From the NCBI RefSeq assembly GCF_003591005.1, contig NZ_QYYD01000024.1:1-64000 (forward strand): a stretch of DNA of 64,000 bases. Direction: 5' to 3'. A model generated the notes under the pieces. The model searched no databases and was not told the origin of the DNA. It saw only the letters and a list, made by a program, of their open reading frames with translations. Position numbers and translations under genes: made by a program. Source of the stretch: Rhodopseudomonas palustris. GTDB taxonomy: Bacteria > Pseudomonadota > Alphaproteobacteria > Rhizobiales > Xanthobacteraceae. Below, one piece after another: positions 1 to 64,000 of the stretch (its first letter is position 1; the number at the start of each line of letters is the position of its first letter).

Positions 1-130
1 GTATACATGACCGCACCCCGATTCATTTGCCGAAACACCAAAATGCTCTTGCCGAGAGGGGGCCGTCCATACATGACGGTGGGTGGGGCCAACGAAAACC
101 GCGGCCACCACTGTCCCGCCCCAACCCCGT

Positions 131-169
131 CATTCCGGGGCGCTCGCTCTTGCGAGCGAACCCGGAATC
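131..169. repeat. REP-like palindrome
   Basis: An inverted repeat whose outer arms read CATTCCGGG and CCCGGAAT, with inner arms CGCTCGC/GCGAGCG. It lies 20 bp past the stop of the minus-strand binding protein, so it may also help end that transcript. Dispersed palindromes of this type are common in Rhodopseudomonas and Bradyrhizobium genomes. I see no gene between position 1 and 188. Confidence 0.7.
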
Positions 170-188
170 CCGAAATTGTGGCAAAGAA

Positions 189-1397
189 CTACTTCACCAG
201 CGGGCATCCGCCGTCGGTGATGGGACGGAAGGCCTTGTCGGCGGGGATGGTTTGGACCAGCTTGTAGTAGTCGTACTTGCCCTTGGATTCCTCGGGCTTC
301 TTGACCTCGAACACGAACATCGTATGCACCGCGCGGCCGTCTTTGCGCACCGTCACCGGGCCGAACAGCGGATCGTCGATCTCCGCGGACTGCAGCTGCT
401 GCACCACCTTGTCGCCCTCGATGGTCTGTGCCGCCTCGACCGCGCGCAGATAAGCCAGCGTCGCCGAATAGCTGGCGGCGTGGTTGATGGTCGGCACCCG
501 GCCGCCCATCCGTTCGGCGAAGCGCTTGGAGAATGCGCGGGTGCGATCGTCGAGGTCCCAATAGAACGGCTCGCTCAGCAGCAGCCCCTGCGCCGCCTTC
601 AGGCCGAGCGCGTCGATGTCGGCGACCTGCATAAACAGCGCCGCCAGCGTCTTGCCGCCGCCGAGGATGTTGAACTCGGAGACCTGCTTGATGGCATTGA
701 TGGCGTCGGCGCCGGTGTCGCCGAGCGCGATCACGTCGGCGCCCGAGGCCTGCGCCTGCAGCAGATACGAGCTGAAGTCGCTGGTGCCGAGCGGGTGCGA
801 CACCGAGCCAAGCACCTTGCCGCCCTGCTTCTCCACCGCTTCCGTGGTGTCGCGCTGCAACGCCTTGCCGAGCGCGTAGTCGAAGCTGACGAAGTACCAC
901 GACTTGCCGCCGCGCTCGGTGATGGCGCGGCCCATGGCGTTGCCGAGCGCCCAGGTGTCGAGCGCCCACTGCACCGTGGTTGGCTGGCAGAACTTGCCGG
1001 TGAGGTCCGAGGTCGCCGATCCCGACGCCATCATTGTTCGGTTCTTGTCTTTCATCACCGTGTTGACGGCGAGCGCGACGCCGGAATTCGGCAGATCGAC
1101 CACCGCCGCGACGTTGTCCTGCTCAACCCAGCGCCGTGCGATCGCGGCGCCGATATCCGGCTTGTTCTGGTGATCGGCGAACACGATCTCAGCCTTCAGC
1201 CCTTTCGACTCCTTGGCGAAGTCTTCGGCTGCCATCTGCGCGGCGATGAACGAGCCCTTGCCGGCCTGATCGGCAAACGGACCGGAGAAGTCGCTCAGTA
1301 CGCCGATCTTGACCAGGTTGCCGGGGATCTCGGCGTGCGCGGCGGTGCAGGCCAGCACCACGGTCGAGAGCAGAACGGCGAGCGTCGTCGGTCTCAT
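189..1397 (-). CDS. HAAT-type ABC transporter substrate-binding protein
   Basis: Periplasmic ligand-binding protein of the branched-chain amino acid/amide family (peripla_BP_6), 402 aa. The N-terminus is a typical signal peptide ending near residue 23 (AHA then EIPG), followed by the family opening KIGVLSDFSGPFADQAG. I chose the ATG at 1397 rather than 1406 because an AGGA Shine-Dalgarno sits 9 nt before it but directly abuts the upstream ATG. No permease or ATPase genes adjoin it, so it is an orphan that may feed one of the other transporters here. The ligand cannot be read from the sequence; the setting suggests an aromatic acid, amide or amino-acid-like compound. It is divergent from the broken amidohydrolase at 1625 across an AT-rich 230-bp gap. 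Confidence 0.9.
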   Translation of the reverse strand: MRPTTLAVLLSTVVLACTAAHAEIPGNLVKIGVLSDFSGPFADQAGKGSFIAAQMAAEDFAKESKGLKAEIVFADHQNKPDIGAAIARRWVEQDNVAAVVDLPNSGVALAVNTVMKDKNRTMMASGSATSDLTGKFCQPTTVQWALDTWALGNAMGRAITERGGKSWYFVSFDYALGKALQRDTTEAVEKQGGKVLGSVSHPLGTSDFSSYLLQAQASGADVIALGDTGADAINAIKQVSEFNILGGGKTLAALFMQVADIDALGLKAAQGLLLSEPFYWDLDDRTRAFSKRFAERMGGRVPTINHAASYSATLAYLRAVEAAQTIEGDKVVQQLQSAEIDDPLFGPVTVRKDGRAVHTMFVFEVKKPEESKGKYDYYKLVQTIPADKAFRPITDGGCPLVK

Positions 1398-1624
1398 GTC
1401 TGGCATTCCTGATCTGACACGATTTTCGGAATTGTCGTGAATTTATTTTACGTTCAAGATTGTATGACGCTATTTGCAATGTCAAACGTTCTACGGCATG
1501 ACAGAGCGGGTCGCAGAGTTGGAACAAGCACCGCGCCCGAACTGAGGACCGTCTTCGGATGTTCTGTCTGTGCTGCAGCCCGGCGCCGTCCGGCTTCAAG
1601 GCCGAGGGTCTGGCCCCGCCGGTG

Positions 1625-2554
1625 ATGGATATCGCCAACGCGATGCGGCGCCGCGCCGGCTACGACCGGCGCAAGACCTATTCGGCCGCGCCCGCGAGCC
1701 ACCCCGAGCGCACCGACCTCGTCATTCGCAACGTGCGAGCCGTGACGCTCGATCCGCATCTTGGCGAGATCGCCGCCACCGACATCCACATCCGCGACGG
1801 CGAGATCGTGCATCTCGGCCGCCTGGCCGCAACGGCACCAGACGAGATCGACGGCAGCGGCCTCACCGCACTGCCCGGCCTGATCGCCGCGCATCGGCAT
1901 CCATGGACCGAAACGGTCGGCGTCGCCGCGATAACGGACGCGCGCGATCTCTATCGCGTGCTGCGGCTTGCTCTGCTCGAGCAGATGGCGGCCGGCGTCA
2001 CCAGCATCCATCATTGCGCCGTCGATATCGCAGGCGCGCACGCGGAGACTGCGCTGCTGGCGCTGATCGATTCCGGCCTGCGCGGCCTGTTCAGCGCGCC
2101 GCCGTCGCTGGCGGAACGCGCGCTCCGCGAATTGCAGGCGACGTGGTTCACGGCGCCGCAAGAGCATCTGGTCGAACTCGGCTTCGCTGCGGCAGCCGGC
2201 GCGGTGCCCGAGTTTCCAGAATTCGCCATGTTGGCGGCCACTGGTGAGCACAGCGCGGAGGCGGAGCCGCCGTCATCTCCTGGGCACGATGCCGCGGCGC
2301 TCGGCATGGAGCCGTGGATCGGCTCGCTGTCCCCCGGCAAGCGTGCCGACCTGATCCTGATCCGCGGCCATCAGCCCTGGCGCGAGCGCGGCAACGAACC
2401 AATCAGCGCCGATGAGGTCGACATGGTGTGCATCGACAGCCGCGTGCGCAAGCGCAATGGCGTGCTGCTCGACCCGAATGAAGGGCTGATCCGCCGCGAA
2501 GGCGTCGAGACAATCGGCCGTCTGCGCCAGCGCGCCGCCCCTTCCCTGAACTGA
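1625..2554 (+). pseudogene. Internally deleted amidohydrolase (probable pseudogene)
   Basis: The 309-aa reading frame starts like a cytosine-deaminase/TrzA-type amidohydrolase: a beta-sandwich segment, then an HRH metal-binding motif (AAHRHPWTET) and the usual GVTSIHHC strand. After about residue 190 it jumps to the C-terminal signature IGSLSPGKRADLILI. The central barrel, which carries the remaining metal-binding His and Asp residues, is missing; family members are usually about 450 aa. The frame stays open across the junction, so this looks like an in-frame deletion. I infer that it is not catalytically active. The ATG at 1625 is preferred over 1559 because it fits the family N-terminus. 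It lies 17 bp before an MBL hydrolase gene. Confidence 0.7.
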
Positions 2555-2571
2555 TCGCGGAGTTGCAATCG

Positions 2572-3456
2572 ATGCTGCACGTCGGAGACACCACGATCGT
2601 CGATATCGAGGAAAGCGTGCAGCCGAGCTTCGTGCCGCAGCATCTGCTGCCGGAATGCACGCAGGAGGCGATCGACGAACATCTGCCGTGGATGACGCCG
2701 CGCCATTATGACGTGGCGGCCGGCAAATTTCGGACCTCGGTGCGCTCCTATCTGGTGAAGACGCCGCGCCACACCGTGCTGATCGATTGCTGTGGCGGCA
2801 ATCACAAGAACCGCCCGTATTTCCCGCGCTTCCACCAGCGCGATCACGATTGGCTGGCGCGTCTTTCCGCCGCCGGCGTCAGCCCCGAGCAAGTCGACTT
2901 CGTGATGTGCACGCATCTGCACGCCGACCACGTCGGCTGGAACACCGTGCTGGGCGACGGCCGCTGGCGGCCGACATTTCCCAACGCCAAATACATCGCG
3001 CATCGCGACGAGCTGGCGCGGTGGAACCCATCCAGCGCACAGCACGTCGCTTCGGCCCAGAATAAATTCACTTGGGAGGATTCGATCCTGCCCGTGATCC
3101 AAGCCGGGCAGTCGCTGGCGGTCGACGACGGCTACACGCTCGACGACACCTTCACCGTCGAACCGTCGCCCGGCCACACGCTGTCGCATGTCTCGATCCG
3201 GCTGCGCTCGAAAGATCAGCATGCGCTGTTTTCCGGCGACGTGATGCACGTGCCGCTGCAGATCTACTACCCGCGCTGGGGCACCAGCCTCGACGACGAC
3301 CCGCAGCTCGGCGTGCGCACCCGGCTGGCGCTGCTCGAAAGCTGCGCAGAGCAGCGGACGCTGCTGCTGCCGACGCATTTCGTGCCCGGGACGGGCTGCA
3401 CGATCGAGCGCCGCCGCGACGGCTTCGCGGTGAACTGGAACGAGGACAATCACTAA
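2572..3456 (+). CDS. MBL-fold metallohydrolase
   Basis: Metallo-beta-lactamase-fold hydrolase of 294 aa with the dinuclear zinc motif HLHADH in CTHLHADHVGWN, a later SPGHTLSH histidine and FSGDVMH aspartate. The overall plan resembles lactonase-type MBL enzymes such as N-acyl homoserine lactonases, which open cyclic esters or related rings; the true substrate is unknown. The ATG at 2572 is preferred to the TTG at 2563 because GGAG lies 9 nt before it. The stop overlaps the start of the next amidohydrolase (TAATG), so the two are translationally coupled and probably act in one pathway. There is no signal peptide, so it should be cytoplasmic. Confidence 0.85.
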   Translation: MLHVGDTTIVDIEESVQPSFVPQHLLPECTQEAIDEHLPWMTPRHYDVAAGKFRTSVRSYLVKTPRHTVLIDCCGGNHKNRPYFPRFHQRDHDWLARLSAAGVSPEQVDFVMCTHLHADHVGWNTVLGDGRWRPTFPNAKYIAHRDELARWNPSSAQHVASAQNKFTWEDSILPVIQAGQSLAVDDGYTLDDTFTVEPSPGHTLSHVSIRLRSKDQHALFSGDVMHVPLQIYYPRWGTSLDDDPQLGVRTRLALLESCAEQRTLLLPTHFVPGTGCTIERRRDGFAVNWNEDNH

Positions 3457-4919
3457 TGCCGGCGCGCAGCGCGGACGTTGAGACGATCCGCACGCGGCGT
3501 CTGCTGCAGCAGCCAGGCTCGCCGCAGATCACGCGCAACGCCATCCTCAGCTTCGCGCACGGTGCGATCACCGCAATCGATGCCGAACCGGGCGGCAGCC
3601 CGACTGACTTTCCCGATACGCTGATCATGCCGGCGCTCGCCAACGCGCACGACCACGGCCGCGGCGACAAGACGACGGCTTACGGCGCCTTCGACGCTGC
3701 GGTGGAGGCATGGGTGCCGGCCACTTACACGCTGCCGCGGCTCGATCCGTATCTGGTCGCTGCGCTGGCGTTCGCGCGGATGGCCAAAGCCGGCATCACC
3801 TCGGTGGTACATTGCCATTTATCGTCCGACCCGGCGACGCTCCGCGCGGCCGCGGCCGATGTCGCCCGGGCCGCGCGCGATGTCGGTGTGCGCGTCGGTT
3901 TCGTGGTGCCGCTGCGCGATCGCCACCGGCTCGGCTACGGGCCGGACGACGCGATCCTGGCCCACATGCCCGCAGACGATGTCGAGGTGATCAGGGCGCG
4001 ATGGCTGCGGCCGATCCCCGCCATCAGCGAGCAATTAGCTACGGTCGAGGACATCGCGCGCGCCTGCGAAAGCGATGGTTTCTCCGTGCAATACGGCCCA
4101 GTCGGGATGGAATGGTGCAGCGATGCGTTGCTGGCCGAGGTCGCACGCGAAGCCGACGCTTCGGGCCGCCGCATTCACATGCATCTGCTCGAGAGCAAGT
4201 ATCAGCGACGTTGGGCCGACCGCGAATATCCGGAAGGCCCGGTGCGGCGGCTCGAGACGCTCGGCCTGTTGTCCGACCGGCTGACGCTGGCGCACGGCGT
4301 CTGGCTGCGGCCCGACGAAGCCGGCATGCTCGGCCGCGCCGGTGCCACCGTGTCGGTCAATCCCAGCTCGAACCTGCGGCTGAAGTCGGGCGTCGCATCG
4401 CTGGAGATGATGAAAGCTGCAGGGCTGCGCTTTGCCATCGGCCTCGATTCCCTCGGGCTCGACGACGACGACGATATGCTGCGCGAACTGCGGCTGTCCG
4501 CGCTGCTCAACGGCAGCGTCGGCTTCGACGCTCCCATTGGCCGGACGGATGTGCTGGATGCCGGCTGCCGCAACGGCGCCTGTGCGGTCTGCGGCGAGCG
4601 GGGAGCCGGACAGCTCGCTGCAGGCGCGCCAGCTGATTTTATCGTGCTCGACTACGCGGCGCTCGCTTTCGACATTCCGGAATCTCTCGACGATCCTTTC
4701 ACCACGCTGTTCGCCCGCGCCCGCGCCTCGCATATCGCCGCGGTCTATGCGGGCGGCCGGCAGATCGTGCGCGACGGCCGGGTGCTTGGACTCGATGAGA
4801 CAGCGCAGCAACAGGCGCTTTTCACTCAGCTCGACACAGCGGCCGGCGAGATTGCTGCGCTGCGGCCGCTGCTCACCCGCTTTCAACAGGGCCTGGCGCG
4901 CTACTACGCGCAAGGCTGA
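3456..4919 (+). CDS. Amidohydrolase family protein (TrzA/cytosine deaminase-like)
   Basis: Cytoplasmic metal-dependent hydrolase of 487 aa. It shows the HxH motif (ANAHDHGRGD), a barrel strand HMHLLES with a metal-binding His, LAHGVWL with the next His, and a GLDSLGLDDD strand that supplies the catalytic Asp. The ending FIVLDYAALAF is the usual C-terminal beta-sandwich strand. These enzymes deaminate or hydrolyse C-N bonds in cyclic or amide compounds. The start overlaps the stop of the MBL hydrolase at 3456. A transcript from 1625 through 4919 would carry three hydrolase genes, the first of which is broken. The substrate is unknown. Confidence 0.85.
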   Translation: MPARSADVETIRTRRLLQQPGSPQITRNAILSFAHGAITAIDAEPGGSPTDFPDTLIMPALANAHDHGRGDKTTAYGAFDAAVEAWVPATYTLPRLDPYLVAALAFARMAKAGITSVVHCHLSSDPATLRAAAADVARAARDVGVRVGFVVPLRDRHRLGYGPDDAILAHMPADDVEVIRARWLRPIPAISEQLATVEDIARACESDGFSVQYGPVGMEWCSDALLAEVAREADASGRRIHMHLLESKYQRRWADREYPEGPVRRLETLGLLSDRLTLAHGVWLRPDEAGMLGRAGATVSVNPSSNLRLKSGVASLEMMKAAGLRFAIGLDSLGLDDDDDMLRELRLSALLNGSVGFDAPIGRTDVLDAGCRNGACAVCGERGAGQLAAGAPADFIVLDYAALAFDIPESLDDPFTTLFARARASHIAAVYAGGRQIVRDGRVLGLDETAQQQALFTQLDTAAGEIAALRPLLTRFQQGLARYYAQG

Positions 4920-4985
4920 CCGCGTAGCGCTCGCCGTTTCATCACCCGGCGACCAACATATGCGCAGCAATATATTACGCGCTAT

Positions 4986-5014
4986 TTGACAACACATGTT
5001 ATGCTACATAAAAT
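4986..5014 (+). promoter_or_regulatory. Predicted sigma-70 promoter
   Basis: TTGACA at 4986-4991, a 17-bp spacer and TAAAAT at 5009-5014, inside a 90-bp AT-rich island. It lies directly upstream of the GTG start at 5046, which has a GGGAGG ribosome-binding site at 5035-5040. It would drive the amidohydrolase plus HAAT transporter operon that ends at 11292. Confidence 0.7.
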
Positions 5015-5045
5015 TCTGACATATTTATAATGAAGGGAGGCCGGG

Positions 5046-6716
5046 GTGCAGACAGCCGACACGATCCTGATGGGCAACGTCCTGGTGCTCGACCGCCCCG
5101 GCAGCACCGCCGAGGCGATCGCCATCGCGGACGGCAAGATCCTGCAGACCGGCAGCCGCGATGCCATGGCCGCGTTGCGCGGTCCTTCGACCTGGGTCCA
5201 CGACTTCAAGACCAGCACGCTGATCCCCGGCTTCAACGACAGCCACGCGCATTCCGACAGTCTGGGACTGAAGACCATCCGCTCGACGCTGGAGGACGCG
5301 CGGTCGATCGCCGACGTCCAGCAGCGCATCCGCGAGATCGCGTCCGGCAAGAAGCCGGGCGAATGGATCGTGACCATGCCGATCGGCGAGCCGCCGTTCT
5401 ATTGGAATGCCGACAGCTTCCTGTCCGACGGGCGGCTGCCGACCCGGCACGATCTCGACGAGGCGGCCCCCGACAATCCAGTGTGCATCGCAAGCCCCAG
5501 CGGCTATTGGGGCGAGCCGCCGTGCTTCACGGTGCTGAACAGCCTGGCGCTGAAGCTCAACGGCATCGATCGCGCGACCAAGCCCAAGGTCGACGGCGTC
5601 GAGATCCTCCACGACCATGCCGGCGAGCCGACCGGGATCATCGTCGAACGCAACTACACGCGGATGGCGGAGCCGGACCTACTGCCGGCAGTGCCGCGCT
5701 TCACGCCGGAAGATCGCGTCGAGGGCCTGCGGCGGTCGCTGGCGATGTATCACGACAAGGGCACCACCAGCGTCTACGAAGGTCACGGCTGCGCGCCCGA
5801 CGTGATCAGCGCCTTCCGCCAATTGCACGAGACCGGTGAACTGACGCTGCGCAGCGGCCTCGTCGTCAGCCCCGCCTGGGTCGGCACCAGCGAGGCGGAA
5901 TACGCGATGCGGCACTGGCTGCCGTGGGCGCGTGGCCGCGGCCTCGGCGACGACATGCTGCGGATTTCCGGCGTGTTCGTCGGCTACGGCGGCAATCCGC
6001 AATTCAAGGATCTTTTGAAGAAGGACATCGGCGACCTTGGCTGGGGCGGCGGCCTCGCCAGCGTCAATTCGCCGTCCGACTTCGAAGAGCTGTGCATGCT
6101 CGCCGGCAAGTACAATCTCCGCTTGCACACGCTGGCCTCCGACAAGCTGCACGAAGTCGTGCCGATCCTCGAACGCGTCGCCCAGCATTATCCGATCGGC
6201 CAGCGGCGCTGGGTCGTCGAACACATCAGCAAGGCGTCGCCGCGCGACATCGCGTCCCTGAAGGCCATGGGCGTCGCGGTGACGCTGATCCCCGCCCATT
6301 ATCTCTGGAAAGTCGGCCACACCTTCGCCAATCTGAGCGACGAGCAGCTCGACCTTCTGTCCCCGGCGCGCGAACTCGCCGAACTCGGCGTCCCGGTCTC
6401 CGCCGCGACCGACGCGGTGCCGAACGATCCGTTGTTCTGCATGTGGGTGATGCTGGCGCGGCAGGACCGTCGCAGCGGCAAGATCATGGGCCCGCGCGGC
6501 GTGCTCGACAGCGACACCGCGCTGCGCATGCTCACCGTCAACGGCTCGTATCTGACCTTCGAGGAAGATCGCAAGGGCCCGCTTCTCCCCGGATACTACG
6601 CCGATATCGCCGTGCTGTCGGGCAACCCGCTCTCGGCATCCCCCGAAGGCCTGCTCGATATCCGCTGTCAGGCGACGATGGTCGGCGGCCGCTGGGTCCA
6701 TGGCGACCCCGCCTAA
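5046..6716 (+). CDS. YtcJ-like amidohydrolase (Amidohydro_3)
   Basis: Metal-dependent hydrolase of 556 aa, first gene of the operon running to 11292. It has the Amidohydro_3 layout: N-terminal sandwich, DSHAHS metal motif at about residue 66, VVEHISKAS barrel strand, and a late AATDAVPNDP strand with the catalytic Asp, followed by the GYYADIAVLSG sandwich. YtcJ-like enzymes hydrolyse cyclic amides, imides or N-acyl compounds, and most have no assigned substrate. The start is GTG with GGGAGG 5 nt upstream. Linkage to a complete amide/amino-acid importer suggests that it acts on the imported compound. Confidence 0.87.
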   Translation: MQTADTILMGNVLVLDRPGSTAEAIAIADGKILQTGSRDAMAALRGPSTWVHDFKTSTLIPGFNDSHAHSDSLGLKTIRSTLEDARSIADVQQRIREIASGKKPGEWIVTMPIGEPPFYWNADSFLSDGRLPTRHDLDEAAPDNPVCIASPSGYWGEPPCFTVLNSLALKLNGIDRATKPKVDGVEILHDHAGEPTGIIVERNYTRMAEPDLLPAVPRFTPEDRVEGLRRSLAMYHDKGTTSVYEGHGCAPDVISAFRQLHETGELTLRSGLVVSPAWVGTSEAEYAMRHWLPWARGRGLGDDMLRISGVFVGYGGNPQFKDLLKKDIGDLGWGGGLASVNSPSDFEELCMLAGKYNLRLHTLASDKLHEVVPILERVAQHYPIGQRRWVVEHISKASPRDIASLKAMGVAVTLIPAHYLWKVGHTFANLSDEQLDLLSPARELAELGVPVSAATDAVPNDPLFCMWVMLARQDRRSGKIMGPRGVLDSDTALRMLTVNGSYLTFEEDRKGPLLPGYYADIAVLSGNPLSASPEGLLDIRCQATMVGGRWVHGDPA

Positions 6717-6749
6717 TTCAATCACACCCGTTCAAGCTCGGAGGATCTG

Positions 6750-7961
6750 ATGTCACGCATCACGACTGTCGGCGGCGCTGTCGCCGTCGCGCTATTCTGC
6801 CTCGCCGGTGCCTCCGCGGAGGTTCATGCCGAGGACAAGGTCCTCAAGATCGGCGCTCCTCTGCCGCTGACCGGCGGCCTTGCGCCCGAAGGCCTGCGCA
6901 TGAAGGCAGGCTACGATCTGTGGGCGAAGACGCAGAACGAGGCCGGCGGCGTCAAGGCCGGGCCGGACAGCTACAAGGTCGAGATCGTCTATTCCGACTA
7001 TCAGTCGGCCACGCCGCGCGCGGTGCAATCGGCCGAGCTGATGATCACCGAAAACAAGGTCGACGCCATCTTCGCGCCGTTCGGCTCGGGCGCCACCAAG
7101 GCGGTCAGCGCCATCACCGAGAAATACGGCGTGCCGATGATTGCCGCGCAGGCGGCGTCGGCGCAGGTCTACGATCAGGGCTTCAAATATCTGTTCGGCA
7201 TGTACACGCCGAACAATTCGGTCACCGAGCCGCTGATCAACCTGCTCGCCGCCAAGAACCCCGCGGTCAAGCGCATCGCGGTGCTCGCCCGCAACGATCT
7301 GTTCCCGCTGGCGATCGCCGAGGAGCTGCAGAAATACGCCAAGGAGAAGGGCTTTGAGATCGTCTCCGATCAGAAATTCCCGGTCGGCACCGTGGACTTC
7401 AGCTCGGCGCTGACGCAGATCCGCTCCAGCCGCCCCGACCTGTTCTACGTCACCGGCTACGTCAACGACATGATCCTGATCCGCAAGCAGATGCAGGAGC
7501 TTGGCGTCAGGCCGCAGCTCACCGCGATGCTGGTGGGGCCGACGACGCCGGAATTCCTCTCCGGCACCGGCAAACTCGCCGAGAATGTGGTCACCGCCGC
7601 GTGGTGGGACGTCGCCGCCAAGTTCAAGGGCGAAGACGTGTTCGGCACCGCCGAGCACTTCGCCGAGATGTTCCGCGCCGCCAACAACAATCACCACCCC
7701 GACTACTCGGTGGCGGCAGCCGCCGCCTGCGGCGTCGTGCTGGCGATCGCGACGCAGAACGCCGGCACGGTCGAGAAGTCCAAGGTGCGCGACGCGCTGG
7801 CGTCGATGGACGCGCAGACCTTCTACGGCCGCGTCAAATTCGGCCCGACCGGCCAAATCACCTCGCTGAAGCCGCCGACCATGCAGATCCAGGGCGGCAA
7901 GCCGGTGGTCGTCGATCCGCCGGAGATCGCCCAAGCCGACATCCGCTTCGAGAAGAAGTGA
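6750..7961 (+). CDS. HAAT-type ABC transporter substrate-binding protein
   Basis: Periplasmic binding protein of 403 aa with a signal peptide of about 27 residues, then KVLKIGAPLPLTGGLAPEG, the usual first strand and loop of the peripla_BP_6 fold. A GGAGG ribosome-binding site precedes the ATG. It lies 33 bp after the YtcJ-like amidohydrolase and 71 bp before the LivH-type permease, so it is the dedicated receptor of this operon's transporter. The ligand is not deducible from sequence alone; an amide or carboxylate that is substrate or product of the upstream hydrolase is the simplest inference. Confidence 0.92.
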   Translation: MSRITTVGGAVAVALFCLAGASAEVHAEDKVLKIGAPLPLTGGLAPEGLRMKAGYDLWAKTQNEAGGVKAGPDSYKVEIVYSDYQSATPRAVQSAELMITENKVDAIFAPFGSGATKAVSAITEKYGVPMIAAQAASAQVYDQGFKYLFGMYTPNNSVTEPLINLLAAKNPAVKRIAVLARNDLFPLAIAEELQKYAKEKGFEIVSDQKFPVGTVDFSSALTQIRSSRPDLFYVTGYVNDMILIRKQMQELGVRPQLTAMLVGPTTPEFLSGTGKLAENVVTAAWWDVAAKFKGEDVFGTAEHFAEMFRAANNNHHPDYSVAAAAACGVVLAIATQNAGTVEKSKVRDALASMDAQTFYGRVKFGPTGQITSLKPPTMQIQGGKPVVVDPPEIAQADIRFEKK

Positions 7962-8032
7962 CGCGCGCGTCGCTCTGCAAGCGCCGCACCGTGCCGAGCC
8001 GCCCCCACCCGCTCCTACAGGCGTAAACCCTG

Positions 8033-8896
8033 ATGATATTCTTCCAGTACTTGGTCAACGGACTGATCCTCGGCGGTCTCTACGCCTGTATCGCGGCGGG
8101 GTTCTCGCTGGTGTGGGGTGTGCTCAACATCATCAACCTGCTGCACGGCTCGTTCATCGTGCTCGGCTTCTACATCGCGTATTTCTCCTACACCGCGCTG
8201 GGCATCCACCCGTTCCTGTCGGTGGTGTCCACCGCCGTGATTCTCGGCGCGCTCGGCTACGTCACGCAGCTTCTGATCATCAACCGCGTCGTCACCCGCC
8301 CGGTGCTGGTGACGCTGATCCTGACCTTCGGTCTGGAACTGATGATGAACAATGCGATGCTGACGTCGTTCACCGCCGACTATCGCAAGATCATCCTGGA
8401 CAGTTCGCTCGGCGTCGCCGAGATCGCCGATATCTTCATTCCGCTCGACCGCGCCGCCTCGGCGGTGATCGCGTTCCTGCTGATCTTCCTGCTGTGGCTG
8501 ACGCTGCGGCTCACCTCGGTCGGCCGCGCCATCGTCGCGGTGCGGTTCGATCGCGAGGCCGCGCTGCTGATGGGGATCGATGTCAACCGCACCTATGCCA
8601 TCACCTTTGCGCTGGGCGGCGCGCTCGCCGGCGCCGCAGGCGCGCTGATCAGCGCCTCGTTCCCGGTGGCGCCGCTGTCGGGGCCGCTGTTCCTCAGCAA
8701 GGCGTTCGTGATCTGCGTGCTCGGCGGCGTCGGCAGCGTGCCCGGCGCCGCGGTCGGCGGGCTGATCTTCGGCCTGCTGGAAAGCTTCGGCGCGGTGCTG
8801 TTCGGTCCCGAATACGCGCTGACGCTGGCGTTCATCGTGCTCATCATCCTGTTGCTGGCGCGTCCGCACGGCATCCTCGGCGTCAGGGGTTACTGA
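8033..8896 (+). CDS. HAAT ABC transporter permease, LivH type
   Basis: Inner-membrane permease of 287 aa with about eight hydrophobic segments and the LivH opening QYLVNGLILGGLYACIAAGFSLVWGVLNIINLLHG. It forms the translocation pore with the LivM-type partner, whose start codon overlaps this gene's stop (TGATG at 8894-8898). The C-terminus LLARPHGILGVRGY is the usual family ending. It is third in the amidohydrolase-SBP-LivHMGF operon. Confidence 0.93.
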   Translation: MIFFQYLVNGLILGGLYACIAAGFSLVWGVLNIINLLHGSFIVLGFYIAYFSYTALGIHPFLSVVSTAVILGALGYVTQLLIINRVVTRPVLVTLILTFGLELMMNNAMLTSFTADYRKIILDSSLGVAEIADIFIPLDRAASAVIAFLLIFLLWLTLRLTSVGRAIVAVRFDREAALLMGIDVNRTYAITFALGGALAGAAGALISASFPVAPLSGPLFLSKAFVICVLGGVGSVPGAAVGGLIFGLLESFGAVLFGPEYALTLAFIVLIILLLARPHGILGVRGY

Positions 8897-9831
8897 TGAA
8901 AAAGTATCACTATCTGATCATGGCGATCGTGGCCGCGCTGGTGCTGGCCATGCCGCTGCTCGGCAACAACTACCTGCTGCGCATGGCGACCAGCGCCATG
9001 ATGTACGCCACGCTGACGATGGCGTGGAACTTCGTCGGCGGTTTCGCCGGCTATCCGCTGTTTGGCATCGCGGCGTTCTTCGGCCTCGGCGCCTATTCGG
9101 CGGGCGTGATCCAGTCGAGCGGCATTCCGGCGCCGATCGCCTGGTGCTTCGCCGTGGTGATCGGCGCGGCGTTCGCCTATGCGCTCGGCCACGTGCTGCT
9201 GCGGTTGCGCGGCCACGCCTTTGCGATCGCCACGCTGGTGATCGCCGAGGTGCTGCGCGAGCTGACCAACGGCTGGACCTGGCTGACCGGCGGCGGCATG
9301 GGGCTCAATCTGCCGTTCTTCGGCTGGTCGCCGGCCGCGCTGGCGACGTTCTTCTTCTACGCGATGTTCATCCTGGTCGCGGCGACCTTCGCCACCACCT
9401 ACGTGATCGCGCACAACCGTCTCGGCTTCGCGCTGAATTGCATCCGCCAGAACGAGGACGCCGCCAACATCGTCGGCGTCGACACCACCCGCTACAAGAT
9501 CATCGCCTTCACGCTGGCCGGCGCCTATGCGGCGGCGGCCGGCGGCATCTACGCGTCGTGGACCGGCTACATCGAGCCGAGCGACGTGTACGACGTGCTG
9601 TTCTCGATCAAGCCGATCCTGATGGCGCTGCTCGGCGGCATGGGCACCGTGTTCGGCCCGATCATCGGTGCGGTGGCGTTCCTGGTGCTCGACGAAATCG
9701 TCTGGCGCAACTTCCTGCAACTGCACACCGGCGTGCTCGGCCTGCTGATCGTGGTGCTGATCCTGTTCCTGCCCGCCGGCTTGTCCTCGATCGGCGTGCC
9801 CAGCTTCCGGCGCAAGGTGGCGACCCCATGA
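8896..9831 (+). CDS. HAAT ABC transporter permease, LivM type
   Basis: Inner-membrane permease of 311 aa with about eight to nine hydrophobic segments. It carries the LivM signatures MAWNFVGGFAGYPLFGIAAF near the N-terminus and LLGGMGTVFGPIIGA near the C-terminus. The start overlaps the LivH stop by one base and the stop overlaps the next ATPase start (ATGA at 9828-9831). It is the second pore subunit of this transporter. Confidence 0.93.
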   Translation: MKKYHYLIMAIVAALVLAMPLLGNNYLLRMATSAMMYATLTMAWNFVGGFAGYPLFGIAAFFGLGAYSAGVIQSSGIPAPIAWCFAVVIGAAFAYALGHVLLRLRGHAFAIATLVIAEVLRELTNGWTWLTGGGMGLNLPFFGWSPAALATFFFYAMFILVAATFATTYVIAHNRLGFALNCIRQNEDAANIVGVDTTRYKIIAFTLAGAYAAAAGGIYASWTGYIEPSDVYDVLFSIKPILMALLGGMGTVFGPIIGAVAFLVLDEIVWRNFLQLHTGVLGLLIVVLILFLPAGLSSIGVPSFRRKVATP

Positions 9832-10580
9832 CTGCTCTTCTCGAACTGAAGAACGTCAGCCGTTCGTTCGGCGGCGTTCGCGCCATCCGCAACGTCTCGC
9901 TGACGCTCGAGCCAGGCCAGATCGTCGGACTGATCGGACCGAACGGCGCCGGCAAGAGCACATTGGTGAACATCATCACCGGCGTGCACCCGGCGAGCTC
10001 GGGCGAGATCCTGCACAAGGGCGAGCCGATCCAGCGGCTCAAGCCGTTTCAGATTTCGGCCCGCGGCATCGCCCGGACGTTCCAGGTGGTGCAACCGTTC
10101 CCGGCGATGACGGTGGCCGAGAACGTGATGGCCGGCGCGATGTTCGCCGCCGGCATCCAGTCGATGGACGATGCCCGCAAAGTCGCGCTGGAGCATCTCG
10201 CCTTCTGCGGCCTCGCCGACTTCGCCGACCGGCCCGCCGAACAATTGACGCTGGCCTATCGCAAGCGGCTCGAGCTCGCCAAGAGTCTCGCGATGAACCC
10301 GCACATCCTGATGCTGGACGAAGTCAACGCCGGCCTCAACTCCGCCGAGGTCGAGCAGGCGCTCGGCCTGATCCGCGCCATCGCGGCGCGGGGCATTTCG
10401 ATCGTCATCATCGAACATCTGCTCAAGGTGGTGACCGGGCTGTGCAGCCGCATCATCGTTCTGCATCACGGCGAACTGATCGCCGACGATCCCGCTGCGG
10501 ATGTGATCCGCGATCCCCGTGTCATCGAAGCCTATCTCGGCTCGCGCTTCGCCGAACGTCAAATGGTGCGTCATGACTAA
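9828..10580 (+). CDS. HAAT ABC transporter ATPase, LivG type
   Basis: Cytoplasmic ATPase of 250 aa with Walker A GPNGAGKST near residue 37. The signature region is divergent (AEQLTLAYRKRLELAKSLA) and Walker B reads MLDEVNAGLN, where LivG proteins normally have DEPxAGMN. The catalytic Glu is kept and the Pro is replaced by Val, so it should still hydrolyse ATP. It starts within the LivM stop and overlaps the LivF-type gene by 8 bp. Part of the importer encoded from 6750 to 11292. Confidence 0.92.
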   Translation: MTALLELKNVSRSFGGVRAIRNVSLTLEPGQIVGLIGPNGAGKSTLVNIITGVHPASSGEILHKGEPIQRLKPFQISARGIARTFQVVQPFPAMTVAENVMAGAMFAAGIQSMDDARKVALEHLAFCGLADFADRPAEQLTLAYRKRLELAKSLAMNPHILMLDEVNAGLNSAEVEQALGLIRAIAARGISIVIIEHLLKVVTGLCSRIIVLHHGELIADDPAADVIRDPRVIEAYLGSRFAERQMVRHD

Positions 10581-11292
10581 GCCGCTGCTCAGCGTCAGCA
10601 ATCTCGTCGCCGGCTATGGAGACATCCAGATCCTGTGGGGCATGGATCTCGAGGTCGGCGAAGGCGAAGCCGTGTGCCTGGTCGGCTCCAACGGTGCCGG
10701 CAAGAGCACGCTGCTGCGCACGCTGTCCGGCCTGCTGCGCGCCCGCTCCGGCCGCGTCGAATTTCGCGGCGAGGACATCACCAATCTGCCGCCCAAGCAG
10801 ATCCTGTCGCGCGGCATCGTCCATGTGCCGGAAGGGCGACGGCTGTTCGGTCCGATGAACGTCGTCGACAATCTGTTGACCGGCGCTTATCTGCGCAGCG
10901 ACAAGGCGCAGATCAAGCGCGACCTCGACCACATGCTGACGCTGTTTCCGATTCTGGCGGAGCGCCGCCACCAGGCGACTGTGACGCTGTCGGGCGGCGA
11001 GCAGCAGATGTGCGCGATCGCCCGCGGCATCATGAGCGCGCCAAAGCTGCTCATGATCGACGAATTATCGCTCGGCCTCGCCCCCAAGGTGGTCGACAGC
11101 CTCGGCGCCGCGCTGCGCCAGATCATGCACGACGGGCTGTCGCTGCTGTTGGTCGAACAGGACGTCGCCACAGCGTTCGAACTCACCAGCCGCGGCGTCG
11201 TCGTCGACTCCGGCAAGGTCCGCATCAGCGGCCCGACCGCCGACCTCGCCGTCAACCCGATGGTGCAGCAGGCCTATATGGGGCTGGCGTAA
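10573..11292 (+). CDS. HAAT ABC transporter ATPase, LivF type
   Basis: Cytoplasmic ATPase of 239 aa with Walker A GSNGAGKST, the LivF-specific HVPEGRRLF segment, signature VTLSGGEQQM and Walker B MIDELSLGLAP. The usual DEPSLGL is DELSLGL here, a Pro-to-Leu change also outside the catalytic Glu. The start is the ATG at 10573, which overlaps the LivG-type gene by 8 bp. It is the last gene of the operon that begins at 5046; two palindromic repeats follow. Confidence 0.92.
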   Translation: MTKPLLSVSNLVAGYGDIQILWGMDLEVGEGEAVCLVGSNGAGKSTLLRTLSGLLRARSGRVEFRGEDITNLPPKQILSRGIVHVPEGRRLFGPMNVVDNLLTGAYLRSDKAQIKRDLDHMLTLFPILAERRHQATVTLSGGEQQMCAIARGIMSAPKLLMIDELSLGLAPKVVDSLGAALRQIMHDGLSLLLVEQDVATAFELTSRGVVVDSGKVRISGPTADLAVNPMVQQAYMGLA

Positions 11293-11301
11293 CACGCTCA
11301 T

Positions 11302-11381
11302 CGTCATTGCGAGCGCAGCGAAGCAATCCAGCCCAGTGCACGGCGCTGGATTGCTTCGTCGCTTCGCTCCTCGCAATGACG
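11302..11381. repeat. REP palindrome (CGTCATTGCGAGC type)
   Basis: Long imperfect inverted repeat whose arms start CGTCATTGCGAGCGCAGCGA and end with the complementary CTCGCAATGACG. It sits 9 bp after the LivF-type stop. This sequence family is dispersed through Bradyrhizobium/Rhodopseudomonas genomes and could stabilise or end the transporter mRNA. Confidence 0.8.
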
Positions 11382-11407
11382 GAGATTTCCGGCTTTGCTG
11401 TGCACCT

Positions 11408-11498
11408 CGTCATGCCCGGGCTTGTCCCGGGCATCCACGCCTTGCGAAGTCCGTCGCGAGAACAGGCGTGGATGGCCGGGACAAGTCCGGCCATGACG
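11408..11498. repeat. REP palindrome (CGTCATGCCCGGGCTTG type)
   Basis: Second repeat family: arms CGTCATGCCCGGGCTTGTCC and GGACAAGTCCGGCCATGACG, with an internal CCACGCC/GGCGTGG pair. Related copies occur at 12051-12139 and 19984-20073 in this window. Confidence 0.8.
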
Positions 11499-11517
11499 AA
11501 ATTCTGGTGTGTTAAAT

Positions 11518-11549
11518 AAGAAAGGGAGCGCCGCGGAGGGCGCTCCCTT
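11518..11549 (-). terminator. Intrinsic terminator of the RidA-to-dehydrogenase operon
   Basis: Perfect 11-bp stem AAGGGAGCGCC (11522-11532) with GGCGCTCCCTT (11539-11549) and a 6-nt loop. On the minus strand it is followed by TTTCTTATTT. It lies 25 bp past the stop of the minus-strand RidA-like gene. Confidence 0.85.
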
Positions 11550-11573
11550 CTAATTCGCGAGCTGCTTGTCGCC

Positions 11574-11978
11574 TCAGTCGAACATCGCCACGCAGTCGAT
11601 CTCGACGTTGACGCCCTTGCGGTGCGGCGTGCCGCCGACGCAGGTGCGGGTGACGCGGTCGTTTTCGAAATACGTCCGGAACACTTCGTTGAAGCGCGGG
11701 AAGTCGGCGACGTCGCGCAGAATCACCCGCATGTTGACGACGTTGGCGAGCGTCGCGCCGCCGGCGTCGAGCACGCTGAGGAGATTGTCCAGCGTGCGCC
11801 GGGTCTGCACCTCGATGTCGCCTTCGACCACGGTCTTGGTCGCCGGATCGAGCGGCCCCTGCCCCGATACGAACAGCATGTTGCCGAACCGGATCGCCTG
11901 CGCGATCGGCGGCGGCTTCTGCAGATCGGTGAAGCCGGTGGTCGGCGCATTGGCCGAGGTGACAAACGTCTTGGGCAT
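11574..11978 (-). CDS. RidA-family protein, probable 2-aminomuconate deaminase
   Basis: RidA/YjgF-fold protein of 134 aa. It keeps the Arg near the C-terminus (TRTCVG) and the closing strand VNVEIDCVAMF. Generic RidA hydrolyses reactive enamines, but the NbaF/AmnD members of this family deaminate 2-aminomuconate to 4-oxalocrotonate. Here it is the last gene of an operon with 3-hydroxyanthranilate dioxygenase and an aminomuconic semialdehyde dehydrogenase-like enzyme, which makes that role the best inference. A REP element separates it from the dioxygenase and an intrinsic terminator follows it. RidA proteins form trimers in the cytoplasm. Confidence 0.8.
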   Translation of the reverse strand: MPKTFVTSANAPTTGFTDLQKPPPIAQAIRFGNMLFVSGQGPLDPATKTVVEGDIEVQTRRTLDNLLSVLDAGGATLANVVNMRVILRDVADFPRFNEVFRTYFENDRVTRTCVGGTPHRKGVNVEIDCVAMFD

Positions 11979-12050
11979 GGGGGGCTCCTGGGAGATGGCC
12001 GCGGAACGCGGGCGGACGCGTCGCGACTAATGAATGACTTCACCACATCC

Positions 12051-12139
12051 GTCATGGCCGGGCTTGTCCCGGCCATCCACGCCTTTTGTGCTTTTCCGTC
12101 AGCAAGGCGTGGATGCCCGGCACAAGGCCGGGCATGACG
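12051..12139. repeat. REP palindrome (GTCATGGCCGGG type)
   Basis: Inverted repeat with arms GTCATGGCCGGGCTTGTCCC and CACAAGGCCGGGCATGACG, plus internal CCACGCC/GGCGTGG. It lies between the RidA-like and dioxygenase genes, inside a presumed operon, where it may affect mRNA processing. Confidence 0.8.
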
Positions 12140-12174
12140 GTGCTATGCCGAAGTGTTCGAGTGAAGCAGCACTG

Positions 12175-12705
12175 TTACGCCTTCGGCGCCTCGGCCAGTG
12201 CGTTCGGCATGACGTTGCCGCACTTTTTGCAGGTGCGCGCGTCTTCGTCCTCGAAGAAATTGCGGTAGGCTTGCGACACTGGGTCGGCGCGATAGTCGCT
12301 GACGACGAAGGTCTCTTCGTGCAGGAAGTGGTCGCACTTCGGGCAGAACCACTGAAACCGGTCGATCTCGCCTTCGTGGCGCTGGCGTTCGACGATCAGC
12401 GCGAAGGCGTCCGGCGGGAAGCGCGGCGAATGCGGCACGCCCGGCGGCATCCAGTTGGTCGAGCCTTCCGGGATCACCGCGATCTCTTCCTTGCCCTCGG
12501 GCGTTCGGTAATGCAGGTTCATCGTGCCCTTGATCATGTAGGTCACTTCGTCGCTGCCGTTGATGTGGAATTCGCTGCGATACTCGCGGCCGCGGGCGAC
12601 GAAGGCGAGCGAGCCCGGCTCCTGCCACAGCACCTTGACGCGCTTGCCGCTGTCGGCGAGCTCCTTGGCGATATCCTGAAGTTCAATGACGGGAAGCTGT
12701 TTCAT
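12175..12705 (-). CDS. nbaC: 3-hydroxyanthranilate 3,4-dioxygenase
   Basis: Cupin-fold extradiol dioxygenase of 176 aa that opens 3-hydroxyanthranilate to 2-amino-3-carboxymuconate semialdehyde (ACMS). Visible features are the iron-binding region EFHINGSDEVTYMIKG, the later GVPHSPRF histidine, and the bacterial C-terminal rubredoxin-like site CPKC...CKKC. The length matches bacterial enzymes (about 175 aa). The ATG at 12705 has an AGGAGAGGG ribosome-binding site just upstream; the longer frame to 12834 has a low-complexity N-terminus unlike the family. Downstream products would be handled by the dehydrogenase, RidA-like deaminase, hydratase and aldolase of the same operon, but ACMS decarboxylase is absent from it. 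Confidence 0.93.
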   Translation of the reverse strand: MKQLPVIELQDIAKELADSGKRVKVLWQEPGSLAFVARGREYRSEFHINGSDEVTYMIKGTMNLHYRTPEGKEEIAVIPEGSTNWMPPGVPHSPRFPPDAFALIVERQRHEGEIDRFQWFCPKCDHFLHEETFVVSDYRADPVSQAYRNFFEDEDARTCKKCGNVMPNALAEAPKA

Positions 12706-12796
12706 CACCCTCTCCTGTTCGTCGGCCCGGCGTCCGGGCTGATTGATCGACACCGCCGCTGCTGAGCTGACGCTAGCATTCGGCGGCGCCCGGCCG

Positions 12797-13570
12797 TCAT
12801 GCTTTGCGAAATGCTGCGGCGAGCGCGTCCGCATGCCTCGCCAGCAGGCCGATATCGGTGCCGACCGCGACGAAGCGATAGCCCCATTCGATGTAGCGCC
12901 GCGCGTCGGCTTCGACCCCGGTGAGGATGCCGCCGGCCTTGCCGGAGGCGGCGAGCCGCCGGCCGGCTTTCTCGATCACGCGCTGCACGTCCGGATGCAG
13001 CGGATTGCCGATATGGCCCATCGACGCACTGAGATCCGACGGGCCGACGAACACGCCGTCGACGCCGTCGACCGCGGCGATCTCGTCGATGCGGTCGATC
13101 GCGGCTTCGGTCTCGGTTTGCACCAGCACGCAGACCTGCTGATCGGCTTCCTTCAGATAGTTGGTCGCGCGGCCGAACCGGCTGGCGCGGCCGCCGGCGG
13201 TGATGCCGCGGATGCCGGCCGGCGGATAGCGGCACGCCGCCACGGCGCGCTTGGCTTCCTCGGCGTTCTGCACGAACGGGATTAGCAGCGTCTGCGCGCC
13301 GATGTCGAGCAGCCGCTTGATGATCACCGGATCGTTCCAGGCTGGCCGCACCACCACCTGCGCCGTGCCGGTGGCGAACGCCTGCAGCTGCGCCAGCACA
13401 TTCGGCGGTTCGTTGGGCGCGTGCTCGGTGTCGAGCAGCACCCAGTCGAAGCCGCTGTCGCCGATGATCTCGGCCGCGATGGTGCTGCACAGGCTCGACC
13501 ACAGGCCGATCTGCAATTCACCGGCGAGCAGCCGGCGCTTGAACGCGTTCTGCGGCGTCTGCATCGCCAT
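12797..13570 (-). CDS. hpaI: HpaI-type 4-hydroxy-2-oxo acid aldolase
   Basis: Class II pyruvate aldolase of the HpcH/HpaI family, 257 aa. It contains the family blocks DWVLLDTEHAPNE (catalytic His), VVRPAWND (Arg for pyruvate binding), VQTETEAAID (metal-binding Glu) and VFVGPSDLSASMG (metal-binding Asp). It closely resembles HpaI of the homoprotocatechuate pathway as I remember it. HpaI-type aldolases have broad specificity and also cleave 4-hydroxy-2-oxovalerate, so here it probably does the last step, giving pyruvate plus an aldehyde. The start overlaps the hydratase stop by one base (TGATG). Confidence 0.9.
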   Translation of the reverse strand: MAMQTPQNAFKRRLLAGELQIGLWSSLCSTIAAEIIGDSGFDWVLLDTEHAPNEPPNVLAQLQAFATGTAQVVVRPAWNDPVIIKRLLDIGAQTLLIPFVQNAEEAKRAVAACRYPPAGIRGITAGGRASRFGRATNYLKEADQQVCVLVQTETEAAIDRIDEIAAVDGVDGVFVGPSDLSASMGHIGNPLHPDVQRVIEKAGRRLAASGKAGGILTGVEADARRYIEWGYRFVAVGTDIGLLARHADALAAAFRKA

Positions 13571-14352
13571 CACACGAACTGCACCGCGACGGCGCCGAGC
13601 GGTCCGAAATCGGCGTGCAGCGTGTCGCCCTTGTCGGCCCACACCGGCCGGGTAAACGAGCCCGACAGCATGATGTGCCCGGGCTCGAGCACGGTGCCGA
13701 AGCGGCCGACCTTGTTGGCGAGCCAGGCGATGCCCATCGCCGGATTGCCGAGCACACCGGCGGCAAGGCCGGTCTCCTCGATCTCCGAGTTGCGATAGAA
13801 GATCGCGCCGACCCAGCGCAGGTCGAGGTCCATCGGCTTGATCGGCCGGCCGCCGAGCACGATGCCGGCCGCGGCGCCGTTGTCGGCGACGGTGTCGAAG
13901 ATCTTGCGCGGGTTCTGCACGCGCGCGTCGATAATCTCGATCGCCGGCACGACGTATTCGGTGGCGCGCAGCACGTCGAGCAGGCCGATGCCCGGCCCCT
14001 TCAGCGGCTTGCCGAGCACGAAGGCGAGTTCGGGCTCGACGCGCGGCACGCAGTAATTGGCGTGCGGCACCTTGGCGCCGTCCGCCAGCATCATGTCGTC
14101 GAGCAGATGGCCGTAGTCGGGCTCGTCGATCTGCGACGATTGCTGCATCGCCTTGGAGGTCAGCCCGACCTTGTGGCCGATCACGGTGCGGCCCTCGGCG
14201 ACCTTGCGGCGCGTCACTTCGCTCTGGATCGCGTAGGAATCCTCGATCTCGATGTCGGGGAACGTCTTGGACAGCTGCAGCGCCGGTTTGCGGGTGCGCT
14301 CGGCTTCGAGCAGGATGTCGGCGGCCTTGGCGCGCTGGTCGTCGGTGAGCAT
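13570..14352 (-). CDS. hpaH: HpaH-type 2-oxo-alkenoate hydratase/decarboxylase
   Basis: Member of the 2-keto-4-pentenoate hydratase family, 260 aa, closest to HpaH (2-oxohept-4-ene-1,7-dioate hydratase). The block GHKVGLTSKAMQQSSQIDEP and the metal region VEPELAFVLGKPL are nearly as in HpaH. The same fold includes 4-oxalocrotonate decarboxylase and 2-oxopent-4-enoate hydratase, the two activities needed after 2-aminomuconate deamination, and only one such gene is present. It may do one or both steps. The ATG at 14352 follows from the family N-terminus. It is coupled to the aldolase downstream and lies 29 bp after the dehydrogenase. Confidence 0.88.
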   Translation of the reverse strand: MLTDDQRAKAADILLEAERTRKPALQLSKTFPDIEIEDSYAIQSEVTRRKVAEGRTVIGHKVGLTSKAMQQSSQIDEPDYGHLLDDMMLADGAKVPHANYCVPRVEPELAFVLGKPLKGPGIGLLDVLRATEYVVPAIEIIDARVQNPRKIFDTVADNGAAAGIVLGGRPIKPMDLDLRWVGAIFYRNSEIEETGLAAGVLGNPAMGIAWLANKVGRFGTVLEPGHIMLSGSFTRPVWADKGDTLHADFGPLGAVAVQFV

Positions 14353-14381
14353 GCGATTTCCTCTCCGGGATCGTTTCTTGA

Positions 14382-15872
14382 TCAGAGCTTGATACAGACG
14401 TTGCGGAGCTCTGTGTAGAACTCCATCGAGTGCACGCCGCCTTCGCGGCCGATGCCGGACTGCTTGGAGCCGCCGAACGGCGTCCGCAGGTCGCGCAGGA
14501 ACCACGAATTCACCCAGGTGATGCCGACGTCGATCTGCGCCGCGACGCGGTGCGCCCGCGTCAAATTCTCGGTCCAGATCGCGGTGGCGAGGCCGTAAGG
14601 GCTGTCATTGGCGAGCGCGATCGCCTCGTCCTCGCTGTCGAACGGCGCGATGTGGCAGCACGGACCGAATATCTCCTCGCGGATCACCGCCGAGCTTTCC
14701 GGCAGGCCGGTCCAGATCGTCGGCTGCACGAACGAGCCGCCGCTGAACGCCCCGTCTAGCTCCGGCACGCCGCCGCCGAGCACGATACGGGCGCCCTCGC
14801 TCTTCGCCTTGTCGTAGTAGGACAGCACCTTGCGGCGATGCTCCTGGCTGATCAGCGGACCGATCGTCGTCGCCTTGTCGAACGGATCGCCGAACTTGAG
14901 TTGGCTCGCGGCAGACGCCAGCCGCTCGACGAAGGCGTCGAAGATCGGCCGCTCGACATAGACCCGCTCGGTGCCAAGGCAGACTTGGCCGCAATTGGCG
15001 AACACCGAGCGCATCGTGCCTTCGATCGCCTTGTCGAAATCGCAATCGGCGAACACCACCGCGGCGTTCTTGCCGCCGAGTTCGAACGACACAGGGCGGA
15101 CGTGATCGGCCGCGGTCTTCATGATCGCGGTGCCGGTCGCGGTCTCGCCGGTGAAGGTGATGCCGTCGACGCCGGGATGACGGGTAAGGAATTCGCCGGC
15201 GCTGCCGGGGCCGAAGCCATGCACGACATTGTAGACGCCCGGCGGGATGCCGGCCTCGTTCATCACTTCACCGAGCAGCGTCGCGGTGGTCGGCGTCTCC
15301 TCGGACGGCTTCACCACCACGGTGTTGCCGCAGGCTAGCGCCGGCGCCACCTTCCAGGTCATCAGCAGCAGCGGCAGATTCCACGGGCACACCACGGCGA
15401 TGACGCCGCGCGGCACGCGGATCGCGTAGTTCAGCGCGCCCTTGCCGTCCGGCGTCGCCATCCGGAACGTCTCGGTCGACAGCGTCAGAATCTGATCGGC
15501 GAACACGTTGAAATTGGCGGCGCCGCGCGGAATGTCGATATGCGACGCCAGCGAGGCCGGCTTGCCGGTGTCGCGGACTTCGGCCGCGAGAAACTCGTCG
15601 AACCGGCGCATGATGCCGTCGGCGACCTTGCGCAGCAGCGCCGCGCGCTCCTGCTCACTGGTCTTGCCCCACGGGCCTTTCAACGCCTGCCGCGCCGCAG
15701 CCACCGCCTGATCGACCGCCGCAGCGTCGGCTTCGGCGACCAGATTGACCAGCTCGCCATTGATCGGGTTGCGATTCTCGAATGTCGGGCCGGTCGGCGC
15801 GACGAAGCGCCCGCCAATGAAGTTCGACAGCAGCGGCGTAGCGGTCGCGGATTGGGTCAGTGCCTGAGTCAT
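14382..15872 (-). CDS. 2-amino/2-hydroxymuconic semialdehyde dehydrogenase
   Basis: NAD-dependent aldehyde dehydrogenase of 496 aa, first gene of the operon. Catalytic Glu lies in FELGGKNAA and catalytic Cys in FANCGQVCLG. The blocks VVHGFGPGSAGEFLTRHPGV and WFLRDLRTPFGG closely match the DmpC/XylG/NbaE group that oxidises the semialdehydes from meta-cleavage. With 3-hydroxyanthranilate dioxygenase in the operon, 2-aminomuconic semialdehyde is the likely substrate. The promoter region upstream is shared with the divergent amidohydrolase and contains an ATAAAATC...GATTTCAT palindrome. Confidence 0.9.
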   Translation of the reverse strand: MTQALTQSATATPLLSNFIGGRFVAPTGPTFENRNPINGELVNLVAEADAAAVDQAVAAARQALKGPWGKTSEQERAALLRKVADGIMRRFDEFLAAEVRDTGKPASLASHIDIPRGAANFNVFADQILTLSTETFRMATPDGKGALNYAIRVPRGVIAVVCPWNLPLLLMTWKVAPALACGNTVVVKPSEETPTTATLLGEVMNEAGIPPGVYNVVHGFGPGSAGEFLTRHPGVDGITFTGETATGTAIMKTAADHVRPVSFELGGKNAAVVFADCDFDKAIEGTMRSVFANCGQVCLGTERVYVERPIFDAFVERLASAASQLKFGDPFDKATTIGPLISQEHRRKVLSYYDKAKSEGARIVLGGGVPELDGAFSGGSFVQPTIWTGLPESSAVIREEIFGPCCHIAPFDSEDEAIALANDSPYGLATAIWTENLTRAHRVAAQIDVGITWVNSWFLRDLRTPFGGSKQSGIGREGGVHSMEFYTELRNVCIKL

Positions 15873-15919
15873 GTTTCCCCGGGATTACGACGTTTCCCGG
15901 GTTATAGCCAAAGAGCTTT

Positions 15920-15939
15920 ATAAAATCTATTGATTTCAT
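15920..15939. promoter_or_regulatory. Candidate operator between divergent operons
   Basis: Imperfect palindrome ATAAAATC (15920-15927), 4 nt, GATTTCAT (15932-15939), with one mismatch between arms. It sits 48 bp upstream of the dehydrogenase start and 65 bp upstream of the amidohydrolase start at 16005. The half-site ATAAAATCTA recurs exactly upstream of the GntR gene at 22441, so a GntR operator is a reasonable guess. Confidence 0.5.
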
Positions 15940-16004
15940 GACGAACGCCAAGCTTTAATAAACCAACGCGCAGCCCGATGCGCCGAGTTCAAGGTGGGCC
16001 CTTC

Positions 16005-17726
16005 ATGACCGCTCCGGACAAGATCCTTCATCACGGCCGCATCTACACGGTGGACGCACACGACTCGGTGGCCGAGGCGATTGCGATCCGCGGCGACACG
16101 ATCGTCGCGGTCGGCACCTCGCGCGACTTGTTGGCGCTGGCTGCTCCGGAGACTCGCATGATCGATCTCGGCGGCCGCGCCGTTGTGCCCGGTTTCGTCG
16201 ACGGCCATCCGCACATGGACGGCGTCGGCCTGCGCTTTCTCAAACCCTCGTTCGATGGCGCCCGCTCGATCGACGACGTGCTCGCGGTGATCCGCGCCGA
16301 GGTGGCCAAGCGCAAACCCGGCGAGTGGATCATCTGCAATCCGCTGGCGAGCGAGCCCGAGGTCTTCGCCTTCCCGGCCGCGCTGCGCGACGGCCGCTGG
16401 CCGGACCGGCACGACCTCGACAAGGCGGCACCGAATAATCCCGTCTATATCGAGCCGCCGATGCTGATCGCCCCGGGCGTCGCGATCGCCGACAGCGCCG
16501 CGATCCGCATCGCGGGCATCACCGGCAACACCGAGACCCCGGCAGGGATCGAAATCGACAAGGACGACGACGGCGTCCCGACCGGGATCTTCCGGGACTA
16601 CAACTTTCCGAAGCTGATGCCGGACACCTACGGCACAATCCGCGGTCCGCGCGCGCTGTTTCCAATGATCCCGCCGATGGATCAGTCCGACATGAATGCC
16701 GCGGTCGAAACCGGCATGCGCACCTTCAACCGCGCCGGCGTCACGGCGATCTACGAGGGCCACGGCATTCCGCGGCCGCAGCAACTGGCCTACGCCGATC
16801 TGTGGCAGCGGCAGCAGCTGACGGTGCGGACTTACTTCGTTATCGCGTGGCCGATGCCGCTGTTCGCCGACCCGCAACGCGGCCAGCAGTTCGTCGACGA
16901 GACCGCGTTGTACGCCGCCGGCGACGGCTTCGGCGACGACCTGCTGCGGTTCGGCGGCCTCGGCTACTCGTTCGACAGTGCCACCGCGATTGGCGCCTGC
17001 CTGATGCGCGAGCCCTATATCGGCGCCCGCGGTCACGCCTGGCGCGGCGTCCAGCACACGCCGGACGACAAGTTTCTCGACGCGCTGTGGCGCGCCGCGC
17101 GTGCCAATCTACGCGTGCAGGTGCAGTGCGCCGGCGGCGGCGCGATCGACAAGGTGCTGGCGATGTTCGAGACCATCGACCGCGAGATCCCGATCGCCGG
17201 CAAGCGGTGGGTGATCGAGCACTGCCAATTCCCCTCCTCCGCCAATCTCGAGGTCTGCCGCCGGCTCGGCGTAGTCGCGACCACGACCGTCAACTTCCTG
17301 TGGAACTACGACAGCGTGTATCTGAAGTGCTTCGGCGAGGCGATGGCCGGCGACGCCGTGCCGCTGCGCGACTGGATCGACGGCGGCGTGATGGTTTCGC
17401 AATCGACCGATGGCCGGCCTTACGATCCGATCTTCACCTTCTGGGAAAGCCTCGCCCGCAAAGGCGGCGTCACCGGTCACGTGTTCGGGTTGCCGCGGCA
17501 GAAGATAACCCGCAACGAAGCGCTGCGGCTGGCGACCTACAACGCCGCCTACGCGGCTTTCTGGGAGCATCGCATCGGCTCGATCGAGCCCGGCAAGCTC
17601 GCCGACCTCGCGATCCTGTCCGACGACATCATGACGATGGATGAGGACCGCATCCCGGAGGCGCGCGTGGTCGCAACACTGCTCGGCGGCAGTGTGGTCC
17701 ACGACACCGGCCTGTTCGACGCATAA
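16005..17726 (+). CDS. YtcJ-like amidohydrolase (Amidohydro_3), paralog A
   Basis: Metal-dependent hydrolase of 573 aa with the Amidohydro_3 plan: VVPGFVDGHPHMDGVG carries the HxH metal pair, VIEHCQFPS the barrel His, and SQSTDGRPYDP the catalytic Asp, followed by the LADLAILS sandwich strand. It is strikingly similar along its whole length to the product of 23129-24853, so the two are paralogs. The start is ATG 16005 with AAGGTGG 7 nt before it. It leads an operon with an MBL hydrolase, a DUF1989 protein and an unknown protein. The substrate is unknown; cyclic amides or imides are typical for the family. Confidence 0.88.
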   Translation: MTAPDKILHHGRIYTVDAHDSVAEAIAIRGDTIVAVGTSRDLLALAAPETRMIDLGGRAVVPGFVDGHPHMDGVGLRFLKPSFDGARSIDDVLAVIRAEVAKRKPGEWIICNPLASEPEVFAFPAALRDGRWPDRHDLDKAAPNNPVYIEPPMLIAPGVAIADSAAIRIAGITGNTETPAGIEIDKDDDGVPTGIFRDYNFPKLMPDTYGTIRGPRALFPMIPPMDQSDMNAAVETGMRTFNRAGVTAIYEGHGIPRPQQLAYADLWQRQQLTVRTYFVIAWPMPLFADPQRGQQFVDETALYAAGDGFGDDLLRFGGLGYSFDSATAIGACLMREPYIGARGHAWRGVQHTPDDKFLDALWRAARANLRVQVQCAGGGAIDKVLAMFETIDREIPIAGKRWVIEHCQFPSSANLEVCRRLGVVATTTVNFLWNYDSVYLKCFGEAMAGDAVPLRDWIDGGVMVSQSTDGRPYDPIFTFWESLARKGGVTGHVFGLPRQKITRNEALRLATYNAAYAAFWEHRIGSIEPGKLADLAILSDDIMTMDEDRIPEARVVATLLGGSVVHDTGLFDA

Positions 17727-17735
17727 GGACGCGGC

Positions 17736-18590
17736 ATGACCGACTGGAGTATCTGGACGTTTCAATTCGCCGAAGGCCGGCTGCCGCTCGACTTCGTGCG
17801 CGGCACGCCGGTCGCCAGCAATCAGGGCACCACCGCGGTGCCGATGATCTTCTCGCTGCTGCAATCGGCGCAAGGTGAGCGCGTGCTGGTCGACACCGGC
17901 TTTGCCTCCGGCGCGTCGATGACCGGCCCCGGCTTCAAGGACTTCGTGCGTAGCGACGAGATCCTGGCGCGGCACGGCATCGCGCCGGACGCGATCGATA
18001 CGCTGGTGCTGACGCATCTGCATTTCGACCACGCCGGCAATCTCGACGCCTTCCCCAACGCGACGATCTATGTGCAGCGCTACGAATACGAGAGCTGGAA
18101 GCGGATCATCACCCGCTATGGCGAGGGCGGCGTGCGCAAGGACCGCTGGGTGTTCTCCTCGCTCGACGCCGATAATTTTCGCGCGCTCGACGCGGCGATC
18201 GAGGCCGGGCGCGTCCAGCTGCTCGACGGCGACTACGACTTGCGCGACGGCGTGACCTGCCGGCTGGCCAAGGACACCCACAGTTTCGGCATCCAGTGGC
18301 TCGAGGTCGCGACCTCGGCCGGCAATTACGCGCTCGCGGGCGATGTCTGCTACTCGTATTTCTGCGGAGAACGGATGTGGCCACCCGGCTATATGCAGGG
18401 CAATCCGTGGACCATGCTGGACGAGATCGAACGCATCAAGCGCGTCGCCGGTGACGATCTGGCACGGATGCTGCCGGGCCACGACATGGAGATTTTTAGC
18501 CGCTTCCCCTCCGGCATCTCGAACGGCGTCAAGGTCGCCGAGCTGCATCTCGCCGCCGGACACGACAGCCTGATCGGGCCCAAGCAATGA
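17736..18590 (+). CDS. MBL-fold metallohydrolase
   Basis: Metallo-beta-lactamase-fold hydrolase of 284 aa with the zinc motif THLHFDHAGN, the LAGDVCYS aspartate and the LPGHDMEI histidine, all needed for a dinuclear site. It belongs to the lactonase-like MBL branch and differs clearly from the MBL protein at 2572. It starts 9 bp after the amidohydrolase, and its stop overlaps the next start (ATGA at 18587-18590). An amidohydrolase plus MBL pairing recurs in this window (also 2572/3456), which suggests sequential opening of a ring or removal of two groups. Confidence 0.87.
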   Translation: MTDWSIWTFQFAEGRLPLDFVRGTPVASNQGTTAVPMIFSLLQSAQGERVLVDTGFASGASMTGPGFKDFVRSDEILARHGIAPDAIDTLVLTHLHFDHAGNLDAFPNATIYVQRYEYESWKRIITRYGEGGVRKDRWVFSSLDADNFRALDAAIEAGRVQLLDGDYDLRDGVTCRLAKDTHSFGIQWLEVATSAGNYALAGDVCYSYFCGERMWPPGYMQGNPWTMLDEIERIKRVAGDDLARMLPGHDMEIFSRFPSGISNGVKVAELHLAAGHDSLIGPKQ

Positions 18591-19243
18591 CGATGCCGAC
18601 ACCCGACAAGATCGTCTACGACAGCATCCTGCCGCCGAAGACCGGCTGCCTCGCCTTCGTCGCGCCAGGCGAAACGCTGCGCATCACCGATCTCGCGGGG
18701 CAGCAGGTCGTCGACATGGCGGTGTTCAACCGCGCCAATCCGCGCGACAAGCTGTCGACCTCGTATTCGCGCACCCGCTACAAGCCGAAGCCCGGCGAGA
18801 AATTCGTGCCGCGCGACAAGCTGCTGCCCGGCGACGTGCTGCTGTCGACGATCTGCACGCCGCTGATGACGATCACCGCGGATCAGGCGGAGCGAGTCGG
18901 TGTCCACGACGTGCATCACCGCATGTGCAACCGCGAGCTCTACGCTTATTACGGCCACCCCGGCCGCCGCGGCTGCCACGAAGTGATCGCCGATCTGATG
19001 GCACCGTTCGGGCTGCTTCCCGAAGACATACCGGACACCATGGACCTGTTCATGAACTATCACCACGATTGCGCCAAGGGCCATTGGGTGATCGAGCCCG
19101 GCGTGACGCGCGCCGGCGACTACATCGAATTCGAGGCGATCGCCGACTGCATCGTCGCGCTGTCGAACTGCCCGATGGACGTGATCGTCCCGGTCAACGG
19201 CCCAACGCTCAGCCCGGTCCATGTCCAGGTATGGGAGCGCTGA
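18587..19243 (+). CDS. DUF1989 / urea carboxylase-associated family protein
   Basis: Protein of 218 aa matching the DUF1989 family (PF09347), whose members often sit beside urea carboxylase or amine/amide catabolic genes and have no firmly shown reaction. Conserved-looking features are GQQVVDMAVFN, STICTPLMTI, HHRMCNRELY, CHEVIADLMAPFG and FMNYHHDCAKGHWVI, rich in His and Cys, which suggests metal binding. It is coupled to the MBL hydrolase upstream and lies 3 bp before the next gene. No urea carboxylase or allophanate hydrolase gene is visible in the window, so its partner here must be something else. Confidence 0.85.
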   Translation: MTMPTPDKIVYDSILPPKTGCLAFVAPGETLRITDLAGQQVVDMAVFNRANPRDKLSTSYSRTRYKPKPGEKFVPRDKLLPGDVLLSTICTPLMTITADQAERVGVHDVHHRMCNRELYAYYGHPGRRGCHEVIADLMAPFGLLPEDIPDTMDLFMNYHHDCAKGHWVIEPGVTRAGDYIEFEAIADCIVALSNCPMDVIVPVNGPTLSPVHVQVWER

Positions 19244-19246
19244 GCG

Positions 19247-19897
19247 ATGCGGCAGATGCTGATGCGTGAAGCAGCGCAGCCGCTGCGCGTCGCGGCGCCG
19301 GCGAGCGGCCCGCACGTGCTGCTGGTCCGGCTGCGTTCCGCCACGCCGCCGAGCGGCGCATCGCAAGCCGAGGATGGCGCCTGGGCCGACGGCCTGATGT
19401 CGGAAGGCTGGAGCGTGCTCGAGCTCGAGGGCGAAAGCGACGACGATGTGGCTGCGGCCGTCGGTGATGCGCTGGGGCAGCTCGACGATACGCCGTCGTC
19501 GGCTGAAGGCGGCCCGCAGCTGATCGTACTGGCAGACCACGGCCTCGCCTGCACCGCGGCGCGCGCGCTCATCGCGCTGGATCAGCACCGAGCGGCCACC
19601 GCCGCCTGCGGCCTGGCGACGATCGACGCGTTCGCGGAGCCCGGCTTCGCTTCCGTCGCCGAGCAGCTTGCGCAGCAGGCCGGCGTCGCGACGCTATGGG
19701 CCGTCAGCCGCGGCGCCCGCGACCTGCGCGTCGTAACGTTCACTCACCACGCGGCACGACAGGCCGGCAGCAAGGACTCGCATTTTCTCGTCCTGCCGGA
19801 CTCATCGCGCGAACTCGCCGCCCTCGCCGCCGATCCCCAGTCCGCCTTCGGCCGCGAATTCCGCTGGCTGCTCGCCCCGGTGAACAGCCGCGGTTGA
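19247..19897 (+). CDS. Hypothetical protein in amidohydrolase operon
   Basis: Protein of 216 aa that I do not recognise. It has no signal peptide or membrane segment and is Ala-rich (AAVGDALGQ, ALAADPQSA). The central stretch LIVLADHGLACTAARALIAL vaguely recalls an alpha/beta hydrolase strand-turn-helix, but no catalytic triad is evident. It starts 3 bp after the DUF1989 gene and is the last gene of the operon, so it is very probably translated. Codon use looks like its neighbours, and no frameshift is seen. A possible role is as an accessory or partner of the DUF1989 protein; this is only guilt by association. Confidence 0.7.
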   Translation: MRQMLMREAAQPLRVAAPASGPHVLLVRLRSATPPSGASQAEDGAWADGLMSEGWSVLELEGESDDDVAAAVGDALGQLDDTPSSAEGGPQLIVLADHGLACTAARALIALDQHRAATAACGLATIDAFAEPGFASVAEQLAQQAGVATLWAVSRGARDLRVVTFTHHAARQAGSKDSHFLVLPDSSRELAALAADPQSAFGREFRWLLAPVNSRG

Positions 19898-19983
19898 TAC
19901 TCCGATTGGTCCGCATGCACTGAGTGCTCACCAGAGTATCCCGGCCAATGGAGCGATCAAAATCAGGCACTTTCCTATCCACG

Positions 19984-20073
19984 CGTCATGCCCGGCCTTG
20001 TGCCGAGCATCCACGCCTTGCTGCCGGAAACGCCGAAAAGGCGTGGATGGCCGGGACAAGCCCGGCCATGACG
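19984..20073. repeat. REP palindrome (CGTCATGCCCGGCC type)
   Basis: Inverted repeat with outer arms CGTCATGCCCGGCCTTGTGC and GGGACAAGCCCGGCCATGACG and internal CCACGCC/GGCGTGG. It occupies most of the 300-bp gap between the convergent genes ending at 19897 and 20201; I see no gene in that gap. Confidence 0.8.
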
Positions 20074-20166
20074 AAGTTTGTTAGCAAATCCATCGGCCAT
20101 GGTTCGAGAGGACGCTTCTCGCCTCCTCACCATGAGCTCGTGCGTGAAGCGCCGTCCGATTGACGA

Positions 20167-20192
20167 GGCGCCGAGCCTATCGACTCGGCGCC
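20167..20192 (-). terminator. Candidate hairpin terminator
   Basis: Perfect 9-bp stem GGCGCCGAG (20167-20175) with CTCGGCGCC (20184-20192) and an 8-nt loop, 8 bp past the stop of the minus-strand binding protein. No clear T-run follows, so termination efficiency is uncertain. Confidence 0.55.
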
Positions 20193-20200
20193 CCACGTCC

Positions 20201-21355
20201 TCAGTCCTTCACCGCCTGCCACTTGCCACCCTTGGCGATCAGCACCGTGGGCGGCAGGCGGGCGTCGCCGTCGGCGTTGAACGACAGCGGCCCGGTGATG
20301 CCCGGCAGATCCTTGACCTCGGTCAGGCAGGTCTTGATCTGCTCGCGGTTGCCGGCGAGATCGCCGGCGCCGGTGATGCCCTTGCTGTCGATGCAGTGCT
20401 TCATCAGCAGCACGCTGTCGTACATCAAGGCCGCCGTGTTGCCGGACGCGACCTTGGCGCGCTTCTGATACTCGGTCGCCCAGGCGTGCACCTTCGGATC
20501 CGGATCGTCCGGCCAGAACGGGTTGACCACGGTGGTGCCGTCGCCGGCCGGGCCCGCGATATCGAGGAAGCGCGTCTCCGACATGCCGAGCGCGCCGACG
20601 ATCGGCTGCTTCAGCCCCTGCTTGCGGATCTCGCGCACGATGTTGCCGCCCTCGTTATAGAGGCCGGCGATCAGGATGCCATCGGGGTTGAGCGACTTCG
20701 CCTTGGTGACCTGCGCTGAGTAATCGATGTCGCCGGTCTGGAACGAGATGTTGTCGAGCACCTGGACGTCGCGCTTCTTCAGCTCGGCCGGAAACACGAC
20801 CGTGCCGTCGACCTTGGTGAAGGCGTCCTTGACGTCGGTGAGGATCACGACCGATTTCACCGGATGGTGCTTCAGCCAGACGTCGAGCATGAAGCCGTTC
20901 ATCTGGTCAGACGACAGTGCATTGCGGAACGCCCACGGCCGGTTCTTCGCGGCGATGCCGGGTTTGGCCGACGATGCAGTCACGATCGGCGTCTTGTTCT
21001 GCACGGCGATCGGGAACGCGACCTCGCATTCGGCGCTGAAGAACGGGCCGATGATCGCCGCGACCTTGTCGTTGGAGATCAGCTTGCGCGTCAGATTGAT
21101 CGCCTCGGCATTCTCACCGCGCGTATCATACACCACGAGTTCGATCTTCCCGCCGGAGGCCTTCTGCAGCTCCTCCTGCGCCATCTTCATCGCGATGTCC
21201 TGGTGCTGGCCGTAGGACGCGCCCTTGCCGGACAGCGGCATCAGCACGCCGATCTTGACGTCGGCCAGCGCCGGCGCGGCGTAGCCGAGCATCAACGCGG
21301 CCGCCATCGCGGCCAGCCCGCCGGCGCGGACCTGCGCACCCTGTTTCCAACTCAT
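20201..21355 (-). CDS. HAAT-type ABC transporter substrate-binding protein
   Basis: Periplasmic binding protein of 384 aa, signal peptide of about 31 residues (ending PALA before DVKIG), then KIGVLMPLSGKGASYGQHQD, the family's first strand and loop. I chose ATG 21355 because GGGGAGG lies 7 nt upstream; the longer frame from 21391 would add 12 residues ahead of the signal peptide. It lies 4.3 kb from a LivFGMH set (25691-28869) that has no binding protein of its own, so the two probably form one importer. A short palindrome TATGC-AAC-GCATA lies at 21370-21382 just upstream. Confidence 0.9.
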   Translation of the reverse strand: MSWKQGAQVRAGGLAAMAAALMLGYAAPALADVKIGVLMPLSGKGASYGQHQDIAMKMAQEELQKASGGKIELVVYDTRGENAEAINLTRKLISNDKVAAIIGPFFSAECEVAFPIAVQNKTPIVTASSAKPGIAAKNRPWAFRNALSSDQMNGFMLDVWLKHHPVKSVVILTDVKDAFTKVDGTVVFPAELKKRDVQVLDNISFQTGDIDYSAQVTKAKSLNPDGILIAGLYNEGGNIVREIRKQGLKQPIVGALGMSETRFLDIAGPAGDGTTVVNPFWPDDPDPKVHAWATEYQKRAKVASGNTAALMYDSVLLMKHCIDSKGITGAGDLAGNREQIKTCLTEVKDLPGITGPLSFNADGDARLPPTVLIAKGGKWQAVKD

Positions 21356-21464
21356 CTTCAGACCTCCCCTATGCAACGCATATCGCGTCATTATTTTTGC
21401 GAAATTTATTATGACGTCAATGTTATATGTGATGCAAGCGCTGCCGCTTTATAACGCGCGAACG

Positions 21465-21492
21465 CGCAGCGCCGCCCGAGGGCGGCGCTGCG
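21465..21492 (-). terminator. Strong GC hairpin after the GntR gene
   Basis: Perfect 13-bp stem CGCAGCGCCGCCC (21465-21477) and GGGCGGCGCTGCG (21480-21492), in effect a tight 4-nt loop. It lies 32 bp past the stop of the GntR gene and upstream of the binding-protein promoter. It would insulate the two minus-strand genes. No U-tract is present. Confidence 0.6.
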
Positions 21493-21523
21493 ACAGTTCG
21501 GCGATAGAGGAAGACGTGAGGCT

Positions 21524-22333
21524 TTAGGCGACGCGGGCGCGGGCGCGTTTGGCAGCCGGCTTCTGCGGCTTGGCGCGCTCCGCGGCCGCTTTGTCCTTTT
21601 TGAGCGGCGCCGGGGCTGATCGGCCCTCGCCCTTTTCCATCATGCCACCGATCACGCTGGCCGCGTGCTGGAAGTGCTGCTTGAGCACGTCGCAGGCGCG
21701 CAGGTCACGGGCCAAGGCCAGCTCCTTGATCTGCTTGTGCTCCTCGGCGATCGTCGGGTGGATGTCGGTGTAGACCACGAAGCGGCGGCGGTAGCGCTCG
21801 AGCTGATCGTACAGAATGTCGCAGAAATGCAGCAGCCACGGCGAGCCGCAGCCGGATTCGAGTGCTTCGTGAAAGGCCCGGTTGCGCCGTTCCCATTCGT
21901 CGTGAAACGTCTTGGGCTCGCGGTGCGCCTGGTTCTCCAGCTTGTTGAGCTGGTAGTAGCTGGTGACGACGGCATTCTCCCACTCGTCGCCGCCGAATTT
22001 GATCGAGCGCTCCAGCGACAGCACCGAGAACTGGATGCGCAGATCGGCGATATCGAGCAGCTCCTCGCGGGTCGCTGGCGCGACGAAGAAGCCGCGCTGG
22101 CCCTCGGCCACCGCGAGCCCCTCGAGCGCGACGCGCGACAACGCCTCGCGCACCGGGCTGAGGCCGATGTTGTAGCGCTCGCGCAGCGCATCGGGCTGCA
22201 GTTTGTCGTCGGGCGCGAATTCGCCGTGAATGATGTCGTCGTGAATGCGCTGATAGGCTTCGTCGGCCAGCGTCTTCGGCGCATCGATCAGGCGTCGCGG
22301 CGCCGGTCCCCAGGGAAGCTTGCTTTTGGTCAT
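21524..22333 (-). CDS. GntR family transcriptional regulator (FCD subfamily)
   Basis: DNA-binding regulator of 269 aa. The winged helix-turn-helix is at about residues 24-83 (YQRIHDDIIHGEFAPDDKL...LSPVREALSRVALEGL, then GFFVAP), followed by an all-helical FCD-type effector domain (DLRIQFSVLSLERS, HEALESGCGSPWLLHFCDIL). The C-terminus is a Lys/Ala/Pro-rich tail of about 45 residues. FCD regulators sense carboxylates and usually repress adjacent catabolic operons. The start is uncertain: ATG 22333 fits the family, while ATG 22372 or TTG 22375 would add 13-14 residues; no start has a strong Shine-Dalgarno. Two near-identical direct repeats lie just upstream at 22423-22454. Confidence 0.88.
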   Translation of the reverse strand: MTKSKLPWGPAPRRLIDAPKTLADEAYQRIHDDIIHGEFAPDDKLQPDALRERYNIGLSPVREALSRVALEGLAVAEGQRGFFVAPATREELLDIADLRIQFSVLSLERSIKFGGDEWENAVVTSYYQLNKLENQAHREPKTFHDEWERRNRAFHEALESGCGSPWLLHFCDILYDQLERYRRRFVVYTDIHPTIAEEHKQIKELALARDLRACDVLKQHFQHAASVIGGMMEKGEGRSAPAPLKKDKAAAERAKPQKPAAKRARARVA

Positions 22334-22422
22334 GATTTCATCAATCTCGCCGACTGGCGCTCGCTTGGGCATCAACTCGGCGGGGATCCAGCCACCGATT
22401 CGCCTGCAAAACAGGCAATCAT

Positions 22423-22454
22423 ATAAAATATAGAGCTCCCATAAAATCTAGAGC
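22423..22454. promoter_or_regulatory. Tandem direct repeats upstream of the GntR gene
   Basis: ATAAAATATAGAGC (22423-22436) and ATAAAATCTAGAGC (22441-22454), 13 of 14 bases identical with an 18-bp period. They lie in the AT-rich promoter zone of the GntR gene and are candidate autoregulatory operators. The core ATAAAATCTA also occurs at 15920-15929. A GCCTG-CAAAA-CAGGC palindrome lies at 22402-22416, between the repeats and the gene. Confidence 0.5.
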
Positions 22455-22474
22455 CAAATTTGTCGAAGCTCGAT

Positions 22475-23116
22475 CTACTTGGCCCAGGCCTCTGCGACCT
22501 CTTTTCCACCCATCACGTCACCGAAAAGGAACCCCACGTTTGTCAACGTCGCGTCGTGCAGTGGCGGCGTGTGCGAGGCGACGCAATCGGAAGCCAGCAC
22601 CGCGTAAAATCCCCGGCATACGGCATCACGCAGGCTTGTTTCGACACACACATTGGTTTGCACGCCAGCAAATACGATGGTTCGGATTCCCCGGTCGCGC
22701 AACAGCTTTTCAACTTCGGTGCCGACGAACGCGCTGTAGCTGTGCTTGTCGATCAACGCCTCGCCCGGCGCCGACGCGACGCCGTATAGTTCGCGTCCCC
22801 AGCTTCCGGTTCCGCAGCACACCTCCGTGCTACGTTCGCGCTGCTTGGCCAGCATGCCCGGCGGCAGCTGCTCGGGATCGTAGTTCGCCCGGATCCACAA
22901 CACCGGCACACCGCGTGCGCGCGCGGCATTGACCAGCGACATGATGGCGGGCACCACGGCGCGGCACGCCGACACGTCCTTGCCGACAATGCGTTCGACA
23001 TAGCCCTGCTCGGCGCAGAAATCGTTCTGCATGTCGATCACCATCACGGCGGTGTGGCCGGGATCGAGCCGTTTCGCGGCGGTGTCGAGCAGATCGTGTG
23101 GTTGCGTCATTGTCAT
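22475..23116 (-). CDS. Isochorismatase-family cysteine hydrolase
   Basis: Cytoplasmic amidase-like hydrolase of 213 aa with the full catalytic triad: Asp28 in VIDMQNDF, Lys124 in DKHSYSAF and Cys157 in TNVCVETS. Relatives include N-carbamoylsarcosine amidase, maleamate amidase (NicF), ureidoacrylate amidase (RutB) and nicotinamidase; sequence alone does not decide among them. An AGGAAAGG ribosome-binding site precedes the ATG. It is the last gene of the minus-strand operon LivHMGF-creatininase-amidohydrolase-isochorismatase, 12 bp after the amidohydrolase. The context of creatininase-like and amidohydrolase enzymes favours release of ammonia or carbamate from an N-carbamoyl or amide intermediate. 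Confidence 0.88.
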   Translation of the reverse strand: MTMTQPHDLLDTAAKRLDPGHTAVMVIDMQNDFCAEQGYVERIVGKDVSACRAVVPAIMSLVNAARARGVPVLWIRANYDPEQLPPGMLAKQRERSTEVCCGTGSWGRELYGVASAPGEALIDKHSYSAFVGTEVEKLLRDRGIRTIVFAGVQTNVCVETSLRDAVCRGFYAVLASDCVASHTPPLHDATLTNVGFLFGDVMGGKEVAEAWAK

Positions 23117-23128
23117 CGCCTTTCCTGA

Positions 23129-24853
23129 TCAGCCGAACAGGCCGGTGTCGTGCACCGGCTTGCCGGCCAGCAGCGTCGCCAGAACCTTCGCGTTGCGGAT
23201 GTCGCCTTCCGGCATAGTCATGATGTCGCCCGACAGCACCACCAGATCGGCCAGCTTGCCGGGCTCCAGCGAGCCGATGCGATGCTCCCAGAACGCCGCG
23301 CGCGCGGCGTTGAAGGTGTACATCCGCAGCGCCTCGTGCCGCGTCAGCTTCTGCTGTGGCAAGCCGAACGCATGACCGGTGACGCCATCGCGCCGCGCCA
23401 GCATCTGCCAGAACGAGAAGATGGGATCGTACGGCCGCCCGTCGGTCGATTGCGCCACCGGCACGCCGGCATCGAGCCAATCGCGGAACGGGATGGCGCC
23501 GGCGGCGAGCTTATCGCCAAAGCTCTTCAAGTACACCCACCCGTAGTTCCACAGGAAGTTGGTGGTGCTGGTCGGGATCACGCCGAGGTCGCGGCACATT
23601 GCCATGTTGTCGGCGCTAGGAAACTGGCAGTGCTCGATAACGAAACGCTTGTCGCGGATCGGCTGCTCGCGGTCGATCTCGGCGAACATCGCCAGCACCT
23701 TGTCGATGGCGCCGCCGCCGGCGCACTGCACCTGCAGGCGCAGCCCGGCGCGCGCGGCGCGGGTCAGGATGCCGCTGAAGTTGTCGTCGCTGGTGAGCTG
23801 AATGCCGGTCCACAAATGACCGCGCGCGCCCACATAGGGCTGCCGCATCAGCGACGCGCCGATCGCAGTGGCGCTGTCGAACGAAAAGCCGAGCCCGCCG
23901 AACTTGAGAAGATCGTCGCCGAAGCCGTCGCCGCCGGCATACAGCGCGGTCTCCGCGATCAGCCGGTCGCCGGCCGCCGTGTCGTTGTAGAGCGACACCG
24001 GATAGGAGATCACGAAGTACGTGCGCACGGTGAGTTTCTTGCGCGCCCACAGATCGAGATAGACGCGCTGCGGTCCCTTGGGGATGCCGTGGCCTTCGTA
24101 GATCGCAGTGATCCCGGCGCGGTTGAACGCGCGCATCGCCGTCTCGACGCCGGCATAGACGAGCTCCGGCGTCAACGGCGGGATCATCGGAAACAACGCG
24201 CGACCGGGATGAAAGCCGCCGAACGTATCCGGCATCACCTTGGGGAAGTTGTAGTCGAGAAACACGCCGGTGAGCTCACCCGCATCGTCGCGTCCGACCA
24301 CCACGCCTTCCGGCGCGATGGTGTCGCGACCAAGCCCAGCCGCGCGCAGCGCCGCGGTGTTGGCGATCGCGGCGCCCGGCGCCAGCATCAGCTGCGGCTG
24401 GATGTAGACGGGATTGTCCGGCGACACCTTGTCGAGATCGTGCCGCGTCGGCCAGCCGCCGGCGCCGAACATCTGCGGATAGGAAAACGCTTCGGGCTCG
24501 CCGGCCAGCGGATTGAACACGATCCACTCGCCCGGCTTGCGCTTGCTCACCTCGCGCGCGACGACCGCCAGCACATCGTCGATCGACTTCGGATTGTTGA
24601 ACGACGGCAGCACCATCTGCAGGCCGACATCGTCCATGTGCGGATGCGCATCGACGAAGCCGGGTACCACCGCCCGGCCCTGCAGATCGACGACGCGCGT
24701 GCCGTCGCCCGCCGAAGCCAGGATGTCGGCGGCGCGCCCGACCGCAACGATCTCTTCAGCCCGGATCGACAGAGCCTCGGCAACGTCGTCGCCGGCATTG
24801 ACGGTGTAGATCGGCCCGTTGTGGAGGATGAGATCCGGCGCCAACGACGTCAC
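23129..24853 (-). CDS. YtcJ-like amidohydrolase (Amidohydro_3), paralog B
   Basis: Metal-dependent hydrolase of 574 aa with FVDAHPHMDDVG (HxH), VIEHCQFPS, QSTDGRPYDP (catalytic Asp) and LADLVVLSG. It parallels the enzyme at 16005-17726 almost block for block, including KRKPGEWI and TRHDLDK/DRHDLDK, and is clearly its paralog. The start is GTG at 24853 overlapping the creatininase stop (GTGA), which fits the N-terminal TSLAPDLILHNG. It is part of the transporter operon that begins at 28869. Two paralogs under separate promoters may hydrolyse related substrates or successive intermediates. Confidence 0.88.
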   Translation of the reverse strand: MTSLAPDLILHNGPIYTVNAGDDVAEALSIRAEEIVAVGRAADILASAGDGTRVVDLQGRAVVPGFVDAHPHMDDVGLQMVLPSFNNPKSIDDVLAVVAREVSKRKPGEWIVFNPLAGEPEAFSYPQMFGAGGWPTRHDLDKVSPDNPVYIQPQLMLAPGAAIANTAALRAAGLGRDTIAPEGVVVGRDDAGELTGVFLDYNFPKVMPDTFGGFHPGRALFPMIPPLTPELVYAGVETAMRAFNRAGITAIYEGHGIPKGPQRVYLDLWARKKLTVRTYFVISYPVSLYNDTAAGDRLIAETALYAGGDGFGDDLLKFGGLGFSFDSATAIGASLMRQPYVGARGHLWTGIQLTSDDNFSGILTRAARAGLRLQVQCAGGGAIDKVLAMFAEIDREQPIRDKRFVIEHCQFPSADNMAMCRDLGVIPTSTTNFLWNYGWVYLKSFGDKLAAGAIPFRDWLDAGVPVAQSTDGRPYDPIFSFWQMLARRDGVTGHAFGLPQQKLTRHEALRMYTFNAARAAFWEHRIGSLEPGKLADLVVLSGDIMTMPEGDIRNAKVLATLLAGKPVHDTGLFG

Positions 24854-25689
24854 CGCGCTGCTCCCACCTGGGCTGCGATCGCCGCCGCCACCAGCTCGGC
24901 GTGCTGCGCCATCATGGTCTCGCCGAACTCGCGATCGGATGCGGCCGGATCGCCGAGATAACCCTGCGGCGTCTTGGCCCGCGCGTGGTCGCCGCCCTTG
25001 CGCCATTCGGAAATGTCCTCGACGCCGAAATCCGTCGAGCGCAACGCCGGCAGCAATTCGTCGCGCACCAGCCCGGGATAGGCGGCCCACATCGACGAGG
25101 TCTCGAACTTGCCGGCATGGACGTCGAAGTAGCGGCTCGGACGCTCGACCTCCGAATGGGTCGGCAGGATGTGAGGATCGTCCGCGGCAATGCCGACCCG
25201 GGCGAAGAACGACGGGGCGCCGACGAAGTAAGCGGCGATCGCAGCCTCGTCCGCGCCGCGCGCGATGCCAGCGTGAACCGTGCGGTTATGCAGCGCATCG
25301 CCGTGACCGGAGATGCAGAACAGCCGGGCAAAACTGTCCTTCTTCAGGCTCTTGATCAGATCGACGATCAGTTCGATGACGATCTCCGGCCGCACCACGA
25401 AGGTGCCCGGGAATGCGCCGGACACCTGGTTCACGCCCCAATAGAACGGCGGCATGATCACGCTGTCGATGCCGCGCTCAGCGAGCAGACGGCGCACCCG
25501 CCGCAGTAGTTCGGACGGCATATAGACGTCGGTGCCAAGCGGCAGATGCGGCCCGTGTTGTTCGATGACACCCAGCCCCCACAGCACCACCGCGCGGCGC
25601 TCCGCCGCGCGCGCGATCTCGGGGAACGTCATGTCCGCCATGGTGTCGCGGAAGATCGAATAGCCCTGCGGCGTCTCGTCGGCACTCAT
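24850..25689 (-). CDS. Creatininase family amidohydrolase
   Basis: Member of the creatininase fold, 279 aa. It has the metal motif EQHGPHLPLGTD (Glu43, His45, Asp54) and SGHGD around His129 in place of the more usual NGHGGN. Family members open cyclic amides (creatinine) or hydrolyse formamides (FAPy deformylase, mycofactocin peptide cleavage), so C-N hydrolysis is likely but the substrate is open. It starts 1 bp after the LivF-type stop and overlaps the amidohydrolase start. Creatininase, YtcJ-like amidohydrolase and isochorismatase-type enzyme in a row suggests stepwise hydrolysis of a cyclic ureide or lactam. Confidence 0.85.
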   Translation of the reverse strand: MSADETPQGYSIFRDTMADMTFPEIARAAERRAVVLWGLGVIEQHGPHLPLGTDVYMPSELLRRVRRLLAERGIDSVIMPPFYWGVNQVSGAFPGTFVVRPEIVIELIVDLIKSLKKDSFARLFCISGHGDALHNRTVHAGIARGADEAAIAAYFVGAPSFFARVGIAADDPHILPTHSEVERPSRYFDVHAGKFETSSMWAAYPGLVRDELLPALRSTDFGVEDISEWRKGGDHARAKTPQGYLGDPAASDREFGETMMAQHAELVAAAIAAQVGAAR

Positions 25690-25690
25690 G

Positions 25691-26391
25691 TCAAACTCCG
25701 AGATAGGCTTCCTGAATCCGGGGATCGTCGGCGAGATCCGCGCCCTGCAACACGACCTCGCCGTTCTCGAGGACGTAGGCGCGATCGGCGATGTGGAGCG
25801 CCTGGTTGGCGTTCTGCTCGACCAGCAGCACGGTGACATCGCCTTCGGCTTTCAGTGCCTGCACCAGTTCGAAGATCTTGGCGGTGATCAGCGGCGCCAG
25901 GCCGAGCGACGGCTCGTCGAGCATCAACAGCCGCGGCCGCGACATCAGCGCGCGGGCGATCACCAGCATCTGCTGCTCGCCGCCGGACAATGTGCCGGCG
26001 CGCTGCTTCAGCCGCTCACGCAGGATCGGAAACCGCGTCAGCATCTGATCGAGATCGCGGGCGATCTCCGCATGATCGTGCCGCGCATAGGCGCCGAGGA
26101 CGAGATTCTCCCGCACCGTCATCTGCTTCAGCGTCGAACGGCCTTCGAGCACCAGGGCAAGGCCGCGGCGCATCACTTCCGCCGGGCGCTGATTGGCGAT
26201 CGCCGCGCTGTCGAAATCGATCGAGCCGCGCTCGATCGGCTGTAGCCCGGCGATGGCCTTGAGCAACGTGCTCTTGCCGGCGCCGTTGGGGCCGATCAGC
26301 GCCACGATCTCGCCACGGGCGACGTCGATCGAGACGTCGCGGACCGCGGCGATGCGGCCGTAGCTGACGCCGAGATTGCGCACCGACAGCA

Positions 26392-26395
<4 letters not shown>
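25691..26395 (-). CDS. HAAT ABC transporter ATPase, LivF type
   Basis: Cytoplasmic ATPase of 234 aa with Walker A GPNGAGKST, signature GTLSGGEQQM and canonical Walker B MLDEPSLGLAP. The LivF-specific segment reads LVLEGRSTL rather than VPEGR. The start at 26395 overlaps the LivG-type stop (ATGA). Part of the LivHMGF set read from 28869 downwards. Confidence 0.92.
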
Positions 26396-27173
<778 letters not shown>

Positions 27174-27177
<4 letters not shown>

Positions 27178-27989
27178 TGGCGTACTCCGACAATGCCGGA
27201 CGGGCGCACGATCATGATCACGATCAGCAGCACGCCGAACGCCGTCATGCGCCATTCCTGAGCGTCGCCGAGCCGCAGCAGCTCGGGCAGGATGGTGACG
27301 ACGCAGGCGCCGACCGCGGCGCCGTAGAAGCTGCCCATGCCGCCCAGCACCACCATGATGAAGATTTCGGCCGAGCGATGGAAACCGAATTGGCCGGGAT
27401 CGATGAAGGTCGCGTAGTGCGCGAACAATCCGCCGCCAATGCCGGCGACGGCGGCGCCGAGGCTGAACATCGCCACCTTGATACGCGTCAAATTAATGCC
27501 GATCACTTCGGCGGCGAGCTCGTCCTCGCGCACCGCCGCGACCGCGCGGCCGATCCGTGAATTGCGGATCTGGAAGCACAGCAGCAGCGCCAGCGCTGCG
27601 ACCAATGCAACGATCGGCAGCGTGGTGTCGGCCGGAATGCCGCCGAGACCCGACGCCGCCCCGGTCGGCTCGAAATTCAGGAAGAACACCCGGACGATCT
27701 CGCCGAACCCCATCGTCATGATGATGAGATACACGCCCTTGATCCGCAGCGACGGAATGCCAACCAGCACGCCGACGATGCCGGCCAGCGCGCCGCCGCA
27801 GGCGATCGCCAGCGCATAGGGCCAATGCAACTCGGTCGTCAGATACGCGGAGGCGTAGCCGCCGATCGCCATGAAGCCGCCCTGCCCGAGCGACAGCAGC
27901 CCGGCCGACACCGGCAGATACAGGCTGAGCGCCAGCACGATGTTGATGCAGGTGAAGATCAGCACCGACTCGACATAGGGATCGAGCAT
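27174..27989 (-). CDS. HAAT ABC transporter permease, LivM type
   Basis: Inner-membrane permease of 271 aa, at the short end for LivM, with eight or so hydrophobic segments. It has LYLPVSAGLLSLGQGGFMAIGGY near the N-terminus and MVVLGGMGSFYGAAVGA near the C-terminus. It starts 1 bp after the LivH-type stop and overlaps the LivG-type start. Second pore subunit of this importer. Confidence 0.92.
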
Positions 27990-27990
27990 C

Positions 27991-28869
27991 TCAGCCCTCG
28001 ACGTGCGCGGTGGAGCCGAAGATGCCGCGCGGCCGCAGCAGCAGAACCGCGATGATCACGATGAAGGCGAAGGCATCGCGATAGGACGACGACAGATAGG
28101 CGACGCTGACGACCTCGACCAGGCCGATCACCAGCCCGCCGATCATCGCGCCGTAGACGTTGCCGAGCCCGCCGAGCAGCATCGCCGCGAGCCCCTTGAT
28201 GCCCATGTCGACGCCCATATAGGGCGAGATCGAATTGAACGACATGCCGACCAGCACGCCGGCGATGCCGGCCAGCGCCGAGGCGATCGCGAAGGTGAGG
28301 ATGATGATGCGGTCGCTGCGGATGCCGAGCGTGTTCGAGATCACCATGCTCTCGGCGGTGGCGCGCATCGCCATGCCGACGCGGGTCATCGTCACGAACA
28401 GATGCAGCGCGAACATCAGCCCGATCGACACCGTCAGGATCACCAGCTGCACCGAGGTCAGCGTCACCGGTCCGAGATGCCAGACCTGCGCCTCCATCTG
28501 CACCGGAAAGCCGACCTGCTCGCCGCCGAACACCCGGGTTGCGACTTCCTGCAACACCAGGCCGGCGCCGATCGTGCTGATCATCGGCGCCAGATAATGA
28601 CCCTTGCGGGAGCGGATCGGCTTGATCGCGACGAGATAGACCAGCACGCCGACCAGCGCGCCGGCGAGCGCCGCCACCGGCAGCGCCACGGCGACACCGC
28701 CGCCGGTCAACAGCACCATCTGCAACGCGATGAAGGCGCCGACCATGAACACTTCGCCATGGGCCAAGTGCACCAAATGCAACACACCAAATACCAGGGT
28801 GTAGCCGATGGCGATCAGCGCGTAGGCGCCTCCGAGCATCACTCCGTTCAACACCTGCTGCAGCAGCAT
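27991..28869 (-). CDS. HAAT ABC transporter permease, LivH type
   Basis: Inner-membrane permease of 292 aa opening MLLQQVLNGVMLGGAYALIA, the LivH signature, with AAMLLGGLGNVYGAMIGG near the C-terminus. It is the first gene of a seven-gene minus-strand operon (transporter, creatininase, amidohydrolase, isochorismatase). The promoter region is shared with the divergent dioxygenase operon at 28975 and holds a perfect 9-bp-arm palindrome. The nearest free binding protein is the one at 20201-21355. Confidence 0.93.
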   Translation of the reverse strand: MLLQQVLNGVMLGGAYALIAIGYTLVFGVLHLVHLAHGEVFMVGAFIALQMVLLTGGGVAVALPVAALAGALVGVLVYLVAIKPIRSRKGHYLAPMISTIGAGLVLQEVATRVFGGEQVGFPVQMEAQVWHLGPVTLTSVQLVILTVSIGLMFALHLFVTMTRVGMAMRATAESMVISNTLGIRSDRIIILTFAIASALAGIAGVLVGMSFNSISPYMGVDMGIKGLAAMLLGGLGNVYGAMIGGLVIGLVEVVSVAYLSSSYRDAFAFIVIIAVLLLRPRGIFGSTAHVEG

Positions 28870-28901
28870 CCCGAACCCCCGCCCCGCTCTCCTTACAGAT
28901 T

Positions 28902-28926
28902 TTATGCAATTAAGCTGATTGCATAA
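28902..28926. promoter_or_regulatory. Palindromic operator between divergent operons
   Basis: Perfect inverted repeat TTATGCAAT (28902-28910), 7-nt spacer, ATTGCATAA (28918-28926). It lies 33 bp upstream of the permease start at 28869 and 49 bp upstream of the dioxygenase start at 28975. The size and symmetry fit a GntR/FCD-type operator, and AGATTTTAT at 28897-28905 overlaps it and resembles the half-sites at 15920 and 22441. It could co-regulate both operons. Confidence 0.65.
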
Positions 28927-28974
28927 TCTTGGTCAACGTATATAAACGCCACAGGAAGTCGGGAGGAGGCGAGG

Positions 28975-29832
28975 ATGGCCCAAATCGTATTTGCCGCGGC
29001 GGCGCCGCATGCCCCAGCGATCGTCGGATTGTTCGACAAGGCGCCGGCCGACTCACAGAAAGTCGTGAAGGACACCTACGCGGCAATCACGCGCGAGCTC
29101 ATCGCCGCCAAGCCGGACGTGCTGATCGTGTTCGCCAACGATCACCTCGCCAACAGCCGCATCACCTTCTATCCGGACTTCCTGATCGGAGCCGGTGAGA
29201 CGCATCGCGGCCCGCACGAATGGTTTCAGGAATGGATCGGCTGCCGCGACTACGCCGCCAAGGGCAACCCGGCGGTGGCGAAGGCGCTGTTTCAGGGCAT
29301 GACGCGGCGTGGCGTGCGGATGTCGCTGCGCGACGAGAATCTCAAGTTTGACGACAACATCTCGGTGCCGGTGACGATGACGAATCTCGACACGACCGAG
29401 ATCACACTGGTGCCGGTGCTGCAGAACTGCACAGTGCCGCCGTTTCCGGACGCCAAGCGCTGCTTCGACGTCGGCCATGCGCTGCGCGACTTCATCGCCA
29501 ACGACCTGCCCGCGGACATGCGCGTTGGCCTGTTTGGCTCCGGCGGCCTCAGCCACGAGCCGGGCGGCGTCAAGTACTACAAGATCGACGAGGCGTTCGA
29601 TCGCCGCTTCCTCGAACTGAGCGCCGGCGGCGACCACAAAGCGCTGCTGTCCGAGATGACGGTGGAGCGAATGGAAGAGGCCGGCATCGGTGGCACCGCC
29701 GAGGTGCTGTCATGGTTCCCGGTGATGGCCGCGATCGGCGAGAGGCCCGGCCGTTCGTTCGGCTACACCGGGTGGCCGAGCTTCCGCTGCGGCGTCGGCG
29801 GGGTGATCTGGGATCTCGGCAAGGAACAGTGA
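28975..29832 (+). CDS. LigB-type class III extradiol ring-cleavage dioxygenase, large subunit
   Basis: Catalytic subunit of 285 aa of the LigB fold. Iron-binding and catalytic His are expected in AAAAPHAPAI near residue 12 and in VFANDHLANS; GSGGLSHEPGG is the conserved loop seen in protocatechuate 4,5-dioxygenase-type enzymes. GGGAGGAGG lies just upstream of the ATG. A LigA-like small subunit gene follows after 7 bp, as in true LigAB pairs. The enzyme cleaves a catechol-type or aminophenol-type ring next to its hydroxyl groups; gallate, protocatechuate or aminophenol analogues are all possible. An ACMSD-type enzyme downstream may decarboxylate the product. Confidence 0.88.
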   Translation: MAQIVFAAAAPHAPAIVGLFDKAPADSQKVVKDTYAAITRELIAAKPDVLIVFANDHLANSRITFYPDFLIGAGETHRGPHEWFQEWIGCRDYAAKGNPAVAKALFQGMTRRGVRMSLRDENLKFDDNISVPVTMTNLDTTEITLVPVLQNCTVPPFPDAKRCFDVGHALRDFIANDLPADMRVGLFGSGGLSHEPGGVKYYKIDEAFDRRFLELSAGGDHKALLSEMTVERMEEAGIGGTAEVLSWFPVMAAIGERPGRSFGYTGWPSFRCGVGGVIWDLGKEQ

Positions 29833-29839
29833 GGCGACC

Positions 29840-30157
29840 ATGGCCTGGGAACAATTCAATCCAAACCTGGCGACGCACGATCTCGTCCAGGACATGAAAT
29901 GGAATCCCGAGATCCGGCGCGAGTTCAAAGAGAACGAAGCCGCCGTGCTCGACCGATACAAGCTGCTGCCGGAGGAGCGCGCCGCCATCGAGCAGCGTGA
30001 TTTTCGCAAGCTCTACGATCTCGGCATGCATCCCTATCTCGGCGGCCAGCTGTCACGCTTCATCTGGGGCAACGATGCCGCCAAGGGCGCGGTCGAAGCC
30101 TCCAACCGGCTGGTCGCCTCGCTGCAGGGACACGGCCGCGATATCCCCAACAGCTGA
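29840..30157 (+). CDS. LigA-type extradiol dioxygenase small subunit
   Basis: All-alpha protein of 105 aa. The blocks WNPEIRREFKENEAAVLDRYKLLPEERAAI and DLGMHPYLGGQLSRFIWG match the LigA domain, which caps the active site of the LigB subunit. The size and the 7-bp spacing after the LigB-type gene fit an alpha2-beta2-type enzyme. It would have no activity alone. Confidence 0.88.
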   Translation: MAWEQFNPNLATHDLVQDMKWNPEIRREFKENEAAVLDRYKLLPEERAAIEQRDFRKLYDLGMHPYLGGQLSRFIWGNDAAKGAVEASNRLVASLQGHGRDIPNS

Positions 30158-30226
30158 TCGGCGCCGCCGCCCGTCTGCTCAAATGCTCCCGTGGAGCCGA
30201 CCATCGTCGGCCCGGACCGAGATTTC

Positions 30227-31180
30227 ATGCCAGCACACCGCATCGACGTTCATCATCATATCCTGCCTCCGAACTACGTCACAAAGATCGGAGACGACCG
30301 CATCGGTCCGATGATCGTTGCCGGCAAGACCCCGGTCTGGACGCCGCAGCATTCGATCGACGCGATGAATCGCAATGGCATCGAGAAGGCGATCACCTCG
30401 ATCTCGGCGCCCGGCCTGTGGTGCAGCGACGCCACCGAAACTCGCGTTCTCACCCGCGAATGCAACGACTACGCGGCCCAGATGCGGCTGGACTATCCCG
30501 GCCGGTTCGGCATGTTCGCCAGCCTGCCGCTGCCCGACATCGACTCGAGCCTGCAAGAAATCGGCTACGCGCTCGACACGCTGCATGCCGACGGCATCGG
30601 GCTTCTCACCAACTACGATGGAAAGTATCCGGGCGATGCGATGTTCGCGCCGGTGTTCGACGAACTCAACCGCCGCAAGGCGGTTGTTTATTTCCATCCG
30701 ACCGACGCGCCGTGCTGCCACGCTCATAGCCTTGGCGTCACATTGCCGGCGGCGACGCTCGACTTTCCGTTCGACACCACCAAGGCGATCACCAGCCTGC
30801 TGTTCAGCGGCACCTTCGCGCGTTGCCGCGATATCCGCTTCATCTTCTCCCACGCCGGCGGCACCATCCCGTTTCTGGCCGAGCGCATCGCGCGGCTCGA
30901 GGTCCGTCCCGAATTTCGCGCCGGGGTCCCGGACGGCGTGATGTTCGAGTTAAGGCGGCTGTTCTTCGACACGGCATTGTCGGCGAACGAGCTCGCCTTC
31001 AGCGCCCTGCTCAAGCTGGTTGCACCGGCCCAGGTGCTGTTCGGCAGCGACTATCCGTTCGCGCCGGAGACCACCATGGCCGCGACTGTCAAGGGACTGG
31101 CCAATCTGGGCCTGCCGGAAGACGTGCTGCGCGCGATCGAGCGTGACAACGCGCTGCGGTTGTTGAATGAGCAACCGTAG
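30227..31180 (+). CDS. ACMSD-type amidohydrolase (Amidohydro_2), probable decarboxylase
   Basis: Barrel metalloenzyme of 317 aa of the Amidohydro_2 family. RIDVHHHILPP carries the HxH motif, VVYFHPTD and IFSHAGG supply His residues, and LFGSDYPFAPE the catalytic Asp. This layout is shared by aminocarboxymuconate-semialdehyde decarboxylase (ACMSD, NbaD), 6-methylsalicylate decarboxylase and related non-oxidative decarboxylases; LigI/LigJ hydrolases are more distant. The ATG at 30227 fits the family better than a GTG at 30191, but neither has a strong ribosome-binding site. It could decarboxylate the LigAB product, or supply the ACMS step missing from the 3-hydroxyanthranilate operon 15 kb away. 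Confidence 0.83.
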   Translation: MPAHRIDVHHHILPPNYVTKIGDDRIGPMIVAGKTPVWTPQHSIDAMNRNGIEKAITSISAPGLWCSDATETRVLTRECNDYAAQMRLDYPGRFGMFASLPLPDIDSSLQEIGYALDTLHADGIGLLTNYDGKYPGDAMFAPVFDELNRRKAVVYFHPTDAPCCHAHSLGVTLPAATLDFPFDTTKAITSLLFSGTFARCRDIRFIFSHAGGTIPFLAERIARLEVRPEFRAGVPDGVMFELRRLFFDTALSANELAFSALLKLVAPAQVLFGSDYPFAPETTMAATVKGLANLGLPEDVLRAIERDNALRLLNEQP

Positions 31181-31356
31181 GTCGACGCCGCTCTGAGGTC
31201 CCAAGGCTCGCGGCGGACCAGAAGGCCGATTTGGCTTTCAAGGCTAATGTGCGGACACGCAGCAGGCGCTCGCACAGCGACGACTGCCGGAGTCCAGCGT
31301 GCCCGACAGCCGTGACTTGCCGAGATCCAGCGGCTTGCAGGGAATGATGACGTGGG

Positions 31357-33732
31357 TCATCGCGCCACCGCCATTTGCTTCGGCACGAACGGCGTCATCA
31401 CCAGGTCCTGCAGCTCCGGCGCCGCCAAGCTGGCGGCGCGGCGCTCGGCAGCAGCAGGCCGATACAGCGTGGTGCGCTGCTCAGGGGTGCGGCCGGCGCG
31501 GCTGATCAGGGCATCCATCGCCTCTGGCGCCAATTCCTGGCCATGCTGGGTGCCGGCGGCGCGGGAGATGCTCTCGTTCATCAGCGTGCCGCCGAGATCG
31601 TTGACGCCGGAGCGCAGCAGGCTCGCCACGCCCTCCTCGCCGAGTTTCACCCATGACGCCTGGATGTTGCTGATCAGCGGATGCAGCACCAGCCGCGCCA
31701 CCGCGTGCATCAGCCGCACCTCGCGCCAGGTCGGCCCACTGCGCGCCTGGCCGCGCAGCGACATCGGCGCCTCCATGTGGATGAACGGCAGCGGCACGAA
31801 CTCCGTGAAGCCGCCGGTCTCCTCCTGCAGATCGCGGATGCGCAACAGATGCGCCGCCCAGCTGTCATAGGTTTCGACATGGCCGAACATGATGGTCGCC
31901 GTGGTGCGCAGCCCGACACGATGCGCGCTGCGCACGACGTCGAGCCAGATCTGCGTCGTGAGCTTGTCGGCGCAGATGATTTGGCGAACTTTGTCGTCGA
32001 GGATCTCGGCCGCCGTTCCTGGAAGCGAGCCGAGGCCGGCATCGCGCAGCATCGCCAGGAAGCGTTCGACCGGCAGGCCGAGCGTAGCAGCGCCTTGACT
32101 GACTTCGAGCGGCGAGAAGGCATGGACGTGCATATCCGGCACCTCGTCCTTCACGGCGCGGAGCAGGTCGAGATAGGTCTGGCCGGTGTAGTGCGGGTTG
32201 ATGCCGCCCTGCATGCAGACTTCCGTCGCGCCGCGGTCCCACGCTTCGCGGGCGCGGCGTGCGACCTCTTCGAGCGACAGGTCGTAAGGGCGCCCGCGCA
32301 GATGATCGTGGGTCTTTCCCTTGGAGAACGCGCAGAACTTGCACGTGTAGCTGCAGACGTTGGTGTAGTTGATGTTGCGGTTAACGACGTAGCGCACGGT
32401 GTCGCCGCTGGTCTGCGCGCGCAGCGCATCGGCCGCCTCGCAGATCATGTCGACGTCGCCGCCGCGCGCCGCGAACAAGGTCGTGACTTCCTGATTGCCG
32501 AGCCGCGTTCCGGTGGCCGCGCGTGCCACGAGCCGTTCGAGCGAGATGTCGCGACGCGCGCGCTTGCGCAGCGGCGGGATCGGCGCCAGGCCGCCCGGCA
32601 TCCAGCCGTCCTCGCGCGCGAAGCCGTCGCCGTCGACGACCTTGAGCACCTTCGGCAACAGCGACGGATCAATCCATTGCGCGGCGTTGCGCACATAGGC
32701 CGGATACACCGCGAGCCGCGGCTGCAAGGTCAGACCGGCGGCCTCGGTGGCCTCCTGCAGCCGCGCGATCTCCGGCCACGGCGCTTCCGGATTGACGTGG
32801 TCGGCGGTGACCGGCGAGATCCCGCCCCAATCGTTGATGCCTGCCTCGAGCAGCCGCGGATAGTTCGCGTAGCTGAGATTCGGCGGGACCTGGATGTTCA
32901 TCGCCGGGCCGAAGATCAGCCGCGCCACCGCCGCGGTCCATAACAGATCGTCGAGCCCGGGCTCGTCATAGCCGGCGAACCGCGTCTCGGCCTTGGCGCG
33001 AAAATTCTGGACGATGATTTCCTGCAGATGGCCATGGCGCTCGTGCAGATCGCGCAGCGCCAACAGCGACTGCACCCGCTCGAGCCTGATCTCGCCGATG
33101 CCGATGAGGATGCCGCTGGTGAACGGCACGCGCAGACGGCCGGCCGCCTCGATCGCGGCGAGCCGCACCGCTGGCAGCTTGTCGGGCGAGCCGAAATGCG
33201 CTCCGCCGCGTTCGCACAGCCGCTCGGAGAGGCTCTCCAGCATGAGGCCTTGTGACACGCTGACTTTGCGCAGCCGCGCGGTCTCCGCCTCGCTCATCAC
33301 GCCGGCGTTGACGTGCGGCAGCAGGCCGGTCTCGGCCAGGATCAGCTTGCAGATCTTCTCGATGTAGTCGACCGTGGAGCCGACGCCCTGCGCGTCAAGG
33401 AATTCGCGGGCCGCCGCGTAACGCAGCTCCGGCTTGTCGCCGAGCGTCAGCAGCGCCTCGTGGCAGCCCGCCGCCTGCCCAGCGTGAACGATGGCCAGCA
33501 CCTCGTCCGGCGACAGAAACGCCGCCTCGACCTGCCGCGGCGTCTTGGCGAAGGTGCAATAGCCGCAACTGTCACGGCACAGCCGAGTCAACGGCACGAA
33601 TACCTTGCGCGAGTAGCTGATCACGCCGCGGTGGCCGTCGCGACCAAGCGTCCGCGCCTCGCCCAGCAACTCGGCCAGCGGCATCGCCTCATAGGCTCGC
33701 AACAGGTCTTCCGCCGCTCCGTCCAACCGCAT
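31357..33732 (-). CDS. fbiC: 7,8-didemethyl-8-hydroxy-5-deazariboflavin (FO) synthase FbiC
   Basis: Bifunctional radical-SAM enzyme of 791 aa that joins a tyrosine-derived fragment to 5-amino-6-ribitylaminouracil to make FO, the F420 chromophore. It has two radical-SAM halves: a CofG half with Cys52, Cys56 and Cys59 (CRDSCGYC) and a CofH half with Cys460, Cys464 and Cys467 (CSYTCKFC), followed by TEVCMQGGINP. The fused form is typical of actinobacteria; archaea split it. No cofC, cofD or cofE gene is in the window, so the rest of the F420 pathway must lie elsewhere. Its promoter carries the same palindrome as four other units of the F420 regulon. An AAAGG ribosome-binding site precedes the ATG. 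Confidence 0.96.
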   Translation of the reverse strand: MRLDGAAEDLLRAYEAMPLAELLGEARTLGRDGHRGVISYSRKVFVPLTRLCRDSCGYCTFAKTPRQVEAAFLSPDEVLAIVHAGQAAGCHEALLTLGDKPELRYAAAREFLDAQGVGSTVDYIEKICKLILAETGLLPHVNAGVMSEAETARLRKVSVSQGLMLESLSERLCERGGAHFGSPDKLPAVRLAAIEAAGRLRVPFTSGILIGIGEIRLERVQSLLALRDLHERHGHLQEIIVQNFRAKAETRFAGYDEPGLDDLLWTAAVARLIFGPAMNIQVPPNLSYANYPRLLEAGINDWGGISPVTADHVNPEAPWPEIARLQEATEAAGLTLQPRLAVYPAYVRNAAQWIDPSLLPKVLKVVDGDGFAREDGWMPGGLAPIPPLRKRARRDISLERLVARAATGTRLGNQEVTTLFAARGGDVDMICEAADALRAQTSGDTVRYVVNRNINYTNVCSYTCKFCAFSKGKTHDHLRGRPYDLSLEEVARRAREAWDRGATEVCMQGGINPHYTGQTYLDLLRAVKDEVPDMHVHAFSPLEVSQGAATLGLPVERFLAMLRDAGLGSLPGTAAEILDDKVRQIICADKLTTQIWLDVVRSAHRVGLRTTATIMFGHVETYDSWAAHLLRIRDLQEETGGFTEFVPLPFIHMEAPMSLRGQARSGPTWREVRLMHAVARLVLHPLISNIQASWVKLGEEGVASLLRSGVNDLGGTLMNESISRAAGTQHGQELAPEAMDALISRAGRTPEQRTTLYRPAAAERRAASLAAPELQDLVMTPFVPKQMAVAR

Positions 33733-33803
33733 CTCAATCGACCTTTACCAGCTGCCGAGCGACCTCAGAGACGTCGCCAAAACGCCCGCGATCAAAGCTC
33801 GAT

Positions 33804-33858
33804 GTTTCATTTGTTGAAACATCGTTTTAATTTTGGCAACACTGCGTAGGCCTGTCAA
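33804..33858 (-). promoter_or_regulatory. fbiC promoter with F420-regulon palindrome
   Basis: On the minus strand: TTGACA (33858-33853), 17-bp spacer, CAAAAT (33835-33830), then the palindrome GTTTCA-N5-TGAAAC at 33804-33820. The palindrome extends to perfect 10-bp arms (33800-33824). It would overlap the transcription start, the position of a repressor site, 72 bp ahead of the fbiC ATG. The rest of the 236-bp gap to 33968 shows nothing else. Confidence 0.75.
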
Positions 33859-33968
33859 ATCACGCGGCTCCTGTGGGGCTCAATTCGCGGTCCTTCCTGA
33901 ACCGCGGAATCTGTCGCACGGCGCTTTAGGCAACGGGACGCGCCCCGCCTCGACACGCACGCTCTCGA

Positions 33969-35222
33969 TTACTGATATCGAGCCAAGGACAGATCGGACG
34001 CGTCGATCTCCGGCTGCATCCCACTCACCAGATCGGCGACAATTCGGCCCGACCCGCACGCCATCGTCCATCCGAGCGTGCCGTGGCCGGAATTGATGTA
34101 GAGGTTGCGATGCTGTGTGGCGCCGATAATCGGCGTGCCGTCGGGTGTCATCGGCCGGAGGCCGGTCCAGAACGAAGCGCTCGCCTGATCGCCCGCACCG
34201 CCGAACAGGTCTTCGACGGAGTGCTGCAGCGTGTCCCGCCTGGCTTGCGGAAGATCGAAATTGAAGCCGGCGATCTCGGCCATGCCGCCGACGCGAATGC
34301 GGGATCCCAGCCGCGTAATGGCCACCTTGTAGGTCTCGTCCATGACAGTCGACACCGGCGCGCGGGCCTCGTCGACGATCGGCACGGTGATCGAATAACC
34401 CTTGAGCGGATAGACCGGGACGCGCAGCCCGAGCGGCGCCAGCAAAGCCGGCGTATAGCTGCCCAGAGCGGCGACGAACACATCGGCACGCTCGTCACCC
34501 TGATCGGTGCCAACAGAGGTCACCGCGCCGGAGTCCACACGCAAGCCGCGGATGTCGACATTGAAGCGAAACTCGACGCCGATCCGCTCGCATAGATCTT
34601 TCAGCGCATTGGTGAACTTGAAGCAGTCGCCGGTCTCATCGTTGGGCAGCCGCAATCCCCCGGCGATCTTGTGCTCCACCCACCGCAGCCCCGGCTCGGC
34701 GGCCACGCAGCCCGCAGCATCCAGCAATTCGAATTCGACGCCGTCGTTCCTCAATACTGCGATGTCCTTGCCGACCGCATCGAGCTGTTCGGCCGTCCGA
34801 AACACCTGCAGCGTGCCAAGGGTGCGGTGATCGTAAGACACCCCCGTTTCTCGGCGCAGTTCGATCAGGCAGTCCCTGCTGTATTCGGCGAGCCGCACCA
34901 TGCGCGCTTTGTTGAGCGCGTAGCGCGCCGCCGTGCAATTGCGCAGCATCGCGGCGAGCCATCGCCACATGGCCGGATCTGCGGTCGGCCGGATCACCAA
35001 CGGCGCGTGCTTGGCAAACAGCCATTTCAACGCCTTCAGCGGAATCCCCGGCGCCGCCCAGGGCGACGCATAGCCTGGCGAAATCTCACCGGCATTCGCG
35101 TAGCTGGTTTCGAGCGCGGGTGCCTCGCGTCGGTCGAGCACAACGACCTGATGGCCGGCCTTGGCCAGGTAATAAGCGGACGTCACCCCGATCACGCCCG
35201 CGCCGAGCACAACCACCTTCAT
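33969..35222 (-). CDS. dadA: D-amino acid dehydrogenase small subunit
   Basis: FAD-dependent DAO-family dehydrogenase of 417 aa. The Rossmann motif [21 protein letters not shown] is at the very N-terminus; [20 protein letters not shown] and [15 protein letters not shown] are DadA hallmarks. It oxidises D-amino acids (D-alanine best) to 2-oxo acids plus ammonia, passing electrons to the respiratory chain. ATG 35222 gives the standard family start. It is divergent from an Lrp-type regulator, the arrangement usual for dadA, and is probably activated by it. No F420-regulon palindrome occurs in this gap, so it seems to be an unrelated insertion between fbiC and the hydroxylase operon. Confidence 0.92.
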
Positions 35223-35465
35223 TGGATCCCGGTGCTTTCTTGATTGGTCTCGGCCAGCGGCAGATCGCTGCAGAACCTGCCCGCGGCCGTCACCTCCACA
35301 TTGCCCATTCCGTCTGCTCGTTCGCTCATGCAATTCGCCCGAACGACCTCGTTCACCCTAGCGCAATTGTCGCGCAATAGGCCGCCGAACGGCGCCGCTT
35401 TGCGTTGAACGATCGCGATCGACGCAATAATCTGCCGCCATTCGCAATTTCGTTTGGAACTCCGA

Positions 35466-35972
35466 ATGGATGAGATCGACCGCAATCTGGTGCGACTGCT
35501 CCGCCTCGATGCGCGGATGACCAATGCGAAGCTGGCCGAGGAAGTCGGGCTATCACCGTCGGCGTGCCTGAGACGTATCCGTCAGCTCGAGCAGAACGGG
35601 ACGATCCGCGGCTACACGGCGCTGGTCGGCCCGTCTCATCGCGAAGGAGCGCTGACCGTGATCATCAACATCTCACTGGAGCGGCAGACCGAGGATTATT
35701 TGAGCCGCTTCGAGCGGGCGATCCGCAAGTATCCCGAGATCCAGGAATGCTATCTGATGACCGGCGGTTCGGACTATCTGCTCCGCGTCGAGGTCGACAA
35801 TGCGGCCGAGTTCGAACGCATCCACACCGACATTCTGTCGACGCTCCCCGGCGTGTCGCGAATTCATTCCAGCTTTGCGATCCGCAACGCGCTGGCGGGA
35901 ACGAAGCAAGCCGGCCGCAAAGCCGACCGCGAGCCGCGCGGCGCACGACAACGGGCACCGCAGAAAAGCTGA
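35466..35972 (+). CDS. Lrp/AsnC family transcriptional regulator
   Basis: Regulator of 168 aa: N-terminal helix-turn-helix (MDEIDRNLVRLLRLDARMTNAKLAEEVGLSPSACLRRIRQLE) and C-terminal RAM ligand-binding domain (YLMTGGSDYLLRVEVDNAAEFE), then a basic tail of about 20 residues. The ATG at 35466 is preferred over the TTG at 35454, which adds four residues. Lrp/AsnC proteins bind amino acids and control the adjacent gene, so dadA across the 243-bp divergent gap is the likely target. Confidence 0.92.
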   Translation: MDEIDRNLVRLLRLDARMTNAKLAEEVGLSPSACLRRIRQLEQNGTIRGYTALVGPSHREGALTVIINISLERQTEDYLSRFERAIRKYPEIQECYLMTGGSDYLLRVEVDNAAEFERIHTDILSTLPGVSRIHSSFAIRNALAGTKQAGRKADREPRGARQRAPQKS

Positions 35973-36071
35973 GCGCCGGCGACCGATCCTGCCGGCCTTG
36001 ATCGTACTGCCGCCGATCCACGCGCGAGTCACGGCGCAGAGCGATCGGCAAGGTCCGGCGTGGACGAAGTC

Positions 36072-36704
36072 TTACGACTTGCCGAACACGCCTTTGATCT
36101 TCTGCCAGAGCAGGTTCCACATCAGCGCGCCCAGATTAAGCGACGGCGGCGGAGCAGCGGCCTGCAGTCGTTCGGCCGAAGGCGGCGTCGACGAGGACTG
36201 AGCTGGTGCCGACGACGGCAATTCCGCAGGCGGGACAGCGGCCGGCGCCGACGCTGAAGCGGCCAGCATCGCTTCGAGGTTGGTGGCGAACACCTTGGTG
36301 ATGCTGCCGGCGATCTCCTTGACGATGCCGGCGCGGCTGAATTGAGCCAGCGGTCCTGAAATCGAGTATTCCACCGAGAGATCGATCCGGGTCGCCGCAT
36401 CGCCGACGGCGTGAAGCTGATACTTGACCAGGGCCTTCACGCGCGTCGCGTTCTTGCCGTCTTTTCCAGCGCCGCTGATCGTGCCCGAATGCGTCGCCTC
36501 ATCGCGCACCACTTCGGCGTCACCGGCGAAGGCGGCCTTGATCGGCCCCAATTGAACCTTGAAGACGCCGGACGCCTTCTCGTTGCCGTCGACCTGCGTG
36601 ATCTCTGCGCCGGGGATACAGGACGCCGTCGCAGGCAGATCACCCAAGCCGCGCCACACCGTATCGAGAGTGCGGCCGACTTCGAAGGATTGATCGAGCT
36701 GCAT
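36072..36704 (-). CDS. CoxG/SRPBCC family protein
   Basis: Protein of 210 aa with an N-terminal SRPBCC domain (residues 1-150; MQLDQSFEVGRTLDTVWRGL, CIPGAEI) of the CoxG type, an Ala/Pro/Ser-rich linker of about 40 residues, and a short hydrophobic C-terminal stretch (LGALMWNLLWQKIKGVF) that may anchor it to the membrane. CoxG proteins accompany molybdenum hydroxylases; in CO dehydrogenase systems CoxG helps membrane attachment of the enzyme. It is the last gene of the eight-gene operon from 44966, 12 bp after the CoxS-type subunit. Confidence 0.87.
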   Translation of the reverse strand: MQLDQSFEVGRTLDTVWRGLGDLPATASCIPGAEITQVDGNEKASGVFKVQLGPIKAAFAGDAEVVRDEATHSGTISGAGKDGKNATRVKALVKYQLHAVGDAATRIDLSVEYSISGPLAQFSRAGIVKEIAGSITKVFATNLEAMLAASASAPAAVPPAELPSSAPAQSSSTPPSAERLQAAAPPPSLNLGALMWNLLWQKIKGVFGKS

Positions 36705-36716
36705 GAAACTGTCTCC

Positions 36717-37190
36717 TCACGCTTTCGCGCGATTGGCCGCGTAGATGTTTTCGACCGCCCGGATGATGCCTTGATAGCCGGTGCAGCGACACAGATTGCC
36801 GGACATTTCGCGGGCGATATCGGCGGGGTCGAGATCCGGAAAACGCGTCACCAGATCGTAGGCCGTCATCAGCATGCCGGGCGTGCAATAGCCACACTGC
36901 AAGGCGTGCTCTTTCGAGAACTCGCTTCGGAGCGCGTTCATCTGAGCGTCGTCGCCGAAGCCTTCGATGGTGCGGATATCGCGGCCATCGCAGGCCGCGG
37001 CGAGCGCGATACACGAGCGCGCCGACACGCCGTCGATATGCACCGTACAGGCGCCGCAGACGCCGTGTTCGCAGCCGACGTGGGTGCCGGTCAGATGCTG
37101 CTTCTCGCGGAGAAAATCGACCAGGGACAAGCGCGGCTCGACGCTGGCCTGCACGACCTCGCCGTTGATGGTGAGGGAGATCTCGATCAT
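36717..37190 (-). CDS. Molybdenum hydroxylase 2Fe-2S small subunit (CoxS type)
   Basis: Electron-transfer subunit of 157 aa with two [2Fe-2S] sites: a plant-ferredoxin-type cluster CEHGVCGAC followed by SCIAL, and the helical-bundle cluster QCGYC...CRCTG. This is the gamma subunit of xanthine-oxidase-family hydroxylases. ATG 37190 overlaps the CoxM-type stop (ATGA); the GTG at 37199 would add three residues and is less likely. It carries electrons from the molybdenum subunit to FAD. Confidence 0.93.
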   Translation of the reverse strand: MIEISLTINGEVVQASVEPRLSLVDFLREKQHLTGTHVGCEHGVCGACTVHIDGVSARSCIALAAACDGRDIRTIEGFGDDAQMNALRSEFSKEHALQCGYCTPGMLMTAYDLVTRFPDLDPADIAREMSGNLCRCTGYQGIIRAVENIYAANRAKA

Positions 37191-37999
37191 GCCAGGCACC
37201 CGATCTTCAAGGCACGCAGGATGGCCGCCGCGTGGAAATGAACATGCTGTCCTTCGACCCCGGGCGCCGCGTCACGCACCGCCTGACGTAGTCCCTCGAT
37301 GCTGAAGCTCGCTGGCCAATCGCCCGGATACAGCTCCACCGGCGGTGCCGACAGCGCGCCCGCGACAATGCGGCGATGACCCGACGCGGCGTCCGACACC
37401 ACGCAGCCGATTGCTTCGGCAAATTCGCCGACCTTGCGATTGTGCTTGTAGTAGCCGAACCGCATTGCGGGACCGAGCACCGGCACATCGATCCGAGCCA
37501 GCAACTCGCCCGGCTCCAGCGCAGTCGTGAAGCTCCCGAGCAGAAAGTCCGCGATCGGAAGCCGGCGCGTGCTTTGCGCTCCGACGAGATGAAGCTCGGC
37601 GCCCAGCGCCCGCAGGCAGGTCAACCAATCCGCCGCGGGATCGCAATGCGCGACGCTGCCGCCGATCGTGCCGCGATTGCGAACGCCGCGATAGGCGATG
37701 CCGCCCGCGACCTGACGCAGCAGATCGAACGTCGCTCCGGTGTGTGCCGAACGCTCGATTTGCGCGTGCGTGACCATCGCGCCGATCGAGATCACGCTCG
37801 GCGAGATATCGATGGTCGTCAGTTCGGCGATGCGCGAGATATCGACCACCGCTGTCGGCCGCACCAGGCGCATATTCAGCATCGGCACGAGCGATTGGCC
37901 GCCGGCCAGAACGCGCGCATCGCCGTCGTGATCGGCGAGCGCCTGCGCGGCCTCCGCCAGCGTGTTGGCGCGGATGAAATCGAAACTGATCGGCTTCAT
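37187..37999 (-). CDS. Molybdenum hydroxylase FAD-binding medium subunit (CoxM type)
   Basis: FAD subunit of 270 aa with the family motifs VLAGGQSLVPMLNMRL and RNRGTIGGSVAHCDPAADW, both of which contact FAD. It starts inside the CoxL-type stop (ATGA) and overlaps the CoxS-type start. With the large and small subunits it forms an alpha-beta-gamma hydroxylase that inserts a water-derived oxygen into an aldehyde or N-heteroaromatic ring. Confidence 0.93.
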   Translation of the reverse strand: MKPISFDFIRANTLAEAAQALADHDGDARVLAGGQSLVPMLNMRLVRPTAVVDISRIAELTTIDISPSVISIGAMVTHAQIERSAHTGATFDLLRQVAGGIAYRGVRNRGTIGGSVAHCDPAADWLTCLRALGAELHLVGAQSTRRLPIADFLLGSFTTALEPGELLARIDVPVLGPAMRFGYYKHNRKVGEFAEAIGCVVSDAASGHRRIVAGALSAPPVELYPGDWPASFSIEGLRQAVRDAAPGVEGQHVHFHAAAILRALKIGCLA

Positions 38000-40359
38000 G
38001 CTGCGCCTCGCGCGACGAAGCCGGCTTCCAATCCGACGGCGTCCAGCGCCGCCAAGATCCGCGACGGCGTCACCGGGACCTCCGCCACCTCCGCGCCGAA
38101 CGAGCGCAAGGCGTCATTGACCGCATTGACGATCGCGGCAGGCGGCGCGATCGCGCCACCCTCGCCCACCCCTTTGACGCCGAAACGCGTGAACGGCGAT
38201 GCGGTCTGGAAATTGAGCAGGCGAATGGTCGGCACGTCGCCGCAGCCCGGAACCAGATAGTCGGCCAGCGTCGAGGCCTGGGGCTGCCCCATCTCGTCGT
38301 AGCGCACCTCCTCGAATAGCGCGGTGCCGATGCCTTGAACGATGCCGCCCCAGATCTGGCCGTCGACGATCATCGGATTGACCTGGATGCCGCAATCATC
38401 GACGGCCACATAATCGCGTAGCTTGACGGTGGCGAAATCGCGATCGATCTCGAGCACACAGACGTGGCTCGAATAGGCGAATGCGCCGGAATCCTGCTGC
38501 GGACGATAGCCGCCGACGACTTCGAGGCCCGCGCTGTCGATGCCTTCCGGCAGCTCCGCCGGCTTGAAGTAATAGACGCGGGCGATTTCGGCGATCGTCA
38601 TCGATGCCGCGTCGGCGTGAAAGGCGCCGTCGCGGAACACCAGATCGTCCGGCGCGCGTTGCATCAGATGCGCAGCGGCGGCACGCAGCCGGACAATCAG
38701 CCGATCGCACGCATCGGCAATAGCGCCGCCGACCATCACCATGCCGCGCGACGCATAGGTGCCGGTGGAATAAGGCGTCAGCGCGGTATCGCCGTGGGTG
38801 ACCTGAATCTGATCGGTGTGGATGCCGAGAACCTGAGACGCGACCTGAGCGAACGACGTCTCCATGCCCTGCCCGTGCGACTGCACGCCGGTGCGGATAT
38901 CGACGCCGCCATCGGGCGTGATACGGACCGCGGCTTGCTCGTGGCCGGGCATCAGGCGCGTATTCATCCAGGCGAGCACGGACGTACTGATGCCGGTGTG
39001 TTCCGTATAGGTGGCGAACCCGACGCCGAGCAGCGAGCGGCCGTCGGCCAGGCGCTGCTGCTGCTCCTTGCGCAAGGCCGCGAGATCGATCGCGCCGAGC
39101 GCCGTCTCGAGGCATTTGGGGTAGTCGCCGCTGTCGTAGAGCTTTCCCGTCACCGACCGATACGGCATCAGCTCGACCGGAATTAGATTCTCGCGGCGGA
39201 CCTCGTGCGGCTCGCGGTTCACCGCGCGCGCCACCGCATCGACGATCAGCTCGGTCGCGAAACAGGCGCCGGGCCGGGCCACGGCGCGATAGGCCTGGAT
39301 CGGCGGCTTGTTGGTCGCGACGGTGCGCCCCGTGACCCGGTAGTTCTTGATTTGATACGGCCCCGGCAGGATGCCGGCCGCCTGGATCGCATCGAACGCG
39401 CAGGTGTGCGGCCAGATCGAATACGCACCGGCGTCCACAACAATGTCGGCGTCGAGTCCGAGCAAGCGCCCTTGCTCGTCCGCATAGGCCGTCATCGTGT
39501 AGATGTGCTCGCGCGAATTCGCTGCCGCCGTGAGATGCTCACGACGATCTTCCAGCCAGCGCACCGGGCGACGCAGTTTCATGGCGAGGAAGCCGAGGAT
39601 CAGTTCCTCGGGATGCAGGATGGCCTTGTAGCCGAAGCCGCCACCGACATCGGGAGCGATCACCCGGATTCGATTCTGGTCGAGATCGAGAAATTCCGAG
39701 AGCCCTGTGCGGATCAGATGCGGCGACTGGGTCGAGGAATAGACGATCAGCTGGCTGACACGCTCGTCCCACAGCGCGACGACGCCGCGTCCCTCGATCG
39801 GCACCATGGCCTGGCGCGCCAGCTTGAAGGTCCGCGTGACTTTGACCGGCGCCGCCTGACGGATCGGCTCGAAATCGTCGCCCTGCTGCAGACGGTGGAA
39901 GATGTTGTCCGGCAGGTCGGGATGCACCGCCGGCGCGCCGGGTTGCAGGGCCGCTTCGGCGGAGGTCAATGGATCGAGTTCGTCGAAGTCGAACATCACC
40001 CGCTCGGCGATGTCCTCGGCATCGGCGCGGTTCTTGCCCACGCACGCGGCGAGGATCTGGCCGACGAAATTGACCTTGTCCCGGGCCATCACCGGATAGG
40101 GCATTTTCTGATAGCCAGGGATCGTGGCCTCGGCGAGGATCGGACGGACCGCGTCGAGATCCGAACCGGCGAACACGCGGCTCCGGTCCGCATCCTCGAT
40201 GTCCGGCGCCTTCAAGATGGCATGCGCGACGGGACTGCGGACGAAGGCGACGTCGAGCATGCGCGGGAAAACCAGATCACCGATGAAGGTGCTTTGCCCA
40301 TGCAGATGACGCTTGTCTTCCTTCCGCGGAACGCTCGCGCCAATTCCTGTGGACCCCAT
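37996..40359 (-). CDS. Molybdenum hydroxylase large subunit (xanthine oxidase family)
   Basis: Molybdopterin subunit of 787 aa. It has APDVGGGFGYKAI for cofactor binding, IQAYRAVARPGA as the active-site loop, and GVKGVGEGGAIAPP with the catalytic Glu. True CO dehydrogenase (form I) has AYRCSFR with the Cu-binding Cys; this loop lacks that Cys and resembles form II (AYRGAGR), so it is not a CO dehydrogenase. The ATG at 40359 has GGGAGG 6 nt upstream; the frame is open to 40398, where an ATGA overlap with the LivF-type stop exists but no better ribosome-binding site. Location behind a transporter suggests that it hydroxylates the imported compound. Confidence 0.92.
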   Translation of the reverse strand: MGSTGIGASVPRKEDKRHLHGQSTFIGDLVFPRMLDVAFVRSPVAHAILKAPDIEDADRSRVFAGSDLDAVRPILAEATIPGYQKMPYPVMARDKVNFVGQILAACVGKNRADAEDIAERVMFDFDELDPLTSAEAALQPGAPAVHPDLPDNIFHRLQQGDDFEPIRQAAPVKVTRTFKLARQAMVPIEGRGVVALWDERVSQLIVYSSTQSPHLIRTGLSEFLDLDQNRIRVIAPDVGGGFGYKAILHPEELILGFLAMKLRRPVRWLEDRREHLTAAANSREHIYTMTAYADEQGRLLGLDADIVVDAGAYSIWPHTCAFDAIQAAGILPGPYQIKNYRVTGRTVATNKPPIQAYRAVARPGACFATELIVDAVARAVNREPHEVRRENLIPVELMPYRSVTGKLYDSGDYPKCLETALGAIDLAALRKEQQQRLADGRSLLGVGFATYTEHTGISTSVLAWMNTRLMPGHEQAAVRITPDGGVDIRTGVQSHGQGMETSFAQVASQVLGIHTDQIQVTHGDTALTPYSTGTYASRGMVMVGGAIADACDRLIVRLRAAAAHLMQRAPDDLVFRDGAFHADAASMTIAEIARVYYFKPAELPEGIDSAGLEVVGGYRPQQDSGAFAYSSHVCVLEIDRDFATVKLRDYVAVDDCGIQVNPMIVDGQIWGGIVQGIGTALFEEVRYDEMGQPQASTLADYLVPGCGDVPTIRLLNFQTASPFTRFGVKGVGEGGAIAPPAAIVNAVNDALRSFGAEVAEVPVTPSRILAALDAVGLEAGFVARGAA

Positions 40360-40394
40360 CTCGGACCTCCCGTATCCCCGACTTGCCGCGGGGC

Positions 40395-41108
40395 TCATCC
40401 GCCCAGATACGCGGCTTTGATGCCTTCGTCATCCAGCAGCGCCGAGGACGACATCTGCTTGGAGACGGTGCCGCGCTCGATCACATAGGCCAGCCGGCTG
40501 TATTCGAGCGCCATGAAAGCGTTCTGTTCGACAAGCAGGATCGAAACGCCCTGCTCATTGATGCTCCGGAGTTTTTCAAACACTTCCTCGACCAGATTTG
40601 GCGCCAGCCCCAATGACGGCTCGTCGAGCAGCATCAGCTTGGGCCGGGCCATGATGGCGCGGCCGATCGCGAGCATCTGCTGCTGGCCTCCCGACAGAGA
40701 CCACCCCAGCTGCTTGCGGCGCTCGGCCAGAATGGGAAACAGCTCGAAAACGCGGTCGAGATCTTCGGCAGCGGACTGACCGCGGCGGATCCACGGCGTC
40801 GTCGCCACGCGCAGATTGTCGTAGACGCTCAAACCCGGAAACACGCCTCGGCCTTCCGGCACCATGGAGATGCCGAGCTTGGCGATTTCGGGCGTCTCCC
40901 GCCCCAAGATCTCGACGCCGTCGAACTTGATCGAGCCCTGCGCGCGCAGCAATCCCATGATGGCGCGCAGCGTCGTCGTCTTGCCGGCTCCGTTGGCGCC
41001 GATCAACGTCACCATCTCGCCCTGGTTCACGGCAAGGTCGATGCCGTGCAGGACTTCGACGCCGTCCGCATAGGACGCGCTGACGGAATTCACCTCAAGC
41101 AAAGGCAT
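40395..41108 (-). CDS. HAAT ABC transporter ATPase, LivF type
   Basis: Cytoplasmic ATPase of 237 aa with Walker A GANGAGKTT, SMVPEGRGVF, signature WSLSGGQQQM and Walker B LLDEPSLGLAP. Its start overlaps the end of the fused LivM-LivG gene by 14 bp. Part of the eight-gene operon 44966 to 36072, just ahead of the molybdenum hydroxylase genes. Confidence 0.93.
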   Translation of the reverse strand: MPLLEVNSVSASYADGVEVLHGIDLAVNQGEMVTLIGANGAGKTTTLRAIMGLLRAQGSIKFDGVEILGRETPEIAKLGISMVPEGRGVFPGLSVYDNLRVATTPWIRRGQSAAEDLDRVFELFPILAERRKQLGWSLSGGQQQMLAIGRAIMARPKLMLLDEPSLGLAPNLVEEVFEKLRSINEQGVSILLVEQNAFMALEYSRLAYVIERGTVSKQMSSSALLDDEGIKAAYLGG

Positions 41109-42912
41109 TCTTCACGTCCTTGGCGGCGGCACGCTTTCCCAGATAGGCGCCGATGACTTCCGGATCCCGCTGAATCTGCGCCGGGGTGCCGTCGGCGATC
41201 TTCTTGCCGAAATTCAGCACCGTGATGCTGTCGGCAATCTTCATGACGAACGGCATGTTGTGCTCGACGATCAGCACCGTCAGGCCGATCGCCTTCATCT
41301 TGCGGACCTGCACCACCAGCCGTTCCACTTCCGTGGGGTTCATGCCTGCCGCCGGCTCGTCGAGCAGGATCATGCGCGGCCGCAGCGCCAGGGCGCGGGC
41401 GATCTCCACCATCCGCTGCTGCTCGTGCGGCAGTGCGCTGACCTGGATGTCGCGCATCGACCACAGGCCGACGAAGCGCAGCGCCGCTTCCGCCGTTGCG
41501 CGCAGTTCAGCCTCTTCTTGCGCGGCTACCGAACTGGCGATCATCACCGAAGACCAGCTCGCAGGCTTTGCGCCGCGGCAGCCAACCAGCACGTTGTCCA
41601 TCACCGACAGCGAATGAAACGACCGCAGATTCTGAAAGGTTCGCGCGATGCCCGCTTTGGCGATGTTCCAGGACGACGTCGCCGGCAGCGTCTTGCCGGC
41701 AAATCGCATCACGCCCTCCTGACGCTGGTACACGCCGGAGACAAGGTTGATGAAGGTCGACTTGCCGGCGCCGTTCGGGCCGATCAGCGCATGGATCGTC
41801 CCAGCGCGCACCTGCATCGACAGATCGTTGATCGCCACCAGGCCGCCGAACCGGCAAGTCAGGTTCTCGATCGACAGCATCACATCAGTGCTCTGCTCTG
41901 CACCGCCCCGCGGGCGCAGCAGATCGATCGCCGGATTGTCGATCGCCAACTCTTCAATCGCGCCGTTCTCGCCGAGCTGCGGCACCTTCACCGCCTTGCG
42001 GCGACGCAGGAACCCGAGAATGCCGTAAGGCAGGAACACCACCGCGAACGCCACGCCCGCGCCGTAGATGACCTGATAGTACTCCTTCGAGATCCTCAGC
42101 GCCTCGGGCAGCATGGTGATGAAGCCCGCGCCCAGAACCGGCCCGAAGGTGGTGCCCATCCCGCCGAGCAGCACCATGCTCAGCACCTGAGCCGTCACCT
42201 CGAACGTGAAGGCGTCCGGGCTGATGAAGCCGACCAGATGCGCGTAAAGCGAGCCGGCACAGCCCGCAATCACAGAGCTGATCACGAAGGCCAGGATCTT
42301 GATGCGCGTGACGTTGACGCCGGTCGTGCCGGCGGCCATTTCGGAGTCGCGCAGCGCCGCAAAGCTGCGGCCGTATTTCGATTTCTCCGTCCGGCGGGCG
42401 AGCACTAGGACGAGGCCGAGAAAGGCTAAGCCGAGATAAAAGAACCTCTGATCGTTATCGAACTGGAAGCCGAACAGCGACGGCGCCGGGATCGCCGCGA
42501 TGCCGTCGCCGCCGTGGGTGACTTCCTGCCAATTGTACAGCACGATGCGGATGATTTCGCCGAACCCGAGCGTGCCAAAAGCGAGATAATGCCCCTTCAG
42601 ACGCAGCGCCGGAACGCCGATGATCAGCCCGGCCAGACCGGCCATTACGCCGGCGAGCACGAAGACGGGCCAGAACATCGCGCCGGATCCGGCGTGGGTG
42701 AGAATGCCGGCGGTGTAGGCGCCGATGCCGAAGAAGCCGGCATGGCCGAGCGAGATCTGGCCGGCGTAGCCCAGCACGAAGTTCAGGCTGATGGCCAGGA
42801 TGGCGTAAATGATGCCGACATTGACCAGCCGCATCAGATAATCGTTAGGAACGATAGCGGGCACAATCAGCAGCGCCGCGCAGACGCCAGGGATGAGCAG
42901 CTTACGCATCAT
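41095..42912 (-). CDS. Fused LivM permease-LivG ATPase of HAAT ABC transporter
   Basis: Single polypeptide of 605 aa. Residues 1 to about 310 form the LivM permease (ISLNFVLGYAGQISLGHAGFFGIGAY, LLGGMGTTFGPVLGAG); a linker of about 35 residues follows; residues 345-600 form the LivG ATPase (Walker A GPNGAGKST, signature SALPHEQQRMVEIARALA, Walker B LLDEPAAGMNP). The stretch around 41900-42000 reads through without a stop, so it is a genuine fusion. In the other three transporters of this window the two parts are separate genes. The start overlaps the LivH stop by one base. Confidence 0.92.
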   Translation of the reverse strand: MMRKLLIPGVCAALLIVPAIVPNDYLMRLVNVGIIYAILAISLNFVLGYAGQISLGHAGFFGIGAYTAGILTHAGSGAMFWPVFVLAGVMAGLAGLIIGVPALRLKGHYLAFGTLGFGEIIRIVLYNWQEVTHGGDGIAAIPAPSLFGFQFDNDQRFFYLGLAFLGLVLVLARRTEKSKYGRSFAALRDSEMAAGTTGVNVTRIKILAFVISSVIAGCAGSLYAHLVGFISPDAFTFEVTAQVLSMVLLGGMGTTFGPVLGAGFITMLPEALRISKEYYQVIYGAGVAFAVVFLPYGILGFLRRRKAVKVPQLGENGAIEELAIDNPAIDLLRPRGGAEQSTDVMLSIENLTCRFGGLVAINDLSMQVRAGTIHALIGPNGAGKSTFINLVSGVYQRQEGVMRFAGKTLPATSSWNIAKAGIARTFQNLRSFHSLSVMDNVLVGCRGAKPASWSSVMIASSVAAQEEAELRATAEAALRFVGLWSMRDIQVSALPHEQQRMVEIARALALRPRMILLDEPAAGMNPTEVERLVVQVRKMKAIGLTVLIVEHNMPFVMKIADSITVLNFGKKIADGTPAQIQRDPEVIGAYLGKRAAAKDVKNAFA

Positions 42913-43772
42913 CAGCCGCGTTCCTTGATCGCTTCGCCGAGCAGCCCGCGCGGGAACGCCACCAGAAACACGATGAGGACGGCGATGCAGATCGCATCCT
43001 TGTAGACCGACGAAATGTACACCGCGGTCAGGATCTCGATCAGGCCGACCGCAATTCCGCCGATCACCACACCGGGGATCGAGCCGAAGCCGCCGATCAC
43101 CACCGCGATGAAAGCCTTCAGCAGGACCGCGGCTCCCATGTCGGTATCGATCAGGAAGATCGGCGCCAGCAACACGCCTGCCACGCCGGCAATGGCGCCC
43201 GACATGATGAAGGTGATGCCGATCATCCGCCGCGGATAGATACCCAACAGCTGCGCCATCTGCGGATTTTGCGCGGTCGCGCGTAGGCGGCGGCCGAGAT
43301 CGGTGTGGAAGAACAACACGTATTGGGCCAGCAGCAGAACCGCCGTCACGACAATGATGGCGACGTTCTCAGGCGACAGGACAACCGACCCGATCCTGAT
43401 GGAGTCCGCCGAGGTCAGCGCAGGCACCTTCAGCGGGTTCGGTCCCCAGATGATCAGCGCCAGATTGCGCACCAGAATCGAGAACCCGATCGTGGCGATG
43501 ACGAAATAGAGGAAGGATCGATCCTTCAATGGATAGAACAGCAGCTTCTGAAACACCCAGCCGAGCAAGCCGACCGCGGCGACGGTGATGACCACGGCGA
43601 GCCAATAAGGAATCGGCATCGCCGTGGTCGTGTAGAGCACGAAGGCTCCCAGCATGACGAACTCGCCCTGGGAGAAGTTGAGCCCCCCCGAAGCATTGTA
43701 GATGAGGACAAAGGCGAGCCCGACGAGTGCGTAGATGCACCCCATCGCCACGCCTGATGCGATAATCTGCAA
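42912..43772 (-). CDS. HAAT ABC transporter permease, LivH type
   Basis: Inner-membrane permease of 286 aa: IIASGVAMGCIYALVGLAFVLIYNASGGLNFSQGEFVMLG at the N-terminus and FIAVVIGGFGSIPGVVIGG near the end. It lies 42 bp after the binding-protein gene and overlaps the fused LivM-LivG gene by one base. Confidence 0.93.
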   Translation of the reverse strand: MQIIASGVAMGCIYALVGLAFVLIYNASGGLNFSQGEFVMLGAFVLYTTTAMPIPYWLAVVITVAAVGLLGWVFQKLLFYPLKDRSFLYFVIATIGFSILVRNLALIIWGPNPLKVPALTSADSIRIGSVVLSPENVAIIVVTAVLLLAQYVLFFHTDLGRRLRATAQNPQMAQLLGIYPRRMIGITFIMSGAIAGVAGVLLAPIFLIDTDMGAAVLLKAFIAVVIGGFGSIPGVVIGGIAVGLIEILTAVYISSVYKDAICIAVLIVFLVAFPRGLLGEAIKERG

Positions 43773-43814
43773 GATCCACAGTCCGTTTCTGAGAGACCGA
43801 CGAAATTGTGCGAA

Positions 43815-44966
43815 TTACTTGCGGGCTACGACCTTGACGTCGCCGTTCGGCTGGATCTGCATGATCACCGAACTGTGCCAGAGATTGCCCTCTTCGTCCG
43901 CCTTGTAGGTACCGAGGATGCCGTCGTAGGACTTCGTGGCCATACCTTCGCGGATCGCTTCACGATCGGCGCCCTTTTCCTTCATCACAGAGATCAGCAT
44001 ACCGACCGCGTCGTAATCCTGCGCGATGTACATGTCGGGCGCGAACCCGGCCTTCTTCTTGTAGGCCTCGACGAAGGTCTTCACGGCCGGACGATCGTTG
44101 ATTGTCGGCAGCACGTCGGGCGCCTGGCAGTACTTGCCCGCCATGTCGGACGCGGACACGAGATCGCGCAGGAACGCCTTGCACAGGCTGGCCGAGGCGA
44201 CGTAGTCCGCCTTGCTTTCGAGCTGGTTGAACTTCTTCACCACCAGGGCTTCGTCGACTGGATAACCCTGCGTGTAAACGACATCGGCATCGGCGCTCTT
44301 CATCGCCATGACCTGAGCGGTCATATCCTTGTCGGTCGGCTGATAGGACGCGACCGCGACCGGCTCGACGCCGAGCTTCTTGAGTTCCTGAGTCAGGAAG
44401 TCACGACCGGAATAACCCCATTCGGCCATGACGTGCATGATGCCGACCTTGGTCTTCTTCAGGTCCTTGACGATGAAGTTGGCCAGCACGACCTTGTCGG
44501 CCTCGTCGTGCGAACTGTCGCGGAAGAAGTATTTGGCACCTTGCTGGGTGACGCGGCGCGTGCTCGGCCCGGCGATCAGCGGCACCTTGGCCTTCTCGGT
44601 CATCGGCATCATCGCCAGAATCTGCGTGCCGAGACCCGGGCCGATGATGGCAACCGGCTGCGACTGAAGCACCTTGTTGAGCGCATTGATGGCCGTGGTG
44701 TTCGACGCCTGGGTGTCCTCGACGACGAGTTCGATCTCACGCCCGCCGACGCCGCCGGCCTTGTTGGCCTCGTCGACCGCCAGCGAGATCGCGTCGAGAT
44801 TTGGCTTGCCGTAGGGGGCGAGCACGCCGGTCAGCGGCAGCACGACGCCGACGACGATCTTCGGCTTGGCCTGCGCGAACGCGTTCGGCGCCGCGAGAGA
44901 CGATCCGACCAACGCAACCGCCGCCAGCGCGGCCAGCACGGAGAAGCGCCGACTCAGGTGTTTCAT
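43815..44966 (-). CDS. HAAT-type ABC transporter substrate-binding protein
   Basis: Periplasmic binding protein of 383 aa, signal peptide about residues 1-32 (AFAQA cleavage region), then KIVVGVVLPLTGVLAPYGKPN. GGGAG lies upstream of the ATG. It is the first gene of an operon that continues with LivH, fused LivM-LivG, LivF and the molybdenum hydroxylase subunits. Its promoter (45102-45130) is among the best sigma-70 matches in the window and is overlapped by the F420-regulon palindrome. The ligand is probably the hydroxylase substrate; identity unknown. Confidence 0.93.
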   Translation of the reverse strand: MKHLSRRFSVLAALAAVALVGSSLAAPNAFAQAKPKIVVGVVLPLTGVLAPYGKPNLDAISLAVDEANKAGGVGGREIELVVEDTQASNTTAINALNKVLQSQPVAIIGPGLGTQILAMMPMTEKAKVPLIAGPSTRRVTQQGAKYFFRDSSHDEADKVVLANFIVKDLKKTKVGIMHVMAEWGYSGRDFLTQELKKLGVEPVAVASYQPTDKDMTAQVMAMKSADADVVYTQGYPVDEALVVKKFNQLESKADYVASASLCKAFLRDLVSASDMAGKYCQAPDVLPTINDRPAVKTFVEAYKKKAGFAPDMYIAQDYDAVGMLISVMKEKGADREAIREGMATKSYDGILGTYKADEEGNLWHSSVIMQIQPNGDVKVVARK

Positions 44967-45078
44967 TTTTCAACTCCCGTTCAGTAGTGACAAGATCGCT
45001 GCTTAGTCGACGCGCACGCATGAAAGCGTTTTTGCGAGCGTATAGCGAAGCGTTTCTCAAGAAAAGAATAAAAACGTT

Positions 45079-45130
45079 GTTTCTTTCAGAGAAACAGCGT
45101 TATTATCCTCCCGCGGCTGACCACGGTCAA
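45079..45130 (-). promoter_or_regulatory. Promoter and palindrome of the transporter-hydroxylase operon
   Basis: Minus strand: TTGACC (45130-45125), 17-bp spacer, GATAAT (45107-45102), then palindrome GTTTCT-N5-AGAAAC at 45079-45095, which starts at about the predicted +1. It lies 112 bp upstream of the binding-protein ATG and 250 bp upstream of the divergent IclR gene. The rest of the 379-bp gap is without recognisable features. Confidence 0.72.
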
Positions 45131-45345
45131 TTCGGAAACAACGTGCACATCGGCGCAAATTTTGAGCAAGAAATGCAGCACCGACGGGCGCGGCGCAGCG
45201 ACGCAGGAATGGCGATCACGCGCTCGGCAGCGGCGTCGGTATGCGACCGCCGCAGCCTATGCTACGCGCTTAAACTGCACGATCCTCGGATCGGTTTTGC
45301 CCAGGTAACGACCGTTAGTGACGAACTCGAATATTGGTCCGGACG

Positions 45346-46131
45346 ATGAAAACGCCATCAGAACCAGGAAATCAGTCGCTTCTGCGCGGCCTCAGGATCC
45401 TCGAGGCTTATACGTCCGACAAACAGGCTTGGGGCGTTCGCGAACTGGGGCGGGAGCTTGAGATCAATGCCGCCACGACCTATCGGCTGATCTCCGCCCT
45501 CGCCTCGCGCGGCTACCTCGAGCAGAATCCCGAGACCCAAAAATATCATCTCGGCCCGAAGGTCGTCCAACTCGCGGCCAGCTACTCGGTCCGTAACTCG
45601 CTGATCGAAGTCGGGCTGCGCGTCTTCGCCAAGTACGAGCAGAAATTTCCCTACAATTTCTACATCGGGGTGATGAGCCATCACGAAGTGATCTATGTGG
45701 CCGTCCACGAATCGCGCGGTCCACTGAAGATCACTACCGAACCAGGTCAGAGCGTCAGCATCTACGGTTCGGCGCTCGGCAAGCTGCTGCTCGCCAATGA
45801 GAGCGATGAGTTCATCAAGAAACTGGTGGCCGGCAATCCGGTCAAGAAGATCACGCCGCTGACCGTCGCCGACGAAAAGGAGCTGATGCGGCAAATCCGG
45901 CAGATCCGCAAACTCGGCTACGCCATTAATCGCGGCGAGATCTATGCCGAGATCGCCTCCGTGGCGACGGCGATCCGAGGGCCCGATGGCTCGGTGATCG
46001 CCGGCGTCTCGTTGAGCTTTCCGATGCTCTATATGGAGACCGGCAAGATCGCGATCGAGGACGTCATCGAGCTGGCCTTGCAGGTCGGCGAGGAAATCTC
46101 CTCGATGAACCGGCGCACCGTGATCCGTTAG
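45346..46131 (+). CDS. IclR family transcriptional regulator
   Basis: Regulator of 261 aa. N-terminal winged helix-turn-helix (GVRELGRELEINAATTYRLISALASRGYLEQNPETQKYHLG) and C-terminal IclR effector domain (SIYGSALGKLLLANE, GYAINRGEIYAEIASVATAIRGPDGSVIAGVSLSFP). ATG 45346 is chosen over TTG 45334. It sits centrally among the F420 units and is divergent from the transporter-hydroxylase operon. IclR proteins such as KdgR bind palindromes with TGAAA/TTTCA half-sites, which matches the GTTTCA-N5-TGAAAC sites here. It is therefore the best candidate for the regulon's control protein. Confidence 0.93.
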   Translation: MKTPSEPGNQSLLRGLRILEAYTSDKQAWGVRELGRELEINAATTYRLISALASRGYLEQNPETQKYHLGPKVVQLAASYSVRNSLIEVGLRVFAKYEQKFPYNFYIGVMSHHEVIYVAVHESRGPLKITTEPGQSVSIYGSALGKLLLANESDEFIKKLVAGNPVKKITPLTVADEKELMRQIRQIRKLGYAINRGEIYAEIASVATAIRGPDGSVIAGVSLSFPMLYMETGKIAIEDVIELALQVGEEISSMNRRTVIR

Positions 46132-46179
46132 AGCGGTTCAGCGATTGATTGAAGCGAAGCTGTCGCCTCACCTGCGGAG

Positions 46180-46300
46180 TCGTCATCCTGAGGTGCGCGC
46201 GTAGCGCGCCGCGAAGGATGCGGCCAAGGTGTTCGCGGCTCATCCTTCGAGGCCCGCAGCGCCGCGCACAGCGCGGCACAGCGGGCACCTCAGGATGACG
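46180..46300. repeat. REP palindrome (CGTCATCCTGAGGTGC type)
   Basis: Large imperfect inverted repeat beginning CGTCATCCTGAGGTGCGCG and ending GGGCACCTCAGGATGACG, with nested GGATG/CATCC arms. It fills the gap between the convergent IclR and M24 genes. A third REP family in this window, also well known from Bradyrhizobium relatives. Confidence 0.8.
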
Positions 46301-46355
46301 GCGGCGTTTCTATCAGAGGCAGACATGCTCTAGACCACGGTGCGCCGTCCGGTGA

Positions 46356-47552
46356 TCAAAGGATCACGAGTTCCTTCGGCGTCCCCTTGGTGAGCAGACG
46401 ATTGGGCTGCCCGTCGCCGACCACGAAGGGGTTTTCGACGTGCACGGCGCCGACGCCGAATTCGTAGTACGGCGTTTCGATATTGATCACCATGCCGGCC
46501 TCGATCTCGATGTCGTTGCCGGGGGCGAGAATCGGCTGCTCATAGACCTCGGCGCCGATGCAATGGCCGACGTGATGCCGACGATAGCGGGGCTCGCCGT
46601 TGTCGCGCACCGCCTGCACCGTCAGATCGAACAGCTGGCCGCCCGTCATGCCGGGCCGCGCCCGGTCGATGCCGGCCTGCTCACCGGCCACCATGGCGCG
46701 ATACAGCTCGCGCACCCGCTGCGACGGTTCGCCAAAGCTGAAGGTTCGCGCCAGGTCCGACCAGTAGCCCTGATAGGTCGCACCGACGTCGAACCAGATG
46801 GTGTCGCCGGCCGCGAGCGGCGTCCGATTTGACAGCACCTGACCGCTGACGCTGTTGCGGCCGAACTTGATCATCGTGAACTCGGCACGCCCTCCCTGCG
46901 ACGCGACCGAGCGGTTGAACTCCAGATACAGCTCCTGCTCGGTCACGCCGGCGCGGGCGATCGAGACCGCGGCCGCGATTGCCTGTTCGGTGATCAGCGC
47001 TGCTGAAGCGATGCGCCGGATTTCCTCTTCGGTCTTCACCCGGCGCACCCATGCGAACGCCGAAGCAGCAGCGACGAAATTGGTCGAGGGCAACGCCTGG
47101 CGCAGCCCGGCCTCGACGCCAATCCGCAGCCCATTCTCATCGATCCCGATCCGCTTCCCGGCAAGGCCGATGCGCTTGATCGCCGCGGCGAGCGCTGCGC
47201 CGCCGTTCGGCTCGGCGGGCTGATTGGTGAGCTGCTGCAGCCGCTGTTCGTGATCTGGGAGCGCGCCGTCGCCGTAGTTCTCACGATAGAAGGTCCCGAA
47301 GTTGACGGCGTCGGCGATCTCGGCGGATGCGTCGAGCACCTGATCGATCTCGCCCGTCGACGACACCAAAGTGACCCGGTCGGGGGCGTCGCGGGTGATG
47401 ACGGCGTAGCATTGGCCGAAATACGGATGAAGATGCAGCGAGACGCTGCGAATGCCGGTCAGATATTGCACGTTCTCGGCAGTCGCAGCGATCAGACCGT
47501 CCAGATCGTCGTCGGCCATTCTTCGCTTCAGCCGTTCGATATTCGCAAGCAC
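46356..47552 (-). CDS. M24 family metallopeptidase / creatinase-fold hydrolase
   Basis: Pita-bread-fold enzyme of 398 aa: N-terminal creatinase-like domain (residues 1 to about 150), then the catalytic domain with the five dimetal ligands in place (WFDVGATYQGYWSDLARTF, RRHHVGHCIG, NIETPYYE, VHVENPF). With all metal residues kept it is more like an Xaa-Pro dipeptidase or prolidase than metal-free creatinase. Monocistronic, divergent from the LLM operon. The F420-regulon palindrome ends 13 bp before its ATG, so it belongs to the regulon and probably hydrolyses a C-N bond of a pathway intermediate; this is inference. Confidence 0.88.
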   Translation of the reverse strand: MLANIERLKRRMADDDLDGLIAATAENVQYLTGIRSVSLHLHPYFGQCYAVITRDAPDRVTLVSSTGEIDQVLDASAEIADAVNFGTFYRENYGDGALPDHEQRLQQLTNQPAEPNGGAALAAAIKRIGLAGKRIGIDENGLRIGVEAGLRQALPSTNFVAAASAFAWVRRVKTEEEIRRIASAALITEQAIAAAVSIARAGVTEQELYLEFNRSVASQGGRAEFTMIKFGRNSVSGQVLSNRTPLAAGDTIWFDVGATYQGYWSDLARTFSFGEPSQRVRELYRAMVAGEQAGIDRARPGMTGGQLFDLTVQAVRDNGEPRYRRHHVGHCIGAEVYEQPILAPGNDIEIEAGMVINIETPYYEFGVGAVHVENPFVVGDGQPNRLLTKGTPKELVIL

Positions 47553-47565
47553 GTCGACGCTCCGC

Positions 47566-47624
47566 GTTTTATTAGTTGAAACAGTGGTTCAGCTTAAAGT
47601 TACATGGCGGGCCAAGACCGTCAA
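47566..47624 (-). promoter_or_regulatory. M24 gene promoter with F420-regulon palindrome
   Basis: Minus strand: TTGACG (47624-47619) and, 42 bp from its start, the palindrome GTTTCA-N5-TAAAAC at 47566-47582 (one mismatch from perfect symmetry). The -10 box is weak (TAACTT or AACTTT near 47597-47602). The site lies immediately upstream of the ATG at 47552. Confidence 0.6.
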
Positions 47625-47685
47625 TCGCGCGGCGCGGTCTGCCGCGGATTTCCTCAACCGCTTACTCTATCGGCACGTGGTAAGC

Positions 47686-47743
47686 TTGACGGCACAGAAC
47701 TCAACTGGTTCATTGTAGTCAACGGCGTTTCATTAAATGAAAC
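47686..47743 (+). promoter_or_regulatory. LLM operon promoter with F420-regulon palindrome
   Basis: TTGACGGCAC at 47686-47695, a weak -10 (TTCATT, 47709-47714), and the perfect palindrome GTTTCATT-A-AATGAAAC at 47727-47743, starting 41 bp from the -35. The ten bases TTGACGGCAC and the 41-bp offset are identical at the transporter promoter 52431-52488. Confidence 0.72.
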
Positions 47744-47771
47744 ATAACCTGGACTTGCGCAGGAGACGTTT

Positions 47772-48785
47772 ATGAAGATCAGCGTTGGATTGCCCACCGG
47801 AATGGAAGGGCTGATGTATCCGGTTCCGTTTTCCACTCCGCAGGACATCATCGACATCGCTGTACACGCCGAGCGACTCGGCTACCACTCGGTGTGGGGC
47901 AACGACCACATGACCACGCAGCACTATGTGCGCGAGGAGTTTGCCACGCCGCCGAACTATTGGGAGCCGCTGATCACCTACGGCTTCATCGCCGCCGCGA
48001 CCAAGACGCTGCGGATGGGCACCGGCATGCTGGTGCTGCCGATGCGTCGCGACATCGTGGTGACCGCGAAGCAGATCGCGACGCTCGACCAATTCAGCGG
48101 CGGCCGGCTCGAGATCGGCATCGGCGTCGGCGCCTACCGCGAAGAGTTCGAGGCGCTTCAGCCGCACTTCAAGGCGCATCGCGGCAACATGGTCGACGAG
48201 GGTCTAGGCGCACTGCGGCAGCTGTTCAGCGAACGCCTGGCGACGCACGAGGGCGAATACTATCAGTATCGCGACGTCGAGATGTTCCCCAAGCCGCTGC
48301 AGAAGGAGCTTCCGCTCTATCTCGGCGGCAACAACAAGAACGCGATCATTCGCGCCGCGAAGGCAGGCAACGGCTGGATGCCGGCCTGTGTCGAAGCCTC
48401 CAAGCTGCGCGAGTCCGTCAACATGCTGCACGAGCTCGCCGCGAGCCACGGTCGCGACGGCTCGCAACTTGAGGTCGCGCCGCAATACATCGTCTATCTG
48501 GGCAAGACCCGGGAAGCGGCGATCGCCAAGTTCAAGCAATCGCAGATGTACAACCATCTCGTCTCGCTCAGCAAATCGACCCTGAAGGACCAAGGCGCGA
48601 TCGCGCACGAAGACATCAATCTCGTCGGCGACGCCCAGCACATCATCGATCTCGGCCTCAAGCTCAAGGAAGCCGGCGCGACGCATCTGCTCGGCCTGTA
48701 CTTTGCGGTGAACACCATGCCGGAATTGCTCGATCAGATGCAGCAGTTCGCCGAAGACGTCATGCCGCATCTGACCAAGGCCTGA
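47772..48785 (+). CDS. LLM-class (F420-type) oxidoreductase
   Basis: TIM-barrel luciferase-like protein of 337 aa. Typical blocks are GVGAYREEFEAL, LPLYLGGNNKNAIIRAAKAGNGWMP and LRMGTGMLVLPMRRDIVVTAKQIATLDQFSGGRLEIGIG. Members use F420 or FMN; the adjacent F420:NADP reductase and the co-regulated fbiC point to F420, and no flavin reductase is nearby. With F420H2 such enzymes transfer hydride to C=C, C=N or nitro-type acceptors. AGGAG lies 8 nt before the ATG. First gene of a five-gene operon to 52268. Confidence 0.9.
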   Translation: MKISVGLPTGMEGLMYPVPFSTPQDIIDIAVHAERLGYHSVWGNDHMTTQHYVREEFATPPNYWEPLITYGFIAAATKTLRMGTGMLVLPMRRDIVVTAKQIATLDQFSGGRLEIGIGVGAYREEFEALQPHFKAHRGNMVDEGLGALRQLFSERLATHEGEYYQYRDVEMFPKPLQKELPLYLGGNNKNAIIRAAKAGNGWMPACVEASKLRESVNMLHELAASHGRDGSQLEVAPQYIVYLGKTREAAIAKFKQSQMYNHLVSLSKSTLKDQGAIAHEDINLVGDAQHIIDLGLKLKEAGATHLLGLYFAVNTMPELLDQMQQFAEDVMPHLTKA

Positions 48786-48789
48786 GATC

Positions 48790-49452
48790 ATGACCGCACC
48801 CACCCTCCCCGTTCTGGCGATCATCGGCGGCACCGGCGACCTCGGCTCCGGGCTGGCTCGCACCTGGAGCCGGGCCGGCTACACCGTGGTACTCGGCTCG
48901 CGCTCCACTGAGCGCGCCGAGGAGATTGCGGCGCAGCTGAGGTCCGACGGCTTCGCCAGCGTCAGCGGCCTCAGCAATGTCGACGCGGCCGCGCGCGGCG
49001 ACATCATCGTGATCGCCGTGCCGTTCTCGAACTATGAAGCCAGCCTCGCCGAGATCAAGGATGCGGCGAAGACCAAGATCGTGGTCACGGCCGTCGTCCC
49101 GCTCGTGCCGCCCAAAGTCTCGGTGGTTCAGCTGCCGGCGGCGGGATCGGCGGGCGTGATCGCGCAGTCGCTGCTCGACCCGTCGACCCGCGTGGTCGGG
49201 GCCTTTCACAACGTCGGCTCGCAGAAGCTCCACGCCGGCGGCAAGGCGGATTGCGACGTGCTGGTGTTCGGCGACGATGCCGAGGCCCGTGCCGAAGTCA
49301 TCAAACTCGCCGACGCCGTGAGCAATCGCGGCATCGACGGCGGTTCGCTGGCGAATTCGGCCGCCGCCGAAGCGCTCACCTCGGTCCTGATCTGGATCAA
49401 TCGCAAGTACAAAGTGAAAGGCGCCGGCATCACCATCTCCGGGCTGGCGTAA
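48790..49452 (+). CDS. npdG: F420-dependent NADP reductase (NpdG/Fno-like)
   Basis: Rossmann-fold protein of 220 aa with the dinucleotide motif IIGGTGDLGSGLA (residues 10-22) and the GSRS segment that binds the NADP phosphate, followed by CDVLVFGDDAEA and KVKGAGITISG near the end, as in archaeal Fno. It transfers hydride between NADPH and F420, here probably making F420H2 for the LLM enzymes. It starts 5 bp after the first LLM gene. A 2-dehydropantoate reductase-like family is the main alternative, but the order of motifs fits Fno. Confidence 0.88.
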   Translation: MTAPTLPVLAIIGGTGDLGSGLARTWSRAGYTVVLGSRSTERAEEIAAQLRSDGFASVSGLSNVDAAARGDIIVIAVPFSNYEASLAEIKDAAKTKIVVTAVVPLVPPKVSVVQLPAAGSAGVIAQSLLDPSTRVVGAFHNVGSQKLHAGGKADCDVLVFGDDAEARAEVIKLADAVSNRGIDGGSLANSAAAEALTSVLIWINRKYKVKGAGITISGLA

Positions 49453-49462
49453 CGGGATCGAA

Positions 49463-49942
49463 ATGACCACCATCGACCAACGACTGAACGCGCTCGGCGT
49501 CGAGCTGCCCACCCCCGCCGCTCCCCTCGCCAACTACGTCCCGGCCGTCATCCTCGGCAGCCAGCTGATCATCTCGGGGCAATTGTGCCTCGATGCCTCC
49601 GGCAAGCTCGGCGACGCGCATCGCGGCAAGCTCGGCGAGGCGGTGTCGCTCGAGGCTGGGCAGGCTGCCGCGCGGCTGTGCGCCATCAACGTGCTGGCGC
49701 AGGCCAAGGCCGCGCTGGGCGGCGATCTCGGGCGGATCAAGCGTTGCGCCCGCCTCGGCGGCTTCATCAATGTCGTTCCGACCTTCGCGTCCGTGCCGCA
49801 GGTCATGAACGGCGCCTCGGACTTCATGGTCGAGGTGCTCGGCGATCTCGGCCGTCACGCGCGCTCCACCATCGGCGTGGCTCAGCTTCCGCTCGATTGC
49901 GCGGTGGAAGTCGAAGCGATGTTCGAAATCGCCGCAACCTGA
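49463..49942 (+). CDS. RidA-family protein
   Basis: Protein of 159 aa, a longer RidA branch than the 134-aa protein at 11574. Recognisable blocks are ANYVPAVILGSQLIISGQLC, GFINVVPTFASVPQVMNGASDF and ARSTIGVAQLPLDCAVEVEAMFEI, where the Arg of RSTIG takes the place of the RidA catalytic Arg. It probably hydrolyses an enamine/imine intermediate; the PLP enzyme encoded next would create just such products. It lies 10 bp after npdG. Confidence 0.87.
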   Translation: MTTIDQRLNALGVELPTPAAPLANYVPAVILGSQLIISGQLCLDASGKLGDAHRGKLGEAVSLEAGQAAARLCAINVLAQAKAALGGDLGRIKRCARLGGFINVVPTFASVPQVMNGASDFMVEVLGDLGRHARSTIGVAQLPLDCAVEVEAMFEIAAT

Positions 49943-49967
49943 TCGCTTTCGCTGGAGCATCGATCCC

Positions 49968-51224
49968 ATGGCTCGCGTTGTCGGCCTCGCCTGCGTTCGT
50001 TGCGAGACGCGCTATCCCGCGAACCACTACGCACAGGATTGTCCGGCGTGCCGTCCGGTGACCCGCAGCAACCTCATGGTCGCCTACGAGGACACGCTGC
50101 GGACGCCGCGCGCGAAGCCAGCCGCGACGGCCGAGCGCGACCTGTGGCGCTACGGCGATCTGTTGCCGGTCGATCGATCCCAAAGCGTCAGCCTCGGCGA
50201 AGGCGGCTCACCGCTGCACCGGCTGGATCGCCTCGGCGAAGAGCTCGGCCTGCTCCATCTCTTCGGCAAAGACGAGACCCGCAATCCGACCTGGTCGTTC
50301 AAGGACCGCCTCGCCTGCCTCGCGGTTTCATCGGCCAAGGCGATGGGCGCCCAGGTGATCGTGTCGAGTTCGTCCGGCAATGCCGGCGCGGCCGCCGCCG
50401 CCTACGCGGCCAAGGCCGGCCTGCGCTGTGTCGTCTTCACCTTCAAGGGCACGTCGGGCCCGATGCTGACCCAGATGCGGGCGTATGGAGCGACGGTGAT
50501 CGCCTGCGATCACAAGGACGACCGCTGGACGTTGATGGAACACGCCGTGCGCCATTACGGCTGGTTTCCGACGTCGCCGTTCTTCGGCCCGGTGGTCGGC
50601 AGCAACCCCTACGGCATCGAAGGTTACAAGACGCTCGCCTATGAGATCGTCGAGCAGCTCGATTGGCAGGTGCCGGACTGGTGCGTGCTGCCGGTGTGCT
50701 ACGGCGATGCGCTGCTCGGGATGTGGCGCGGCTTCGAGGACATGCTGTCGTTCGGCTGGATCGACCGGATGCCGCGCATGGTGGCGGCCGAGACCTACGG
50801 CTCGATCGCAGCGGCGCTCGACGATGGCACGGACTCGCCGCCGGACATTGCCAAGCGCGAGGACTCGATCGCCGTGTCGATCAACGCGACGCGGGGCACC
50901 TATCAGTCGCTCGACATCGTTCGCAGATCAAACGGTGCGGCCGTCACCACCGGCAATGACGAGTTGCTGCGCTGGCTGGATCTGCTGGCGCGCCGCGAGG
51001 GTCTGTTCGTCGAGGCCTCGACCGCGGCCGCACTAGCGGCCGTCGATCAATTGCGGAAATCAGGCACGATCACGCGCGACCAGCTTGTGGTGACGCTGCT
51101 GACAGCGAGCGGGCTGAAGGATCCGGGAACGGCCGCCTCGGCCCAGGGCGAGGTGTTGGCGCTGCCCGGCAACATCGAGGAGGCGATCGCCATGTTACAG
51201 AACCAAGGCATCTTCCCGGCTTGA
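49968..51224 (+). CDS. Threonine synthase-like PLP-dependent enzyme with zinc ribbon
   Basis: Fold-type II PLP enzyme of 418 aa. An N-terminal CxxC...CxxC zinc ribbon (Cys9, Cys12, Cys25, Cys28) precedes the catalytic domain, whose Schiff-base Lys112 lies in NPTWSFKDRLA and whose phosphate loop is SSSSGNAGAAAAAYA. The layout resembles threonine synthase-like or diaminopropionate ammonia-lyase-like proteins. A housekeeping threonine synthase would normally sit with hom or thrB, so a catabolic beta/gamma-elimination on an amino-acid intermediate is more likely here, with RidA clearing the enamine. It starts 25 bp after the RidA gene. Confidence 0.87.
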   Translation: MARVVGLACVRCETRYPANHYAQDCPACRPVTRSNLMVAYEDTLRTPRAKPAATAERDLWRYGDLLPVDRSQSVSLGEGGSPLHRLDRLGEELGLLHLFGKDETRNPTWSFKDRLACLAVSSAKAMGAQVIVSSSSGNAGAAAAAYAAKAGLRCVVFTFKGTSGPMLTQMRAYGATVIACDHKDDRWTLMEHAVRHYGWFPTSPFFGPVVGSNPYGIEGYKTLAYEIVEQLDWQVPDWCVLPVCYGDALLGMWRGFEDMLSFGWIDRMPRMVAAETYGSIAAALDDGTDSPPDIAKREDSIAVSINATRGTYQSLDIVRRSNGAAVTTGNDELLRWLDLLARREGLFVEASTAAALAAVDQLRKSGTITRDQLVVTLLTASGLKDPGTAASAQGEVLALPGNIEEAIAMLQNQGIFPA

Positions 51225-51296
51225 GCCCGGGCGTGTAGTCCAGTCAACAACACTGCAGCCATTTCGAGCTGTCGATCAAAACCGCAGAGAGAGCAC

Positions 51297-52268
51297 ATGC
51301 GCAGCCGGTTCGGAATCTCCCTGGAAGGCAACGAAGCGCTCGACGAACTCCATCACATGGTCAGCCTCGCGGACGAGAGCGGCGCCTCCACCATCTGGCT
51401 CGCGTCGCATCTGTTCCAGCGTGAGCCGATTGCCACCGCCGCCATGGCTCTCGGCCGTTCGAAATCCGTCAAGATCGCCCTGATGGCGATGAGTCCCTAT
51501 TCGGTTCACCCGGTCTACGCCACGATGGCGGCGGCCACGTTGAACGAGCAATTCCCGGGGCGCGTGATCCTGTGTTTCGGCGCCGGCGCTCCGCGCGACC
51601 TCGAAGCCGCCGGCCTCAAGGCGGATCATCCGCTCGGCACCCTGCGTGAATCGATCGACATCGCCCGGTCTTTGCTGAGCGGCGAAGTCGTCGCGCACGA
51701 CGGCGAACGCTTCAAGGTGAACGGGCGCCGCCTGTCGTTCGGTGCGCAGCAGGTGCCGATCTTCCTCGCTGCGTCCGGGCCGCAGATGCTCGAACTCGCC
51801 GGCGCTGCGGCGGATGGCGTGCTGCTGAGCGCCGCCACCTCGCCGGCCTTCCTGCGCTGGACGTTGGAGCTGGTGCGCAAGGGCGAGACGAAAGCGGGAC
51901 GGACCATCAAGAAGAGCGCGCTGGTTTACGTCTCGGCCGACCGCGACGAGACAGCGGCCCGTGATCGGCTGCGCCGCACCCTCGGCTTCATTCTGCGCGG
52001 CCAGCACCACGCCCGCAATCTGGAGATGGCGGGCACGACGCTCGATCAGGCCGCCCTGGCGGCCGCCTATGCGCGCGAGGATTGGGAGGCCGTTGCGCGC
52101 CTGGTCGACGACAACGTGGTGATGCGGCACAGCGCCAGCGGCACCCCCGAGCAGGTCGCGGCAGCGTTTCAAGCCTACCAAGACGTCGGCCTCGACGAAA
52201 TCGTCGCCGCAGGGATGACGACCTCCGCCCAGCTCTCGGATGTGTTCAGTTCGGTTTCAGGCAAGTGA
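51297..52268 (+). CDS. LLM-class (F420-type) oxidoreductase
   Basis: Luciferase-like barrel protein of 323 aa, only distantly like the one at 47772. Blocks such as STIWLASHLFQREP, VKIALMAMSPYSVHPVYATMAAATLNEQFPGRVILCFGAG and VPIFLAASGPQMLELAGAAADG recall methylene-tetrahydromethanopterin reductase-like and other F420-dependent LLM enzymes. Last gene of the operon, 72 bp after the PLP enzyme. Two different LLM enzymes in one operon suggest two successive hydride transfers or two substrates. Confidence 0.89.
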   Translation: MRSRFGISLEGNEALDELHHMVSLADESGASTIWLASHLFQREPIATAAMALGRSKSVKIALMAMSPYSVHPVYATMAAATLNEQFPGRVILCFGAGAPRDLEAAGLKADHPLGTLRESIDIARSLLSGEVVAHDGERFKVNGRRLSFGAQQVPIFLAASGPQMLELAGAAADGVLLSAATSPAFLRWTLELVRKGETKAGRTIKKSALVYVSADRDETAARDRLRRTLGFILRGQHHARNLEMAGTTLDQAALAAAYAREDWEAVARLVDDNVVMRHSASGTPEQVAAAFQAYQDVGLDEIVAAGMTTSAQLSDVFSSVSGK

Positions 52269-52430
52269 TAGTCCCGCCGCGACATGCGCGCCGGCAATCG
52301 CCGATTGTCGTGCGGCTCTACTAAGCGCCGCAGTTGCCGATGCAGCGTCGTCTGCGCGCACAGTTGCAGGATTGACCGACAAAGGCGCATGCCGTGCCGT
52401 GGGAATGAGCAGCGCGCTGGCATTGTTAAA

Positions 52431-52488
52431 TTGACGGCACGATAAGGCTCCCCTAAGCTGACAGGAACGGTGTTCTTTTTATCGGAAC
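52431..52488 (+). promoter_or_regulatory. Transporter operon promoter with F420-regulon palindrome
   Basis: TTGACGGCAC at 52431-52440, 17-bp spacer after TTGACG, TAAGCT (52454-52459), then GTTC-N9-GAAC at 52472-52488. The palindrome is weaker than the others but stands 41 bp from the start of the -35, exactly as at 47686-47743. It precedes the LivH-type start at 52514 by 25 bp. Nothing else is seen in the 245-bp gap. Confidence 0.65.
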
Positions 52489-52513
52489 ATCGCGCAACGA
52501 CCTGCGGAATGCG

Positions 52514-53401
52514 ATGGAAGTCAGCGCCACATATCTGCTGCAACTACTCCTGAACGGCCTGATGCTCGGGCTGATCTACGCATTGATCGCGGTCGGTCTC
52601 GCGCTGATCTTCGGTGTCCTCGAGGTGATCAACTTCGCCCATGGCGAGCTGTTGATGCTCGGCGGCTACGCCATGGCGCTGACGCTGCCGCTGGTCGGTC
52701 TCTCCTATTGGCCATCGCTGCTGGTGGCGGTGATCGTCACATCGCTGGTCGGCGTCATGCTCTACGAATTCTTCCTGCGCCATATCGGCCAGAAGGAATT
52801 CGAGCGCAGCATCCTGACCACGCTCGGCATCTCGATGATTCTGCTGTACGGCATGCAGTATCTGTTCACCGCGACGCCGCTGATGGTGGACACCGCCTAT
52901 GGTTTCGACGGTGTCGAGATCGGTTCGATCCGCATCACGCTGACCCGGCTGATCGCCGGCGGCCTGTCGGTCGCCGCCTTCACCGGGCTTTATTGCCTGC
53001 TGAAATTCACCCAGTTCGGCCGCGCCATGCGGGCGATCGCGCAGAACCGCGAGGCCGCTTTGATGATCGGCATCAAGCCGCGCCACGTCGCCCGCAACGC
53101 GGTCGCGCTCGCCGCCGCCTTGTGCGGCCTCGCCGGCGCCGCCCTGGCGCCGATCCAACTGCTGCACCCGGCGATGGGCCAAGCGGTGATCTTCAAGGCG
53201 TTCGCGCTGGTCGTGATCGGCGGCCTCGGCAACATGACGGGCGCCGTCGTCGTCGCCATCGCGCTCGGCATGATCGAGAGCTGGATCGGCGGCTTCTTCA
53301 GCATCGTCTGGCAGGAAGGCGCGATCTTCGTCATCATGATCGTTGCGGTGCTGCTTCGTCCCGACGGCATTTTCAAGCGCGGGAGCATGCGCGTCGGATG
53401 A
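52514..53401 (+). CDS. HAAT ABC transporter permease, LivH type
   Basis: Inner-membrane permease of 295 aa opening LLQLLLNGLMLGLIYALIAVGLALIFGVLEVINFAHGELL, the LivH signature, with VVIGGLGNMTGAVVV near the C-terminus. First gene of a five-gene transporter operon under the F420-regulon palindrome. The stop overlaps the LivM-type start (ATGA at 53398-53401). Confidence 0.93.
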   Translation: MEVSATYLLQLLLNGLMLGLIYALIAVGLALIFGVLEVINFAHGELLMLGGYAMALTLPLVGLSYWPSLLVAVIVTSLVGVMLYEFFLRHIGQKEFERSILTTLGISMILLYGMQYLFTATPLMVDTAYGFDGVEIGSIRITLTRLIAGGLSVAAFTGLYCLLKFTQFGRAMRAIAQNREAALMIGIKPRHVARNAVALAAALCGLAGAALAPIQLLHPAMGQAVIFKAFALVVIGGLGNMTGAVVVAIALGMIESWIGGFFSIVWQEGAIFVIMIVAVLLRPDGIFKRGSMRVG

Positions 53402-54354
53402 CGGAGCCCCGCTGGACCCCCTACGCCGTCGTCGTGGCGATCGTGTTGTTGGCGGCGCTGCCCTGGCTCACCGCGTCGAACTACATGATCGGCATCGCGA
53501 TCTCGGGGCTGATCTTTCTCACCGCCGCCGCCTCGCTCAATCTCGTCTATGGCTATGCCGGCCAACTCTCCTTCGCCCAGTTGGGGTTCTGGGGCGTCGG
53601 CGGCTACTGCGCCGCGATCGCCGTGGTCGATCTGAGCCAGAGCTTTTGGGTCGGCGTCGCCTTGGCGGGGCTGGTCAACCTGCTGCTGTCGATCGTCATC
53701 GGCATCGTCATCACGCGCACCACGCGCCACGCCTTCGTGGTGGTGACCCTGACCTTCGCGCTGCTCGCCGGACTGATCGCGCGCGACTGGGTGGGCGTCA
53801 CCCGGGGGCCGCTCGGCATCCCCGGCCTGCCGGCGCCGCACCTGATGGGCTTCGCCTTCGACACAAGTGCGCGCTTCTATTATATCGCGCTGGTGTTCTC
53901 GCTGCTCGCTCTGGCCTTCCTGTACGCGCTGAAGACGTCGCGCATCGGCCTGATCCTGAAGGCTGTCAAACAGAACGACCCGCTGGTGGAATCGCAGGGC
54001 ATCGCGCCCGGCCCTTACAAGCTCGCCGCCTTCGTGATCGCATCGGTCATCACCGGCATGGCCGGCGGCATCTACGCATTCAACCTGAAGCTGATCGACC
54101 CGAGCTTCCTTGATTTCTACTACATGCAGACCTTCCTGATCATCGTCATCATTGGTGGCGCCGGCAGCTTCTGGGCTGTCGTGCTGGCCGGCGCCGCGAT
54201 GGTGGTGCTGCCGGAAGCCCTGCGCTTCTCCAACGAATTGCGCATGGTGATCTACGGCGCGGTGTTGGTGGCGGTGATGATGTTCATGCCGCGCGGCGTG
54301 GCCGGCTGGCTCGAGGATCGGCGCATCGCGGCGCTGCGAAAGGCGCTGCGATGA
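53398..54354 (+). CDS. HAAT ABC transporter permease, LivM type
   Basis: Inner-membrane permease of 318 aa with LNLVYGYAGQLSFAQLGFWGVGGY and IVIIGGAGSFWAVVLAGAAMVVLPE. Both ends overlap their neighbours by ATGA, so all four transporter genes are translationally coupled. Together with the upstream LivH-type subunit it forms the membrane pore. Confidence 0.93.
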   Translation: MTEPRWTPYAVVVAIVLLAALPWLTASNYMIGIAISGLIFLTAAASLNLVYGYAGQLSFAQLGFWGVGGYCAAIAVVDLSQSFWVGVALAGLVNLLLSIVIGIVITRTTRHAFVVVTLTFALLAGLIARDWVGVTRGPLGIPGLPAPHLMGFAFDTSARFYYIALVFSLLALAFLYALKTSRIGLILKAVKQNDPLVESQGIAPGPYKLAAFVIASVITGMAGGIYAFNLKLIDPSFLDFYYMQTFLIIVIIGGAGSFWAVVLAGAAMVVLPEALRFSNELRMVIYGAVLVAVMMFMPRGVAGWLEDRRIAALRKALR

Positions 54355-55139
54355 CCGCCATCCTGAAGGTTTGCGACGTCAGCAAGGCCTTCAGCGGCGT
54401 GCATGCCGTGCGCGGCGCCAGTTTCGAGGTCGAACAGGGCAGCATCACCGGCCTGATCGGCCCCAACGGCTCCGGCAAGAGCACGACGATCGACTGCATC
54501 AGCGGCTTTCAGCGGCTGGACGGCGGCCGCGTCCTGCTCGGCGATCGCGACATCACCGGACTGCGGCCCGCGGAGATCGCCAAGGCCGGCATGATCCGGA
54601 CGTTTCAAAACGTGCGCGTCTACGACTCCTACAGCCTGCTCGACAATCTGCTCGTCGCCGAACAAGCCTTCCGGGATCTGAACTGGTTCGACGCGCTGGC
54701 GCGGACGCCGCGCTATCGCAAGGTGCGGGAGGCTGCCGAGGATCAAGCGCGCGGACTCATCGAACTGGTCGGCCTCACCCGGCTGATCGACGCCCCGGCC
54801 ACCGTGCTGTCCTACGGCCAGAAGAAGCTGCTCGCCTTCGCGGCGGCGATGATGGCGAAGCCGCGCCTCATCGTGCTCGACGAACCGGTCGCCGGCGTCA
54901 ACCCGTCGCGCGTCAACGAAGTCGCCGACATTCTGCGCGAGGCCAACGCCACCGGCATCTCATTCCTGATCGTCGAGCACAATGTCGAATTCATCAACAG
55001 CCTGTGCGGCAAGGTGATCGTGCTCGAACAGGGTCGCAAGCTGACCGAAGGTACGCCTGCGCTGATCCGCAACGATCCCCGCGTGCTGGAGGCCTATCTC
55101 GGCATCGCGCCGGCCGAAGCGGATGCGGAGGCGCCATGA
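54351..55139 (+). CDS. HAAT ABC transporter ATPase, LivG type
   Basis: Cytoplasmic ATPase of 262 aa with Walker A GPNGSGKST, divergent signature TVLSYGQKKLLAFAAAMM and Walker B VLDEPVAGVNP. The overlap with LivM and LivF types is ATGA at each side. Part of the importer 52514-57125. Confidence 0.93.
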   Translation: MTAILKVCDVSKAFSGVHAVRGASFEVEQGSITGLIGPNGSGKSTTIDCISGFQRLDGGRVLLGDRDITGLRPAEIAKAGMIRTFQNVRVYDSYSLLDNLLVAEQAFRDLNWFDALARTPRYRKVREAAEDQARGLIELVGLTRLIDAPATVLSYGQKKLLAFAAAMMAKPRLIVLDEPVAGVNPSRVNEVADILREANATGISFLIVEHNVEFINSLCGKVIVLEQGRKLTEGTPALIRNDPRVLEAYLGIAPAEADAEAP

Positions 55140-55876
55140 ACTCCTATCCGAAACTGGAGATCATCGATCTGTGCGCCGGCTATGCCGACGTTCCGATCGT
55201 CCGCGATTTCTCCACCCGCCTCGCCCCGGGCACGATCACTACGCTGATCGGCGGCAACGGTGCCGGCAAGTCGACGCTGCTGCGGGCGATCTACGGCACC
55301 AATCGCTGGTTCTCAGGCCAGATCGTACTCGATGGCGAGCCGATCCAGCGGCTCGGCCCGGCCGAGCGGCTGAAGCGCGGCGTCGGCTTTGTGCCACAAG
55401 GCCGCTGCAACTTTCCGCAGATGAGCGTCGCCGAGAATCTGAAACTGGGCTGCTACACGCTGTCCGGCCGCCAGCATCAGGCGGCGATTGCTCGCGTGGT
55501 CGGTCAGTTTCCGATGCTGGAACGCAAATGGTCGGAGCTGGCAGGCAATCTCTCCGGCGGCGAACAGCAGGTGCTCGAGACCGCGATGGTGCTCCTCACC
55601 GATCCGCAACTGCTGCTGCTCGACGAGCCATCGCTGGGCCTGTCGCCGAAGACACAGGCGGAAGTCTTCGCCGTCGCCAAGGACGTCGCAAGCGCCGGCG
55701 TGACCGTGCTGGTGGTCGAACAGAACGTCCACGGCGCGCTGCTGGTTTCCGACACGGCGATCGTAATGGAGCTCGGCCGCAAGTTTCTGGAAGGCCCTGC
55801 CCGCGCGGTGCGTGACGATCCGCGCATCCGCGAGGCCTATCTGGGCGGAAATATCAAAGAGGCGATCGCGACATGA
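55136..55876 (+). CDS. HAAT ABC transporter ATPase, LivF type
   Basis: Cytoplasmic ATPase of 246 aa with Walker A GGNGAGKST, FVPQGRCNF, signature GNLSGGEQQV and Walker B LLDEPSLGLSP. The start overlaps the LivG-type stop. The binding-protein gene follows after 109 bp. Confidence 0.93.
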   Translation: MNSYPKLEIIDLCAGYADVPIVRDFSTRLAPGTITTLIGGNGAGKSTLLRAIYGTNRWFSGQIVLDGEPIQRLGPAERLKRGVGFVPQGRCNFPQMSVAENLKLGCYTLSGRQHQAAIARVVGQFPMLERKWSELAGNLSGGEQQVLETAMVLLTDPQLLLLDEPSLGLSPKTQAEVFAVAKDVASAGVTVLVVEQNVHGALLVSDTAIVMELGRKFLEGPARAVRDDPRIREAYLGGNIKEAIAT

Positions 55877-55985
55877 CGCTCCGCATTGGTGTCGACGTTC
55901 CAGCGAGGTTTCCGGGCAATCGCGAGTGCCTGGGATGAGCGTCTCTATTCTGTGACTTAACCTAACAGCTGAAAGAGGCACGACG

Positions 55986-57125
55986 ATGCTGATGAAAAGA
56001 ATAATGCTGGCGATCGGGCTGTCGCTCGTGGCACCAATGGTGTCGGCCCATGCGCAGAACATCGTGATCGGCGCTAGCGTCCCCGACACCGGACCGGCCG
56101 CCGCACCCGCGACCTGGCAACGCTGGGGTTATCAGCTGGCTCTTGACGAAGCCAACGCGGCAGGCGGCGTGCTCGGCAAGAAGGTCGAGATGCTCGCTTA
56201 CGACAACCGCTGCAATCCCTCCGAAGCGGTCAATGTCGCCAACAAGCTGATCGAAGCCAAAGTCGTGGCGATCGTCGGCGCGCATTGCTCTTCGGCGACG
56301 CTCGCAACCATGCCGCTGATCGCTGCCGCCAAGATTCCGCTGCTGGACGGCGTTGCGTCGAGTCCGAAGATCACCGAGCTGTCCGGTGTCGGCGGCAACG
56401 AATGGACGTTCCGCATCAATCCCTCTGACGACGACATGATGAACGCGCTCGGCATCTATCTGAGCAGCAGTTCGAAGATCAAGCGTGTCGCCGTGCTGGG
56501 CGAGGACACCGATTTCGGCCGGGGCGGCGCCGCGGCCTTCGCGGCGGTGGCGAAGAAATACGGCATCGAGGTGATCTCGACCGACTTCCACCCGCAGAGC
56601 TATCCGGACTTCACCTCGCTGCTGACCCGCATCCAACAAAGCAAGCCCGACGCGATCGCGACCTTCCAGCTCGCCGGAGATCAGCTCAACTTCCTGCGCA
56701 ACGCGATGCAGCTCGGCGTGCGGATCCCGTTCATCGGCCGCTTCGACCCCGGCGGCAACAATCTGCAGATCATCCAGGCCGGCGGCATGGAAGGATCGAT
56801 CACCGCCTGGACCTACAGCTATCTGGTCGACACGCCCGCCAACAAGGCGTTCGCCGCGGAGGTCGAGAAGCGCCACAAGACCACGCCGGTGCTGCAGACC
56901 TGGGCCGGATACGACGCCATGCGGTTGGTGCTGACAGCGATCAAGAATGCCGGCTCGACCGACCCGACGGCGGTCCGCGACGCGATCAAGAAGATCGATT
57001 TCACCAATGTCATGGGCGCCAAAGTCACCTTCGACGACCACAACCAAGGCGGCAAAGTCGTTCTGATCGAAGGCATCGCCGACAAGAAGGTCAAGATCCT
57101 GAAAGAAGTCTCGTTGGCCAACTGA
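55986..57125 (+). CDS. HAAT-type ABC transporter substrate-binding protein
   Basis: Periplasmic binding protein of 379 aa with a signal peptide (about residues 1-23, ending SAHAQ) and NIVIGASVPDTGPAAAPATWQRWGYQLALDEAN. It contains DNRCNPSEAVN followed by AIVGAHCSSAT, consistent with a disulphide between the two cysteines. AAGAGG precedes the ATG. It is the fifth gene of the transporter operon; a hairpin terminator follows. Confidence 0.92.
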   Translation: MLMKRIMLAIGLSLVAPMVSAHAQNIVIGASVPDTGPAAAPATWQRWGYQLALDEANAAGGVLGKKVEMLAYDNRCNPSEAVNVANKLIEAKVVAIVGAHCSSATLATMPLIAAAKIPLLDGVASSPKITELSGVGGNEWTFRINPSDDDMMNALGIYLSSSSKIKRVAVLGEDTDFGRGGAAAFAAVAKKYGIEVISTDFHPQSYPDFTSLLTRIQQSKPDAIATFQLAGDQLNFLRNAMQLGVRIPFIGRFDPGGNNLQIIQAGGMEGSITAWTYSYLVDTPANKAFAAEVEKRHKTTPVLQTWAGYDAMRLVLTAIKNAGSTDPTAVRDAIKKIDFTNVMGAKVTFDDHNQGGKVVLIEGIADKKVKILKEVSLAN

Positions 57126-57138
57126 CCGCCGCGCGGGG

Positions 57139-57168
57139 GTCACGGGATCCGCACCCGTGGCCGTTTTG
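57139..57168 (+). terminator. Intrinsic terminator of the transporter operon
   Basis: Stem CACGGG (57141-57146) with CCCGTG (57154-57159), 7-nt loop, followed by GCCGTTTTG. It lies 16 bp past the binding-protein stop. Confidence 0.65.
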
Positions 57169-57624
57169 ACACCAGCTCGAGCCATCAAATCAAATGCGAT
57201 GACGTCGAGCCCGAGCACAGATCACAGCGCGCGCCGGCCTCGTATCGAGAAGCCGACGCGTGCGAAATGGCCGTTGCCGGTGACGCGGGTAATCTGCCAA
57301 TACGTCAACCCAGATTGCCTCGATGGCTCGGGCCGTAGTCGGTGCGGGATCTCGTGCCGGGCCTTTACCATCCGAAGCAGAGATGCGGCGCGGTCGATGC
57401 AGCAGCGGGCCTCGTCCCGATTGTAGACGGTCTGACAAATGACGCCTCGTAGGCGCGGCGGCAGCGGCCGGAAGCCGACGGATGCGCTTGGGCACGTTCC
57501 GTTCGATGAAGTGCCAAGGCGGCGGCAAGATCATCAGCATCTCATCCCACAACATCAAACGCACGCCGGCAGGAAGAGCTGCCAGCGTGCGCAACGGCGG
57601 AGTGCTCGCCGAACAGCCATCAGC
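57169..57624. other. 456-bp gap with no supported gene
   Basis: Open frames exist on both strands, but none has a family-like sequence, a ribosome-binding site or ordinary codon use for this genome. It separates the end of the F420 region from the convergent MFS gene and may be decayed sequence. Confidence 0.5.
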
Positions 57625-59076
57625 TCACTTCGTTTGGACCAACCCTGAAACACTTCGGACCCCGTCCATCGTCTGGTCGATTTCCGGGGAAACATCTTCG
57701 AGTAGTCGGCCGCGTGTTTCGACGCCCAACAATCCGACGGTGAGCGCGCCCACGAGGCCGACAACGGCGAACATGAGAAATACGGCGCTCAGATCGGCAT
57801 AGGCCATGAAGAGGCCGACAACATTCGGACCGACGATCGAAGCCACTCGGGCGAAGGCGCTCGCAGTCCCAACCCCGATCGATCGCACGCCTGTCGGATA
57901 AAGCTCAGGCGTGTAGGTCCAGACGCCAAGATTAGCGAACGACACCATCATCGAGGCCAGTGCCGCGAGCGACATCATGGTAATGGCGGAAGCGTCCTTG
58001 GTGACGAAATGCAGCACGATCAGCGGAAGACTGGCGAGCACAAAGGCGCCAACGAAGAACGTACGGCGAGCGATGCGGTCGAGCACGATCGCGCAGATCA
58101 GACCGGAGATCAGCAGCACCAGATTTCCTGCCACGCTGTAGGTCAGCGCCTCGCTGGTCGACATGTGGTAGCGCGTCCGAAAGATCGTCGGCAGCCAGGT
58201 CATCAGGCCGTAGAGGATCATCGACGAGCAGAACCACAGTACCCACACCAGTAGCGTGCGCTTGAGATACAAAGGATGAAACAGGTGCGAGAACCGGCCC
58301 TGCGTCGAGGCTTGGGAGGCCGTCACCTGCTCCGGGGCCGGCAGGGGCTTGCCGCTTTGGGTCTGCACCACAGTCTCGATCTTGCTGAGAATACGATCGG
58401 CGGCAATGGTCTGACCGTTGCGCGCCAGCCAACGCGGCGACTCCGGAACGAGGCGGCGCAGGATGATGGTCAGCAGTGCCGGCACCGCGCCGATGACGAA
58501 CATCCACTGCCAGCCGAGATGCGGCACCACGAAGATGCTGGTGACCGAGGCGGCGAGGAAGCCGACCGGCAACATCAGCTGATACAACGACAGGAAGCGG
58601 CCGCGTTGCGACGATTTTGCGATCTCGCTGACGTAAGTCGCGGCCACCGGGATCTCGCCGCCGATGCCCCAGCCCTGCAGGAAGCGAAACAGCGCCAGCG
58701 ACCACACGCTCCAGGCGAACGAGCAGGCCAGGCCAAACACCGACAGGATCAAGATGGTCCAGTTCAGGACGCGGATGCGGCCGTAGCGCTCTGCGAGATA
58801 GCCGAACAGCGGCGCACCGATGAGCTGCCCGGCAAATCCGCTCGAAAGCAGAAAGCCGATCTCGGCGGGCTTGAGATGCCACTCCTGAATCAGCGCCGGG
58901 ATCACGAACGCGATCGCGATCGCGTCGAAGCCGTCGAAGAAGGTCGCCATTCCAAGGATGGATCGAATCTTGAGGTGCCATCGCGTGATCGGCAGGCGGT
59001 CGACCCGCGCTGCGATGTCGGCGGCGGATATTGGCGAGGTCATCACGGACCCGTTTGGCGCAGACATTTCGTACAT
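57625..59076 (-). CDS. MFS transporter (aromatic acid:proton symporter type)
   Basis: Major facilitator protein of 483 aa with 12 predicted membrane helices, a central cytoplasmic loop around residues 210-265, and the MFS motifs GYLAERYGRIRVLN (loop 2-3) and RFLQGWGIGGEIPVAATYVSE. The order resembles the sugar/aromatic-acid porters (PcaK, BenK and related). GAGGGG precedes the ATG at 59076. It is the last gene of the minus-strand aromatic operon and probably imports its substrate. Confidence 0.9.
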   Translation of the reverse strand: MYEMSAPNGSVMTSPISAADIAARVDRLPITRWHLKIRSILGMATFFDGFDAIAIAFVIPALIQEWHLKPAEIGFLLSSGFAGQLIGAPLFGYLAERYGRIRVLNWTILILSVFGLACSFAWSVWSLALFRFLQGWGIGGEIPVAATYVSEIAKSSQRGRFLSLYQLMLPVGFLAASVTSIFVVPHLGWQWMFVIGAVPALLTIILRRLVPESPRWLARNGQTIAADRILSKIETVVQTQSGKPLPAPEQVTASQASTQGRFSHLFHPLYLKRTLLVWVLWFCSSMILYGLMTWLPTIFRTRYHMSTSEALTYSVAGNLVLLISGLICAIVLDRIARRTFFVGAFVLASLPLIVLHFVTKDASAITMMSLAALASMMVSFANLGVWTYTPELYPTGVRSIGVGTASAFARVASIVGPNVVGLFMAYADLSAVFLMFAVVGLVGALTVGLLGVETRGRLLEDVSPEIDQTMDGVRSVSGLVQTK

Positions 59077-59120
59077 CTCATCCCCTCTCAGCGATGTGGC
59101 GGAAACGGCGGTTCAACCTG

Positions 59121-60143
59121 TCATATGTCGAGGACCAGTCGCGCCGAGCGGGCGCGCGAGCAGCAGACCGCGATGCGATCATTGGCTGCCCATTCGCTCT
59201 CGGTTTGGTACGCGTCGCGGTGGTCGGGAACGCCTTCGATGACGTCGATCAGACACGTCCCGCAAACGCCCTGTTCGCACGACAACGGCACATCGACGCC
59301 GGCGGCGAGCAGCGCCGCCGCGATCGTCTGATCGCTCAAAACTCTCACCGTGACGCCGCTGCGCACCGCGGTGACGTCGAATTCCTCGCCGCCTTCGGTG
59401 ACGCCGGCGGCCGTGAAGGCTTCGTGATGCAGCCGGCCTTCCGGCCACCCCTTGCGCCGCGCTTCGGCGAGCACTGACTCGATGAACGGCGCCGGGCCGC
59501 AGACATACAAGTGCTCGTCGGCCGTGGCCGAAGGGATGTCGCGCTCGACCGCGAAGCGCTGCCCGCCGTCGCCATTGTCGAGGTGCAGACGGACCTTGGG
59601 CGCGTAGCGGCTGCGCTGCAGTTCAGGCCAGAACGCCGCGGCGGCTCGCGAGCGCGCGCAGTAATGAAGTTCGAAATCGGCGCCACGGCGCTCGAGATCC
59701 GCCGCCATGGCGAGCAACGGCGTGACGCCGATGCCGCCGCCAATCAACACGCTGCGGCGGGCGCTGCGGACCAACGGGAAATTGTTGCGCGGTTCGCCGA
59801 TCGTGAGCCGATCACCAGCCTCGAGGTCGCGGTGGATGGCCAGCGAGCCGCCGCGCGACTCGGTCTCCAGTTTGATGCCGAGGCGATAGGTTGAGGTGTC
59901 TGCTGGATCGCCGCACAGCGAGTACTGGCGGACGATTTTAGGAGAGATGTGAACATCGATATGCGCGCCAGGCTCGAAGCACGGCATCGGCGATCCATCA
60001 GCGGGCGCGAGCTCGATGATGACGATGCCGTCGCCGGCGTTGACGCGCCGCACCACCGTGACGTCGATCAAACGGTCGGCGCGGCCGGCCGCGATTGGTT
60101 GGACCTCGGGCACACTCATCGTAAGCATCTGTGCTGCATTCAT
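59121..60143 (-). CDS. VanB-type ferredoxin-NAD(P)H reductase
   Basis: Reductase of 340 aa of the phthalate dioxygenase reductase type: FMN domain (RQYSLCGDPAD), NAD domain (IGGGIGVTPLLAMA and YVCGPAPFIESV) and a C-terminal plant-type [2Fe-2S] domain with Cys289, Cys294 and Cys297 (CEQGVCGTC) and Cys327 or 328. It passes electrons from NAD(P)H to the Rieske oxygenase encoded 24 bp upstream. The start could also be the in-frame ATG at 60119. Confidence 0.92.
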   Translation of the reverse strand: MNAAQMLTMSVPEVQPIAAGRADRLIDVTVVRRVNAGDGIVIIELAPADGSPMPCFEPGAHIDVHISPKIVRQYSLCGDPADTSTYRLGIKLETESRGGSLAIHRDLEAGDRLTIGEPRNNFPLVRSARRSVLIGGGIGVTPLLAMAADLERRGADFELHYCARSRAAAAFWPELQRSRYAPKVRLHLDNGDGGQRFAVERDIPSATADEHLYVCGPAPFIESVLAEARRKGWPEGRLHHEAFTAAGVTEGGEEFDVTAVRSGVTVRVLSDQTIAAALLAAGVDVPLSCEQGVCGTCLIDVIEGVPDHRDAYQTESEWAANDRIAVCCSRARSARLVLDI

Positions 60144-60167
60144 CGAGCTGGCTCCCCGGGCGCCGCG

Positions 60168-61205
60168 CTAATGAGACCGATCCGGCTGAGCGGCCGTTTC
60201 CTCGCGAAGCATGCGGTCGATCGTCCTGCGGAACGCCACCGAGCCGGCATCGAAGGCGATGTCGACGGTCTTGGCGTGGGGTAGCAGATCCATGGTGAGC
60301 TGCTGCGCCGCCAGCACCTCGGCATCCTCCTCGAGCGTCGCGTCGATCTGCGCCTTCAGGAGCTGCGTCGTGTCCGGGTCGTCGATCTTGAAATTGCGAA
60401 CTTCGGTCCAGAACAGATGCGCGGTCTTGTCGGTTTCCGGCGTCACGACATTGAGATTCCACCGCTCGATGCCTTGACTGCGGTTGCCCTCCATCGCGCC
60501 GGTGCCGACCTTGGCGCCGCCCACTTCGAGCCAGACGTAGCAAGGCGGCGCGGCCGTCGCGATCTGCCAGCGATCGATGTTGCTATCGAAGCCGCCGAGC
60601 TTGACGAAGGTCGGCGGCGGCGGCACGTCATGCATCCAGCGCGTCACCTTGACGGTGTCGCCCTGACGCGTCGTGGTGACGGCGTGGCGCGCGACGTCCA
60701 GGGTGCCGATGGTGCGGCCGTGGACGTAGGACAGATGGCTGAGATCGAGCAGATTATCGACGCCGTAAAGATAGTTGGCCTTGACGTCGACGCGCGCGCC
60801 GACGGCGGCCCAGCCCTCTCGGTCGATGATGCTGAAGTCGGGCAGCCGCGCCTCGTCGGCCAGCGCCGGATCGCCCATCCAGATCCACACCATCTGCCAG
60901 CGCTCGATCAGCGGGAAAGACTTGATCCTGGCGGCAGCCGGAATTTTCTCCTGCCCTGGCATCGAGATGCAGCGACCGGCGCGGTCGAAGACCAGGCCGT
61001 GGTAGCCGCACTGCACGTCGTCGTTGACGAGCTTGCCGATCGACAGCGGCACGTTGCGATGACAGCACCGGTCCTCGATCGCCACCGCCTCGCCTGCCCC
61101 GGTCCGATACAGCAAAACAGGCTCATTCAGGATGCGGCGGGCAAGCAGGCTGCGGCCGAGCTCTTCGCTCCTCGCCGCGACGTACCAGTGGTTTCTCAGG
61201 AACAT
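60168..61205 (-). CDS. VanA-type Rieske oxygenase
   Basis: Oxygenase of 345 aa with the Rieske site Cys47-x-His49 and Cys66-x-x-His69, and the mononuclear iron motif DNLLDLSHLSYVH around residues 150-162. This is the VanA group (vanillate O-demethylase and related), single-component alpha oxygenases that work with a VanB-type reductase. Reactions in the group are O-demethylation or ring hydroxylation of aromatic acids; sequence alone does not choose. The 95-bp gap upstream is AT-rich and may hold an extra promoter. Confidence 0.92.
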   Translation of the reverse strand: MFLRNHWYVAARSEELGRSLLARRILNEPVLLYRTGAGEAVAIEDRCCHRNVPLSIGKLVNDDVQCGYHGLVFDRAGRCISMPGQEKIPAAARIKSFPLIERWQMVWIWMGDPALADEARLPDFSIIDREGWAAVGARVDVKANYLYGVDNLLDLSHLSYVHGRTIGTLDVARHAVTTTRQGDTVKVTRWMHDVPPPPTFVKLGGFDSNIDRWQIATAAPPCYVWLEVGGAKVGTGAMEGNRSQGIERWNLNVVTPETDKTAHLFWTEVRNFKIDDPDTTQLLKAQIDATLEEDAEVLAAQQLTMDLLPHAKTVDIAFDAGSVAFRRTIDRMLREETAAQPDRSH

Positions 61206-61300
61206 GTCGCTCTCCGCATTTAGTAAGCTATCTATGTATTTGATCGAGGGTCAAAGCCAAACTGTGAGCGGTGTGCCGCCTCTTCGTGCAGCCGTTCGCC

Positions 61301-62077
61301 TCAGATCGAACGGATGACACCGCCGTCGACCGGGATCGCCGCCCCGGTGACATAGGCGGAGCGCTCGGAAACGAGGAACGCCGCCACGCTGGCGATGTCG
61401 TCGGGCGTGCCGAAACGCTGCAGCGGAATGTCCGACAGTTTGGATTTGTAATACGCTGCCGAATCCATGTCCGAGACCGCAACGCCACCCTTGAACCGCT
61501 CGGTGAAGATGCGGCCGGGCACGATGGTGTTGAACAGGATGCCGTCCGCTGCGTAGTCGCGCGACAGGCTCTTCATCAGGCCGGCTGCGCCGGGACGCGT
61601 CGCGTTCGACGCGACGAGATCCGGGATAGGTTCGCGGACCGAGCGTGCCTGAACCGTCACTACGCGTCCCCAGCCCTTGGCCTGCATGTGAGGCAGCACC
61701 AACCGCACCAGCCGGGCAAGCGGCAGCACCGTCGCCTCAAAGGCGGCCGTCAGATCAGCGTCCGTTAGAGATTCGAAATTGCCGCGACGCGGTGACGCGC
61801 AAATCGCGATCAGAATGTCGAGGCCGCCGAACTCGGCAACGGTTCTGCTCACCATCGAGTCCAGGTCGGAGGCGACGCTGAGGTCCGCCGTGCAGCCGAT
61901 GACGCGGGCTCCGGACGCCGCCTGGATCTCCCCGGCCGCCTTCTGAATCTCGACTTCGTGGCGCGCGCAAATCGAAACGTTGCAGCCTTCGGCCGCGAGC
62001 AGGTCGGCGCACGCGCGTCCGATGCCGCGGCTCGCCGCGGTGACGAGCGCCGTACGCCCCTTAATGCCGAGATCCAT
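61301..62077 (-). CDS. SDR family oxidoreductase, atypical active site
   Basis: Short-chain dehydrogenase-fold protein of 258 aa. The cofactor motif TAASRGIGRA is at residues 13-22, and the C-terminal GAAIPVDGGVIRSI is standard. Where classical SDRs have Tyr-x-x-x-Lys, this one reads SNATRPGAAGL, so the usual catalytic Tyr and Lys are missing. A divergent SDR branch with this SN...R pattern exists and its chemistry is poorly known. It lies 3 bp after the NMT1-fold gene. In a Rieske dioxygenase operon a cis-dihydrodiol dehydrogenase would be expected, but the altered active site makes that uncertain. Confidence 0.85.
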   Translation of the reverse strand: MDLGIKGRTALVTAASRGIGRACADLLAAEGCNVSICARHEVEIQKAAGEIQAASGARVIGCTADLSVASDLDSMVSRTVAEFGGLDILIAICASPRRGNFESLTDADLTAAFEATVLPLARLVRLVLPHMQAKGWGRVVTVQARSVREPIPDLVASNATRPGAAGLMKSLSRDYAADGILFNTIVPGRIFTERFKGGVAVSDMDSAAYYKSKLSDIPLQRFGTPDDIASVAAFLVSERSAYVTGAAIPVDGGVIRSI

Positions 62078-62080
62078 GTG

Positions 62081-63064
62081 TTACCTCGTGACTTCGGTGT
62101 CGGCGAGCGCTTCGGCCGCCGTGTAAATGCGATTGAACCAGCCGTCGCGCTCCAGTGCGTCGAGAAAGGAAGGGTCGTAGATCTGGAGCGGACTCATCGA
62201 TGCCGCTGCAGGATAGTCGGCCACAAAAGAATCCAGGACCTTCTGCAATCCGCTGAACGAGGCTCGCGGCACTCTCGAAAACCGAGCGGTGTAGAACTCG
62301 TAGATGCGTGCGACGCCGGCCTCGTCCGTGAAGTCGAGATGCCTCCGCAGCGCCGCGCGCGCTAGATCCGGCTTCGTCCTGAACGCGTGGACGGCCCGCG
62401 CATAGCCCTCGACGACCCGCGCCACAAGATCCGGCCGCATCGCGGCAAGGCGCCTGGTCGTGACCACGACCGGTCCCTGGAAGTCGAACTCCTCGCTCAG
62501 ATCCGACAGAACGGAAAGGCCCTCGCTCGGCGCGGCGGCGAAGCGATAGTCGGCGGGCAGCACGCCCGCGGCGATGCGCCCGGCACGCAACTCCTCGAAG
62601 ATCACCGGATAGCGCTTGAGCGAGGCGATCGAGACCTCGGCGCTGGACAGGCCCCAGCGGCCGAGCATCTGGGCCGCGCAATAGCCGGTCTGCCCCGCCG
62701 CCGTCAGCACGCCGATGTCACGGCCGCGGAGTTGACCGGGCTCTTTGATATCCGCCGCCCCGACGATGAACAACGCCGGCCGCGGCTCGGCGGCGAGCAG
62801 GATGACCGGGTCGTGGCCCTCGAGCGCCCACTGCACCACGGGGACAGCACCGAACTCGGCGATGTCCCAGTCACCATCGACCAGACCGGTGATCCCGGCG
62901 GGACCGGCGGTCTCCATGCCGGCGATGACGAGGTCGATCCCGGCTTGCCGAAACGCCCCCGCCGCAAGACCGACGACAGCCAGACTCTGCGCGGTCGATC
63001 GGATGCCGATCGCCAGCCTGACTGTTTCGAGGCCGGCGGATCGCGGCGCGGGTGCCGCGCTCAT
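62081..63064 (-). CDS. NMT1/ThiY-fold protein without signal peptide
   Basis: Protein of 327 aa with the periplasmic-binding-protein type 2 fold of the nitrate/taurine/thiamine-precursor group (LVDGDWDIAEFGAVPVVQWALEG, GRDIGVLTAAGQTGYCAAQM). The N-terminus MSAAPAPRSAGLETVRLAIG has no signal peptide or lipobox, and no cognate permease or ATPase is near. This fold is also used by cytoplasmic 4,5-dihydroxyphthalate decarboxylase (Pht5), which works in pathways with a Rieske oxygenase and a LigAB-type dioxygenase. An enzyme is therefore a serious alternative to a transporter subunit. The start overlaps the dioxygenase stop by 4 bp. Confidence 0.8.
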   Translation of the reverse strand: MSAAPAPRSAGLETVRLAIGIRSTAQSLAVVGLAAGAFRQAGIDLVIAGMETAGPAGITGLVDGDWDIAEFGAVPVVQWALEGHDPVILLAAEPRPALFIVGAADIKEPGQLRGRDIGVLTAAGQTGYCAAQMLGRWGLSSAEVSIASLKRYPVIFEELRAGRIAAGVLPADYRFAAAPSEGLSVLSDLSEEFDFQGPVVVTTRRLAAMRPDLVARVVEGYARAVHAFRTKPDLARAALRRHLDFTDEAGVARIYEFYTARFSRVPRASFSGLQKVLDSFVADYPAAASMSPLQIYDPSFLDALERDGWFNRIYTAAEALADTEVTR

Positions 63065-63873
63065 GAGAACACGCTGACGGCGCAGCCGGTCTGCCAGGCT
63101 TCGATCGGCGCATAGCTCAGCGTCTGCGCCGGCCGTCCCTCAGTAGCGCCGAGCACGACCGCCCAGGGCCGTATTTCCCAACTGCCGAATCCGGCCTGGT
63201 CGAGCCGAGACAGCGGAATGTCGAGCATCGACGTCGGCGTCTCGCTGGCCAACATGGCCAAGAACTCCCGATCGAATTCCGGGTCGAGACGGTTCGCCTC
63301 GGCGGCTCCGGGCGCATGTGACAGGCCGCCGGTGGCGATGACGGCGACGCGCTCGGGCCGTAGCCCAATGGTCTTGCGCAGAACTCGCCCGAACTCGTAG
63401 CAGCGTCGCAGCGACGGCATCGGTGCGACCTGGCAGTTCACCATGATCCAGACGATTGGTATGTCGCGCTGCGGCCGGATCAGGCTCATCGGCACCATCA
63501 CGCTGTGCTCGAGCTTGAGCCCGCGCGAGAACGCCGGATCGAAACCGGAATCCATCGCCGCCTCGAGAAGATGCGCCGCCAGATCCGGGGCGCCCGGCAC
63601 GCGGCCCTTGGGCATGCCGAGCCACTTCTCGACCGGCCCCTCGTAGTCGTCGTTGATGCCGACGCAGAACGCCGGCATGCGATCGACGAAGAAATTGGTG
63701 AAATGATCGGGCGCAACGAAGACGATCGCGTCGGGCTTGCTGGCGTCGAGAAGGGCGCCGACAGCGGCGGCGGCGTCGAGAAAGCCGCGGCGCTGCTGCT
63801 CGGGCGCCTTGTCGGTGAAGGCGGCGATGCCGGGCGCGTGACTCATGGCGGCCGCGAAGGCGAGATCACCCAT
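63061..63873 (-). CDS. LigB-type class III extradiol dioxygenase
   Basis: Catalytic subunit of 270 aa. His in AAMSHAPGI near residue 12 and in FVAPDHFTNFF, plus the loop IATGGLSHAPG, match the LigB fold. It is only moderately like the enzyme at 28975. No LigA-like small subunit follows it; the truncated gene upstream could be one, or it may work alone like MhpB. It starts 2 bp after the partial gene and overlaps the NMT1-fold gene. It probably cleaves the catecholic product of the Rieske/SDR steps. Confidence 0.87.
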   Translation of the reverse strand: MGDLAFAAAMSHAPGIAAFTDKAPEQQRRGFLDAAAAVGALLDASKPDAIVFVAPDHFTNFFVDRMPAFCVGINDDYEGPVEKWLGMPKGRVPGAPDLAAHLLEAAMDSGFDPAFSRGLKLEHSVMVPMSLIRPQRDIPIVWIMVNCQVAPMPSLRRCYEFGRVLRKTIGLRPERVAVIATGGLSHAPGAAEANRLDPEFDREFLAMLASETPTSMLDIPLSRLDQAGFGSWEIRPWAVVLGATEGRPAQTLSYAPIEAWQTGCAVSVFS

Positions 63874-63875
63874 GT

Positions 63876-64000
63876 CTATTCTCCCGGGCTGGTGAAACGG
63901 CGGGTACTGGAAAACATCCGGCTTCCCTCGAGCGCCGCCAATCGATGGTGATAATCGGCGGGAGCGATGCCGGCATAGCGCGAGTACGGCGCGATCAGCA
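63876..64000 (-). CDS. C-terminal end of an upstream gene (partial)
   Basis: The last 40 codons of a minus-strand gene that continues past the window, ending ...RRFTSPGE with TAG at 63876-63878, 2 bp ahead of the dioxygenase start. The visible part includes LIAPYSRYAGIAPADYHHRL. The tight spacing shows that it is in the same operon. I do not recognise the family from this fragment. Confidence 0.6.
   Translation of the reverse strand, partial: LIAPYSRYAGIAPADYHHRLAALEGSRMFSSTRRFTSPGE

Follow-up and report, generated by a model that had tools for sequence, protein, structure and literature searches.

The window analysed here, a 64,000-nucleotide stretch of the Rhodopseudomonas palustris genome, carries a gene for F420 synthesis, a block of catabolic genes around an IclR-family regulator gene (module A) and a second Liv transporter:

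31357-33732, minus strand: fbiC (CofGH, FO synthase), 791 aa; NF006687 1167.5 bits (cut-off 1018)
36072-36704, minus strand: CoxG-like protein; PF06240 57.0 bits (cut-off 22.2)
36717-37199, minus strand: molybdenum hydroxylase, [2Fe-2S] subunit
37187-37999, minus strand: molybdenum hydroxylase, FAD subunit
37996-40398, minus strand: molybdenum hydroxylase, large subunit; closest solved structure that of quinoline 2-oxidoreductase (1t3q_B)
40395-44966, minus strand: first transporter (LivF, LivM-LivG fusion, LivH and substrate-binding protein, sbp1)
45346-46131, plus strand: IclR-A, the proposed repressor, 261 aa
46356-47552, minus strand: M24 hydrolase of the creatinase/prolidase type; PF00557 and PF01321
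47772-48785, plus strand: LLM1, predicted F420-dependent LLM-class oxidoreductase
48790-49452, plus strand: npdG, NADPH-dependent F420 reductase; TIGR01915 177.1 bits (cut-off 149.8)
49463-49942, plus strand: Rid-like protein; PF14588 96.5 bits
49968-51224, plus strand: PLP enzyme, threonine-synthase-like; PF00291, under the NCBIfam threonine synthase cut-offs
51297-52268, plus strand: LLM2, Mer-like LLM protein; PF00296, under all NCBIfam cut-offs
52514-57125, plus strand: second transporter (livH2, livM2, livG2, livF2 and sbp2), of the module-B type described below; family matches for all but livF2

The large subunit of the molybdenum hydroxylase scored higher against quinoline 2-oxidoreductase (512.8 bits) than against CO dehydrogenase (459.3 bits). 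Aerobic Mo-Cu CO dehydrogenases carry an AYXCSFR motif in this subunit; the motif is absent here and the curated CO dehydrogenase cut-offs are not reached, and that identity was therefore rejected. LLM1 is predicted to depend on F420 from its TIGR03619 score (194.1 bits, cut-off 166.9) and is conserved at 91.7% in the relatives G054, G256 and G301, the first two of which also keep the gene order of the first transporter. A search for LLM1 on plasmids gave no match at E 1e-60, and no repeats common to both edges of the module-A block were found at E 0.01. IclR-A belongs to the IclR family, with PF09339 at 45.4 bits (cut-off 22) and PF01614 at 98.1 bits (cut-off 24), and falls under the NCBIfam cut-offs for KdgR (108.5 against 275 bits), BhcR (131.4 against 350) and PcaR/PcaU (122.8 against 284.75).

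A sequence-only reading of this DNA had located 17-bp palindromes at five promoters (starting at 33804, 45079, 47566, 47727 and 52472), and all five are where it put them. Its description of them as GTTTCA-N5-TGAAAC or close variants is accurate for the sites at fbiC, sbp1, M24 and LLM1, which share a single motif, but not for the site at 52472, GTTCTTTTTATCGGAAC, which departs from the pattern at five positions. The sites, none of which is assigned a strand, are as follows, with scores and ranks from the matrix introduced below:

33804-33820: predicted primary operator of fbiC, at the centre of a perfect 25-bp palindrome (33800-33824); no mismatches; score 32.2, rank 2
33824-33840: additional, weaker operator-like element at fbiC, lying 20 bp farther upstream than the primary operator; score 21.4, rank 5
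45079-45095: predicted operator of the transporter/molybdenum-hydroxylase operon; two mismatches; score 22.6, rank 4; orthologous sites in G054, G256 and G301
47566-47582: predicted operator of M24; one mismatch; score 29.3, rank 3; conserved
47727-47743: predicted operator of LLM1-npdG-rid; no mismatches; score 32.5, rank 1; conserved
52472-52488: diverged palindrome before the second transporter; score 16.5, rank 6; homologous to the livH2 operators of module B

As had been noted from the sequence, a TTGAC box starts upstream of each palindrome, at 38 bp (fbiC), 35 bp (sbp1), 42 bp (M24), 41 bp (LLM1) and 41 bp (livH2), TTGAC(A/C/G) itself being common, with 89 occurrences on both strands of the window. 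Four of the sites are positioned just downstream of the predicted -10 box, the boxes having been read by eye. The decamer TTGACGGCAC, said to be shared by two promoters, does occur in the window only at 47686 and 52431; the coincidence is probably accidental, because the orthologous promoters read differently, with TTGACTGACA in G054 and TTGACGAAAA in G256 and G301 at LLM1, and TTGACGCGCC or TTGACGCGGC at livH2. When symmetric pairs were counted at distances of 3-12 from the site centre (ten possible pairs), the fbiC site was the only position in the window with all ten, followed by sbp1 (9/10), livH2 (7/10), and M24 and LLM1 (6/10 each). Symmetry by itself thus fails to pick out all sites, M24 and LLM1 ranking below livH2, and the moderate symmetry of these two counts against a regulon.

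In its exact form the motif is rare. In a consensus-pattern search of the whole genome (5,624,772 bases), exact GTTTCA-N5-TGAAAC was found at two places, both within the window, and the reversed-pattern control at none; with at most one mismatch there were seven places, three of them in the window. Looser matching as a way to find additional targets was abandoned as mostly noise, because at most two mismatches gave 88 places genome-wide against 61 for the control. At up to three mismatches the window held no excess over chance (13 found, 9.79 expected, a count reached by 17 of 100 shuffles), and a de novo palindrome search in another contig of this genome, C55, was swamped by G+C-rich matches. 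Three of the four one-mismatch sites away from the cluster lie within open reading frames of at least 200 aa and score 3.1, -0.3 and 7.6 with the matrix; the fourth, at C55:106639, is intergenic and scores 14.8, which counts against the regulon reading.

The matrix, 25 bp wide, was built from 11 sites of relatives (15 with those of the window), picked by the analyst after the consensus had been seen, with 33824 and 52472 kept out of training; it was run over 137 kb. Trained on the 11 relatives' sites, it placed the four window sites at ranks 1-4 among 137,329 positions, and when one genome at a time was left out, all 15 sites held the top ranks in five regions of 54-64 kb. IclR-A has orthologues in four genomes, with 75-80% identity in G054, G256 and G301 and 67% in G188. 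The first three have corresponding sites at their transporter, M24 and LLM promoters, and in G188, where the locus has decayed, two sites adjoin iclR. Conserved columns were concentrated in the sites relative to the remaining sequence, at 20/34 against 27/167 and 13/17 against 46/195. When these four genomes were searched in full, all six exact matches to GTTTYAN5TRAAAC were found to adjoin iclR, although in G188 the reversed-pattern control gave two matches, as many as the real pattern, which counts against the regulon reading. The genomes compared are kin, so the cross-checks between them are not independent.

The operators resemble a published class. For group 1 of the IclR family, the GTT-11-AAC subgroup is described with 17-bp operators of the form GTTYCRYW3RYGRAAC, and tandem sites 18-22 bp apart are listed in 94 orthologous groups, that is in many groups, not all (Suvorova and Gelfand, 2021; PMC8222616). 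The window sites are likewise 17-bp GTTYC...GRAAC palindromes at promoters and fit this consensus, the GTTTT-type variants at M24 being off by one base. The fbiC pair, 20 bp apart, matches the published tandem spacing; a tandem element is clear there (33824) and weak or absent at the remaining sites. The analogy to KdgR drawn from the sequence did not survive: KdgR is of the same family and has TGAAA and TTTCA half-sites, but in the window their order (GTTTCA...TGAAAC) is the reverse of that in RWWGAAACGNCGTTTCAKKA, the motif listed for KdgR, and in TGRAACAN1-2TGTTYCA, the consensus of group 2 (PMC8222616), which rules out a KdgR-type operator.

The closest precedent appears, by analogy, to be NpdR of the picrate-degrading (2,4,6-trinitrophenol-utilising) Rhodococcus opacus HL PM-1, whose npd genes include npdG and hydride transferases. 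In both systems an IclR-family regulator gene accompanies an F420-dependent catabolic pathway; here it lies with npdG and predicted F420-dependent genes, and a predicted operator precedes LLM1-npdG. The NpdR system differs in coming from an actinobacterium and acting on a nitroaromatic substrate, and its regulon is not known to include an F420-synthesis gene. The motif tabulated for NpdR, an IclR-family protein, is GTTCMRYATMRTGAWS, which starts with GTT, and the main text of the same survey is without mention of F420 or luciferase (PMC8222616).

A repressor-type protein that seems to turn on one specialised degradation pathway appears to control, in addition, a gene for synthesis of F420, the rare cofactor on which that pathway depends. 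The window fbiC, of the genus-type lineage in a tree of 13 sequences, has the predicted operator, and control of fbiC gains support beyond the palindrome because in G054 and G256 a different fbiC is the distal gene of the operator-controlled operon, in one of them accompanied by cofC, cofD and cofE. The earlier proposal of a cofactor gene under catabolic control is upheld to this extent, but this genome carries another fbiC on contig C55, where cofC and cofD and a homologue of cofE are also found, and these genes, outside the regulon and away from the window's contig, count against the regulon reading.

The site at 52472 has another history. Three genus mates (G001, G002 and G013) carry module B, comprising iclR-B, fbiC, the second transporter and two LLM genes; like the window it combines an IclR protein, F420 synthesis, an LLM pair and a Liv transporter, with palindromes at fbiC and livH2. 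IclR-B is only 32% identical to IclR-A, and the module-B operators are variants such as GTTCTCTTTATCGAAAC. The permeases of the second transporter are conserved at 92-97% in these mates, and judging by sequence the 52472 palindrome was inherited from their module B, so that its membership of the IclR-A regulon is doubtful. Of the five units proposed to be repressed by one IclR protein, the operator family links four, fbiC included, to iclR. All five would form one regulon if IclR-A had taken over the second transporter once IclR-B was lost, which is possible but not something we would expect. In favour of this, 52472 ranks sixth of 137,329 positions and occupies the same promoter position as the other sites, the transporter has been retained in the same gene block, and IclR-B is absent from this genome. 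Against it, the site scores below its homologues in the mates (19.0-22.4), having drifted from the module-A motif, and resembles GTTCTTTTAATCGGAAC near IclR-B in G002; its regulator could instead be IclR-C or IclR-D, both encoded on C55.

We consider it likely that the four units form an IclR-controlled, F420-dependent catabolic regulon. IclR-A would bind GTTTYA-N5-TRAAAC palindromes just downstream of the -10 box at the operon for the transporter and the quinoline-oxidoreductase-like molybdenum hydroxylase, at the M24 hydrolase gene, at LLM1-npdG-rid and at fbiC, where the second element would enable a tetramer to extend over the -10 box as well. The units would stay repressed as long as the substrate, which may be N-heterocyclic or aromatic, is lacking; an inducer would free IclR-A, and uptake, catabolism, F420 reduction by NpdG and FO synthesis by FbiC would rise together. 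The second transporter would be an inherited unit, perhaps captured by the regulon and perhaps not.

Some IclR-family proteins, PcaU among them, are activators, and IclR-A might bind the same sites and activate, or act both ways depending on its ligand; this is unlikely, given that a protein bound downstream of the predicted (eye-read) -10 would block polymerase. A regulator encoded elsewhere, with IclR-A serving another target, would fit the observation that none of the four relatives has a good site preceding iclR. This lack gives no sign of autoregulation and counts against the regulon reading; in the window, the sole good match in the iclR intergenic region is 45079, at the divergent sbp1 promoter. 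Such a regulator is nonetheless improbable, since the motif is one typical of IclR proteins and the sites adjoin IclR-A in four of four other genomes that have it, including the one whose locus is largely decayed. Chance, which could point to the near-chance number of window matches once three mismatches are allowed, has very little to recommend it against the whole-genome rarity, the conservation and the cross-genome ranks. The IclR-A regulon of four units is the reading we prefer.

Such a substrate-inducible regulon would make F420 rise with the catabolic enzymes upon induction, and it points to a specific regulator with its predicted operators and to a possible chemistry, molybdenum-enzyme hydroxylation combined with F420H2-dependent reduction. 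That a pathway regulator apparently controls fbiC suggests that F420 is made on demand. We extend this only tentatively to the Alphaproteobacteria compared here, in which F420 may be an on-demand rather than a housekeeping cofactor, supplied by paralogous modules each with its own IclR protein and with synthesis genes mobile between them. If so, the modules' operators would be of the GTTYY-N7-RRAAC type, and fbiC and cofC (in one species fbiC-cofC-cofD-cofE together) would be repeated, substrate-inducible copies within modules. Genes would shift between modules and come under a new regulator, as the window fbiC seems to have done, and this would explain why laboratory Alphaproteobacteria contain mere traces of F420.

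A conserved putative operator set of one IclR-family regulator, the window's IclR-A, spans four transcription units, and fbiC, the FO synthase gene, appears to have joined this putative regulon through two distinct layouts, depending on the genome. Of the five GTTTCA-N5-TGAAAC palindromes described in the sequence-only reading, four have 0, 0, 1 and 2 mismatches, whereas that at 52472 has 5.

Palindromes of the window, named for the gene at whose promoter each lies, with mismatches to GTTTCA-N5-TGAAAC
33804, fbiC palindrome, GTTTCATTTGTTGAAAC, 0 mismatches
47727, LLM1 palindrome, GTTTCATTAAATGAAAC, 0 mismatches
47566, M24 palindrome, GTTTTATTAGTTGAAAC, 1 mismatch
45079, sbp1 palindrome, GTTTCTTTCAGAGAAAC, 2 mismatches
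52472, livH2 (second transporter) palindrome, GTTCTTTTTATCGGAAC, 5 mismatches

The TTGAC box reported 35-42 bp from each palindrome was confirmed, starting 38 (fbiC), 35 (sbp1), 42 (M24), 41 (LLM1) and 41 bp (livH2) upstream of the site. By eye, -10-like hexamers (CAAAAT, GATAAT, TAACTT, TTCATT, TAAGCT) lie 16-17 bp after these boxes, and the palindromes start 6-14 bp past them. The element TTGACGGCAC is present in two promoters as claimed, but orthologous promoters hold no conserved copy. According to a survey of IclR regulons (PMC8222616), the sites match the 17-bp consensus GTTYCRYW3RYGRAAC of an IclR group 1 subgroup and not the KdgR type suggested previously, whose half-site order is opposite. 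The survey also reports IclR tandem sites spaced by 18-22 bp in 94 orthologous groups, with tetramers offered as the reason; in the window a second operator-like element stands out at fbiC (33824), whereas at the remaining sites it is weak or absent.

The exact motif is rare genome-wide: a consensus-pattern search of the 5,624,772-base genome (G000) located the exact form at 2 places, both within the window, and its reversed control at 0, with ≤1 mismatch allowed giving 7 places, 3 of them in the window. In four relatives with an IclR-A orthologue, GTTTYAN5TRAAAC occurs once (G054, G301) or twice (G256, G188) per whole genome, and every match adjoins iclR; in G574, a distant-IclR control, it occurs once, on a contig other than that of its IclR. 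Reversed-pattern controls gave 2 matches in G188 and 0 in each of the other four. A 25-bp matrix trained on 11 sites of relatives, scanned over 137,329 positions of G000 (the window, 20 kb from the rest of its contig and 53 kb of another contig, C55), ranked 47727, 33804, 47566 and 45079 first to fourth (scores 32.5-22.6), followed by 33824 (21.4), 52472 (16.5) and C55 position 42881 (14.6). With one genome left out at a time, the left-out genome's own sites took the top ranks (15/15 sites, 5 regions, scores 22.0-37.5), the best score beyond the listed elements being 12.2 (33824 and 52472 excepted); since the sites are orthologous and come from related genomes, the outcome counts as cross-validation rather than replication. 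An intergenic GTTTCTGAAAGTGAAAC at C55:106639-106655, distant from F420 genes, scores 14.8 and is a possible further target.

Among 391 genomes sampled from the family, five, counting G000, have an IclR-A orthologue at E 1e-40 or better (G054 80%, G256 75%, G301 76% and G188 67% identity). No such orthologue was found in the 15 genus mates, and two of 29 genomes in the genus of G256 carry one. Matches at this level occur in 3 of 397 genomes of the order sample (G000, G188 and, at 42%, G574) and in 1 of 385 of the class sample (G000). Pieces of a cofD-like gene adjoin the 42% IclR of G574 (C35:27050-27500), so even a distant IclR may accompany F420 genes. The order transporter operon, iclR, M24, LLM1-npdG-rid is conserved in G054 and G256, and in G301 over the available contig, which begins inside sbp1; all three have sites at the sbp1, M24 and LLM1 promoters, the LLM1 site of G054 with 3 mismatches. 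G301 has LLM1 and npdG, and no fbiC or cofD was found in its assembly (92% complete, cluster contig cut). Around iclR of G188, tblastn with 20 window proteins detected, besides iclR, only M24 fragments and weak short matches, and two sites 164 bp apart are retained. This locus (C1:5813164-5814880) is decayed: iclR looks intact, M24 is broken, and LLM1 was not found there. Among gap-free intergenic columns, invariant ones number 20/34 inside versus 27/167 outside the M24 and LLM1 sites (five genomes), and 13/17 versus 46/195 for the sbp1 site (four genomes).

Downstream of the molybdenum-hydroxylase genes and in the same orientation, G054 has cofC and fbiC, and G256 has cofE, cofD, cofC and fbiC, with all sbp1-to-fbiC gaps in G256 ≤28 bp. 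These operon copies of fbiC lack a good site themselves (the best have 5 and 4 mismatches). Window fbiC matches them at 60%, being of another lineage, and is 87-89% to fbiC of G001, G002, G009 and G013 and to the second of two G000 copies, on C55; these six cluster with 100/99 support in a 13-row tree. Two distinct fbiC lineages would thus stand under one putative regulator, each in its own layout, suggesting selection for the link. C55 carries the one cofD of G000, its only cofC above cut-off and a cofE homologue (48%), and the exact GTTTCA-N5-TGAAAC was not found on it. G256 has one cofD, 3 fbiC and 3 cofC copies; G054 contig C7 and G256 contig C1 contain three fbiC per genome, with cofC near most.

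The proposal of five units in one regulon is reduced to the four with the conserved putative operator set; the second transporter, which IclR-A may have taken over, is doubtful, as 52472 has 5 mismatches and was inherited from module B. This other F420 module (G001, G002, G013) has fbiC divergent from a transporter resembling the window's second (permeases 92-97%, LivG 92%, livF2 73-75%, substrate-binding protein 93%), then two LLM genes (64-65%, 74-75%) and its own IclR-B (32% to IclR-A), present at 99-100% in these 3 of 15 genus mates and not found in G000 (best match 54%). Window DNA aligns with module B over about 31258-33714 (85%) and over about 52370 to 57128 (89-91%, two pieces); the ends at fbiC and livH2, ~370 bp apart in module B, are separated in the window by the module-A block. 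The fbiC-side match ends at 33705-33714 (versus module B) or 33745 (versus C55), before the putative fbiC operator, so, compared with those copies, the window's fbiC has a new promoter region. The livH2 promoter lies within the match, so 52472 is inherited; its homologues are GTTCTCTTTATCGAAAC (G002, G013) and GTTCTGTTTATCGAAAC (G001), with matrix scores of 22.4, 20.2 and 19.0.

Curated cut-offs were passed by fbiC (NF006687), npdG (TIGR01915) and LLM1 (TIGR03619). Products of the left operon are a three-subunit molybdenum hydroxylase (top solved relative, quinoline 2-oxidoreductase), a CoxG-like protein, and a Liv transporter with its substrate-binding protein, permeases and ATPases; the remaining set comprises M24, Rid-like, PLP and Mer-like LLM proteins. 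The putative pathway would act on an N-heterocyclic compound or a related one. LigB-type dioxygenase and amidohydrolase genes adjoining the fbiC 3' end (28975-31180) belong either to another aromatic pathway or to this one. Between fbiC and module A lies a D-amino acid dehydrogenase-like gene (33969-35333), with a 60% relative near the G054 cluster.

In open-licence literature, four papers contain both F420 and IclR, and by title and abstract opening none of them treats regulation of F420 genes in Proteobacteria; among the other matches listed, none describes the module-A regulon. A complete F420 pathway is reported in forest-soil Rhizobiales, in a paper not covering regulation (PMC5794936); the precedent is NpdR, in a table of PMC8222616.

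On C55 (195001-248401), genes for IclR-C and IclR-D (~50% to IclR-B) accompany paralogous LLM, M24, molybdenum-hydroxylase, npdG and F420 synthesis genes. Related palindromes, among the best 8 matches per region and some with low scores (3.5-9.5), precede paralogous M24 genes, including both on C55: pairs 20 bp apart at M24 of C55, G001, G002, G013 and one M24 of G009, with a lone palindrome at the second M24 in each of C55 and G009. Further IclR genes, related palindromes and multiple fbiC copies suggest, beyond module A, where operators were compared in depth, a family of putatively IclR-run F420 modules.
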